This document shows positions 1 through 41,540 of a stretch of 41,540 nucleotides of DNA, piece after piece. Origin of the DNA: an uncultured Bacteroidia bacterium (lineage in GTDB: Bacteria > Bacteroidota > Bacteroidia > Bacteroidales > UBA932); contig CADCJX010000022.1 in assembly GCA_902801885.1 (NCBI GenBank), positions 6,632 through 48,171 of the forward strand, given 5' to 3'. A program made the translations under genes and the position numbers. Position 1 is the stretch's first letter. Each line of letters begins with the position of its first letter. The notes under the pieces are model-generated. The model was not told the DNA's origin, did not search any database, and saw only the letters and a list, made by a program, of their open reading frames with translations.

Positions 1-291
1 CAGTGGGTTCTCCTTGCAGGAATCATGATCGTCCAGGTCACCCCTGCACTGCTTTGGCTCGGAATAGCCCTGTTCGCCTTCTCAACCCTGTTCAGCTTCG
101 TCACCCTCCCGGTGGAGGTCAACGCAAGCCAGAGGGCTGTGAACTGGCTGGAAAGTGCAGGAATCACGAATTACGAAACAAGGCCGATGGCGATAGACGC
201 CCTCCGCTGGGCTGCCTACACCTACATCATCGCCGCCATTGGATCCCTGGCAACGCTTCTCTATTACATCGGAATCGCCGACCGGCGATAG
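1..291 (+). CDS. Zinc metallopeptidase (YugP family), C-terminal part
   Basis: The reading frame is open from the first base of the window, so the gene begins outside it; 96 C-terminal residues are visible. They hold two hydrophobic segments (roughly residues 3-30 and 70-90 of the visible part) around a soluble stretch with LPVEVNASQRAVNWLESAGI. That matches the conserved end of the membrane-bound neutral zinc metallopeptidase family (YugP, PF04298), where LPVE.nAS.RA..WL is typical. The HExxH active site would lie upstream and cannot be seen. The protein is expected in the inner membrane; its substrate is unknown. The TAG stop is the first triplet of an interspersed repeat, so the gene ends exactly at the element boundary. 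Confidence 0.8.
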   Translation, partial: QWVLLAGIMIVQVTPALLWLGIALFAFSTLFSFVTLPVEVNASQRAVNWLESAGITNYETRPMAIDALRWAAYTYIIAAIGSLATLLYYIGIADRR

Positions 292-369
292 ATCCTTCGT
301 CGCTTCGCTCCTCAGGAAAACAAAGTGCTCGGAGACAAGGCTGTCATTCTGAGCGCAGCGAAGAATCTA
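289..369. repeat. Pair of inverted interspersed elements forming a convergent intergenic region
   Basis: The left unit (289-317) reads TAGATCCTTCG ... CTCCTCAGGA and the right unit (343-369) reads GTCATTCTGAGCG ... CGAAGAATCTA, in opposite orientation. The outermost triplets are the stop codons of the two flanking convergent genes: TAG at 289-291 on the forward strand and TAG at 369-367 on the reverse strand. The units belong to the same family as the copies near 3741, 8128, 8189, 23481, 39524 and 39575. Confidence 0.85.
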
Positions 370-600
370 GAACAGGGTCGGATGGCTGTCGGAAAGCTGG
401 GAGAGGACAGTCTCCATGGTGGCTTCCCTGAATATGGCCGAACGGGCCTTTATTCCGAAACGGTCGCAGTACTCCTTGACTGCGGCCATTTCGCTATCAT
501 TGAGGTAGATAACCTGACGATGGCGGCGGCGGAGCGCCTCCCTGCTCTTCTGGAAAATCTCCGGATCGACAGCCGGAGCCTGTTTCTTCTTTCTGGCCAA
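367..600 (-). CDS. Small putative ribbon-helix-helix protein, 77 aa
   Basis: A basic N-terminal tail (MARKKK, then ALRRRHR around residues 22-28) is followed by a predicted strand QVIYLN and two helices (DSEMAAVKEYCDRFG and ARSAIFREATMETVLSQL). That order resembles the beta-alpha-alpha fold of ribbon-helix-helix DNA-binding proteins. I know similar short proteins as uncharacterised Bacteroidales hypotheticals; a regulatory role is inference. It is transcribed divergently from gmk through a shared palindromic promoter region. Its final residues (PTLF) and TAG stop run into the interspersed repeat, so the original C-terminus may have been altered. Confidence 0.7.
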   Translation of the reverse strand: MARKKKQAPAVDPEIFQKSREALRRRHRQVIYLNDSEMAAVKEYCDRFGIKARSAIFREATMETVLSQLSDSHPTLF

Positions 601-639
601 AACTTGTCTGATTTGAACGTACTCGTAGTCTGATTATTA

Positions 640-657
640 CAAAAATAGTTATTTTTG
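640..657. promoter_or_regulatory. Back-to-back -7 boxes of the divergent 77-aa gene and gmk
   Basis: CAAAAATA at 640-647 reads TATTTTTG on the reverse strand, and TATTTTTG at 650-657 reads forward; both fit the Bacteroidetes -7 consensus TAnnTTTG. Together they form a near-perfect palindrome (ACAAAAATA-gt-TATTTTTGT), so the two polymerases probably compete. Good -33 boxes were not found at the usual spacing. The predicted leaders are about 20 nt for gmk and about 35 nt for the small gene. Confidence 0.6.
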
Positions 658-681
658 TGTAAATAATAGCAGCAAAACCTA

Positions 682-1278
682 ATGGCTAAAAAAGTATTGA
701 TTTTTTCTGCACCTTCAGGGTCCGGAAAGAGCACCATTGTCAACCATATTCTTGGTCTGTACCCCGGTTCCATGGAGTTCTCGGTGTCCGCCACCTCAAG
801 GGCCCCGAGAGGAGAGGAACAGGACGGAAGGGAATACTACTTCCTGACAACTGAAGAGTTCCGCAAAATGATTGCAGAAGACAAGTTCGTGGAGTACGAA
901 GAAGTCTACGAGGGCCGTTTTTACGGCACTCTCAAGTCCGAATGTGAGAGGATCTGGGCTGCAGGCCATGTGATAATATTCGATGTGGACGTCAAGGGTG
1001 GCGTCAACCTGAAGAAATACTTCGGGGATGCGGCTCTTTCCATATTCATACAGGCCCCTTCCGTGGAAGTCCTAAGGCAGAGATTAGTCAACAGGGGTAC
1101 CGACTCCCCCGAGGCAATCGAGGAAAGGGTTGCCAAGGCTGAGGAAGAGATGACATATGCCCCTCAGTTTGACTACGTTCTCGTCAACGACGAACTCCAG
1201 ACTGCCTACGCTGAATCAGAAAAGGTCGTCGAGGACTTCCTTGACGACGGCAGGCTCAATTATTCGACTTTCATCTGA
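682..1278 (+). CDS. gmk: Guanylate kinase
   Basis: Phosphorylates GMP to GDP with ATP in the cytoplasm, feeding the guanine nucleotide and (p)ppGpp pools. The protein has 198 aa, normal for the family. The P-loop APSGSGKST sits at residues 10-18. It is followed by the GMP-binding part (TSRAPRGEEQDGREYYF, and F.EYEEVYEGRFYGT) and the FDVDVKGGVNLK strand that corresponds to the Walker B region. The ATG at 682 is 24 nt after a good -7 box. The stop TGA shares its last base with the ATG of nadD (TGATG), which implies translational coupling; gmk followed by nadD is a familiar order in Bacteroidales. Confidence 0.96.
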   Translation: MAKKVLIFSAPSGSGKSTIVNHILGLYPGSMEFSVSATSRAPRGEEQDGREYYFLTTEEFRKMIAEDKFVEYEEVYEGRFYGTLKSECERIWAAGHVIIFDVDVKGGVNLKKYFGDAALSIFIQAPSVEVLRQRLVNRGTDSPEAIEERVAKAEEEMTYAPQFDYVLVNDELQTAYAESEKVVEDFLDDGRLNYSTFI

Positions 1279-1835
1279 TGCGGATAGCAGTATATTCAGG
1301 ATCCTTCAATCCCCTCCACATCGGCCACAAGGCCATAATGGAGTACCTCACGAGGGAGGATGACTTCGACTGGGTCTATCTTGTCGTGTCGCCAAAGAAT
1401 CCTATAAAGGACTCGATCAGTGCAGACAGTGCAGACGAAAGGTATCTGGCAGCAGTGGAGGCCGTCAAGAGACATCCCAGGCTTCACGTCTGGGTTGATG
1501 ACATCGAACTCCTGTTGCCCCCTCCCCAGTACACGATAAGGACCCTGGAAGCCCTGAAGGAACGTGAGCCGGAGAACGAGTTCACCCTCGTAATAGGGGC
1601 CGACAACCTTGCAGGCTTCCGCCGCTGGAAGGAGTACAGCAAGATCCTTACTGAATACGGGGTCGTGGTCTACCCCAGGAAGGGTTTTGACCTCGAAGGT
1701 ATCCACGCTTCCCTGATGGAAGAATGTAAAGACTATAAGATAGAAATAATAGACGCTCCGATCGTGGACATCTCGTCTACCGAGATCCGAGAAGGCATCG
1801 CGGCCGGACGGGACATGGAAGAGTGGATGATGTAA
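1278..1835 (+). CDS. nadD: Nicotinate-nucleotide adenylyltransferase
   Basis: Transfers AMP from ATP to nicotinate mononucleotide, giving deamido-NAD in NAD biosynthesis. It has 185 aa, a usual length. The nucleotidyltransferase signature GSFNPLHIGH is at residues 8-17 (H14 and H17 of the HxGH-type motif), and the C-terminal ISSTEIR motif is at 165-171. The start overlaps the stop of gmk by one base, so the two are co-translated. The copper ATPase gene begins 16 bases after its end and is probably in the same transcript. Confidence 0.95.
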   Translation: MRIAVYSGSFNPLHIGHKAIMEYLTREDDFDWVYLVVSPKNPIKDSISADSADERYLAAVEAVKRHPRLHVWVDDIELLLPPPQYTIRTLEALKEREPENEFTLVIGADNLAGFRRWKEYSKILTEYGVVVYPRKGFDLEGIHASLMEECKDYKIEIIDAPIVDISSTEIREGIAAGRDMEEWMM

Positions 1836-1851
1836 TAAACTCAAAAAGACT

Positions 1852-3717
1852 ATGGCAAAAACAATCAGAAGGAATTTCCCCGTCCAGGGAATGGGCTGCG
1901 CAGCCTGTGTGGCAAGGGTTCAAGGTACAATAAAGAATCTTCAGGGAGTACAGGAATGCAATGTCTCCCTCGCATCCAACACCGCCCAGGTGGATTTCGA
2001 CCCCAAATCGATCACCGCAGCGGACATCAAGAAAGCCGTCCAGGATGCAGGCTATGACCTCATCGTAGTGGACGGTGACGACTCCGACGACGAAGCCGAC
2101 TCGGAAGCGGAACGGTTGCAGGAGGACTATCTCAGATCCCTTAAGAGGGACATGAGGCTTGCCGTGATCCTGGCCCTCCTCGTGATGCTGCTAGGAATGG
2201 GATTCGGCGATTTTCCCGGGAAGGGCTTCGTTCTCTGGGCTCTGGCTACTCCGGTCGTGTTCTGGTGCGGAAGAAGGTTCATCACCACCGCATGGAAACA
2301 GGCACGGCATGGAATAGCCAGCATGGACACCCTTGTGGCCCTTTCGATACTGATATCCTACCTTTTCAGCATATTCAACCTGTTATTTCCGTCGATCTGG
2401 ACATCCAGGGGCCTTGAGCCTCATCTGTATTTCGAATCCTCAACCATGATCGTGGCCTTCATCCTGATAGGCCGCGTGCTTGAGGAAAAAGCCAAGCACA
2501 GCACAGGTTCGGCGATCAGGGAACTTGCAGGACTTCAGCCCAAGAGTGTGGACCTGAAACCCGGTGACACCTATACCGTCAATCCGGGAGAGAGAATCCC
2601 GGCCGACGGTGAAGTCGTGAGCGGAGAATCCTGGGTGGATGAAAGCATGCTCACCGGAGAACCGGTTGCGGTCCTGAAGAATGCCGGGACTAAGGTCTAC
2701 ACAGGGACAATGAACCAGAGAGGGAGCTTCGTGATGAAGGCCGAAAAGGTCGGCAAGGACACCATGCTCTCCTCTATCATCAGGATGGTGCGCGACGCCC
2801 AGGGCAGCAAGGCCCGCATTCAGCAGACCGTGGACAAGGTAGCAGCCGTCTTCGTTCCCGTAATTATAGGAATATCGATTATTACCTTCCTGTGCTGGAC
2901 ATTCCTGGCCCCAACTGACGGAGTGACGATGGGACTCCTCGCAATGGTCACCGTACTGGTCATTGCCTGTCCCTGCTCACTCGGACTGGCGACTCCCACT
3001 GCCCTTACCGCAGGGATCGGGAACTGTGCCAGGAAAGGCATCCTGATAAAGGACGCAGACTCCCTCCAGGTTGCCGGCAAGATCGACTCTATTGTCCTGG
3101 ACAAGACAGGGACCATCACTAAGGAACTATCAGCCGGTATAGTCCCGACAGCCGATATGGAATTCGTGGACGAGGTGAAGGAGACTTCGGCAGAGGCCGT
3201 CTCCGAGCTCAAGGATCTGGGTCTCGACGTCTGGATGCTCTCCGGCGACAATGCTGAAAGGGCCGGAAAGGTGGCTGCCAAAGTCGGAATCGACAATGTG
3301 ATCTCCGGAGTCCTTCCGGACAGCAAACACGAGCACATCAAGGCACTGCAGGCCGAAGGCAGGAAGGTAGGTATGGCAGGAGACGGAATCAATGACAGCC
3401 CCGCCCTGGCTCTGGCAGACCTGAGCATTGCCATGGGCAACGGCACTGACGTAGCCATGAATGCATCCATGGTCACAATCGTCAATTCAGATCTTAAAAA
3501 GATTCCTCTGCTGATAAAAGTCTCCAGAAAGACTACCAGGATAATCAAGCAGAACCTTTTCTGGGCCTTCTTCTACAACATCCTGGCTGTTCCGGTCGCT
3601 GCCGGAATCCTGTATCCCGTCAACGGCTTCCTTCTCAACCCGATGGTAGCCGCCGCCTGCATGGCACTCAGCTCCGTCTGCGTCGTCACCAACTCCCTCA
3701 GATTGAAAAGAGGTTAG
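1852..3717 (+). CDS. copA: Copper-type P1B ATPase lacking the nucleotide-binding domain
   Basis: The family pumps Cu(I) out of the cytoplasm. Domains in order: an N-terminal heavy-metal-associated domain (GMGCAAC near residues 14-20), six to eight membrane helices with the transport motif CPC in IACPCSLGL, the actuator loop with LTGEP, the phosphorylation site D417 in DKTGTIT, and the hinge GDGIND with D511. D417 and D511 are only 94 residues apart; in known CopA proteins the interval is about 195. The missing block is the ATP-binding N domain, including the SEHP motif. The frame is intact and the P domain resumes cleanly (SAGIVPTADMEFVDEVKE). The protein is 621 aa, against about 720-750 usually. 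It should bind Cu but is unlikely to be a normal ATP-driven pump. Confidence 0.85.
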   Translation: MAKTIRRNFPVQGMGCAACVARVQGTIKNLQGVQECNVSLASNTAQVDFDPKSITAADIKKAVQDAGYDLIVVDGDDSDDEADSEAERLQEDYLRSLKRDMRLAVILALLVMLLGMGFGDFPGKGFVLWALATPVVFWCGRRFITTAWKQARHGIASMDTLVALSILISYLFSIFNLLFPSIWTSRGLEPHLYFESSTMIVAFILIGRVLEEKAKHSTGSAIRELAGLQPKSVDLKPGDTYTVNPGERIPADGEVVSGESWVDESMLTGEPVAVLKNAGTKVYTGTMNQRGSFVMKAEKVGKDTMLSSIIRMVRDAQGSKARIQQTVDKVAAVFVPVIIGISIITFLCWTFLAPTDGVTMGLLAMVTVLVIACPCSLGLATPTALTAGIGNCARKGILIKDADSLQVAGKIDSIVLDKTGTITKELSAGIVPTADMEFVDEVKETSAEAVSELKDLGLDVWMLSGDNAERAGKVAAKVGIDNVISGVLPDSKHEHIKALQAEGRKVGMAGDGINDSPALALADLSIAMGNGTDVAMNASMVTIVNSDLKKIPLLIKVSRKTTRIIKQNLFWAFFYNILAVPVAAGILYPVNGFLLNPMVAAACMALSSVCVVTNSLRLKRG

Positions 3718-3740
3718 TGTCATTCAGAGCTAGTGAAGCT

Positions 3741-3767
3741 GTCATTCTGAGCGAAGCGAAGAATCTA
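3741..3767. repeat. Interspersed element between copA and murA
   Basis: A complete 27-bp copy beginning GTCATTCTGAG and ending CGAAGAATCTA. Its last three bases (3765-3767) are the complement of the murA TAG stop. A degraded relative (TGTCATTCAGAG) lies at 3719-3730, directly after the copA stop. The whole convergent intergenic region is therefore made of this repeat material. Confidence 0.85.
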
Positions 3768-5081
3768 CCCCTTTCTGATAATCCTCGCCCCGAGGTTGTT
3801 GAGGCGGTTCTCAATGTCCTCGTAACCACGGTCGATCTGCTCGATGTTGCCGATCTCACTGGTTCCCTTGGCGGACATAGCAGCAAGGAGCAGGGCGATA
3901 CCGGCCCTGATATCCGGCGACAGCATCCTGCCGCTCCTGAGCTGGAACTTGTGGTCATGTCCGATCACCACAGCCCTGTGGGGGTCGCAAAGGATAATCT
4001 GGGCGCCCATGTCGATCAGGCGGTCGACGAAGAAGAGCCTGCTTTCAAACATCTTCTGGTGGATCAGGACGCTTCCGCGGCACTGGGTCGCCACGACCAG
4101 GATAACGCTCAGGAGGTCAGGCGTTAGGCCGGGCCATGGAGCGTCGGCTATGGTCATTATCGAACCGTCCAGGAAGGACTCGATGATATAGCTTTCCTGC
4201 TCAGGTACGAATATGTCGTCTCCCCTCTGCTCGATTCTTATTCCAAGGCGCCGGAAACTTTCGGGAATAATGCCCAGGTTATCATAGGAAGTGTCCTTGA
4301 TGGTTATGCCGCTCTGGCACATCGCGGCCATGCCTATGAAACTGCCGACCTCGATCATGTCCGGCAGGATCTTGTGAGTTGCCCCGTGAAGCGAACTTAC
4401 TCCGGTGACAGTGAGGAGATTGGATCCTATTCCTTCGATCTTGGCTCCCATTGCCGTGAGGAGTCGGCAAAGCTGCTGGATGTAGGGTTCGCAGGCGGCA
4501 TTGTAAATAACGGTCTTCCCCTCTGCCAGGCAAGAAGCCAGAAGTATGTTCGCCGTACCTGTAACTGAAGCTTCATCAAGAAGCATGTATTTTCCGGTAA
4601 GATGCTTTCCCTGTGGGAGCTGGAGCCTGTAGGCCCGTCGATCGGAATCATAGGTAAGGTCCGCACCAAGCGCCATGAGTCCGGAAATATGGGTATCCAC
4701 CCTGCGGCGGCCGATCTTGTCACCTCCAGGTTTTGGGAACCACACATGCCCAAGCCGTGCCAGCAGTGGGCCAGCTACCATGACGGATCCACGCAGCGAT
4801 GAGCACATCCTCACGAATTCGGAGCTTTCAATGAAGTCGGTATCGAGCTTTTCTGCCTTGAATGAATATTCCCCTTTAGCAATACGGTTCACCCTGACTC
4901 CCATCATCTCCAGAAGGGAAATCAGATTCTTGATGTCCAGAATCTCCGGAACGTTGGTTATTACCACTTCTTCTGTGGTTAGGAGAACTGCGCTGATCAC
5001 TTCAAGCGCTTCGTTCTTGGCGCCCTGGGGGACTATGCTTCCGCTTAGGCGATGACCGCCTTCGATAATGAACGAACTCAT
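3765..5081 (-). CDS. murA: UDP-N-acetylglucosamine 1-carboxyvinyltransferase
   Basis: First committed step of peptidoglycan synthesis: transfers enolpyruvate from PEP to UDP-GlcNAc in the cytoplasm. At 438 aa it is close to the usual 420-440. K22-N23 (AKNEAL) matches the PEP-binding lysine, and the catalytic loop reads FPKPGGDKIGRRRVDTH. The residue equivalent to E. coli Cys115 is Asp121, the form known to prevent covalent inactivation by fosfomycin. The WPGLTPD motif late in the protein supplies the catalytic aspartate. It follows murB by 12 bp on the same strand, so the first two steps specific to UDP-MurNAc synthesis are co-expressed. The TAG stop is supplied by the adjoining repeat. Confidence 0.95.
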   Translation of the reverse strand: MSSFIIEGGHRLSGSIVPQGAKNEALEVISAVLLTTEEVVITNVPEILDIKNLISLLEMMGVRVNRIAKGEYSFKAEKLDTDFIESSEFVRMCSSLRGSVMVAGPLLARLGHVWFPKPGGDKIGRRRVDTHISGLMALGADLTYDSDRRAYRLQLPQGKHLTGKYMLLDEASVTGTANILLASCLAEGKTVIYNAACEPYIQQLCRLLTAMGAKIEGIGSNLLTVTGVSSLHGATHKILPDMIEVGSFIGMAAMCQSGITIKDTSYDNLGIIPESFRRLGIRIEQRGDDIFVPEQESYIIESFLDGSIMTIADAPWPGLTPDLLSVILVVATQCRGSVLIHQKMFESRLFFVDRLIDMGAQIILCDPHRAVVIGHDHKFQLRSGRMLSPDIRAGIALLLAAMSAKGTSEIGNIEQIDRGYEDIENRLNNLGARIIRKG

Positions 5082-5093
5082 TGGTTATCTGTT

Positions 5094-6125
5094 TTATACG
5101 TATTCCACTTCTTTTTCCAGGGCCACTCCGAACTTAGCTTTTACGGAGGCTCTGATCTCTTCCTCGAGAGCGATAACTTCGTCCGGGGAAGCTCCACCGG
5201 ACTTATTCACGAGCACAAGCGGCTGCTTTTCGAAGACTGCGGCCCCTCCAAGTTCCTTCCCCTTCCAGCCGCATTTGTCGATAAGCCATGCGGCGGGAAC
5301 CTTGAAACAGTCCCCGCCGATTGTAAATGACGGGACAATACCAAGGCCTTCCTCCTGAGCCTTATTACGGATTGCTTCAAGGGTCTTTACATCCACATAT
5401 GGATTGCGGAAGAAGCTGCCGGCACTCCCGAGCTCCGACACCTCCGGAAGCTTGCCCTTGCGGATGTCTGTAACAACTCCCCTTATCATTGCAGGTGTCA
5501 GGAGATCTGGATCGTCAGTCCCGTATTTCTCCTTAACCGCCTCGCGGACATGGCCGTAGTCAAGTTCGGGTTTCGGAACCTCGGAGAGCCTGAAAGTCAC
5601 TCCGGTCACGAAATAGCGTCCTTTCCAGTAATGCTTGAAGCGTGAATCCCTGTAGGCATATCCACACTCCCCTGCGGGGATCACCACTACGTTGCTGGTT
5701 CCGGCCTCGACGCACGCGACCGACTCGATCAGTTCACCGGCTTCCCTGCCGTAGGCACCGATGTTCTGGACGGCAGATGCTCCCACCTCTCCGGGAATAT
5801 ATGAAAGGTTCTCGGGTCCCCAGAGGCCTTTCGAGGCACACCAGGCGCAGAAATCATCCCAGACCACGCCGGCATCGGCATAGACCCTGCCTGAGCCCAG
5901 ATAATCAATCGATTCCATTCCGCAATGGAGGATGGTTCCGGGATAGTCCTTGGTGAACAGAAGGTTGCTGCCGCCGCCCAACGGGAAAAAAGGCCTGGGA
6001 AACGAACGATCGGCAAGCACCGCCTTCAGCTCCTCCACAGACCCATATTCAACGAAACAGCGGCATGACACCCTCATCCTGAAAGTATTCATGCCGGACA
6101 AGTCCTTATTCCAGTCCATCTTCAT
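5094..6125 (-). CDS. murB: UDP-N-acetylenolpyruvoylglucosamine reductase
   Basis: FAD- and NADPH-dependent reduction of the MurA product to UDP-MurNAc. The FAD-binding motifs GGGSNLLF (about residues 47-54) and GEVGASAVQNIGAYG are present. YRDSRFKHYW marks the longer type I MurB. GSAGSFFRNP contains the proton-donor serine, and a C-terminal Glu lies in LEKEVEYV. The 343-aa length fits type I. Two ATGs are possible, at 6125 and 6119; the first lies 5 nt after a strong promoter box, so the mRNA may start at or beside it. It leads the murB-murA operon. Confidence 0.95.
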   Translation of the reverse strand: MKMDWNKDLSGMNTFRMRVSCRCFVEYGSVEELKAVLADRSFPRPFFPLGGGSNLLFTKDYPGTILHCGMESIDYLGSGRVYADAGVVWDDFCAWCASKGLWGPENLSYIPGEVGASAVQNIGAYGREAGELIESVACVEAGTSNVVVIPAGECGYAYRDSRFKHYWKGRYFVTGVTFRLSEVPKPELDYGHVREAVKEKYGTDDPDLLTPAMIRGVVTDIRKGKLPEVSELGSAGSFFRNPYVDVKTLEAIRNKAQEEGLGIVPSFTIGGDCFKVPAAWLIDKCGWKGKELGGAAVFEKQPLVLVNKSGGASPDEVIALEEEIRASVKAKFGVALEKEVEYV

Positions 6126-6130
6126 ATCAT

Positions 6131-6161
6131 CAAAGGTACATAAAAATAGCCGTCCTTCAAA
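6131..6161 (-). promoter_or_regulatory. murB promoter
   Basis: The reverse-strand -7 box TACCTTTG (6138-6131) is preceded, after a 19-bp spacer, by a -33 TTTG (6161-6158). This is a textbook Bacteroidetes promoter. The box ends 5 nt before the murB ATG, predicting a leaderless transcript. The -33 element sits in the loop region of the upstream dnaK terminator. Confidence 0.75.
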
Positions 6162-6173
6162 GGGCGGCTATCT
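6142..6173 (-). terminator. Rho-independent terminator of dnaK
   Basis: Read on the reverse strand, AGATAGCCGCCCTT pairs with AAGGACGGCTAT (arms 6171-6160 and 6157-6146, one wobble pair) and is followed directly by TTTTT. It lies about 20 bases past the dnaK stop and overlaps the murB promoter. Confidence 0.85.
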
Positions 6174-6192
6174 CTAAATAAATCAAAGGATC

Positions 6193-8082
6193 TTACTGCT
6201 CATCAGGTCCCTGATCCTCGGGGCCGTTCTGGGGGCCCTGGGGCCCAGCCTGAGGGCCGCCGTTACCATAAGGGTTCTGGCCAGCGCCCTGGCCTGCCTG
6301 GTACATCTTCTCGAATGCCTTGCTGAGGGCCTCGGAGTACCTGTCGATGTCGGCGAGGTTCTGGTTCTTGATAGCTTCCTTCAGGGAAGCGACATTGGAC
6401 TCGACCTCCGTCTTGACGTCAGCGGGAACCTTGTCACCATTGTCCTTCAGGAATTTCTCAGCCTGGAAGCAGAGGGAGTCGGCGTTGTTGATCTTGTCAA
6501 CCCTTTCCTTCGCCTCCTTGTCGGCAGCCTCGTTGGCCTTTGCCTCGTCACGCATCCTCTGGATCTCGGAGTCGGACAGGCCTGAAGAAGCCTCGATCCT
6601 GATCTTCTGCTCCTTGCCGGTAGCCTTGTCTTTAGCGGACACGTTGAGGATACCGTTGGCATCGATGTCGAAGGTAACCTCGATCTGAGGTATTCCTCTC
6701 GGAGCGGGTGCGATACCGTCCAGGTGGAAGAGTCCGAGTTCCTTGTTGTCCTTCGCCATCGGGCGCTCGCCCTGGAGGACATGGATCTCGACTGAAGGCT
6801 GGTTGTCAGCAGCTGTCGAGAAGACCTGGCTCTTATGCGTAGGAATGGTAGTGTTAGCATCGATGAGCTTAGTCATGACACCACCGAGGGTCTCGATACC
6901 GAGAGACAGAGGGGTGACATCCAGGAGGAGGACATCCTTAACATCGCCAGCGAGCACACCACCCTGGATGGAGGCGCCGATTGCGACGACCTCGTCGGGA
7001 TTGACACTCTTGTTGGGCTCCTTGCCGAAGAACTCCTTCACGAGTTCCTGGACCTTGGGGATACGGGTGGATCCGCCGACGAGGAGGACCTCGTCAATGT
7101 CGGAAGCCTGGAGGCCGGCGTCACGAAGGGCGATGCGGCAAGGCTCGATTGACCTCTGGAAGAGGTTGTCGCAGATCTGCTCGAACTTAGCCCTGGTGAG
7201 GGTCTTCACAAGGTGCTTGGGGATGCCGTCGACAGGCATGATGTAAGGAAGGTTGATCTCAGTGGAGGTCTGGCTGGAAAGCTCGATCTTTGCCTTCTCT
7301 GCAGCTTCCTTAAGTCTCTGGAGAGCCATCGGGTCCTTCTTCAGGTCGATACCGCCGTTCTCTGCTGCGAACTCGGCAGCAAGCCAGTTGATGATCTCCT
7401 GGTCGAAGTCGTCACCGCCAAGATGGGTGTCACCATTGGTGGACTTCACCTCGAATACTCCACCACCAAGCTCGAGGATGGAAATATCGAAGGTACCGCC
7501 ACCAAGGTCGTAGACAGCGACCTTCATATCCTTGTTCTTCTTGTCAAGACCGTAAGCAAGGGCAGCTGCGGTAGGCTCGTTGATAATCCTCTTGACATCG
7601 AGTCCGGCGATCTTACCGGCCTCCTTGGTTGCCTGGCGCTGGGAGTCAGAGAAGTATGCAGGCACTGTAATGACAGCCTCGGTGACATCCTGGCGGAGGT
7701 AGTCCTCGGCGGTCTTCTTCATCTTCTGAAGGACCATTGCGGAAATCTCCTGAGGGGAATAGAGCTTGCCGTTGATGTCCACGCGCGGGGTGTTGTTCTC
7801 GCCACGGACGACCTTGTAAGGGACCCTGCTTACTTCCTTGGTCACCTGGTCGTAAGTCTCACCCATGAACCTCTTGATAGAGAAGACAGTGTTCTGGGGA
7901 TTGGTGATGGCCTGACGCTTTGCAGGGTTTCCGATCTTCCTCTCTCCGCCGTCGGTGAATGCCACGACAGAAGGGGTAGTCCTCTCACCCTCGTTGTTGA
8001 TTATGACGGTAGGCTGGTTGCCTTCCATGACCGAAACGCACGAATTGGTGGTTCCAAGGTCGATTCCGATGATTTTTCCCAT
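6193..8082 (-). CDS. dnaK: Chaperone DnaK (Hsp70)
   Basis: ATP-dependent cytoplasmic chaperone working with DnaJ and GrpE, neither of which is in this window. It has 629 aa. The ATPase domain begins with [12 protein letters not shown] and carries [34 protein letters not shown] and [14 protein letters not shown]. The conserved linker region reads [17 protein letters not shown] substrate-binding domain and a helical lid follow, with a Gly/Pro/Gln-rich tail ending in GPDEQ. A Shine-Dalgarno AGGAGA sits 8 nt before the ATG. It is flanked upstream by a repeat-filled 200-bp gap and downstream by a strong terminator, so it is probably monocistronic. I could not identify a heat-shock operator. Confidence 0.98.
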
Positions 8083-8090
8083 ATTCTTTT

Positions 8091-8096
8091 TCTCCT
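8091..8096 (-). promoter_or_regulatory. dnaK ribosome binding site
   Basis: AGGAGA on the reverse strand, 8 nt from the ATG. It is worth noting because most genes here lack a Shine-Dalgarno sequence. Confidence 0.7.
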
Positions 8097-8115
8097 ATTA
8101 TTATTTACAATTATC

Positions 8116-8235
8116 CCGGTTGGAAAAGATTCTTCGCTTCGCTCAGAATGACAGCCTTTATTCTGTCGATAATGACAGTTTTTATTCTGTCATCCTGAGG
8201 AGGCGGTCAGCCTCCGAAGGATCTATTTCAACCGG
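8116..8235. repeat. Compound palindromic element upstream of dnaK
   Basis: This is the longest gap between genes (8083-8283). Outer inverted arms CCGGTTGGAAAAGATTC and GGATCTATTTCAACCGG bracket the block. Inside are one unit with the GAATCTTCGC/CTCAGAATGAC pattern (8128-8152), two tandem 20-24 bp copies of AATGACAGyyTTTATTCTGTC, and a second-class unit GTCATCCTGAG ... CGAAGGATCTA (8189-8225) with an internal hairpin GGAGGC-ggtca-GCCTCC. The rest of the gap (8083-8115, 8236-8283) holds the dnaK ribosome site and nothing else I recognise. Confidence 0.8.
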
Positions 8236-8283
8236 TATGGAGAATAACGAATGTTATGCCAAGCCGGTACGGCTGACAAATTG

Positions 8284-8739
8284 TCACTCGTGGGAGGCGA
8301 AACGCTGACGGGCCAGTGCTTCATATTCAGTCCCCGGACGGCCGTAATTGGCATACGGATGGATGGATATTCCTCCGCGCGGCGTGAAAAGACCGAGCAC
8401 TTCTATGTACTTGGGATCCATCAACTTGATAAGGTCGTTCATGATCATGTTGACGCAATCCTCATGGAACCCGCCATGGTTGCGGAAACTGAAAAGATAC
8501 AGTTTCAGGCTCTTGCTTTCAACCATCCTGATGTCAGGGATGTAGCTGATGCGGATCTCCGCAAAGTCAGGCTGGCCGGTTATGGGACAGAGGGTAGTGA
8601 ACTCAGGGCAGTTGAACTTCACCCAATAATCCCTTCCGGGATGCATGTTCTCGAATGTCTCAAGTACTTCGGGAGCATAATCCATCTTGTATCTAGTCTC
8701 ATGGCCCAGAGCTTCCAGGCCTTCTTTCTTCCTGTCCAT
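8284..8739 (-). CDS. queF: NADPH-dependent 7-cyano-7-deazaguanine reductase
   Basis: Reduces preQ0 to preQ1 on the way to queuosine in tRNA wobble positions. It has 151 aa, matching the short, homohexameric unimodular QueF class. [12 protein letters not shown] contains the nucleophilic cysteine and the downstream acidic residue, and [21 protein letters not shown] is the NADPH-binding QueF motif. The ATG at 8739 was preferred over upstream in-frame starts, which would add 42 residues that merely overlap the 3' end of yhhQ. The 7-bp spacing from yhhQ indicates one transcript. Confidence 0.94.
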
Positions 8740-8746
8740 AAATGAA

Positions 8747-9427
8747 TCAATAATCGAAAATCTTGAAAGGGTTGTAGTGGATGTCGCGATCGTAGGCATC
8801 CTCTTCTTCAGTCTCCTTGAGTTTGCGTACAACCATCGTCGTGACAGGCAGGATGATGATCTCATAGAGCACCTTGAACGACACCTGGAAGAGCATCATC
8901 CAAGCCAGGTCCTTTACCGGGGTTCCCCAGAAAGCTATGGGCATGAATATGAGAGAGTCCAGACACTCTCCGGCGACAGAGGACACTATTGCCCTGGCGG
9001 AGAAGCCCCTGCCTTCCTGGGCTACCTTCATCTTGCTCAATACGTAAGCGTTGAAGGTCGAGCCGGCAAGGAAAGCCAGCAGCGAAGCCAGAAGGATTCG
9101 AGGTGCCATCTTGAACACGAAGTCGAAATGCTCCCCGCCAGTCCAGAAAGGAGCTGCCGGAAGCAGGACTGCTATCTGGGCGGTAAGAGCCACGAACAGG
9201 TTCATCGCGAACGCCGTCCAGATGACAAGGCGTGCCTTCCTGTATCCCCAGACCTCGGTGAAACAATCATTGAGGATGTAGGAGACGGGGAAGATGAGCA
9301 CAGCACAAGGCAACGTGATCTTGCCGATGGCAAAGACCTTGGAGGCGAAAAGGTTTGAAGTGATAAGACAGACCGTGAAAAGTACGGCCATCAGCACGAA
9401 GGCTGAAGAAAAACTGTTCTTTTGCAT
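8747..9427 (-). CDS. yhhQ: Queuosine precursor transporter (YhhQ/QPTR family)
   Basis: An integral membrane protein of 226 aa with about six hydrophobic helices. It carries family features such as N..ASKVF near the N-terminus, [21 protein letters not shown] and the late [17 protein letters not shown]. The family imports preQ0 or preQ1. Lying 7 bp upstream of queF, it probably supplies preQ0 for reduction; no other queuosine genes are in the window. The C-terminus carries an acidic tail ([12 protein letters not shown]). No riboswitch-like structure is visible in the 42-bp gap before it. Confidence 0.9.
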
Positions 9428-9469
9428 TTCTAGTTTTTAAAGTGGTTACCTAGTACACTGACATTATTA

Positions 9470-10561
9470 TCAATCGCCGGCTTCTTTCAGGCGCTCGGCA
9501 TTTTCTGCTATCTGAAGCTGGTTGATGCATTCCTGGATGTCACCGTCCATAAAGACCGGCAGGTTGTACATCGACCAGTTTATCCTGTGGTCCGTAACAC
9601 GGCCCTGCGGATAGTTGTAAGTACGGATCTTGGCCGAACGGTCGCCGGTGGACACCATGGTCTTGCGCTTGGCACCGATCTCGTCGAGATACTTCTGATG
9701 TTCGAGGTTGTAAAGGCGGGTCCTTAGTTCCTCGAAAGCACGGTCCTTGTTCTTCAATTGGGAGCGTTCCTCCTGACACTGGACCACAAGTCCGGTAGGG
9801 AGGTGGGTAAGGCGCACTGCTGAATATGTCGTGTTGACGCCCTGGCCTCCGGGACCGGAAGCACAGAAGAGATCCAGGCGGATGTCTTCCCACTTGAGAT
9901 CCACATCGAACTCACCGGCTTCGGGGAACACAGCCACGGAAGCAGCCGATGTCTGGATCCTTCCCTGAGTCTCAGTCTGGGGAACACGCTGCACGCGATG
10001 GACTCCGGACTCATATTTCATTATGCCGTAGACTCCTTCATCATTCGAGGAGAGTTTGAAGACGATCATCTTGAAGCCACCGGAAGTTCCCGGAGCTGCA
10101 TCATTGACTTCCAGTTTCCATCCCCTCTTCTCTGCGAACTTGGAATACATCCTGAACAGGTCGCCTGCAAAGATGGCAGCCTCGTCGCCACCGGTACCGC
10201 CGCGGATCTCAACGATAGCATTCTTGGCGTCATCAGGATCAGCAGGGATGAGGAGGATCTTTATCTGCTCCTCGAGCTGAGGCAGCAGTGGCTCTATTTC
10301 AGCGACCTCTGCACGGGCCATCTCCCTGAGGTCCTCATCCTTCTCATTGATCAGGATGTCCTTTGCCTCAGCGAGTTCCTCAACCTTCTTCTTATAGTCA
10401 AGTCCGGTCTTGACGATCGGTTCCAGCTGCTTGTAGTCCTTGTTGAGCTGGACGTATTTCTTCATGTCGGCGATCACCGCAGGATCAGAAAGCTGAGCCT
10501 GCAGCGAATTGTATTTGTCCTGGAGAGCCAGGATCTTGTCTACCAGAGTGTTCTCTGCCAT
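9470..10561 (-). CDS. prfA: Peptide chain release factor 1
   Basis: Terminates translation at UAA and UAG in the ribosomal A site. It has 363 aa, a standard size. The peptidyl-tRNA hydrolysis motif GGQ lies in SGPGGQGVNTTYSAVR, and the region RVPQTETQGRIQTSAASVAV contains the codon-recognition neighbourhood of class RF1. A strong Shine-Dalgarno overlaps the stop codon of the upstream GNAT-like gene, so the two are probably co-transcribed. RF1 is the factor that reads the TAG stops supplied by the repeat elements nearby. Confidence 0.97.
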   Translation of the reverse strand: MAENTLVDKILALQDKYNSLQAQLSDPAVIADMKKYVQLNKDYKQLEPIVKTGLDYKKKVEELAEAKDILINEKDEDLREMARAEVAEIEPLLPQLEEQIKILLIPADPDDAKNAIVEIRGGTGGDEAAIFAGDLFRMYSKFAEKRGWKLEVNDAAPGTSGGFKMIVFKLSSNDEGVYGIMKYESGVHRVQRVPQTETQGRIQTSAASVAVFPEAGEFDVDLKWEDIRLDLFCASGPGGQGVNTTYSAVRLTHLPTGLVVQCQEERSQLKNKDRAFEELRTRLYNLEHQKYLDEIGAKRKTMVSTGDRSAKIRTYNYPQGRVTDHRINWSMYNLPVFMDGDIQECINQLQIAENAERLKEAGD

Positions 10562-10565
10562 ATTA

Positions 10566-10573
10566 TCCTCCTT
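10566..10573 (-). promoter_or_regulatory. prfA ribosome binding site
   Basis: AAGGAGGA on the reverse strand, about 5 nt before the ATG. It is the strongest Shine-Dalgarno in the window and overlaps the upstream gene's TAA stop (10574-10572). Confidence 0.8.
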
Positions 10574-11690
10574 AGAGTTCCTTCACGAAGCATCTGCGCC
10601 TCATGAAAAGTTCGTTATCATATTTTCCCCACACATTGGCCGCCCCGTTGGATTCGATCTGCGGATTGGTAATCGCGATCTTCGTCCCCATCTTGCGGTA
10701 TTTTTCCGACATGGTGCAATGATATATTGACGAAACGCCTGTGTTCTGCCATTTCGGCACGGCCCCGTTGATCATCAAGTCGACAGTATGGTAGTCATGC
10801 ATAGCCCTTAGAAGGTGCCACCACCCGAAGGGGAAAAGGTGGCCCTTGGCCTTCTGCAAAGCCTTCGAGATGGACGGGAACGTTATTCCGAAACCGACAA
10901 GTTCCTCGTGTTCATCAAAAATTATGCTACTCGTCTTGTCATTGACAAACCTAAGTACCTCCGAAGCCTCTTCTTCTATCTCCTCTTTTGTGAAAGGTAT
11001 GAAGTTGTAGACTGACTTGGCGAAGCTTTCGTTGTAGACATCGAAGAAGTAGCGAACCATCTTCTTATCCTTCTTCAGCTTGCTGAGGCTTCCCTCATGA
11101 AGGTTGTACCTCTCTTTAAGCAGGCCGGCTATCCTGTAGATCTTGTCCTGGGGTTTCTGGTCTGCCGGGACCTTGTACTGGACCCAGTCACATTCCTTGA
11201 CGTACCCGAGGGCATCCATGAAGCCTGCGTAATAAGGATAGTTGTAGATACAGTTGAAAGGAGGGATGTTCTGGAAGCCTTCAATCAACATCCCCTGCTT
11301 GCCAAGGGTGTTGTAATAGAGCGGACCATGGATCTCTTCCATGCCGTTTTCCCTGGCCCAATCCTCTGCAGTCCCGAGCAACAGGCGGGCTACTTCCAAG
11401 TCATCAATAGAGTCAAACCAGCCGAAGCGTGCCCTTTTCTTGTCATAAAGAGCATTATACCTGGGATTGATCATGCCACAGATCCGCCCTACGACTTTAT
11501 TACCGTCAAGGACCATCCACATCTTACGCTTGCAATACGAAAGTGTCGAAACTTTAGTAAGTGACTTGACCTGATCTGAATGGAGCGCAGGAACGTACTG
11601 AGGGCAGTCCCTATATAGCTGATCGGGGAACTTGATAAAACGCTTCAAGTCCCTTTTACTCAAAACCTCAACTACCTTGTAAACTGACAC
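10572..11690 (-). CDS. GNAT-like acyltransferase of unknown substrate (YghO-like)
   Basis: 372 aa. It resembles the two-domain GNAT-superfamily proteins sometimes named YghO, which are common in Bacteroidetes and of unknown substrate. Recognisable stretches are FDSIDDLEVARLLLGTAEDWARENGMEEIHGP in the first half and the VDLMINGAVPKWQNTGVSSIYH segment in the second. No signal peptide or membrane helix is seen. The start is GTG at 11690: it gives the expected N-terminus (MSVYKVVEV), and a -7 box ends only 4 nt before it. prfA follows after 10 bp. A transferase reaction is inferred from the fold only. Confidence 0.75.
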   Translation of the reverse strand: MSVYKVVEVLSKRDLKRFIKFPDQLYRDCPQYVPALHSDQVKSLTKVSTLSYCKRKMWMVLDGNKVVGRICGMINPRYNALYDKKRARFGWFDSIDDLEVARLLLGTAEDWARENGMEEIHGPLYYNTLGKQGMLIEGFQNIPPFNCIYNYPYYAGFMDALGYVKECDWVQYKVPADQKPQDKIYRIAGLLKERYNLHEGSLSKLKKDKKMVRYFFDVYNESFAKSVYNFIPFTKEEIEEEASEVLRFVNDKTSSIIFDEHEELVGFGITFPSISKALQKAKGHLFPFGWWHLLRAMHDYHTVDLMINGAVPKWQNTGVSSIYHCTMSEKYRKMGTKIAITNPQIESNGAANVWGKYDNELFMRRRCFVKEL

Positions 11691-11694
11691 CTTG

Positions 11695-11725
11695 CAAATG
11701 TAGACATTTATCTTCTTTCTGGCAA
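11695..11725 (-). promoter_or_regulatory. Promoter of the GNAT-like gene
   Basis: The -7 box TACATTTG (reverse strand, 11702-11695) has TTGC at 11725-11722 after 19 bp. The box ends 4 nt before the GTG start, which favours that start and predicts a leaderless mRNA. Confidence 0.65.
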
Positions 11726-11735
11726 GAGGTCAGGC

Positions 11736-12554
11736 TCAAAGACCTTTAGCTTTTCCCTCGTTCCAGATCGCATCCATCTCTTCCAGGGTCATGTCGTGAA
11801 GGTCACGTCCCTGCCGTATGGTATTCTCTTCGAGGTAGGTGAAACGGCGCCTGAACTTGTCGCAGGCACGGTTCAGTGCAGTGTCAGGGTCAATGCCATA
11901 GAGCCTTGCCGCATTGATGGTGGCAAACATGAAATCGCCCAGTTCCTCCTCAGCCCTGTCGTAGGCTGCTTTTTTGTCATCCTCCGAAGAAACGGCATCA
12001 ATGGCCTTGAACTCTGCTTCCAACTCTTCTTGTTCTTCCTTGACCTTGTCCCAGACTTGCTGTTTCTCTTCCCAGTCGAACCCCACTCCCCTCGCCTTGT
12101 CCTGCATGGAAAAAGCTTTGAGGATGGGAGGCAGGGAATCCGGGATTCCGGAGAGGATGCGTTTGTTGCCTCCTTTCTCCTTGGCCTTGAGCATCTCCCA
12201 GTTGGTGGAAACTTCCTCGGCATCTGCCACTTTGGTCGTAGAAAAGACATGAGGGTGGCGGTAGATCATCTTCTCGCAAAGCTTGTTCATCACGTCTGCG
12301 ATGTCATAGCGGCCTTCCTCCTCGGCGATCTTCGCATAGAAAATAACATGAAGGAACACGTCGCCAAGTTCCTTCTCAAGAGCCTTGGCGTCTTTCTTAA
12401 GTACTGCGTCACTGAGTTCGTAGACCTCTTCGATAGTCATCGGACGAAGGGTGTCAATAGTCTGTGCATGGTTCCATGGGCACTCAGCCCTGAGCCTGTC
12501 CATCACGTCCAATGCCCTTTCGAACGCTTCCAGTTTCTTATCCTTATTCTCCAT
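11736..12554 (-). CDS. mazG: Nucleoside triphosphate pyrophosphohydrolase
   Basis: Hydrolyses (d)NTPs, or damaged NTPs, to NMP and pyrophosphate, cleaning the nucleotide pool. It has 272 aa from the ATG at 12554 and two MazG repeats. The first has CPWNHAQTIDTLRPMTIEEVYELSDA and ELGDVFLHVIFYAKIAEEEGR, with the EExxE and ExxD metal-binding residues. The second has EEQEELEAEF and EEELGDFMFATINAARLYG. An upstream TTG at 12572 is possible but less likely, since a -7 box lies at 12561-12568 between the two. It is divergent from the CoA-transferase gene. Confidence 0.94.
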   Translation of the reverse strand: MENKDKKLEAFERALDVMDRLRAECPWNHAQTIDTLRPMTIEEVYELSDAVLKKDAKALEKELGDVFLHVIFYAKIAEEEGRYDIADVMNKLCEKMIYRHPHVFSTTKVADAEEVSTNWEMLKAKEKGGNKRILSGIPDSLPPILKAFSMQDKARGVGFDWEEKQQVWDKVKEEQEELEAEFKAIDAVSSEDDKKAAYDRAEEELGDFMFATINAARLYGIDPDTALNRACDKFRRRFTYLEENTIRQGRDLHDMTLEEMDAIWNEGKAKGL

Positions 12555-12560
12555 AATCTG

Positions 12561-12568
12561 CAAAAATA
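12561..12568 (-). promoter_or_regulatory. mazG -7 box
   Basis: TATTTTTG on the reverse strand, ending 6 nt before the mazG ATG. No convincing -33 box was found. It is back to back with the CoA-transferase box at 12582. Confidence 0.55.
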
Positions 12569-12581
12569 ACAAAAAAAAGGC

Positions 12582-12589
12582 TATCTTTG
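12582..12589 (+). promoter_or_regulatory. CoA-transferase -7 box
   Basis: TATCTTTG on the forward strand, 34 nt before the ATG, so this mRNA would have an ordinary leader of about 30 nt. Confidence 0.6.
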
Positions 12590-12623
12590 GAGTCGATTAG
12601 TAACCAGGAAACCATCAATCTGA

Positions 12624-13925
12624 ATGAAAGAAATACATTACGTCAGTGCTGACGAGGCGGTAAAAGCCGTAAGGTCTGGGGATCATATTCACCTCAGCAG
12701 CGTGGCGAGCGTGCCGCACATCCTTGTTGATGCCCTTGTACGAAGGGCTGAGGCACATGAGATAGAAGACCTCCACTTCCATCATTTCCACACTGAAGGA
12801 CCGGCTCCGTACTCGGATCCCAAGTATATGGGAATATTCTTCGAGCAAGGCTTCTTCATCGGCCCCAACGTCCGTGCGAATGTCAATTCAGGCTATGCCG
12901 ACTACCTTCCGGTCCACCTCGGAGAGTCCCAGAAACTCTACCGCAGCGGTGCGATCAAGCTTGGTGTCGCCATGGTCCAGGTGTCGCTTCCTGACGAAAA
13001 CGGGATGGTGTCCCTTGGCACTTCCGTTGACTGCTCCATCGCGGCTATCGAAACCGCCAGGGTGAAGATAGGAGTCATCAATCCGAACGTTCCCTTTGCC
13101 TACGGTGATCTGGTGTCCCTCAACGCCTTCGATTATCTTGTCCAGGACGACACGCCCCTCGTCACCAAGGATTTCGCAGAACCTACTCCGACCGAAATCC
13201 TGATCGGAAAGAACTGTGCAGAGCTCGTACCTGACGGAGCATGCATCCAGATGGGTATCGGAGCCCTTCCGAACGCTCTCGCAGCTCAGCTGACCGACCA
13301 CAAGGACCTCGGAGTCCACACCGAAATGTTCGCCGACGGCATCCTGCGCCTGATCAAGAAGGGAGTAGTGACCGGAGCCAACAAGGCCATAGACAAAGGC
13401 AAGATAGTAGCTTCCTTCCTGCTCGGATCGCAGGACGTTTATTCATTCATCGACCACAATCCGGACGTGCTGATGAAGGACATCAAGTACGTCAACGATC
13501 CCTGGACGATCTCCCGCAACCCCAACATGATGGCCATCAACTCCGCCACGGAGGTAGACCTCACCGGACAGATCAGCGCCGACTCGATAGGCACGCGCAT
13601 CTTCTCCGGGACCGGAGGCCAGCTCGATTTCGTCAAGGGCGCGATAATGTCCGAAGGAGGAGTTTCCATGACAGCCTTCGCTTCCCGCACCAACAAGGGT
13701 AAGGCCAAGATAGTCCCCTTCCTCAACCCAGGAGCCGGAGTCGTTACCCCGAGGGCTGACGCCCACTGGATCATCACTGAATATGGTGCCGTGGACCTCT
13801 ACGGGAAGTCACTCCAGGAAAGGGCGAAGCTGCTCATCTCTATCGCCCATCCGGACGACCGTGAGATGCTGGACCGCGCCTCATTCGAGCGTTTCGGCCC
13901 TCATTGGCACAGCGTAAAGATCTGA
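12624..13925 (+). CDS. Acetyl-CoA hydrolase / 4-hydroxybutyrate-type CoA-transferase
   Basis: 433 aa, the usual size of the cytoplasmic family I CoA-transferases that move CoA between acetyl-CoA and a carboxylate (4-hydroxybutyrate, butyrate, succinate or propionate). E234 in GVHTEMFADGI is the expected catalytic glutamate. The ligand loops GIGALPNALA and GTGGQLDFVKGA are present, as is the C-terminal WIITEYGAVDLYGKS. The acyl substrate cannot be told from sequence. No fermentation partner genes are adjacent. It is a single gene with its own promoter and a hairpin terminator that lies inside the end of the convergent uvrA-like gene. Confidence 0.88.
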   Translation: MKEIHYVSADEAVKAVRSGDHIHLSSVASVPHILVDALVRRAEAHEIEDLHFHHFHTEGPAPYSDPKYMGIFFEQGFFIGPNVRANVNSGYADYLPVHLGESQKLYRSGAIKLGVAMVQVSLPDENGMVSLGTSVDCSIAAIETARVKIGVINPNVPFAYGDLVSLNAFDYLVQDDTPLVTKDFAEPTPTEILIGKNCAELVPDGACIQMGIGALPNALAAQLTDHKDLGVHTEMFADGILRLIKKGVVTGANKAIDKGKIVASFLLGSQDVYSFIDHNPDVLMKDIKYVNDPWTISRNPNMMAINSATEVDLTGQISADSIGTRIFSGTGGQLDFVKGAIMSEGGVSMTAFASRTNKGKAKIVPFLNPGAGVVTPRADAHWIITEYGAVDLYGKSLQERAKLLISIAHPDDREMLDRASFERFGPHWHSVKI

Positions 13926-13947
13926 AAGCTATAGGAAGACCCGATAC

Positions 13948-13977
13948 AAGCGTCACAGGTACCTGCCGGTGACGCTT
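13948..13977 (+). terminator. Hairpin terminator of the CoA-transferase gene
   Basis: AAGCGTCAC (13948-13956) pairs with GTGACGCTT (13969-13977) around a 12-nt loop that itself contains the self-complementary AGGTACCT, and is followed by TCTTTGTT. It lies 23 bp after the stop and overlaps the last codons of the opposite-strand gene. Confidence 0.6.
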
Positions 13978-16415
13978 TCTTTGTTGCCTGCGATTTCGGA
14001 AGGGGCTCCGCTTGCTACGATACGTCCGCCCTTGATTCCGCCTCCCGGTCCCATGTCAACAACATAATCAGCCTGACGGATCACATCGAGGTCATGTTCT
14101 ATCACGATAACGGTAGCTCCGTTTTCGATAAGATGACGGAACACTCCCATGAGAGTACGCACGTCGAGAGGATGGAGGCCGATTGTAGGTTCATCGAACA
14201 CGAAGACGGTATCCCCTTGTCCCCTGCCCATCTCGCTTGCAAGTTTCAGGCGTTGGGCCTCTCCACCGGAAAGGCTTGGAGTGGCTTCTCCAAGGGTAAG
14301 ATAGCCTAATCCCAGATCATGGAGCACCTTCAAACGGCTCTTCACCAGAGACAAGTCAGGACAAGCCTCCAGCGCCTCATCTACACTCATAGCCATCAGT
14401 CCTGGCAGCGTATGCCCTCCTTTCCTGGTAATCTCGAAAGCCTGGCGCGAATACCTGGAGCCATGGCAGTCAGGGCACGGAATGTCCACGTCAGGAAGGA
14501 ACTGCACATCCAGGCTTATGCTGCCGGTTCCGTCACAGACCGGACAGCGGAGGCGGCCGGTGTTGTAGGAGAAGTCACCTGCCTTCCAGCCTCCTGCCTT
14601 TGCCCCTTCCGTCTTGGAAAAAACCTTTCTCAGTTCATCATGGATGTTGGCATAAGTAGCCACCGTAGAACGGACGTTGATCCCTATGGGAGTCGCATCG
14701 ATAAGCTTGACCTGATGGATCCCTTCCGCCTCGACCAACTTAACATGTGAAGGTAGTTTCCTGCCTTCGATTGATGCTTTAAGTCCTGGGATCAGGCTTT
14801 CGAGTATCATGGTAGTCTTGCCGGACCCGGAGACACCGGTCACAACCGACAGCCTTCCTTTCGGGAATTCCACCGAAAGTGGATGGACCGTATGGATCGG
14901 TCCCGTCTCCATCCTGATAGTTCCAAGATCGAAGAGGTCCGCTCTTCTGCCAGATGCCCCCGAGGTATCTTTGAGAAAGGGGCCGATCTTGGACACCGGA
15001 TTGACCTCCAGATCCTCGACCGTACCCTGCGCAAGGATCCGGCCACCTTTGGCTCCTGCTTCCGGACCGAGTTCAATGAGCCAGTCCGAATGTGCCAGGA
15101 CCTGGATGTCATGATCCACGAGGACAACTGTGTTGCCGTCAGCCACAAGGTCATCCATGACTCCGGTCAGTCCTTCCAGATTTGAAGGATGCAGGCCAAT
15201 CGAAGGTTCGTCAAGCACATACAGAACGCCTGTCGTGCGGTTCCTGACGGAACGGGCAAGTTGCACCCTCTGCCTTTCTCCCGTTGACAAAGTGGCAGCA
15301 GCCCTGTCAAGGGAAAGATATGACAATCCAAGGTCCACCAGACGCCTTGCGGTGTCGTTGAACGACTCACAGATTCTCTCCGCCATGTGACGCATGGGTT
15401 CAGAAAGGGAGGCCGGTACACCAGCGACCCATTCGATTAGCTCGGCAAGAGTCATCTTGCAGGCATCGGCCAGGTTGATTCCCCTCAGCAGGGGCGCCCT
15501 GGCCTCATCGGAAAGCCTGGTGCCGCCGCAGTCAGGGCACAAGTCTTCCTTAAGGAACTTCTCCACCCTCTTCATTCCTGTCTCGTCCTTGACTTTGGAC
15601 AGGGCATTCTCCACGGAATAGACAGCATTGTAATAAGTAAAGTCCATTTCCGCGAAGTTGTTCGTCTTCTCATTGCGATAGAGGATGTGCTTCTTCTCGG
15701 CGGGTCCGTGGTAGACGATCTCCTTCTCTTCAGGCGTCAGGTCCTTGAAAGGCACGTCGGTGCGGACACCCATCTCCCGGGCGATATCCTTCATGAGGGA
15801 CCACATCAGTGATCCCCACGGGACGACAGCGCCCTGGTCGATCGTCAGGGTCTCGTCTGGCACAAGCGTAGACTCGTCCACCTTCCTGACTATGCCGGTA
15901 CCGCCGCATGTCCTGCAGGCCCCCTCACTGTTGAACGCAAGCTGCTCGGCTCCGGGTGGATAGACCCTTTCGCCGCAGACCGGACAGTAGATCGGCTGCT
16001 CAGCCGCCACGTCCAGGGTAGGCTCAAGGTAATGTCCGTTGGGGCAGCGGTGGCTGGCCAGTCGGGAGAACATCAGCCTCAGGCTGTTCAGCAACTCCGA
16101 CATCGTACCGAAGGTACTTCGTATTCCCGGGACTCCGGGACGCTGATGCAGGGCTAAGGCCGCCGGGACATAGCGCACCTCGTCCACCATGGCCCTCGAA
16201 GCCTGGGTCATCCTTCGTCTTGTGTAGGTGGAGAGGGATTCGAGGTATCTCCTGGATCCTTCGGCATACAGGACTCCCAGAGCCAGGGAGGACTTCCCGG
16301 AACCGGAGACTCCGGCAATCCCGACAATCTTCCCAAGCGGGATGTCTACATCAATGTTTTTAAGGTTATGGGCTTTCGCGCCCCTTACTTCGATATTAGT
16401 CGGTTTATCAGTCAT
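13953..16415 (-). CDS. UvrA-like ABC ATPase without the UvrB-binding domain
   Basis: 820 aa, against about 940 in canonical UvrA. Both ATPase halves are present: the first Walker A GVSGSGKSS, with signature LSTGERQRVQLA and LDEPSIGLHP, and the second Walker A GVSGSGKTT, with LSGGEAQRLKLA and FDEPTIGLHP. CxxC zinc elements occur as CPVCG, CRTCGGTG, CPDCGGTR and CPVCDGTG...CPDCHGSR. After the CPNGH segment the chain goes straight to CPVCGERVYPPGAEQLAF, skipping the roughly 120-150 residues that bind UvrB. This is the UvrA2/class II type, linked in other bacteria to DNA-damage tolerance or drug self-resistance rather than to standard excision repair. It is 8 bp from the end of the upstream GH92 gene. 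Confidence 0.88.
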   Translation of the reverse strand: MTDKPTNIEVRGAKAHNLKNIDVDIPLGKIVGIAGVSGSGKSSLALGVLYAEGSRRYLESLSTYTRRRMTQASRAMVDEVRYVPAALALHQRPGVPGIRSTFGTMSELLNSLRLMFSRLASHRCPNGHYLEPTLDVAAEQPIYCPVCGERVYPPGAEQLAFNSEGACRTCGGTGIVRKVDESTLVPDETLTIDQGAVVPWGSLMWSLMKDIAREMGVRTDVPFKDLTPEEKEIVYHGPAEKKHILYRNEKTNNFAEMDFTYYNAVYSVENALSKVKDETGMKRVEKFLKEDLCPDCGGTRLSDEARAPLLRGINLADACKMTLAELIEWVAGVPASLSEPMRHMAERICESFNDTARRLVDLGLSYLSLDRAAATLSTGERQRVQLARSVRNRTTGVLYVLDEPSIGLHPSNLEGLTGVMDDLVADGNTVVLVDHDIQVLAHSDWLIELGPEAGAKGGRILAQGTVEDLEVNPVSKIGPFLKDTSGASGRRADLFDLGTIRMETGPIHTVHPLSVEFPKGRLSVVTGVSGSGKTTMILESLIPGLKASIEGRKLPSHVKLVEAEGIHQVKLIDATPIGINVRSTVATYANIHDELRKVFSKTEGAKAGGWKAGDFSYNTGRLRCPVCDGTGSISLDVQFLPDVDIPCPDCHGSRYSRQAFEITRKGGHTLPGLMAMSVDEALEACPDLSLVKSRLKVLHDLGLGYLTLGEATPSLSGGEAQRLKLASEMGRGQGDTVFVFDEPTIGLHPLDVRTLMGVFRHLIENGATVIVIEHDLDVIRQADYVVDMGPGGGIKGGRIVASGAPSEIAGNKESVTGRYL

Positions 16416-16423
16416 ATCCTTGA

Positions 16424-18760
16424 TTAAAATGCCGGTTCAGGTCCCATCGTCAACTTAAGGGTTCCTCCGGCGGCTATGTCCTTGAAGTCCATGTATGGTT
16501 CTGCAAGGAGTTTCCCATTAAGCCTGGCCTCCTGGATGTAGATATTCTCCGGGCTGTTACCGACTGCGATCACGGTAAATGTCTTCCCGGAGGCATATTC
16601 CTTGTCTGTACGGATCTCAACCTTGTCGAAAACCGGACTGGTTATCTCCATCCTGGTGTCTCCGGGGCAGATCGGGTGCAAGCCGGCAGCTGCAAGGACG
16701 TACCAGGCAGACATCTGGCCAACGTCGTCGTTACCTACCAGCCCGGTCATGGGGTCATCTGAATAGGCATGGGAACATATGAACCTGGTCCACTTCTGGG
16801 TTTTCCAAGGCTGACCCAGCTCGTTGAAGAGGAACGGGATGAAATGGACAGGTTCGTTGGCATGGTTGTAATAACTGTTCCACATAAGGTTGTCCGGAGT
16901 GTTATTGAAGAAGTTGTCAAGGTCTGCAATGACTTTCTCCCTTCCTCCCATCAGTTCCACCATTCCCCCGATATCATGGGGAACGAACCATCCCTGCTGA
17001 TAGGGATTGCTCTCTACGCAGCCGTAATCATCCTTAAGCCTTCCTTCATCCGGCCATTCTTTCCATGTGCCATCTGCGTTTCGTGGCCTGAACCATCCTG
17101 CGCCAGGATCGAATATATTCCTGTAAGCCTTGGACCTCATGTCATACTCGACGGTTATCTCCTGATCACCAAGGGCTTCCGCAAGACGAGCCACACACCA
17201 GTCGCTATAGGCATATTCAAGGGTCTCGGAGATGCTCGACGGCGTCCACCCCAGAGGATGGTTGCCAAACTTCTCCGATGTCGAGAGTGCCTGTTTAAGC
17301 GCCTCACCGGCATCAAAGCAACGGATTCCCTTGGCATAGGCGTCAGCCATCACGGCAATTGCCGGATTGCCTACCATGCATCCTGAATATGCGTTCAGGA
17401 ATTCCCAGCGCTCCAGGTACCCTTTGCCGCTCTGATCTGCCATTGTCACAAGAGAAGCGACGATGTCTCCCACCACCTGAGGATTGATTATGGTCTGCAG
17501 AGGCATCTGGCTTCGGAAGACGTCCCATCCGCTGAATATGGTCCTTTTGCTGAAGGAAGTGCCGCTTTCATGGACAGCATAGTCTCCTCCCACGTAGCGT
17601 CCGTCACAATCAGTGAAGAGCCTCGGGTCTATCATGGTATGGTACAAGGCTGTGTAGAAGACAGTCTTGTCGGCCTCGGAACCGCCGGAAACGGTAATCT
17701 TTGAAAGCTGGTCATTCCAGGCCCTTTCCGCCTCAGAGCGAACGGTTTCGAAATCCTTACCCTCGATCTCCTGCTTGAAGTTATTCCTGGCGCCATCCAC
17801 ATCCACGAACGAGATTCCTACTTTCAAGACGGTTTTCTCAGCCCTACCTGTCGGGAATTCCGTGTAGAAACCGACGTGCTTCCCTCCTATTTCAGTCAAG
17901 TCAGTGAACACCGGAGCCTGTTCCACCCTTTCCAGGTACTGACGGCTGGTGACATCCCTGCGCTTGCGAGTCCAGTCATCCGGAATATCCGCGCACCAGA
18001 AACCGGTGCTTCCCCATGGCCTGTCCAACTCAGCATGGAAATAAACTGTGTACAAGGCTTTTCCAGCACCGTCGCCCCATCCTCCGGTCTCCGGTGTACA
18101 ACGCATACAACCTTCTATCGTATGGTCATCGACGATCTTTACATACTGTTCTTCCGATGTTCCACCTACCCTCCTGGCAAGGTCGACTTGGATTCTGGAA
18201 AGGTCACTTTCAGGCCATGTAAACCTGAGGATGCCACAACGCGGTGTCGCAGAACACTCGACCTTTATCCCGTAGTCGGTAAGATTCACTGAATAGTAGC
18301 CAGGTGAGGCTGTCTCTGTGGATTTGTCATATCGCGAACGCCAGCCCCCGATGCTTCCATCTTCCTTTCCGGCTATCTTCCTAAGAGGTCCCGTAGTGGG
18401 CATTACAAGGAAATTGCCAAGGTCGCCGTACCAGCCAACACCACTCATCTGGGTCATTGCGAAACCCTCTATGGTCTTCATCTCGTAACTGTAACCAGAA
18501 CCGTTGTCCCCTCCGGTAACAGTGTTCGGACTCACCTGGACCATTCCGAAAGGTGTTGCCGCACCCGGAAATGTCTTGCCTAATCCGTGATAGACCCCAG
18601 CGACGTCAGTATTGGTACTGGCGCCGATGAAAGGATTGACATAGCTGAGAAGGGTTCTGCTCCCCTCTTTTGAGATTCCTGAGCACCCGCTTAAAGCTGC
18701 TGCCGTTATTATGGATAATGACAGCACTGCAATTGAGGTTATTCTAGAAATCGATTTCAA
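16424..18760 (-). CDS. GH92 alpha-mannosidase, lipoprotein
   Basis: Calcium-dependent exo-alpha-mannosidase family that trims mannose from N-glycans or yeast mannan. Family landmarks are FSGWDVFRSQMPL, YNHANEPVHFIPFLFN (the general acid Glu) and GNDDVGQMSAWYVLAAAGLHPICPG (the catalytic-base Asp pair). I choose the TTG at 18760, giving an N-terminus with two basic residues, a hydrophobic run and a lipobox ending ALSGC (Cys 26). The only upstream ATG (18799) would put 13 extra polar residues before the signal peptide. It overlaps the stop of the preceding flavin-barrel gene by 17 bases, which suggests coupling. The protein is predicted to be periplasmic or surface-anchored. Confidence 0.93.
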   Translation of the reverse strand: MKSISRITSIAVLSLSIITAAALSGCSGISKEGSRTLLSYVNPFIGASTNTDVAGVYHGLGKTFPGAATPFGMVQVSPNTVTGGDNGSGYSYEMKTIEGFAMTQMSGVGWYGDLGNFLVMPTTGPLRKIAGKEDGSIGGWRSRYDKSTETASPGYYSVNLTDYGIKVECSATPRCGILRFTWPESDLSRIQVDLARRVGGTSEEQYVKIVDDHTIEGCMRCTPETGGWGDGAGKALYTVYFHAELDRPWGSTGFWCADIPDDWTRKRRDVTSRQYLERVEQAPVFTDLTEIGGKHVGFYTEFPTGRAEKTVLKVGISFVDVDGARNNFKQEIEGKDFETVRSEAERAWNDQLSKITVSGGSEADKTVFYTALYHTMIDPRLFTDCDGRYVGGDYAVHESGTSFSKRTIFSGWDVFRSQMPLQTIINPQVVGDIVASLVTMADQSGKGYLERWEFLNAYSGCMVGNPAIAVMADAYAKGIRCFDAGEALKQALSTSEKFGNHPLGWTPSSISETLEYAYSDWCVARLAEALGDQEITVEYDMRSKAYRNIFDPGAGWFRPRNADGTWKEWPDEGRLKDDYGCVESNPYQQGWFVPHDIGGMVELMGGREKVIADLDNFFNNTPDNLMWNSYYNHANEPVHFIPFLFNELGQPWKTQKWTRFICSHAYSDDPMTGLVGNDDVGQMSAWYVLAAAGLHPICPGDTRMEITSPVFDKVEIRTDKEYASGKTFTVIAVGNSPENIYIQEARLNGKLLAEPYMDFKDIAAGGTLKLTMGPEPAF

Positions 18761-19241
18761 CTGGTGATGCCGTGAATGAACTGATGGTCGCGTGGGCATT
18801 AGTCAGATAGTAGACAGCTGTATTGGAGTCGTTTTCATCATACATAGACCTAAGGCTAGGGTTGGCATCCAACATGGCCTTCTTGATCTCTACCCTGGGA
18901 TCCTCCACTAAAGTCGCTGTGATACGGAGCCACTTTTCTCCGTCATAGGCACATATGGCCACCTTGGGATTCCCGGCAATCTGATGGGCAACGGCCTTGA
19001 CATGGCCGGTCTGGATGTACAGCTTGCCTTCGATGATTTCGGCCGTACCGAAAGGACGGACCTGCGGTTGGTCACCGTCGACGGTGGCCAGGAAATAGAA
19101 ACCTGTCTTGTGCAGGAAGTCGCTCACTTGTTGCATATTCTCCGGATTACTTGATTGATACTCAGAATGATCAGTCACTTTTACAGTCTGACATGAAGCC
19201 AGGGCAATTGCCGCTGCGAGAAGAAGGATAACTCTTTTCAT
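18744..19241 (-). CDS. Lipoprotein with pyridoxamine-phosphate-oxidase-like flavin split barrel
   Basis: 165 aa. The N-terminus MKRVILLLAAAIALASC is a lipoprotein signal with lipobox LASC (Cys 17). The rest matches the PNPOx-like FMN-binding barrel: FLHKTGFYFLATVDGDQPQVRPFG, then IQTGHVKAVAHQIAGNPKVAICAYDGEKWLRI. Relatives are normally cytosolic flavin reductases or general stress proteins, so an exported, lipid-anchored version is unusual. It lies immediately upstream of, and overlaps, the GH92 gene. Its flavin and substrate are unknown; a periplasmic redox role is only a guess. Confidence 0.8.
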   Translation of the reverse strand: MKRVILLLAAAIALASCQTVKVTDHSEYQSSNPENMQQVSDFLHKTGFYFLATVDGDQPQVRPFGTAEIIEGKLYIQTGHVKAVAHQIAGNPKVAICAYDGEKWLRITATLVEDPRVEIKKAMLDANPSLRSMYDENDSNTAVYYLTNAHATISSFTASPVEIDF

Positions 19242-19286
19242 AATGTTAATATCCGTTATTACAACCTTAAATATACAAAAAATCCG

Positions 19287-20195
19287 TCATGCCGCAGCAG
19301 CACGACTGCGACTGACAAGGACGACTCCCCCTACGATAAGCACAGTAGCCGCCAGCTTCTGCCAAGTCAAGACATCCATTCCCGCCCATATACTCACTAT
19401 TGCTGCGATTATAGGCTGAAGATAGGTGTACATGCTGACAAGGGTTGGCCTCAGATGCTTCTGCCCGAAAGGGATAAGGAAATAAGCCACAAAGGTTGCG
19501 AAGAAAACCAAGTAGCCGATTTCCCATTTTACAAGCGATGGAACCGCCGTGAAATCTGTGGTCAGAAAACCTTTGAAAGAAAATGGCAGAGACAGCAGCA
19601 ATGAGAACAGGAAGGTCCATTTGGAGAAGGTCACGACACTGTACTTTGAGATCAGCGGCCTGAACATACCGAGGTAGAGAGAGAAACTGAGGCTGTTAAG
19701 AAGCAGCAGTACAATCCCCCATGGCGAAGTAGCCGATACACCCCCTTCATGGACTGAATTGAAGATCAGGAATATGACTCCGGCAAAGCTCAGTGCGACT
19801 CCTCCGGCCTTCTTCCCGGTGATCGGCTCACCAAGGAACAGGAAGGCGAAGATCATAGTGAAAATCGGGCCGAGGGTTCCCATGATCGCAGTGTCGATCG
19901 TAGTAGCCATCGTAATGGCTTTCAGGAAAGTCAGCTGTGGGACAAAAAGACCCACAAACGACGCAACCGCGATCTTCAGGTAATCCCCACGCTCCACCTT
20001 CTCTTTAGGGATGAGAAAGGAAAGCAGCCAAAAAAGAACTGACGCCCCAAGGGCCCTCAACGTGAACAGCACGATCGGAGAGACTGCTTCGGAATTGGCG
20101 ATGTCCTTACAGAACACGATGTTGAGCCCGAAGATCGTGTAGGCTCCTGCTACGGACAAGTGTCCTGCAAGTTTATTTCCGGTCTGGGCAGGCAT
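19287..20195 (-). CDS. EamA/DMT-family transporter
   Basis: 302 aa with about ten hydrophobic helices arranged as two EamA repeats. Each repeat has typical features: AYTIFGLNIVFCKDIANSEAVSPIVLFTLRALGASVLFW in the first and MYTYLQPIIAAIVSIWAGMDVLTWQKLAATVLIVGGVVLVSR in the second. The family exports metabolites or amino acids; the substrate is unknown. It is the last gene of a three-transporter operon and starts 9 bp after the DUF486 gene. Confidence 0.9.
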   Translation of the reverse strand: MPAQTGNKLAGHLSVAGAYTIFGLNIVFCKDIANSEAVSPIVLFTLRALGASVLFWLLSFLIPKEKVERGDYLKIAVASFVGLFVPQLTFLKAITMATTIDTAIMGTLGPIFTMIFAFLFLGEPITGKKAGGVALSFAGVIFLIFNSVHEGGVSATSPWGIVLLLLNSLSFSLYLGMFRPLISKYSVVTFSKWTFLFSLLLSLPFSFKGFLTTDFTAVPSLVKWEIGYLVFFATFVAYFLIPFGQKHLRPTLVSMYTYLQPIIAAIVSIWAGMDVLTWQKLAATVLIVGGVVLVSRSRAAAA

Positions 20196-20204
20196 GCTGG
20201 AGCA

Positions 20205-20573
20205 CTATTTCAGGAATACGAAGAAAACTGCAAGTACCAGGCAGACGAAGGCCACTATGTGGTTCCACTGGATGGTCTGTCCCTTGAATACGAACATCAC
20301 GATTATCGTGAAGATCGTCAATGAGATGACTTCCTGGATAACCTTGAGCTGAAGGAGGTTGAATGGGCCTCCGTTGGCTGAGAAACCGATCCTGTTGGCC
20401 GGGACCGTGAGGCAATATTCAAAGAAGGCTATGCCCCAAGAAAAAAGGATAACCAGGATGAGGGGCCAACCGGTCGAGATCTTCATCTCGCTGAGTTTCA
20501 GGTGGCCGTACCAAGCAAATGTCATGAAGACATTGGAGAAAACGAGCATCAGAACTGTCCAGAATCCACGCAT
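20205..20573 (-). CDS. DUF486 small DMT-like membrane protein
   Basis: 122 aa, four hydrophobic helices. It matches the DUF486 (PF04342) group of the drug/metabolite superfamily, with landmarks TFAWYGHLK, WGIAFFEYCLTVPANRIGF and LLQLKVIQEVISLTIF. The function is uncharacterised; half-size DMT proteins often pair as dimers. It starts 3 bp after the upstream OPA transporter and ends 9 bp before the EamA transporter. Confidence 0.9.
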   Translation of the reverse strand: MRGFWTVLMLVFSNVFMTFAWYGHLKLSEMKISTGWPLILVILFSWGIAFFEYCLTVPANRIGFSANGGPFNLLQLKVIQEVISLTIFTIIVMFVFKGQTIQWNHIVAFVCLVLAVFFVFLK

Positions 20574-20576
20574 CGT

Positions 20577-21929
20577 CTATTCGATTGTTTGTCTTTTGAG
20601 AAGGCGCCATGATAGCACCGGAATAAGGAACGAGAGCAAACATGCGATGAGCCAGAACACAGAGACCGGGCGGAAGTTGAAATCTCCCGCTCCGATCATG
20701 AAACCGCTCACCACATTCTGCGCCCCTGCTGCCCCGTAGCTGGCGAGTCCCACCATTCCGAGAGCGGACCCAGTGGCTTTGCGAGGCACTATGTCAAGGG
20801 CCATCAGGCCGGCCACGATGCAGTAGACCACACCGATCGAAAGGCTGAAGGCCGAGACGTAAACTATATTCATGAAATATGAGCCCTTTGTGAGGAGGAA
20901 GCCTGCAAGGGAGGCAAAGCAAACGAGGCCTGACAGCAGTACAGGAATGAAACGGTTGCCCTTGAACACCCGGTCCGAAAGCCAGCCGGCCAGGACTGTC
21001 CCGGCTATTCCGAAAGCCTCCGAGAATGCGATTATCTCAGTGGCGCTCACGAGGTCATAGTCCTTGCCTTTCTGGAGGAAAAGCACTCCCCACTCGCTCA
21101 CGGCGTGCTGCGTGATATACACGAAAGCGCTGGAAAGGGCAATTATCCATATCCCCGGATGCTTCACGACCATTTTCTGAAGGTCCTTAGTAGGCATGGT
21201 GTCAGTCTTGAGAACCTCTTCACCGGAGAGTTCCTGGACTGATGGAAGGCCACAGCTTTCAGGCGTGTCGGAGACGAACAGCAGGACTATCGCCGAACCG
21301 ATCACCCCGGCAATAGCGGAGAATATGAAACCAAATTCCCATCCGATCCATGCGACGATAACACCCAATGCATAGACGGACAGGGACTTTCCCAAATAAG
21401 GAGTCGCACTCAGGATGCTGTAGAAAGTACCGCGGCGATTGAGAGGGAACCAGCGCGACAGGCTTATGACTGCTGGCGGAGCTCCCATAGACTGGCAATA
21501 GCCATTTATTCCCCAGACAAGCGCGAAGACAAAGAAAAGCGCTGCGGACGGGAGGCCCCACCATCCGTGTGCCAGGCCAAGGACTCCCATGAGCAGGTTC
21601 ACGACAGTCGAGACTAGAAGTCCGGTAGCCATGAAACGCTTGATATTGCAATAGTCTGCTATGAAACCGTTGGCGAATTTCCCTGCAGCATACACGAAAT
21701 AAAATGCCGAACCGATGATTCCCAACTGACCGGCAGTGAATATGTCCCCGTCTATAAGCGGCTGCTTGACGACCGCCATCGCCATCCTGCAGACGTAGTA
21801 CAAGGCATAGGCTCCGGTCACACCCCAGAAGGTACGGTTCCGCAACCGGCGGTACTCCCCCTGCACTGCCCCTTCCGGCACCCTTTCCGCCGAAGGCTTG
21901 GAAATCCTGAAGTATGAATATAGACTCAT
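20577..21929 (-). CDS. OPA-family MFS transporter (organophosphate:phosphate antiporter type)
   Basis: 450 aa from the ATG at 21929, with about twelve helices. It resembles GlpT/UhpT sugar-phosphate antiporters: YALYYVCRMAMAVVKQPLIDGDIFTAGQLGIIGSAFYFVYAAGKFANGFIAD is the classic first-half signature, and WGINGYCQSMGAPPAVISLSRWFP the second. The substrate is unassigned; glycerol-3-phosphate, hexose phosphate or phosphoglycerate are the usual ones. Longer starts up to 22007 exist, but a -7 box at 21939-21946 lies between them and the chosen ATG. First gene of the three-transporter operon. Confidence 0.9.
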   Translation of the reverse strand: MSLYSYFRISKPSAERVPEGAVQGEYRRLRNRTFWGVTGAYALYYVCRMAMAVVKQPLIDGDIFTAGQLGIIGSAFYFVYAAGKFANGFIADYCNIKRFMATGLLVSTVVNLLMGVLGLAHGWWGLPSAALFFVFALVWGINGYCQSMGAPPAVISLSRWFPLNRRGTFYSILSATPYLGKSLSVYALGVIVAWIGWEFGFIFSAIAGVIGSAIVLLFVSDTPESCGLPSVQELSGEEVLKTDTMPTKDLQKMVVKHPGIWIIALSSAFVYITQHAVSEWGVLFLQKGKDYDLVSATEIIAFSEAFGIAGTVLAGWLSDRVFKGNRFIPVLLSGLVCFASLAGFLLTKGSYFMNIVYVSAFSLSIGVVYCIVAGLMALDIVPRKATGSALGMVGLASYGAAGAQNVVSGFMIGAGDFNFRPVSVFWLIACLLSFLIPVLSWRLLKRQTIE

Positions 21930-21938
21930 AACGCACTG

Positions 21939-21946
21939 CAAAGATA
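21939..21946 (-). promoter_or_regulatory. -7 box of the three-transporter operon
   Basis: TATCTTTG on the reverse strand, ending 9 nt before the ATG at 21929, with TTGC 20 bp further upstream (21970-21967). A weaker forward box, TATCTTAG (21960-21967), may serve the divergent flippase. Confidence 0.55.
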
Positions 21947-21988
21947 AGAGAATAATTGCTATCTTAGCAATGTCAAACGACATAGCAA

Positions 21989-23476
21989 ATGGCAAATTTG
22001 AAATCATTGGCCAAGGACACAGCGATCTACGGCCTAAGCAGCATAATCGGAAGGTTCCTCAACTACCTCCTGGTCCCCCTGTACACCTACGTCATCAATG
22101 CGTCCAGCGGCGGGTACGGAGTTGTGACCAACCTTTATGCCTACACTGCCCTGCTCCTCGTGATCCTGACATATGGGATGGAGACCACCTTCTTCCGTTA
22201 TTCCAACAAGGAAGGAGAGAATCCCGACAAGGTGTATTCAACCATCCTGACTTCCGTCCTCACGACTTCAGCCCTGTTCGTCGCCCTTGTGGTTGCCTTC
22301 CTGAAGCCGATTTCTTCAGCCATGGGCTATCCCGACCATCCGGACTACATCTGGACGATGGCCTTGACCGTCGCGATAGATGCTTTCCAGTGTATCCCTT
22401 ATGCCTATCTCCGCTACAAGAAACGTCCTCTGAAGTTCGCGGCCTTGAAGCTTGGGTTCATATTCCTGAACATCCTTCTGAATCTCACCTATTTCGTCTT
22501 CCTTCCGAAACTCGGTCTCAATCCTTTCGGAATCTACGACGGCGGCATCCAGGTAGGCTGGGTCTTCTACATCAACCTCTTCTGCACCGCCTTCATGACT
22601 ATCTTCTTCGCCGGCGAGCTGAAGGGATTCAAGCACGGCTTCGACTGGGGTCTCATGAAGAGGATGCTTTCCTACAGCTGGCCGATCCTGGTCCTCGGAA
22701 TCGCCGGAATCCTCAACCAGACTGCCTCGCAGATCATTTTCCCCTACGTCTACAAGGGAGCTGACGGAGCGGCACAGCTCGGCATCTACGGGGCCTGCAT
22801 CAAGATTGCCATGATCATGGCCATGATCACCCAGGCCTTCCGCTATGCCTACGAGCCTTTCGTGTTCGGCAGTTCAGCCGAAAAGGACAGCAAGGAAACT
22901 TATGCCAAGGCTATGAAGTATTTCATAATCTTCACCCTGCTTGCCTTCCTCTGCGTCATCGGTTTCATGGACATACTGAAGTACATCATCGGAGCCGACT
23001 ACCGCGTCGGCCTCAAGGTCGTCCCGATCGTGATGGCTGCCGAGATCCTTATGGGAGTCTATTTCAACCTCTCTTTCTGGTACAAACTTACTGACCAGAC
23101 GCTTTGGGGTGCACTGTTCTCAGGAATAGGTTGCCTTGTGCTGTTCGCAATCAATATCATCTTCATTCCGAAGATCGGTTACATGGCCTGCGCCTGGGCC
23201 GGTGTAGGTGGCTATGGCACAGCCACCCTGCTTTCTTATTTCGTAGGACAAAAGAAGTACAGGATCGACTATCCGCTCGGCGACATATCTCTCTACACAG
23301 TCGTAGCCGCAATCCTCTTTGCAGGAATGGTCTTCGCCAACGATCATCTCGGCACCTGGACAGCCCTCGCAGTCAACGCGGCCCTTATCCTGTTGTTCTG
23401 CGCAGTCATAGTCTGGCGCGACCTTCCACTCTCTTCGCTACCCGTCGTTGGCAAATATTTCCGAAAACATGCCTGA
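21989..23476 (+). CDS. Oligosaccharide flippase (polysaccharide biosynthesis protein, MOP superfamily)
   Basis: 495 aa with about fourteen hydrophobic helices. The N-terminus LAKDTAIYGLSSIIGRFLNYLLVPLYTYV is typical of Wzx-like and related polysaccharide exporters, which flip lipid-linked sugars across the inner membrane. MFRYAYEPFVF-like and YFNLSFWYKLTDQT segments are usual for the Bacteroidetes branch. There is no glycosyltransferase cluster next to it, so the glycan is unknown; a general cell-envelope function is likely. Its stop overlaps the first ATG of the MATE gene. Confidence 0.9.
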   Translation: MANLKSLAKDTAIYGLSSIIGRFLNYLLVPLYTYVINASSGGYGVVTNLYAYTALLLVILTYGMETTFFRYSNKEGENPDKVYSTILTSVLTTSALFVALVVAFLKPISSAMGYPDHPDYIWTMALTVAIDAFQCIPYAYLRYKKRPLKFAALKLGFIFLNILLNLTYFVFLPKLGLNPFGIYDGGIQVGWVFYINLFCTAFMTIFFAGELKGFKHGFDWGLMKRMLSYSWPILVLGIAGILNQTASQIIFPYVYKGADGAAQLGIYGACIKIAMIMAMITQAFRYAYEPFVFGSSAEKDSKETYAKAMKYFIIFTLLAFLCVIGFMDILKYIIGADYRVGLKVVPIVMAAEILMGVYFNLSFWYKLTDQTLWGALFSGIGCLVLFAINIIFIPKIGYMACAWAGVGGYGTATLLSYFVGQKKYRIDYPLGDISLYTVVAAILFAGMVFANDHLGTWTALAVNAALILLFCAVIVWRDLPLSSLPVVGKYFRKHA

Positions 23477-24992
23477 CCCTGTCATTCTGAGCAAAGCGAA
23501 GAATCTCAGCAAAGCGAAGAATCTTAACAAGGAAATCCTGCGTCTCGCCCTTCCGAGCATCCTGGCGAACCTTACCGTCCCGCTTGTCGGAATGGTGGAC
23601 ATCGCTATTGCGGGCCATCTGGACACTTCCGCAGCTGCCTTGATAGGCGGTATATCGGTGGGTTCACTGATGTTCGACATGCTGTACTGGAACTTCGGTT
23701 TCCTGAGAGCGGGTACAGGAGGGCTGACAGCACAGGCTTTCGGGCGTGAGGACTGGAACGGATGCGCCTCCTATCTCAGGAGGGGGCTTGGGCTCGCACT
23801 TTTGCTGTCCCTGTTACTGCTCCTCATCCAATGGCCCTTCCAGAAACTCATATTCGTCTTCGTCCACTGTTCTGAAGAAGTCCGGACCCTGGCACTGAAA
23901 TACTTCTACATCAGGATCTGGGCTGCTCCGGCCACCTTGTGCCTGATGACGTTCAGGGGCTGGTTCATCGGGATGCAGGACAGTTTCAGCTCGATGCTTA
24001 CGGACGTGACGGTCAACGGCGTCAACATCATCGCCAGCATTTTGCTGGCGCTTGGAATCAAAGGTACGGCTTTCCATGGACTAGGATTCGTCGGTATCGC
24101 ATGGGGTACCGTCGCCGCCCAGTACGCCGGCCTCCTCATCGCCGCAACTATACTCTTCCTGAAGTACCGCTGGGGTTTAAGGCACGCGGTTGCTCCCGGT
24201 AGCACCTTGGCCAGCTCGACCACTGCCACCCTCGGCACGTTAAGAGGGGGGACCGGAGCTGAGCACAGCGAAGCGATCGGTGGGGCCGAGCGAAGCGAGG
24301 CGGTCGAGCGGTCAAGGGTGCTGCCGGGAACCGACAAAAAGAATACGACTGTGCGGGAGTTCTTTACGGTGAACAGGGACCTGTTCATCAGGTCTATTTG
24401 CCTGATGGCAGTCTACCTCGGCTTCACCGCCATCTCCGCCCGCTTCGGCGACACCCCCCTCGCCATGTGCTCCATCATGATGAAACTCATGATGGTCTTC
24501 TCCTACTTCACCGACGGCTTCGCCTTCGCCGGAGAAGCCCTGACAGGACGCTTCTTCGGCCGTAAGGACAAGCCGGCCGTCTCCACCACAGTCAAATGGA
24601 CCTTCGTCTGGAGCATGGGAATCGGTTTGCTCTTCATAGGGATATATTCCATTGCAGGAATACCTATGTTCAGGATTATGACATCGGACGTAAAAGTTAT
24701 CGAAGCCTCCCGGGCCTTCATTCCATGGCTCGCACTTATTCCCCTCCTCGGCTGCCCTGCCTTTACCTGGGACGGTATCTACATCGGTGCCACAGCCACC
24801 AAGGTAATGCGGGACTCCAACGTCGGCTGTCTGATAGCCTTCTTTGCCGTCTGGTTCCTCGGTTGGTTATTTCTTAAACCGGCAGGCGACGGAAAGGTTC
24901 ATCTCCTTTTCGCCGCCTACTACGCTCATCTGCTCTTCAGGTCACTGTATCAGACAATCCAGTACCGTACAGCGATACTGGATAAGATCTAA
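23469..24992 (+). CDS. MATE-family efflux transporter invaded by two repeats
   Basis: 507 aa; a cation-coupled multidrug or metabolite exporter with the usual opening NKEILRLALPSILANLTVPLVGMVDIAIAGHL. The first ATG in frame is 23469, overlapping the flippase stop by 8 bases. Residues 5-19 (VILSKAKNLSKAKNL) are encoded by an interspersed repeat that appears to have replaced the native start. A second insertion encodes about residues 243-287 (including AEHSEAIGGAERSEAVERS), in the cytoplasmic linker between the two six-helix halves. The frame stays open throughout. Near the C-terminus FLKPAGDGKVHLLFAA is encoded by DNA duplicated 839 bp downstream. Still probably functional, because both repeats fall in soluble parts. 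Confidence 0.88.
   Translation: MPDPVILSKAKNLSKAKNLNKEILRLALPSILANLTVPLVGMVDIAIAGHLDTSAAALIGGISVGSLMFDMLYWNFGFLRAGTGGLTAQAFGREDWNGCASYLRRGLGLALLLSLLLLLIQWPFQKLIFVFVHCSEEVRTLALKYFYIRIWAAPATLCLMTFRGWFIGMQDSFSSMLTDVTVNGVNIIASILLALGIKGTAFHGLGFVGIAWGTVAAQYAGLLIAATILFLKYRWGLRHAVAPGSTLASSTTATLGTLRGGTGAEHSEAIGGAERSEAVERSRVLPGTDKKNTTVREFFTVNRDLFIRSICLMAVYLGFTAISARFGDTPLAMCSIMMKLMMVFSYFTDGFAFAGEALTGRFFGRKDKPAVSTTVKWTFVWSMGIGLLFIGIYSIAGIPMFRIMTSDVKVIEASRAFIPWLALIPLLGCPAFTWDGIYIGATATKVMRDSNVGCLIAFFAVWFLGWLFLKPAGDGKVHLLFAAYYAHLLFRSLYQTIQYRTAILDKI
23481..23524. repeat. Interspersed element at the MATE start
   Basis: GTCATTCTGAGC ... GCGAAGAATCT (23481-23506) is followed by a second partial copy of its right half (23507-23524). 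Unlike the intergenic copies, it is translated and ends ATCTTAA instead of ATCTA. Confidence 0.8.
24195..24328. repeat. In-frame palindromic insertion inside the MATE gene
   Basis: A 134-bp block with imperfect 27-bp inverted ends (24195-24221 against 24302-24328; about 24 of 28 aligned positions match with two small gaps). Its centre carries two GAGC/AGCGAAGCG cores like those of the interspersed family. It replaces or extends the linker between the transporter halves without a stop codon. Confidence 0.75.
24871..24917. repeat. 47-bp direct repeat, copy 1 (within MATE)
   Basis: Identical over 47 bases to 25710-25756. A shorter match (TTCCTCGG) at 24855-24862 aligns at the same 839-bp offset, so the homology really starts there with a diverged 8-bp stretch between. 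Confidence 0.9.
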
Positions 24993-24999
24993 TCTTATA

Positions 25000-25344
25000 T
25001 TAATCCAGACTATTCATCAGAGAAGTAATTTCCTCCTTCAGTTTCGGCAGATCATTTACCACGATTTTCCACATAACGTCATCTGTGACTGCCGCATAAT
25101 CATGGATCACTCGATTTCTTGTAGCAATAATCGCCCTGGAGTTCTCAATCATGATATCTGGATTATCCTTAAGAACCCTGCTGACTGCTTCACCAATTAT
25201 CCCAATATTTCTTTCAATGGCCCTACGAAGCATCAGGTTCTTGCAATACTCATCGAATCTTTTGGGAATGTCTTCAAAAAAAGAATATATCTCGTCAACT
25301 GCAGTTAGTATATCGTACAAATTTGCTTTAAGACGCCTGTTCAT
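25000..25344 (-). CDS. hepT: HepT-like HEPN ribonuclease toxin
   Basis: 114 aa, all-helical HEPN protein (DUF86 type). The RNase motif is R76-NRVI-H81 followed by D82-Y83 (RNRVIHDY), matching Rx4-6H plus the tyrosine that the cognate MntA AMPylates in studied systems. The toxin would cleave RNA, probably tRNA, and is silenced by adenylylation. It overlaps mntA by 17 bases and ends 7 bp from the convergent MATE stop. Many such modules act in phage defence or plasmid/element maintenance. Confidence 0.9.
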   Translation of the reverse strand: MNRRLKANLYDILTAVDEIYSFFEDIPKRFDEYCKNLMLRRAIERNIGIIGEAVSRVLKDNPDIMIENSRAIIATRNRVIHDYAAVTDDVMWKIVVNDLPKLKEEITSLMNSLD

Positions 25345-25642
25345 AGATCAGTTTTTTGGTTTCGTCAAGTTCTTCTTTAAAATAAGGGTTACGGATTGCA
25401 TTATACTCGATGAGATCCACATCACGTCTTAACAGATCCTCCAATGCGAACTTGAAGGCAAAGTAGTTTTCACCGTAAACTAGCAGTGGCAATGAACTTC
25501 TATCAAAAATAACTGAGAAATCTACATCACTGTCTTTTCCGAACCTTTCGGTAAGAGCAGAACCGAACAAATATAACTCTTTTACCTTATGCTTCTCGCA
25601 CAAGGCAACAATCTGGGCCATATTACGTTCTATCAGTTTCAT
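25328..25642 (-). CDS. mntA: MntA-like minimal nucleotidyltransferase antitoxin
   Basis: 104 aa. The nucleotidyltransferase motif GSx10DxD is complete (G27-S28, D39, D41 in GSALTERFGKDSDVDFSV), and a later acidic strand DVDLIEYN offers the third metal ligand. In characterised pairs the enzyme adds AMP to the HepT tyrosine. It is the upstream gene of the pair, with a promoter box 7 nt before its ATG. The AT content around it is higher than in the neighbouring genes, consistent with acquisition. Confidence 0.9.
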   Translation of the reverse strand: MKLIERNMAQIVALCEKHKVKELYLFGSALTERFGKDSDVDFSVIFDRSSLPLLVYGENYFAFKFALEDLLRRDVDLIEYNAIRNPYFKEELDETKKLIYEQAS

Positions 25643-25649
25643 TATGATA

Positions 25650-25657
25650 CAAATATA
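25650..25657 (-). promoter_or_regulatory. mntA -7 box
   Basis: TATATTTG on the reverse strand, ending 7 nt before the mntA ATG. No matching -33 was seen at 19-21 bp. Confidence 0.55.
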
Positions 25658-25693
25658 GCGAAACTTTCAAAAAAGCGAATCGCTGGTACTGAT

Positions 25694-25756
25694 TTCCTCG
25701 GCAGTGTCCTTCTTAAACCGGCAGGCGACGGAAAGGTTCATCTCCTTTTCGCCGCC
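25694..25756 (+). pseudogene. Duplicated fragment of the MATE 3' region
   Basis: This 63-bp scrap would encode FLG...LKPAGDGKVHLLFAA, the same peptide as MATE, and has no start or rest of gene. Copy 2 of the exact direct repeat is 25710-25756. With copy 1 it brackets mntA-hepT. The remaining intergenic bases (25643-25693, 25757-25787) hold the mntA promoter and nothing else recognised. Confidence 0.8.
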
Positions 25757-25787
25757 CGCAATGTTCTTTTGCTTTTAATCTGCAAAT

Positions 25788-28700
25788 CTACTTAACTATG
25801 ATCTCTGTTCCATCAGGCACATAGTTGACATTCCGGTTAAAGGTTACACCGAAAATCTGCTGGTCTGAAGAAACGTACAGTTTGGACAAGAGATTATTCC
25901 CAGATGAATCATTCATCGGGGAACAATACAAATGCGTCATATTCTGATTGCCGGAGACATCGAGAGAAGTAAGACTGTTATTACTACACTCCAAAGTCTT
26001 GAGAGAAGTAAGATTGGAAAGGTCCAGACTGCTTAGATTGAGATCCGAACATCTCAGTTCAGTAAGATTCGTATTGTAAGAGATGTCAAAATCAGTAAGA
26101 GGATTAGAACCGCATATTAGAGTCTCAAGGTTAGGACTACCGGCAAAATCAAATGATGTTACTCGATTGGAAGAGAAGTCCAAAGCCTTCAGATTCGGGT
26201 TATTGGAGATATCGATTGACTCCAGCTTATTGTTGCTTGCATAAATACCGTACAACGCTGGGCATAAGGAAACATCAAGACTTGAAAGCTGGTTGGATCT
26301 GGCCGCTAGATTGACCAAAGCAGGATTACCGGACAGGTCAAGTGCAGTCAAGGCGTTATCTGAACATTCGAGTGTTTTGAGTTGAGGATTATTTGTCAGA
26401 TCAAGGTTGCCCAAGTTGTTTCTGGAACAGTGTAGTTCGTATAGTTTTTGATTGTTTCGAACATTCAGTTCCGTAAGTTCATTCCCAGCACAATTCAACC
26501 AACCCAAATCAGGCATAGACGAGACATCAAGCCTGGTCAGCCTGTTATTTGCGCAATCAAGGTCCGTAATTGCCGAGTTATTTGACAAGTCAAGATTGGC
26601 AATGCTGTTCCCTGTAACATCAAGCCATGTTATCTTCGGATTGGATGAAACATCCAAAGCTGTCAGGTTATTCTTATACTGAGGAGTATATTGAATACTT
26701 CCGCCACTATGGAAATACCAAGATACTCTTGTTCCAGAATTTGGTTCATACTTACTGTTGAAGTTGACTATGGTCAGAAGAGGATTGTTGCTTATGTCCA
26801 CAGTCTGCAAGTTTGTCTGGACACATTCCAAAACAGTCAGATTTGGCATGAACTCAATCCCCTTCAAGGATGTGACATTCTCGTTGCATATTTTTATGGC
26901 ATCTATGGCCAATGCTTCACTTTCACCAATCCTACCATCACCGTTGCTGTCGAAGCCGCTACTCTGAAGATAACTCAATAAAACCGGATCCTCTATCGGA
27001 ACGATTCTGACTATTTCAACAGACTCGTTTTTATTGATCATGTCTATCTCCTGTCCTACCGCCATGTACAAATATTGCATCACGGGATTGTAGCAGTACA
27101 GCTTGGTCAACTTTGGATTATTGCTGACATCCAAGGTAATGAGGCTATTATCTTGACAATTCAGGAACCCAAGATCAGGATTATTGCTGACGTCAAGGTC
27201 GCTGAGTTGGTTCTCAAAACAAACCAAAGTCGCAAGTGACAAATTATCGCTGAGATTCAAACTGGTTATCGGATTAGAATCACAATCCAAGCGCCTCAGG
27301 TCAGGTTTATTGGTCACATCCAAACTGGTCAGTTTATTATCGCCACAATCAATACTCGTCATCTTAGGATTGTTGCTGACATCCAGATTGGTTAGTTGGT
27401 TGGAATGACAAGTCAAGACCAACATTTCAGGATTGTTACTTAAATCCAGGCTGGTGAGTTGATTGAATTCACATCTTAATCTAGTCAACGAACTATTCTT
27501 ACTTAAATTAAGGTCAGCAACTTTATTGAATTGGAGATCCAACTGCCTCAACGCAGTATTTTTAGTGACATCCAGGCTGGTAATCCGGTTAAAATCGCAA
27601 ATCAAATTAATCAGAGCAGTATTATTGGAAACATCCAGCGATGTTAACTGACCGGTTGGATTGCCATCAACTAATGTACCTGAACAATTCAACAACCAGA
27701 GGTTCTGGAAATAGCTGATACCTTCCAATGAGGAGATATTATCCGTGTTGACTTCAATAGACCTCACTGCATTGCACTCGGCATCCGAGAGGAAGCCGTC
27801 ACCGTCGGTGTCATAATTCACAAAGACATGGTCACGGAAAACCTCATCCGGGAATTTTTCTGGGCCGATTCCGTCACCCCACTCGTGGACTATTTCCGTG
27901 TCTTCCGGGCACTCGAGCTGTGGAACTTCCTGACCTAATGCCATTTTGATCTCCGACATCGGATTCTCTGTGCAGATTAGAGTCTCAAGTCCCGTATTGG
28001 AAGACACGTCAAGAGTCTGAAGTTGGTTGTCACGGCAGTCCAGCTCCTTCAGCTGGGTCAAGGCGCTGACATCGAGGCTGGTCAGCTGGCCGTTATAATC
28101 AGTTGCTCCCCTGGTAGCGACTCCGCTGCCGGTACACTTAAGGCTCTCCAGGTTTGTGAAGGACTCAACTCCACCTAAAGAAGTAATATTGTCGGTGCAG
28201 ACGTCGATCGACTTCACCGCAGACGCTTCTTCGCTGGTAATCTTTCCGTCCTGATTGCAATCGAATTTATCCAGGCAATATGCCTTGAAATCGTCGTCCA
28301 CAAACGAAACAATGGAATATGTAGGAATGACCTGCAGGATACCCATCCTGTCGACTTTATTGCGTTTGATTTCAATTTTTGTAGATGCAGACCTGGTGCA
28401 GACGCCCCCTTTGTCGTCCTCTATAGTCATGGTGATTCCTTTGCTGAATGTCACGGGAGGAATGGCGAACCAGAATGTGGTAGGCTCACTTTCACTGCTG
28501 CCTATCTTCAAGGCAGGGCTGCACTCTATGGTGATGCTTTCAGTCGCCGTATCGTCCATCGTCGTCGAAGGAAGACCTCCGAACGGCATCGAAACCGATG
28601 CCTTTCCGGCTATCTTCTCACCGTTCTTTCCTTGGAGTGTCACCTTGGTCACCGAAACGTCGTCACCCCAAAGGCTTATGGACAGGTAACCACAGACATT

Positions 28701-29201
28701 CTTGAAAGCGATGAACTCACCATCGCTGACAGCGACCATAGTGTTGGAACCTATTCCGAAAGAATTGGCCTTGTAGCTCTGCTCGGACGGAAGCACAACA
28801 GTGAATACACCCTGGTTGCTTAGCTTGTTGCTTGTTCGATAAGGGTATACAGCATAATAATAATCTACACTCCCGCCAGTGTGGAAGCCGGATGTTGCTA
28901 CCTTATCGAAATCACCCGCAGTCTCGCCGTCCTCGCCGAGGAACTTATACTGGTAGTTATATGTGGTCTTCTCGAATATTGAGATGCGGTCGTCTGCATT
29001 CCACAATACCTTCATGTCCTCATCTGCATAAACCCTCGTATCCGGGATGGAATATGACTCCGTTGAAGCATGGAACACTACACTTGATTCCTCGGTAACA
29101 GGCTGGAACACGTCCGGCGAGTCGACAGTAAGCTGATCCAGCTCGGCCTGGCAAGAGAATAGGATAAGCAGCGACACCGCAAAGAAAAATACTCTCTTCA
29201 T
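25788..29201 (-). CDS. Surface lipoprotein: fimbrillin-like domain plus three EF-hand/LRR modules
   Basis: 1137 aa. The signal MKRVFFFAVSLLILFSC ends in a lipobox (Cys 17). Residues about 40-300 resemble the fimbrillin-like/Mfa domain (DTRVYADEDMKVLWNADDRISIF). Three calcium-loop motifs follow, each opening a leucine-rich section: DCNQDGKITSEE at D314, DTDGDGFLSDAE at D464 and DSNGDGRIGESE at D751. The repeats are about 21 residues with the pattern L.sLDvSnN..L..L.C..N.lt; the second and third arrays are long (over ten each). The likely role is adhesion or glycan/protein binding at the cell surface with Ca-stabilised folds. A 52-aa gene lies 16 bp upstream. Confidence 0.88.
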   Translation of the reverse strand: MKRVFFFAVSLLILFSCQAELDQLTVDSPDVFQPVTEESSVVFHASTESYSIPDTRVYADEDMKVLWNADDRISIFEKTTYNYQYKFLGEDGETAGDFDKVATSGFHTGGSVDYYYAVYPYRTSNKLSNQGVFTVVLPSEQSYKANSFGIGSNTMVAVSDGEFIAFKNVCGYLSISLWGDDVSVTKVTLQGKNGEKIAGKASVSMPFGGLPSTTMDDTATESITIECSPALKIGSSESEPTTFWFAIPPVTFSKGITMTIEDDKGGVCTRSASTKIEIKRNKVDRMGILQVIPTYSIVSFVDDDFKAYCLDKFDCNQDGKITSEEASAVKSIDVCTDNITSLGGVESFTNLESLKCTGSGVATRGATDYNGQLTSLDVSALTQLKELDCRDNQLQTLDVSSNTGLETLICTENPMSEIKMALGQEVPQLECPEDTEIVHEWGDGIGPEKFPDEVFRDHVFVNYDTDGDGFLSDAECNAVRSIEVNTDNISSLEGISYFQNLWLLNCSGTLVDGNPTGQLTSLDVSNNTALINLICDFNRITSLDVTKNTALRQLDLQFNKVADLNLSKNSSLTRLRCEFNQLTSLDLSNNPEMLVLTCHSNQLTNLDVSNNPKMTSIDCGDNKLTSLDVTNKPDLRRLDCDSNPITSLNLSDNLSLATLVCFENQLSDLDVSNNPDLGFLNCQDNSLITLDVSNNPKLTKLYCYNPVMQYLYMAVGQEIDMINKNESVEIVRIVPIEDPVLLSYLQSSGFDSNGDGRIGESEALAIDAIKICNENVTSLKGIEFMPNLTVLECVQTNLQTVDISNNPLLTIVNFNSKYEPNSGTRVSWYFHSGGSIQYTPQYKNNLTALDVSSNPKITWLDVTGNSIANLDLSNNSAITDLDCANNRLTRLDVSSMPDLGWLNCAGNELTELNVRNNQKLYELHCSRNNLGNLDLTNNPQLKTLECSDNALTALDLSGNPALVNLAARSNQLSSLDVSLCPALYGIYASNNKLESIDISNNPNLKALDFSSNRVTSFDFAGSPNLETLICGSNPLTDFDISYNTNLTELRCSDLNLSSLDLSNLTSLKTLECSNNSLTSLDVSGNQNMTHLYCSPMNDSSGNNLLSKLYVSSDQQIFGVTFNRNVNYVPDGTEIIVK

Positions 29202-29217
29202 AATTTAATTCTTTTTA

Positions 29218-29376
29218 TTAACCCTCCGTAGGTTCGTCATCCCAGCCTATGATATCTCCTTCTTCAACGTCCTCCAACACTGGAGAATTATCCATTAGGC
29301 TCTGGATCTGGATTTCGAATACTTCCAAACAAGGAGCTACGTATTTCTGCACCTTGACTGCTGACATCTTTTTCAT
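29218..29376 (-). CDS. 52-residue acidic-tail peptide
   Basis: The short protein begins MKKMSAVKVQKYVAPCLEVFEIQIQ-type sequence and ends in a strongly acidic, aromatic tail (LEDVEEGDIIGWDDEPTEG). It has no signal peptide. Bacteroidales genomes carry many such short Y..P..E-start, GW-ending peptides near surface-protein genes, and I know of no assigned function. It is 16 bp upstream of the LRR lipoprotein gene and probably shares its transcript. The ATG at 29376 was preferred over an upstream start at 29403 because the family-like sequence begins there. Confidence 0.65.
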   Translation of the reverse strand: MKKMSAVKVQKYVAPCLEVFEIQIQSLMDNSPVLEDVEEGDIIGWDDEPTEG

Positions 29377-29401
29377 AATACAATGGCTATCAATAATTAA
29401 C

Positions 29402-29453
29402 ATAAAACAATCTTGCGCAATATGGTATGTATAGTACCCATATTGCGCAAGAT
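29402..29453 (-). terminator. Strong hairpin terminator after the metzincin gene
   Basis: Perfect 16-bp inverted repeat: ATCTTGCGCAATATGG (29410-29425) and CCATATTGCGCAAGAT (29438-29453), loop 12 nt. On the reverse strand it is followed by TTGTTTTATG. It separates the metzincin from the peptide-LRR pair. Confidence 0.7.
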
Positions 29454-29477
29454 AGCAATTCCGCGAGTAAATCGCAA

Positions 29478-31910
29478 TTATTTCAGTCCTTTCTCAATCA
29501 TGCTGGCGATGTCCTGCCAGTGGGCCTGGGTGGCCTTGTCGGAAGACTTGGCCTTGGCTGCCTTCTTCTGGATGTCCCTCAGGGTGTCCATGATGAGGGC
29601 GCGGCCGTCGGTGCCTTCAGAGGTTCTGGCAGTCACTACGCTGATTGCACTGCTGACGAAACGGCGCTGCAGGTAACGACGGTAGATGTCGGTTGTCTTG
29701 CCCTTGTAAAGATCTGAGAATATCATTCCGGTTAGGTCTGCCAGGTACTCCTCCGGGCCATAGTTCGAAGCGTCGACCTGGGCGAACTGTGCCATGCGGG
29801 AAAGCTTCTGGACGTTGAGCAGGTTGCCTGCGCTGACAACATTGTCAACGAGGGTGTAGAGGTAGCTGTCCGGGCTGTCAGTAAGATTGAAGATGTAAGG
29901 CTGGTCAATGATCCATGTTGGCTTCTGGAACAGATTCTCGTTCAGGAAGTTCAATGCTGCCTTCTGACGCTCCTTGGGGACGGGTTCGTAGACGGGGCCT
30001 GCCTGCTCGATGCTCTTGTAGGTCACGAAACGGCCGCCGATGTTGGCGCTGACATGGCCTAAGTAACGGTTGTACTGACCTGTGAGTTGGGTGAACATGC
30101 GATTGAGGTTCCTGTACTGGTCGCCTTCCTCGGCATTCCACTCTGGAAGCTGGCCAATGATGCGCTTGAGGTTCTTTATGCCGTAGGTGCTTGCAGCGAC
30201 AGCATCATCGCCGATGTCCTCACGTTGTGCACGGGGATCTGAATCATAACCTTCTCCTCCGAACCAAAGCCTCGGGTTGGCTGCAAGCCTGTCGATGATG
30301 ACCTTGTTCCAGTAGAGATGATCCTCCTTCGGAGTCTTGTAAGGTGTGGCTTTGTAACCATATTCAATGGCCCACTTGTCGTAGTCGTTGATCCTGGGAT
30401 AGAGGCCGGCCTTGCCGATGTTGTCCTCAGGCTGGGCTACATAGTTGAAACGGGCATAATCCATGATGCTGACAGTGTGACCGTGTTCCTCGACCCAAGC
30501 CTTGTCGCGTAGTTTCTCAACGGGTGTCTGGGCGCTGGAACCCATGTTGTGGCGAAGTCCAAGGGTATGTCCGACTTCATGTGAGGAGACAAAACGGATG
30601 AGGTCTCCCATCAACTCGTCATCGTACTTGAACTTGCGTGCCCTGGGATCTACAGCACCGACCTGGATCTGGTACCAATCGTGGACAAGGGTCATGACAT
30701 TGTGGTACCAGCCGATGTGGGATTCAATGATTTCACCGGAGCGTGGATCATGGACGTTGGGGCCGTAAGCATTGGCTGTAGGGGAAGCAAGGTAACGGAT
30801 CACTGAGAAACGTGCATCCTCCAGGCTCATGTCAGGGTTGTCCTCAGGCCATTCCTCGGCACGGATTGCATTCTTCCATCCAGCCTGCTCGAAGGCAACC
30901 TGCCAGTCGTTGACACCGGCAATCAGGTAGGGACGCCATTGTTTCGGTGTCGCAGGGTCGATATAATAAATGATGGGTTTGACAGGCTCCACCAGTTCTC
31001 CCCTCTTTTGTTTCTCGACATCCTCAGGACGGGCCTCAAGACGCCACCTGGTAATGAATCGGACGTTCTCGACTGCCTGCTGGTCATCACTGAACTTGCT
31101 GTAACCGTCTGCGAAGTAACCGACCCTGTTGTCAAAGAGACGCTGCTGCATGGGTTTTTCAGGCAGGAGAACCATTGAAGTGTTGAGAACCAGGGTGACA
31201 GATCCCGCTTCTGAACCGGCAGGGAGATATTGAGCCCTGACTGGGCCAGCACCTCCGGCTCCCGGCATGGGCTGGTTGTAAGAGAAGGTCTTGGTAACGG
31301 TCACTTCGGTGTTGATCGGATAGGTGCGGATGCTTTCGATGAAGCTGGCATCCCCTTTCACGCCACCAAGGTTCATCTGCCTCTTGGATGCACTGCTGAG
31401 GGAAAAGGCCTGGACATCGCCTTCGAAGAGGTTCGTCACCTTGACCCTGGTGCAACCGGCAGAAGCGTTCTTCTCCGGTTTGATGGAAGCGACGATTGGA
31501 TTCTCGGAACTTACCTTAACTGCCTTCCAGATGTTCTGATCCTTGTCTGCATCTATGGTCAATGCATCGATGCGCAAAAGGAGGTTTCCGTTGGATGCCT
31601 TCTCCCAGTAGATCATATGTTCCGTAACTTCCTCACCGCCATATTGTGATGCTCCGGGAGTATTGCTGACGTAACGGGTAACGGCGAGTATGCGACGGCC
31701 AAGAAGGCTGTCAGGCACATCGAAGTACCAGTCCTTTTCATTGTGGGCCACACCGAACATGCCGGGGGTAACTTTCAGTTCCGGAGCTGGCTTTTCAGCT
31801 TCTGCAGACTTCTCCGCCTCGGGTTTCCCGGGACGTCCGCCCTTGGGTTGTGCCCAAGAGGGAGCCGCGACCATCATGATGGCAACGGCTGCAATCAAGA
31901 TTCTTTTCAT
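29478..31910 (-). CDS. Secreted zinc metzincin (DUF5117/DUF5118/DUF4953 type)
   Basis: 810 aa with a cleavable signal peptide (MKRILIAAVAIMMVAAPSWAQ). The extended zinc site HEVGHTLGLRH is at residues 444-454 (ligands H444, H448, H454; general base E445), followed by a Met-turn-like SIMDYARF. The N-terminal part (VTRYVSNTPGASQYGGEEVTEH) and the conserved YYIDPATPKQWRPYLIAGVNDWQVAFEQAGWKNAI fit the Bacteroidetes family of large zinc-dependent metalloproteases. A Lys/Glu/Ala-rich spacer lies after the signal. It is predicted to be periplasmic or exported; substrates are unknown. Monocistronic by context. Confidence 0.92.
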   Translation of the reverse strand: MKRILIAAVAIMMVAAPSWAQPKGGRPGKPEAEKSAEAEKPAPELKVTPGMFGVAHNEKDWYFDVPDSLLGRRILAVTRYVSNTPGASQYGGEEVTEHMIYWEKASNGNLLLRIDALTIDADKDQNIWKAVKVSSENPIVASIKPEKNASAGCTRVKVTNLFEGDVQAFSLSSASKRQMNLGGVKGDASFIESIRTYPINTEVTVTKTFSYNQPMPGAGGAGPVRAQYLPAGSEAGSVTLVLNTSMVLLPEKPMQQRLFDNRVGYFADGYSKFSDDQQAVENVRFITRWRLEARPEDVEKQKRGELVEPVKPIIYYIDPATPKQWRPYLIAGVNDWQVAFEQAGWKNAIRAEEWPEDNPDMSLEDARFSVIRYLASPTANAYGPNVHDPRSGEIIESHIGWYHNVMTLVHDWYQIQVGAVDPRARKFKYDDELMGDLIRFVSSHEVGHTLGLRHNMGSSAQTPVEKLRDKAWVEEHGHTVSIMDYARFNYVAQPEDNIGKAGLYPRINDYDKWAIEYGYKATPYKTPKEDHLYWNKVIIDRLAANPRLWFGGEGYDSDPRAQREDIGDDAVAASTYGIKNLKRIIGQLPEWNAEEGDQYRNLNRMFTQLTGQYNRYLGHVSANIGGRFVTYKSIEQAGPVYEPVPKERQKAALNFLNENLFQKPTWIIDQPYIFNLTDSPDSYLYTLVDNVVSAGNLLNVQKLSRMAQFAQVDASNYGPEEYLADLTGMIFSDLYKGKTTDIYRRYLQRRFVSSAISVVTARTSEGTDGRALIMDTLRDIQKKAAKAKSSDKATQAHWQDIASMIEKGLK

Positions 31911-31955
31911 AAATACAATTTGTCAAGTATGGTCGTGAATATAAGAATAATTTCT

Positions 31956-33863
31956 CTAATGCTCACAGACTACTTCGGCGAAATCCTTGACTTGAACCGG
32001 TTCGGTAAGATATTTCGCATTTGACACTGCCTCGGAAAAAGTCTTGAGGCAGAGTGGACATGCCGTCACGATCGTCTCAGGTTTTCCAACCAGCAGGCTG
32101 TCGAGGGATGACTCTGAAATCTTAGCGCGGTCATGAGTGTCCAGGGTCAGGCTGCCTAGGCTTCCTCCGCAGCAGATGCTTTCATCATATTCCTTGGAAG
32201 CTTTCACCAGGGTTCCGACCTGACTGAGAGCGGCACGGGGTTCAAGATATACCCCGCAGCCACGCCCGAGTTCGCAAGGATCGTGGTAGACCATCTTCCG
32301 GTCTGTCTTTTCGACCTTGAGGCGGCCAGATGCAATCAACTCGTTGATAAACTGCGTGTAATGGACGACTTTGATACCTTCCAGATGGTATTCTTCCTTG
32401 AATATCTTGAAGCAGATAGGGCATGAAAGCACAAGGGTGCTGCATCCGGACTCCTGGATCATCTTCTTGTTGGCAGCGATCGTAGCAGCGGCAGCATCGG
32501 TCTTTCCGGCCAGCATAAGCGGTCTGCCGCAGCAGATTCCACCGTCGCGGTCAGCGAAGGCATATTCCACTCCTGCCGCCTTGAATATCTTTTCCACCGA
32601 CTTGATGATCCTCGGCGTCAAATGACTCATGCAGCCCGCGAAGTATAGTACCTCAGGGTTACTTGAATACGTTTGAATGGGCTCTGGCACCATTCCTTCC
32701 GGACAGCCGAGGTATGAGTAATCGTACGGCAGCGAGTTATTGACGGTTGCCCGCTGGGCGCGGCGAAGTGCCGGGGCATCCACGCCGACGGGACAGAGAG
32801 CATGGCACTTGTCGCACATCAGGCACTTATCCGCAATCGCATTGATCTTCTTCTCGTTGTGCCTCCTCAAGAAACGGATGAAATACACGGACGAGAATTT
32901 CAGGTTCTTCTTCTGCACATTCATTGGACATGCGTCCAGACACAGACCGCAGCTCGAACAAGCGTATATCTCCGCCTCAGCCACACCTTTCCTCGGATGA
33001 TTGGGCTTTATCCCGGCATTCCTTAACAGGATCCACAGCACCTCGGTCAGGATGTGCATGTAACGGCTGAAAGGCATGGCCGCGAAGAATAAGCCAAGGC
33101 AGATAGAATAGGCCCACCAGCATGGCATGAACCACAGTTTGTCCCCAAAAAGGAAATGCCAGAACTGGTTGACCGGAATGGTAAGGAAACTACCACCGCT
33201 GAGGTCGGCAGTAAAACTTTCAGCCAGCAAACGCAGGGGGAAGATCATCCAAAGGCTGTACAGGGCTACACGGTCGGCGAATGAAGGCTTCGTGGTATGG
33301 CGCATCCCCAGTACTATGGAACGGAATCTCTTGAACACAGCCAGGGCTATACCCGAAAGGATGTAAAGCAGGAAGAAATCCATCAGGAAGAAGAAGAACG
33401 CTCCACGAAGTGTCGTGTGTCCTGGATTCATCCAGACGAAGTACCTGTAGAATATCGGATAGAACAGTCCGCCACGGGTAACGTTAAGCCGTGCAGGGAC
33501 AAACAGAGCCACTTCGATATGTCCAAGGATGATAATCATGAACCAGCCGAAGGCTATAGCCGAGTGCATGTAGCCCAGCAGCGGTTTCCTCTGCCAGATC
33601 TTCACATGGAAAAGACAGTCGCAGAAGAGTTCCTTGATGTTCTTGGCTGCCGTCTTAGGAATGAATAGAGACTTCCAAAGCCTGAGGCGGTCAGTCCTGG
33701 GGACGGCACGCAGAAGCCTTACACAACCGACACCGATCCAGCATAGGAAAAACACTATTCCGACAGTGAACGGAATCACGAAATAGCTGAACCCGGAAGG
33801 TATCCTGTCGATCACCTCCGGAACCTCGGCCTGAGCCGCAAGCAAATTGATCAGAGGTGTCAT
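31956..33863 (-). CDS. Membrane cytochrome-b/HdrD-like fusion, quinone-linked reductase subunit
   Basis: 635 aa. Residues about 20-270 hold five or six membrane helices with scattered His, like the NarI/HdrE/DsrM cytochrome b family. Two [4Fe-4S] ferredoxin motifs follow: C302-SSCGLCLDACP and C347-LMCDKCHALCP. Two complete CCG domains come next: GCMSHL...GGICCGRP...CPIC, and DPCELGRG...SICCGGSLG...CPLC. This is an HdrE-HdrD fusion, able in principle to exchange electrons between quinone and a disulfide or other thiol-level partner. Its ATG overlaps the stop of the preceding small HdrC gene (ATGA). Last gene of the hdr operon. Confidence 0.9.
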   Translation of the reverse strand: MTPLINLLAAQAEVPEVIDRIPSGFSYFVIPFTVGIVFFLCWIGVGCVRLLRAVPRTDRLRLWKSLFIPKTAAKNIKELFCDCLFHVKIWQRKPLLGYMHSAIAFGWFMIIILGHIEVALFVPARLNVTRGGLFYPIFYRYFVWMNPGHTTLRGAFFFFLMDFFLLYILSGIALAVFKRFRSIVLGMRHTTKPSFADRVALYSLWMIFPLRLLAESFTADLSGGSFLTIPVNQFWHFLFGDKLWFMPCWWAYSICLGLFFAAMPFSRYMHILTEVLWILLRNAGIKPNHPRKGVAEAEIYACSSCGLCLDACPMNVQKKNLKFSSVYFIRFLRRHNEKKINAIADKCLMCDKCHALCPVGVDAPALRRAQRATVNNSLPYDYSYLGCPEGMVPEPIQTYSSNPEVLYFAGCMSHLTPRIIKSVEKIFKAAGVEYAFADRDGGICCGRPLMLAGKTDAAAATIAANKKMIQESGCSTLVLSCPICFKIFKEEYHLEGIKVVHYTQFINELIASGRLKVEKTDRKMVYHDPCELGRGCGVYLEPRAALSQVGTLVKASKEYDESICCGGSLGSLTLDTHDRAKISESSLDSLLVGKPETIVTACPLCLKTFSEAVSNAKYLTEPVQVKDFAEVVCEH

Positions 33864-34189
33864 TTCTGGGAATATACTTTAGTGATTGAAAGGATCAGGT
33901 GGCGGGTGTTGATCCCACGTGGGCAGACCATGGAGCATTTTCCACAGAACTGGCACGACTCAAGCATCTGGAGAGCCTTCTCGGGATTGGCATTCTTGAT
34001 GGCCTCTATGGCCTCGCGAAGGCTTGTGGGTACGAACTTGCCGGCTGTGCAGACAGCCGTGCAGCTGCCACAGGCCATGCAGATCCGGACATCCGGCTCC
34101 ATAGCGGCCAATTCCTCATACTTCTCCTTGTCGAAGAGGTCGAGGTTGATCCTTGAACTTGGCACAAGGCCGAAACCGAAATCTACCAT
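33860..34189 (-). CDS. hdrC: HdrC-like 2x[4Fe-4S] subunit, short form
   Basis: 109 aa. It has two ferredoxin motifs: C37-x2-C40-x2-C43-x3-C47 (CMACGSCTAVCTAG, with Thr where Pro usually follows the last Cys) and C79-x2-C82-x2-C85-x3-CP (C89). No membrane helix. The family relays electrons between a CCG-domain subunit and the flavoprotein. Its start overlaps hdrA by 7 bases and its stop overlaps the fusion gene by 4, so stoichiometric, coupled translation is likely. Confidence 0.9.
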   Translation of the reverse strand: MVDFGFGLVPSSRINLDLFDKEKYEELAAMEPDVRICMACGSCTAVCTAGKFVPTSLREAIEAIKNANPEKALQMLESCQFCGKCSMVCPRGINTRHLILSITKVYSQK

Positions 34190-35238
34190 CTCTCCTTCAC
34201 AAGTTGTTTGTAGTTCCTGGCATCCGGGAATATCTCAGTGAGGTACCTGTCGATCTCCATAGCGGCTGCCCTTGCATCGGCAAGGGTTTCAGGCAGGGTC
34301 TTTGGTCCAGTGGCAGCTCCTGCAAGGAAAATTCCAGGTTGAGGGCTCCTCTGACCAGCTGCGATTCCACTCCTCACGGCGAAATAGCCATCTTCCTCAA
34401 CCATCATCCCCAGATGTTCCCCGAGTTCCTTGACCGATGCCGAAGGACGCATCCCGGACATCAGCACCAACAGGTCAAGAGTTATCTTCAGGGGCTTGCT
34501 GGCTACTGTGTCCTCAGCTTTAACAAGCAGGGTACCATCATAATTTTCAGAGACTTCCGCAACGCGGCCGCGGATGAAACGGACACCATATTCCTTCTGG
34601 GCCTCAAGATAGAGGTCTTCGTAATGGCGGCCGAACAGACGGAGGTCCATGTAGAAGCAGAAGACGTCTGCCTGCGGAAAGGCCTGCTTCATTTCGATGG
34701 CCTGCTTCACGGCAGTCGCACAGCAGACCTTCGAACAGGAGCGGCAACCGGACTTCTCATCCCTTGAGCCCACACAATGGACGAAACCAATCTTCTTGGG
34801 ATTCTCGATCCTCTTGTCCCGACCCGTCTTGAAATAAGCCTCGAGATCAGCGTTGGTCATCACCTGGTTGTAGATTCCGTAGCCATATTCCTCTTTCCGG
34901 ACGGCATTGAAAAGATCAAATCCTGAAGCCACGAGGAGTGCGTCAGACAGGACGGTTATGCCATTCGTAAGCCTCACGTTATAAGACTTCTCCAGGCGGT
35001 TTATCGCACGGATGTCCGTGTCAGTGAAGCATTTGACACCTTCAGTGGCATGGATGAGACCTCCGAGGACCTCGTCTGCCGGGACCCTGTCCGGGAAAAG
35101 CCTGTCCCACTTGGCAAGATGGCCGCCGAGCTGGGCTGACCTCTCGATCAGGATCACATTGTACCCCATTCTCTGGAGTTGGGCCGAAGCCTCAAGGCCG
35201 GCAGGGCCGCCTCCGATTATAAGTATGTTATTCTTCAT
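34183..35238 (-). CDS. hdrA: HdrA-like FAD oxidoreductase, short (QmoA-like)
   Basis: 351 aa. The dinucleotide fold IIGGGPAGLEAS is at residues 7-18. The HdrA hallmark CVGSRDEKSGCRSCSKVCC is at C155, C165, C168, C172-C173. The second FAD contact is FLAGAATGPKTLPETLADARAAA. Compared with methanogen HdrA (about 650 aa) it lacks the N-terminal and C-terminal ferredoxin domains, so it resembles the small QmoA/HdrA forms. It probably receives electrons from, or bifurcates with, an unidentified soluble donor; no MvhD, Flx or hydrogenase gene is adjacent. Confidence 0.9.
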   Translation of the reverse strand: MKNNILIIGGGPAGLEASAQLQRMGYNVILIERSAQLGGHLAKWDRLFPDRVPADEVLGGLIHATEGVKCFTDTDIRAINRLEKSYNVRLTNGITVLSDALLVASGFDLFNAVRKEEYGYGIYNQVMTNADLEAYFKTGRDKRIENPKKIGFVHCVGSRDEKSGCRSCSKVCCATAVKQAIEMKQAFPQADVFCFYMDLRLFGRHYEDLYLEAQKEYGVRFIRGRVAEVSENYDGTLLVKAEDTVASKPLKITLDLLVLMSGMRPSASVKELGEHLGMMVEEDGYFAVRSGIAAGQRSPQPGIFLAGAATGPKTLPETLADARAAAMEIDRYLTEIFPDARNYKQLVKERW

Positions 35239-35244
35239 ATTCTT

Positions 35245-36309
35245 TTACTTTAAGCAGGAGCAAGCTGCAGGAACACCGAGGTCCTTCCCGTTCTTACCCA
35301 GATACTTCTTCGCAGGATCATATTCCACTCCCATCTTGTCAAGAAGAGGTTCCACCCCAACCTGGTGGGTCTGGAGGCCGAGGTCCCAGGGATCATAACC
35401 CATGACCAGTCCTGCAACCTCCTCGTAGGTCAGGGCCGGGATGCCATGACCGTCCTGGCCATAGGTCTTCCCGGTCGACTCAGCTATCACGTACTGCCAT
35501 CTGTCCAGGAAATACGGGCATCCGGGACAGTTAGTGATTATGAGGTCAGGCTTGAAAGGCTCCATGCTCTCGAACTTCTTGTGGGTGTTGGACAAGGAAT
35601 AGCCCCTGTTGCCCTTAATGAAATACTGCCTGAAACCGAATCCGCAGCAATGACGGCGTTCCGGATAGTCAACGATCTCCCCACCCCAGGCTTCGATCAT
35701 TCCGACCAGGACATAGGGATATTCAGCGCCACCGACTCCCTTTGAAGGGAACATCTTTGAATAGTGGCAACCGATATGCTCCACAACTTTGAGAGGTTCT
35801 CCGGTGTGGACATTGACGAGCTTACGGACCGCCTGGGCGGCAATGAGGTTTCTGTATTTGTAGATAAGGTCACTGGCGTGAACCAGGAACTTCGGTTTGG
35901 CGAACTCCAGCTTGCAGGACTTCCACAGGTTCTCGCGGATCTTCGCTTCCAGCTCCGGGTACTCACGCCATGTTTCCATAGTCTCGCAGTAGAGTCCGAA
36001 GGACGTGATGCATGAGCAGACGTAATTCTCATAGCCATGCTTGGCCATAAGGGCGAATTGGCGCGCGATGATGGTCATCACGGTCTCCTGCGGGATGGTG
36101 TCGCTGTGGTAGGCAATGCCTCCGCAAGTGGTGTGATGCTCGGTCTCGAATATGTCCTTGCCAAGGACGTTCCTCGTGATGTCGAGGAAGGTAGCCTCCG
36201 ATGCAGGGAAGAAACTCTGCCTGATGCAACTGCGGACATAGAAATAATGGTCGTCCGGTATCTCTTTCTGGTACTCTGACCAGATCTTCTGCTTTCCTTC
36301 GTAAATCAT
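35245..36309 (-). CDS. hdrB: HdrB-like CCG-domain subunit with a degenerate first site
   Basis: 354 aa. The second CCG site is complete: C181 (HIGCHYSK), C221-C222 (HCCGFGF) and C261-x2-C264 (CPGC). The first site reads C28, then T61-C62 where a Cys pair is expected (HTTCGG), then C98-x-C100. So at most one standard noncubane [4Fe-4S] cluster can be predicted with confidence. HdrB subunits hold the disulfide-reducing site in methanogens. It is 6 bp before hdrA and 4 bp after the other hdrC. Confidence 0.88.
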   Translation of the reverse strand: MIYEGKQKIWSEYQKEIPDDHYFYVRSCIRQSFFPASEATFLDITRNVLGKDIFETEHHTTCGGIAYHSDTIPQETVMTIIARQFALMAKHGYENYVCSCITSFGLYCETMETWREYPELEAKIRENLWKSCKLEFAKPKFLVHASDLIYKYRNLIAAQAVRKLVNVHTGEPLKVVEHIGCHYSKMFPSKGVGGAEYPYVLVGMIEAWGGEIVDYPERRHCCGFGFRQYFIKGNRGYSLSNTHKKFESMEPFKPDLIITNCPGCPYFLDRWQYVIAESTGKTYGQDGHGIPALTYEEVAGLVMGYDPWDLGLQTHQVGVEPLLDKMGVEYDPAKKYLGKNGKDLGVPAACSCLK

Positions 36310-36313
36310 AACC

Positions 36314-37009
36314 TTAGTGATTAAGATGTTTGGGAGAACTGTCGGTGTAGATCTTTGCTTCGAACTCCTCCTTTGTCATGCCCCACTCGGCAGCCTTCCT
36401 TTCGCCAGCCTTTCTTACGGCTTCCATCCGGTCTGATGCTCCTGTGATGTCGAAGATTGCCTTGAGCTGGTCCAAGTCTTCCTGGGGGATTCTCCTCATC
36501 GCTCCTGGACCGGAACCGTCAAGGTTACCGCCCAGACGCTCGAACACGTCGTCAAGATGCTTTTCCTCCCACTCCCAGATTCTACCTGACTCAGGATGCC
36601 CGGCATAGTCGAAACGGCGGGGATAGACACAATAACCATAGTCCAGGATGTTGGAGCAGAGGTCCTTGGTCAATAGATACTGCTGTCTTCCCTTCTCGGA
36701 ATCAATGAAATAGCCCAGTTCAATCGAAAGATTGCGGAGGGACATCACGATCAGTCCTGCAGCATTCTTCCTCGGGCACCTCGTCACACAACTCATACAT
36801 TCTCCGCAGTACCAGATCGTGTCGCTGCGAAGGAGTTTCTCGATCTCTTCGTCGTCCTTGCTCTGTACGATGTCCACAATCCTCCTAGGATCGTAACGGT
36901 AAAATTCTGCAGCAGGGCAGATTGCGGTGCATGTACCGCAGTTGATGCAGGCATTAAGGCCCTCCTTCAGGCGGTAGTCCTGCATCAGAAGGTCGTATAG
37001 TTTACCCAT
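36314..37009 (-). CDS. hdrC: HdrC-like 2x[4Fe-4S] subunit, long form
   Basis: 231 aa. Ferredoxin motifs: C21-INCGTCTAICP (C21, C24, C27, C31) and C68-GECMSCVTRCP (C68, C71, C74, C78). A C-terminal extension of about 150 residues, without membrane helices, contains YGYCVYPRRFDYAGHPESGRIWEWEEKH and may dock HdrB. It is the first enzyme gene after marR (1 bp) and precedes hdrB by 4 bp. Confidence 0.9.
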   Translation of the reverse strand: MGKLYDLLMQDYRLKEGLNACINCGTCTAICPAAEFYRYDPRRIVDIVQSKDDEEIEKLLRSDTIWYCGECMSCVTRCPRKNAAGLIVMSLRNLSIELGYFIDSEKGRQQYLLTKDLCSNILDYGYCVYPRRFDYAGHPESGRIWEWEEKHLDDVFERLGGNLDGSGPGAMRRIPQEDLDQLKAIFDITGASDRMEAVRKAGERKAAEWGMTKEEFEAKIYTDSSPKHLNH

Positions 37010-37010
37010 C

Positions 37011-37487
37011 TCAATTCTTTTTTGTAGGATACTTTTCTGCGAGTGCTTCCAGGTCGGATGAGGGATTCATATTCCTTTCCATGGCTGCAAGCACCCTGAC
37101 AAACAACTTCAGGTCATCCCTGGATATTTCCCCAATGATCTTGTAAACCGACTCATAGGCAATCGTTTCCACATCATCGCGGATCTTCATCGAATAGGGA
37201 GTTACCTTGATAAGGTTCTGCCTCCTGTCTTCCGGATTGGAAACCCTCTTCACAAGTTTGCGACTCTCGAGCCCGTCAATCAGTTTGACGATCGAATTCT
37301 TGTCCCTCATAGTGATGTCTGCAATCTGCTGCTGGGTCAGGACGCCTTCGTCCCAAAGGGTGTCCATGACCAGGAACTGTTCTGGAGAAAGCTTGAAACC
37401 TCCCTTTCGGAAAGAGTCCGACATGAGTTGTTTCATGCTGTTATGCACTATGTTAAGGAAAAGGAAAAGTTGTTTTTCTAGTACCAT
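37011..37487 (-). CDS. MarR-family repressor of the hdr operon
   Basis: 158 aa, winged-helix MarR protein. The recognition region LTQQQIADITMRDKNSIVKLIDGLESRKLVKRVSNPEDRRQNLIKVT has the conserved wing DRR. No cysteine pair suggests a thiol sensor, so the ligand is unknown. It sits one base upstream of the hdr genes in the same direction, and two inverted half-sites flank its promoter. It is therefore most likely an autorepressor that sets expression of the whole operon. Confidence 0.9.
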   Translation of the reverse strand: MVLEKQLFLFLNIVHNSMKQLMSDSFRKGGFKLSPEQFLVMDTLWDEGVLTQQQIADITMRDKNSIVKLIDGLESRKLVKRVSNPEDRRQNLIKVTPYSMKIRDDVETIAYESVYKIIGEISRDDLKLFVRVLAAMERNMNPSSDLEALAEKYPTKKN

Positions 37488-37493
37488 GTTTTA

Positions 37494-37550
37494 TTGTAAG
37501 ACCTTTTACTATTTCTTGCAAAGTTAATAGAAAGTGTCTTACAATGCAAA
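37494..37550 (-). promoter_or_regulatory. marR-hdr promoter with flanking inverted repeats
   Basis: -33 TTTGC (37550-37546), a 19-bp spacer, and -7 TAACTTTG (37526-37519) on the reverse strand: a full consensus promoter. Perfect 9-bp inverted copies TTGTAAGAC (37494-37502) and GTCTTACAA (37536-37544) lie on either side of the -7 box. The first is just upstream of the start codon and the second sits between the two promoter boxes. They are good candidate MarR operator half-sites. Confidence 0.7.
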
Positions 37551-38504
37551 TCAGGCGCGGAATTTCTTGTCGTCTTCCAACATCCCCAGATAGGAATTAT
37601 AGCGCTCCGCCGAAATCCTTCCCTCCTCGACTGCTTGCTTCACGGCACATCCCGGTTCATGGGTGTGGGTACATGGGGTGAAACGGCAATTCTTGAGTTC
37701 ACGAAGCATTTCAGGGAAATAGAGTGCGATCTCATCCTTCTTGAGATCGACTAGACCGAACCCCCTCAAGCCCGGAGAATCAATGAGGAATCCTCCGGAA
37801 CATACCGGATACATCTCATAGAGCGAAGTCGTGTGCTTACCTTGAAGATGCGCCAATGAGATGTCTCCGACCTTTGGATCCAGTGAAGGGTCCAATGCCT
37901 TGATAATCGACGACTTCCCCACTCCGGATTCCCCCGTAAAAAGACAGATCCGCCCTTCTTCCGGAGTCCCGACTGCAGTACGGAGTTCCTCTATTCCTTC
38001 TCCCGTAAGAGCGGAGGTCTCGATTATCCTGTAACCGGCGCTCTCGTAGATCCGGTGGAAGTTAGAAAGCTCATCCGGGAACTCTTTTCTGAATATGTCG
38101 ACCTTATTCAGGACAATGGTGGCAGGAATGCCATAGACTTCACAGGTCACCAGGAGCCTGTCCAGGAACGGAAGCTTTATCTCCGGGAAAAAGAGAGTCA
38201 CCACCAGGAAAGCCTGGTCCAGGTTTGCCGCTATGACATGGGACTGACGGGAAAGGTTTGTAGAACGCCTGATGAGGTAGTTCTTCCGGTCGGACACGGA
38301 CCTGATGGTCGCAGGATGTGTCATCGACGGAGTGTCGGAATATTCGTACTCGACGACATCCCCGACGGCGACCGGATTGGTGGAATCGCTTCCGGAAAGC
38401 CTGACCTTACCTTTGAGTACAGCCGGGAAAGGCTCCCATTCCGGAAGTCTGGAAAGCAGGAAATGGCTTCCTGCGTTTTTCACGACTGTCGCCTTGCCGT
38501 TCAT
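37551..38504 (-). CDS. rsgA: Ribosome small-subunit GTPase RsgA
   Basis: Circularly permuted GTPase assisting late 30S maturation. It has 317 aa from the ATG at 38504. An OB-fold N-terminus is followed by the permuted G motifs in the order NKVD, GESGVGKSS, DSPGLRGFGL. The zinc knuckle CRFTPCTHTHEPGC then follows, with its Cys/Cys/His/Cys ligands. A TTG at 38513 could add three residues, but the -7 box covers it. It is divergent from the polyprenyl synthase gene. Confidence 0.96.
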   Translation of the reverse strand: MNGKATVVKNAGSHFLLSRLPEWEPFPAVLKGKVRLSGSDSTNPVAVGDVVEYEYSDTPSMTHPATIRSVSDRKNYLIRRSTNLSRQSHVIAANLDQAFLVVTLFFPEIKLPFLDRLLVTCEVYGIPATIVLNKVDIFRKEFPDELSNFHRIYESAGYRIIETSALTGEGIEELRTAVGTPEEGRICLFTGESGVGKSSIIKALDPSLDPKVGDISLAHLQGKHTTSLYEMYPVCSGGFLIDSPGLRGFGLVDLKKDEIALYFPEMLRELKNCRFTPCTHTHEPGCAVKQAVEEGRISAERYNSYLGMLEDDKKFRA

Positions 38505-38510
38505 AGCAGG

Positions 38511-38518
38511 CAAATTTA
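38511..38518 (-). promoter_or_regulatory. rsgA -7 box
   Basis: TAAATTTG on the reverse strand, ending 6 nt before the ATG. No -33 element at standard spacing. Confidence 0.5.
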
Positions 38519-38530
38519 AGTAATTTTGCC

Positions 38531-38538
38531 TAACTTTG
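38531..38538 (+). promoter_or_regulatory. Polyprenyl synthase -7 box
   Basis: TAACTTTG on the forward strand, ending 4 nt before the ATG: the closest forward-strand case in the window. It is identical to the marR -7 box. Confidence 0.55.
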
Positions 38539-38542
38539 CGAC

Positions 38543-39526
38543 ATGATTAGACATGAAACCATCGATGCTGCCGTAAAGGAGCTTTTCAACGGAATACAGT
38601 TCACCAGCGAGCCTTCAGGGCTCTACGACCCACTCAGGTACATGATCGCCATAGGCGGAAAGAGGCTGCGGCCGAAGCTCTGCCTGACCACATATTCATT
38701 GTACAAGGATGAAATCGGCCCGGATATCCTTGAACCTGCTGCAGGTTTGGAGGTATTCCACAGTTTCACGCTGATCCATGACGACATCATGGACCGTTCT
38801 CCCCTGCGCCGTGGTGTCGACACCGTCTGGAAGAAATGGAATGCCGACACGGCCATCCTTTCCGGTGACGTAATGTGCATTGACAGCTATTCCCGGATAG
38901 CGAAGGCACCGAAGGAATCCGTCAGCGAGGTCCTGTCGCTTTTCTCAAAGACCGCCGCCCAGGTCTGCGAGGGCCAGCAGTTCGACATGGAGTTCGAGTC
39001 CAGGGATGATGTCCGGATGGATGAATATATGAACATGATCGGCCTGAAGACCGGTGTCCTGATCGCATGCGCCGCAAAGATGGGTGCCCTTATTGCCGGT
39101 GCCCCCGCGAACGAATGCGACAAGCTTTATGAATATGGTTACAACCTCGGACTTGCATTCCAAGTTGCGGACGACTTCCTGGATGTGTTCGGGGATGAGA
39201 AAGTGTTTGGAAAACCCATCGGAGGGGATATCGTCAACTCGAAGAAGAGTTGGCTTACCATCAGGGCTTTCGAGAAGGCTGAGGGTGGTGCAAAAGCGGA
39301 CCTGGAGAAAGCCATGGTCATGCCTGTAGAAACTGAGGAACAGAAGAATGACAAGATTTCGATGGTCCGTGGGCTCTATCAGGAACTGGGTGTCGGGAAG
39401 GATGCCCAGAAGACCATCCTTGACCTGAATTTCAAGGCACTCATGGCAGCTTCGGAAGTCTGCAAGGGCGTCCGTTTCGAAGTCCTCCGCCGCTTCGCCG
39501 ACAACCTCATCGGCCGCACCAAATAG
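38543..39526 (+). CDS. Short-chain trans-polyprenyl diphosphate synthase
   Basis: 327 aa. It condenses isopentenyl diphosphate onto allylic primers. The first Asp-rich motif is D80-DIMD84 in LIHDDIMDRSPLRRG and the second is D210-DFLD214 in QVADDFLDVFGD. GGKRLRP near residue 38 binds diphosphate. An aromatic residue (F75) five places before the first motif, with no insertion inside it, suggests a C15 or C20 product, though that is a weak rule. The final codon is followed by TAG, the first triplet of an interspersed element. Confidence 0.92.
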   Translation: MIRHETIDAAVKELFNGIQFTSEPSGLYDPLRYMIAIGGKRLRPKLCLTTYSLYKDEIGPDILEPAAGLEVFHSFTLIHDDIMDRSPLRRGVDTVWKKWNADTAILSGDVMCIDSYSRIAKAPKESVSEVLSLFSKTAAQVCEGQQFDMEFESRDDVRMDEYMNMIGLKTGVLIACAAKMGALIAGAPANECDKLYEYGYNLGLAFQVADDFLDVFGDEKVFGKPIGGDIVNSKKSWLTIRAFEKAEGGAKADLEKAMVMPVETEEQKNDKISMVRGLYQELGVGKDAQKTILDLNFKALMAASEVCKGVRFEVLRRFADNLIGRTK

Positions 39527-39625
39527 ATCCTTCGCAGGCCTGCGGCCTTCTCAGGATGACACCGATTCCCAACTGTCATTCTGAGCGAAGCGAAGAATCT
39601 ATTATTCTATTAAGCGAAGAATCTA
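39524..39625. repeat. Convergent intergenic block built of three interspersed units
   Basis: The left unit (39524-39560) is TAGATCCTTCG ... CTCAGGATGAC with the internal palindrome CGCAGGCCTGCG. The right unit (39575-39601) is GTCATTCTGAG ... CGAAGAATCTA, and a truncated third unit (39612-39625) ends AAGAATCTA. The outer TAG triplets are the stops of the polyprenyl synthase and of the GH13 gene. Nothing else is in the gap. Confidence 0.85.
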
Positions 39626-41540
39626 GTATTCAACGACAAGGGCGGTGGAAGGAGGAACGACTGTAGAGTCGCTGATGGTGACTTTCTCCCCTGTCAGGAC
39701 ATTGGTCCCTTCACCGAGTCCCGAAGCAATCTCCGAATAATGTGACCACGGAATGGTCCGCTCTTCAGGAGAATTGTTGACGTAGACAAAGACCTTGTCC
39801 GTGTCGTTATAACGGAAGAAAGCATAGGTGTTGTCACGAGTCATGAAATGCATGGTCTTCCCGTTGTGGATCACCTCCTTGCCCTTTCTCCACTGGAAAA
39901 GCGTCCTGACATAGTCATGAAGCTCAGCCTCAACTCCAGTGCGTCCTTCCTCGGAGAAAAGGTCCTTTTCGTCTCCGGCCCATCCCCCGGGGAAATCCAT
40001 CCTCAACTCACCGTCGCTCTTGTAATCCTTCCCGGTAGCGAACATCATTTCATCTCCGTAGAACAACTGCGGGATTCCTCGCACCGTTGACAGCAAGGTG
40101 TAGCCGATCTTCATCTTATCCGGATCCTGCTTCCAGGCATCAGCGACACGGTAATGGTCATGATTCGACAGGAAAACCAACATCTTCGACAGATCATGAT
40201 AGGTAGCATCATGTGCCAAGGCATTGTAGACCCTGAACATACCCTGTCCCCAACCCGGACTGTTCTCAGCCAGTGCGGCATTGATCGCTTCCTGGAGAGG
40301 GAAATCCATAATCGAAGGCAGATGTGAGTCAAAGCCGTCGGCATTGGCGTTGCCACCCTGCCAGTAAGCCAGCTGGTCGAAATTCGAATCCCAGCACTCG
40401 CCGACTATGTTCAGGTTCGGATATTCATTCAAGACAGCCTCGCACCAACGACTCATAGGCTCTTTCTCGTTATAGGGATATGTGTCTACCCTGAGGCCGT
40501 CTTGTCCCGAATACTCCGTCCACCAGATCGCCCACTGCTGGAAATATTTCAGCATAAAAGGATTGTCCAGGTTCATGTCGGGCATGGACCGAACGAACCA
40601 CCCGCTCACAAGTTGGTCGGAATCGTACTTCGAGGCATTCGGATCAATCGCAGTGGAAAAGACATAATGAGTCTGTGTATATTCAGGGAACTGATGGATC
40701 CAGTCCTTGAACGGAAGGTCCTTCATCCACCAATGGTCAGTACCGCAGTGGTTCGTCACTATGTCCATGATCACCTTCAGGCCCTTATCGTGGGCCCTGG
40801 AAACATATTCCTTGTACTGGGCATTGCTTCCGAAACGCGGATCGATCCTATAGTAGTCACCGCAAGCGTAGCCATGGTAGGACTCACGGTGCTGGTTGTC
40901 CATCAGGAGAGGAGTGCACCAGATCGCGGTAGCTCCAAGGTCGGAGATATAGTCCAGATGGTCGATGATTCCTTGAAGGTCGCCGCCATGACGACCGAAA
41001 GGACGGCTGCGGTCAGCCAGTTCGAAGGTATCATCTGTGTTGTCGTTGCCCGGGTTGGCATTGGCAAAACGGTCCGGGTTGATCAGGTAGATGAAATCTG
41101 AAGTGGTGAAGCTTGAACGTTCTGCAGAACCTTCCTCACGGGCAAGGATCTCGTATGGATAGCTGAAACTGCTGCCATCCTTAGTGAACACAAGATTGTA
41201 AGTCCCGGGCTTTGCCGAGGCTGCCACGTCGACATCCAGGAAAAGGTAGTTGGGGCTGTCGGCCTTATGGACCTTTGCAACTGAGACGCCAGTCCCTTCA
41301 ACAGAGACATCCCATGAAGAAATGCCTGCACCGTTGACCATCAGGTGGAGGTCCGTCTTCATGCCAGTCCACCAGCAGGGAGGCTCTAGATGGGCGATCC
41401 TGGACTCAGGAACATCTATGCTCCATGTCCATGGAGCCTTGAGAAGCACATTGACAGTCACTTCATCCTGCCCCGAAACTCTCTTGTAGCAGATACTGGA
41501 ATCTGTCTTGGAAACCAGTTCGAATGCAGCATTACCGCTG
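39623..41540 (-). CDS. GH13 neopullulanase/cyclomaltodextrinase-like amylase (SusA-like), 5' end cut
   Basis: The frame is open to the window edge, so the start and any signal peptide are outside; 638 residues are visible. An N-terminal cyclomaltodextrinase-type domain is seen (EPPCWWTGMKTDLHLMVNG). A (beta/alpha)8 domain follows with DIVTNHCG, the nucleophile Asp in DGLRVDTYPY, the acid/base Glu in NIVGECWD and the third acid in LSNHDHYRV. A C-terminal beta domain ends the protein (VLTGEKVTISDST). It hydrolyses alpha-1,4 glucans or cyclodextrins, probably in the periplasm. No susC/susD is visible. The TAG stop belongs to the adjoining repeat. Confidence 0.92.
   Translation of the reverse strand, partial: SGNAAFELVSKTDSSICYKRVSGQDEVTVNVLLKAPWTWSIDVPESRIAHLEPPCWWTGMKTDLHLMVNGAGISSWDVSVEGTGVSVAKVHKADSPNYLFLDVDVAASAKPGTYNLVFTKDGSSFSYPYEILAREEGSAERSSFTTSDFIYLINPDRFANANPGNDNTDDTFELADRSRPFGRHGGDLQGIIDHLDYISDLGATAIWCTPLLMDNQHRESYHGYACGDYYRIDPRFGSNAQYKEYVSRAHDKGLKVIMDIVTNHCGTDHWWMKDLPFKDWIHQFPEYTQTHYVFSTAIDPNASKYDSDQLVSGWFVRSMPDMNLDNPFMLKYFQQWAIWWTEYSGQDGLRVDTYPYNEKEPMSRWCEAVLNEYPNLNIVGECWDSNFDQLAYWQGGNANADGFDSHLPSIMDFPLQEAINAALAENSPGWGQGMFRVYNALAHDATYHDLSKMLVFLSNHDHYRVADAWKQDPDKMKIGYTLLSTVRGIPQLFYGDEMMFATGKDYKSDGELRMDFPGGWAGDEKDLFSEEGRTGVEAELHDYVRTLFQWRKGKEVIHNGKTMHFMTRDNTYAFFRYNDTDKVFVYVNNSPEERTIPWSHYSEIASGLGEGTNVLTGEKVTISDSTVVPPSTALVVEY

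Follow-up and report, generated by a model that had tools for sequence, protein, structure and literature searches.

In the genome of this uncultured Bacteroidia bacterium, gene stop codons coincide exactly with the edge of a 27-bp hairpin repeat far more often than expected by chance, as the outer AG of the repeat completes a TAG after a T that belongs to the gene. The repeat was found in a window of 41,540 nucleotides, the whole stretch of DNA analysed here (its genome is G000), where the sequence-only reading had described an element that supplies TAG stops to five genes; this is right for the AG, which comes from the repeat, and wrong for the T. Stops built by repeats have a precedent: Di Nocera, De Gregorio and Rocco (2013, PMC3733652) report that the TAG stops of flanking ORFs often come from GTAG REPs, and they report this for GTAG and not for CGTC repeats. 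The polarity and register contrast described below makes the present repeat a natural case for studying the mobility of REPs without a transposase and the reasons for their concentration at gene ends.

The repeat has the form TGTC-ATYCT-GA-GCGAAGC-GA-AGRAT-CT, which, from the 27-mers and their fold, forms a stem of 5 bp, a tandem G.A and 2 bp around a 3-nt loop; variants with longer stems exist. There are 74 strict copies genome-wide and none of the reversed pattern that served as a control, and among 78 relaxed copies the AG end is kept in 74 and the GACA end in 73. TGTC is present in 53 of the 56 27-mers of the genome and in 157 of 161 from named genomes, a set collected with a search pattern that itself contains TGTC. 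The tail is CT in 55 of the 56, and is short, unpaired and not CCA, while the stem starts with AT (ATYCT...AGRAT) in the studied copies, a feature that was built into the search patterns. The hairpin covaries at pair 7-23 (TA 32, CG 22 and CA 2 in G000, n=56; TA 87, CG 72 and CA 2 in the named genomes, n=161) and at pair 12-18 (GC 40, AT 15 and CC 1 in G000). With up to 3 mismatches, the core CATTCTGAGCGNAGCGAAGAATCT occurs five times in the window against a mean of 0.00 in shuffles. The boundary motifs by which the element was first recognised, GTCAT(T/C)CTGAG and CGAAG(A/G)ATCTA, are present at the unit ends as described; taken alone, with 2 mismatches allowed, these two short motifs are not above chance in the window. 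The T of TAG (the last A of ATCTA) is outside the repeat, AG alone being its own, and the base 5' of AG is T in only 24 of 74 copies, which is near-random. Rfam RNA families gave no match above gathering score in the window.

From the ORF list and the sequence, all five genes named in the earlier reading end in a TAG that coincides with a boundary of the repeat. A Zn_peptidase_2 gene on the plus strand stops at 289..291, where T289 is the gene's and A290-G291 the repeat's, and a 77-aa gene on the minus strand (367-600) stops at 367..369; an AG-outside dimer at 290..368, with a left hairpin from 290 that has a degenerate head near 321 and a right hairpin at 342-368, caps these two convergent genes. 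At 3765..3767 a murA-like gene (3765-5081, minus; EPSP_synthase match) ends in a stop built with a single 27-bp repeat at 3740..3766 on the plus strand, also found in the core search, and the 1852-3717 ORF ends in a TAG that adjoins a partial head copy at 3718-3739. The polyprenyl synthetase gene (plus, stop at 39524..39526) and the GH13 gene (39623-41461, minus, stop at 39623..39625) converge on an AG-outside dimer with a branched fold at 39525..39600, which is continued by a half copy, the tail arm only, at 39613..39624 on the plus strand.

The sequence-only reading had proposed a genome-wide table of distance and frame to the nearest stop with controls, which was run in part: 7 of the 20 stops that face a repeat in G000 consist of T plus the repeat's AG, against 1.6-3.4% expected. 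The congener G027 gives 15 of 23 against 2.2-5.1%, where the expected rates (about 2-5%) are those of a neutral-placement null, and binomial tests against the 5.1% rate return 3.9e-5 for G000 and 1.4e-14 for G027. As had been suspected, the repeats meet stop codons in frame and much more often than chance would give. When four congeners are pooled, 25 of their 55 facing stops are fused and the next two registers hold 1 and 0; one base beyond the stop there are 7 pooled cases, at least 2 of them doubtful (L022 is not a true copy, and the plus-strand ORF at L305 may be spurious). Records whose labels span 21 phyla contain one near-identical 27-bp hairpin, and among the loci examined copies that build stops are found only in the window's genus and three other Bacteroidia records, with 0 of 56 facing stops fused outside the class.

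Fused proteins end where their element-free orthologs end, and the genes are therefore not truncated. For 21 fused genes compared with their nearest element-free orthologs, the C-terminus is of equal length in 16 and within 1-2 residues in 5. Within the window, the Pfam match of the Zn_peptidase_2 protein extends to profile position 217 of 218 and two orthologs stop at the identical codon, as do an ortholog of the 77-aa gene at 98.6% identity and, with TGA or TAA, element-free relatives of the murA-like gene; the Cyc-maltodext_C domain of the GH13 protein is complete to residue 611 of 612. With these natural ortholog and domain ends, truncation by insertion is not supported. At 289/369 the stops overlap as CTAG in the relative G033, which lacks the repeat here, and joining the window flanks at T^A entails neither gain nor loss; this is the one clean empty site that backs insertion between T and A. 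Flanks of the 22 intragenic units queried, out of 62 listed, align with no clean junction, and intragenic copies sit in variable stretches. Stop codons turn over fast (P(TAG|TAG)=0.32), and orthologs thus have no power to identify the ancestral stop.

Paired units in opposite orientation, which the earlier reading had postulated, exist and fold together. The RNA of 39525-39600 folds at -32.2 kcal/mol (z -4.1) and its other strand at -35 (z about -4), and the dimer at 8127-8224 reaches z -4.5 as a DNA fold; for 290-368, z is only -1.8, and single hairpins fold weakly (z -0.5 to 0.1). Two dimers, L081 and L386, lie within the loop of terminator-like palindromes. In G000 and G027 together, AG is outside in 37 pairs and TGTC in 1, while at named loci outside Bacteroidia TGTC is outside in 38 and AG in 9. 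Fusion does not follow polarity everywhere: at named Bacteroidia loci 3 of 9 facing stops are fused, yet there are no AG-outside pairs and one TGTC-outside pair, and the congener G028 has 3 fused stops with 2 AG-outside pairs and 1 TGTC-outside. In the congener G024, polarity is mixed (2 and 3) and 0 of 7 facing stops are fused. Five dimers (10 strand-wise entries) carry a fused stop on both ends, and fusions are also seen on single hairpins, which account for 3 of the 7 fusions of G000 and for 2 of the 15 of G027. Among dimers with just one end at a stop, the opposite flank starts with AA, AG or GA, as the remainder of a split stop would, in 5 of 12 cases, against 5 of 44 for dimers without a stop; the other 7 lack it.

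The repeat resembles the CGTC-tagged REP superfamily, for which TGTC is a stated tag variant (PMC3733652), and because its loop and dimer polarity differ we call it a variant of that class and not a proven member. CGTC REPs have a stem of 8-9 bp starting with AT, a loop of 4-5, and a short, unpaired tail that is mostly CCA; they lie near the 3' ends of ORFs, where genes converge or run in the same direction, with intragenic copies, REP dimers within palindromes and no dedicated transposase (PMC3733652). Our repeat shares the TGTC tag, the siting at gene ends, the intragenic copies and the dimers in palindromes; its stem starts with AT in copies found by patterns that contain AT, its tail, short and unpaired, is CT, its loop has 3 nt, its stem contains a tandem G.A, and its dimers are tag-inside, whereas the predominant dimers in PMC3733652 are tag-outside (HH, defined there for GTAG). 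Like GTAG REPs and REPINs with RAYT, it forms short palindromes in inverted pairs whose termini build TAG stops; unlike them it has no GTAG tag, only AG being kept, and no full copy lies in the fetched ~1.5 kb flanks of the genome's two Y1_Tnp genes. RAYT as driver was rejected on these flanks and on the presence of Y1_Tnp genes in congeners without strict copies. The Rickettsia palindromic elements RPE-4 and RPE-6, which PMC3733652 files under CGTC repeats, share, by description, in-frame insertion into proteins, whereas gene-end fusion is prominent here. From a MITE with TA target duplication the repeat differs in that TA on both sides is not general (T..A flanks in 9 of 27 dimers in G027 and 3 of 10 in G000). 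Literature searches gave no relevant paper for the repeat sequence itself, none relevant by title for GCGAAGC among the matches listed, and none on palindromic repeats dispersed in Bacteroidetes genomes in connection with stop codons; a search joining REPs, Bacteroidetes, transposases and stop codons returned PMC3733652 only, and repeats providing stops gave that paper and a REPIN paper as relevant among the matches listed.

We think it somewhat more probable than its opposite that AG-ended, REPIN-like units inserted at the stops of tightly packed genes and regenerated the stop. With TGTC ends facing each other in G000 and G027, a REPIN-like unit of roughly 60-170 bp has AG...CT at its two outer ends. 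Such a unit would enter just after the T of a stop, where T plus AG restores a stop, TAG, without shifting the codon and irrespective of which stop stood there before, so that fusion would be protein-neutral; between convergent genes with overlapping CTAG stops, the two unit ends would rebuild both. Units would then be kept because fusion is protein-neutral even with almost no intergenic room. We infer arrival by insertion, and suggest that neutrality, short gaps and a local T preference led to the exact register; away from stops, T precedes AG in 76% of 29 copies in G028, a strong preference that G000 lacks. The earlier proposal that neatly ending copies are the ones retained plays a part, since AG makes a new stop whichever stop the T came from, but under a plain neutral-insertion model the registers following the T, the second base and the whole stop would be used equally, against 25, 1 and 0. 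It is conceivable, though we doubt it, that reversed-polarity REP dimers are delivered just after the stop's first base by a process that senses gene ends, in the genus and some Bacteroidales relatives; if true, terminator-like palindromes might, for example, mark the gene ends, or stops might be cleaved in a ribosome-dependent way, and there would be gene sets with element-built stops.

We are similarly sceptical that AG is part of the target, in which case a mobilising enzyme (e.g. a Y1/HUH-type nick beside a hairpin) would need AG, TAG stops would be hit, and the hairpin would land directly after. A requirement for AG in the target would account for its near-invariance beside the hairpin and predicts one dominant register, and the joined flanks of L279 and L288 make plausible stop-start gaps if AG is kept; against this, extra bases are needed at 289/369 relative to relatives, and of the TAA or TGA stops followed by G that are predicted, one was found. 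Insertion at TAG/ATCTA targets, as first suggested, is not simply so, since AG alone is the repeat's and G000 copies away from stops have no T preference; TAG or TA as the target is not supported in G000, given the same 24 of 74 and the T..A flanks. A deletion ratchet, to which we give equally little credence, would let units insert anywhere in a gap, after which deletion-biased drift trims the spacer to the stop, T|AG being the tightest fit that keeps the protein. Genes in these genomes lie very close together (median gaps of 1 to 27 nt by gene-pair type), the tails of units abut called start codons as well (6 at distance 0), and in G011 a unit lies 26 nt past the stop of a gene whose G027 counterpart is fused; however, intermediate registers should then fill, and they hold 1 and 0 against 25. 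Less probable again is that selection placed the gene-end units for a function, either as bidirectional terminators, which the sequence-only reading had considered, or as 3'-end stabilisers. One dimer folds strongly on either strand, the palindromes around L081 and L386 are terminator-like, and the ORF list places a copy in three of the five convergent pairs of the window (291/367, 3717/3765 and 39526/39623; not 13925/13953 or 24992/25000), but no T-run is seen by eye beside the hairpins, single hairpins are weak, function does not need a single-base register, and strict copies vary from 0 to 107 within one genus. Chance, by which a T would precede AG one time in four and be in frame one time in three, is scarcely credible, for although G000 has a near-random base in front of AG, proteins would be truncated by varied lengths where the observed ends are natural, and the fusion excess is large by the binomial values above.

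Gene ends are not made by every copy. An AG-outside dimer at 8127..8224, between the minus-strand ORFs 6193-8082 and 8284-8865, makes no stop, and a copy with a duplicated tail arm at 23480..23524 on the plus strand lies inside a MatE-family gene (ATG at 23469), where its in-frame translation is VILSKAKNLSKAKNL, close to the protein's N-terminus. For annotation, this means that the repeat is readable as protein (VILSKAKNL in the MatE gene) and can lengthen predicted proteins.

The fusion of stop codons with a short REP-like repeat is real and strong, and it occurs in the genus of the window as well as in a few Bacteroidia records. The window's genome itself probably falls close to the Bacteroidales. 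All five stops named in the sequence-only reading are present, all are TAG, and each lies at the boundary of a short repeat, the core of which occurs five times in the window at up to three mismatches against a mean of 0.00 in shuffles. The first of the five products is a Zn_peptidase_2 protein, its gene cut by the window start; three others are an EPSP_synthase-family protein (the murA-like product), a polyprenyl synthetase, and a cyclomaltodextrinase-type GH13 (all Pfam), and the 77-aa protein has no Pfam match. The proposal that the element supplies the whole TAG is only half right: a T precedes the AG in only 24 of 74 copies in the window's genome (G000), and therefore the stop's T belongs to the gene and its AG to the repeat (T|AG). 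The genes are not truncated: for 21 fused genes, the closest element-free congener ortholog stops at the same position in 16 cases and no more than two residues away in the other 5. Both the metallopeptidase profile and the C-terminal domain of the GH13 protein reach their ends (Pfam).

Chance placement, already thought unlikely, can now be set against a frame-by-frame control. Genes were called with a simple codon-usage caller, and for every copy analysed we scored the stop position of genes running toward the AG end, a facing stop being one within -150 to +2 of that end. The exact T|AG register is found in 7 of 20 facing stops in G000 and in 15 of 23 in a congener, G027. Random placement over the protein-neutral positions of element-free gaps in the same regions, with T weighted 1 to 4 and overlapping gene pairs excluded, predicts 1.6–3.4% and 2.2–5.1%, respectively. 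The binomial tails against 5.1% are 3.9e-5 (G000) and 1.4e-14 (G027); against 20%, chosen purely as a harsh bound, they are 0.087 and 3.1e-6. When G000, G027, and two further congeners, G028 and G024, are pooled (220 copies), T|AG accounts for 25 of 55 facing stops, the next two registers (one and two bases further) for 1 and 0, and the third for 7, at least two of which are doubtful. Most, not all, copies were fetched from G027 and from the genome G059 (91 and 33 hairpins analysed), and the first 30 matches each from G028 and G024 (27 and 28 hairpins). Three more fusions lie outside the G000 pipeline count: L071 (contig end), window 289 (degenerate head), and window 39623 (half copy).

The pattern TCATYCTGA-N3..30-GAAGRATCT returns 74 copies in G000, and the reversed pattern none. 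With the ends relaxed, 74 of 78 copies have AG ahead of the core and 73 have GACA behind it, and beyond those ends the sequence is not conserved to a similar degree; the 27-bp unit is thus AG-hairpin-GACA on one strand and TGTC-hairpin-CT on the other. The hairpin is built of ATYCT/AGRAT arms, a tandem G.A, and an inner GC-GAA-GC. Among 56 G000 copies, counted with a pattern leaving Y (7) and R (23) each free independently, pair 7-23 covaries (TA 32, CG 22, CA 2), as does pair 12-18 (GC 40, AT 15, CC 1). Among the matches listed for named genomes, 161 copies give TA 87, CG 72, and CA 2 at 7-23 and GC 154 and AT 7 at 12-18, the latter pair having been fixed as GC in one copy per match by the scan that fetched these loci. 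Hairpins taken singly fold weakly (z -0.5 to 0.1), and the 290-368 unit is less convincing (z -1.8) than the unit at 39525-39600, which reaches -32 and -35 kcal/mol on its two strands (z about -4).

The best view of an empty site comes from the relative G033, which has no repeat at the 289/369 site and instead carries two convergent genes whose stops overlap in CTAG; compared with it, the flanks in the window join at T^A with nothing gained or lost. The empty-site comparison proposed earlier is clean at this site only, as the remaining gaps are too diverged, and the ancestral stop is not recoverable from orthologs among these species because stop codons turn over too fast. In dimers with one stop, the far flank begins AA, AG, or GA in 5 of 12 cases, compared with 5 of 44 stop-less dimers (raw counts), a pattern that is suggestive of split stops, not conclusive.

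G000 encodes two RAYT-like Y1_Tnp proteins with an NNPV motif, of 287 and 315 aa (L031 1426-2289 and L032 1399-2346). The fetched flanks of both genes hold no full repeat copy, Y1_Tnp genes also occur in congeners without strict copies, and our transposase search, which covered the Y1_Tnp family, found no mobilising driver. The L031 gene is flanked by other repeats reading AAGCAATCAGACGGTCC, unrelated to the 27-bp hairpin.

Strict copies number from 0 to 107 per genome across the genus. In named genomes, an exact scan finds at least 119 stretches (L127-L245) under at least 21 phylum labels, one of them archaeal, sharing the exact 27-bp REP with one Y and one R choice; the titles among the matches listed are mostly of metagenome-assembled genomes, and some labels may be binning errors. 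Of 65 facing stops among these listed matches, the 3 fused ones all belong to Bacteroidia records (which have 9 facing stops); the 56 outside Bacteroidia include none. Dimer polarity differs as well: hairpin neighbours within 120 nt have AG outside in 37 pairs and TGTC outside in 1 in G000 and G027, compared with 9 and 38 in the listed loci outside Bacteroidia. Polarity and fusion do not match perfectly. The listed Bacteroidia loci have no AG-outside pair and one TGTC-outside pair; in the first 30 matches each, G028 (three fused stops) has 2 AG-outside pairs and 1 TGTC-outside pair, and G024 (no fused stop) has 2 and 3.

The repeat class is already known, and GTAG REPs already show stop fusion in outline; the novelty lies in the register, the contrast in polarity, and the question of mechanism. 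In PMC3733652, HH denotes dimers with the tag outside, defined there for GTAG, and by that usage our tag-inside dimers belong to the type that the paper describes as rare for CGTC. The present repeat has the tag of the CGTC REPs described there, and its stem also begins with AT, a feature that the search patterns themselves contained; it differs from them in loop, CCA tail, and dimer polarity.

The base just outside AG varies between genomes (predominantly T in G028, A in G024, and G in G059), an indication of genome-specific preferences in insertion or in the ends. At the G028 loci L436-L465, roughly three quarters of 29 hairpins have AT ahead of AG, and the tail directly abuts three called gene starts (distance 0); the arrangement may mirror stop fusion. 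At L386 and L081, AG-outside dimers occupy the loops of palindromes that resemble terminators (GAGGCTGACTAAAT...ATTTAGTCAGTCTC), which suggests insertion at hairpin tips. Within 23469-23540 of the window, a MatE-family protein (MPDPVILSKAKNLSKAKNLNKE...) has the repeat translated in frame close to its N-terminus; the tail arm of this copy carries an in-frame duplication of 18 bp. Short tandem arrays of head or tail arms (e.g. repeated GCTCAGGATGACAGGGG) occur at L302, L304, and several G005 (a further genome) and G028 matches, as if single hairpin arms had been amplified alone.
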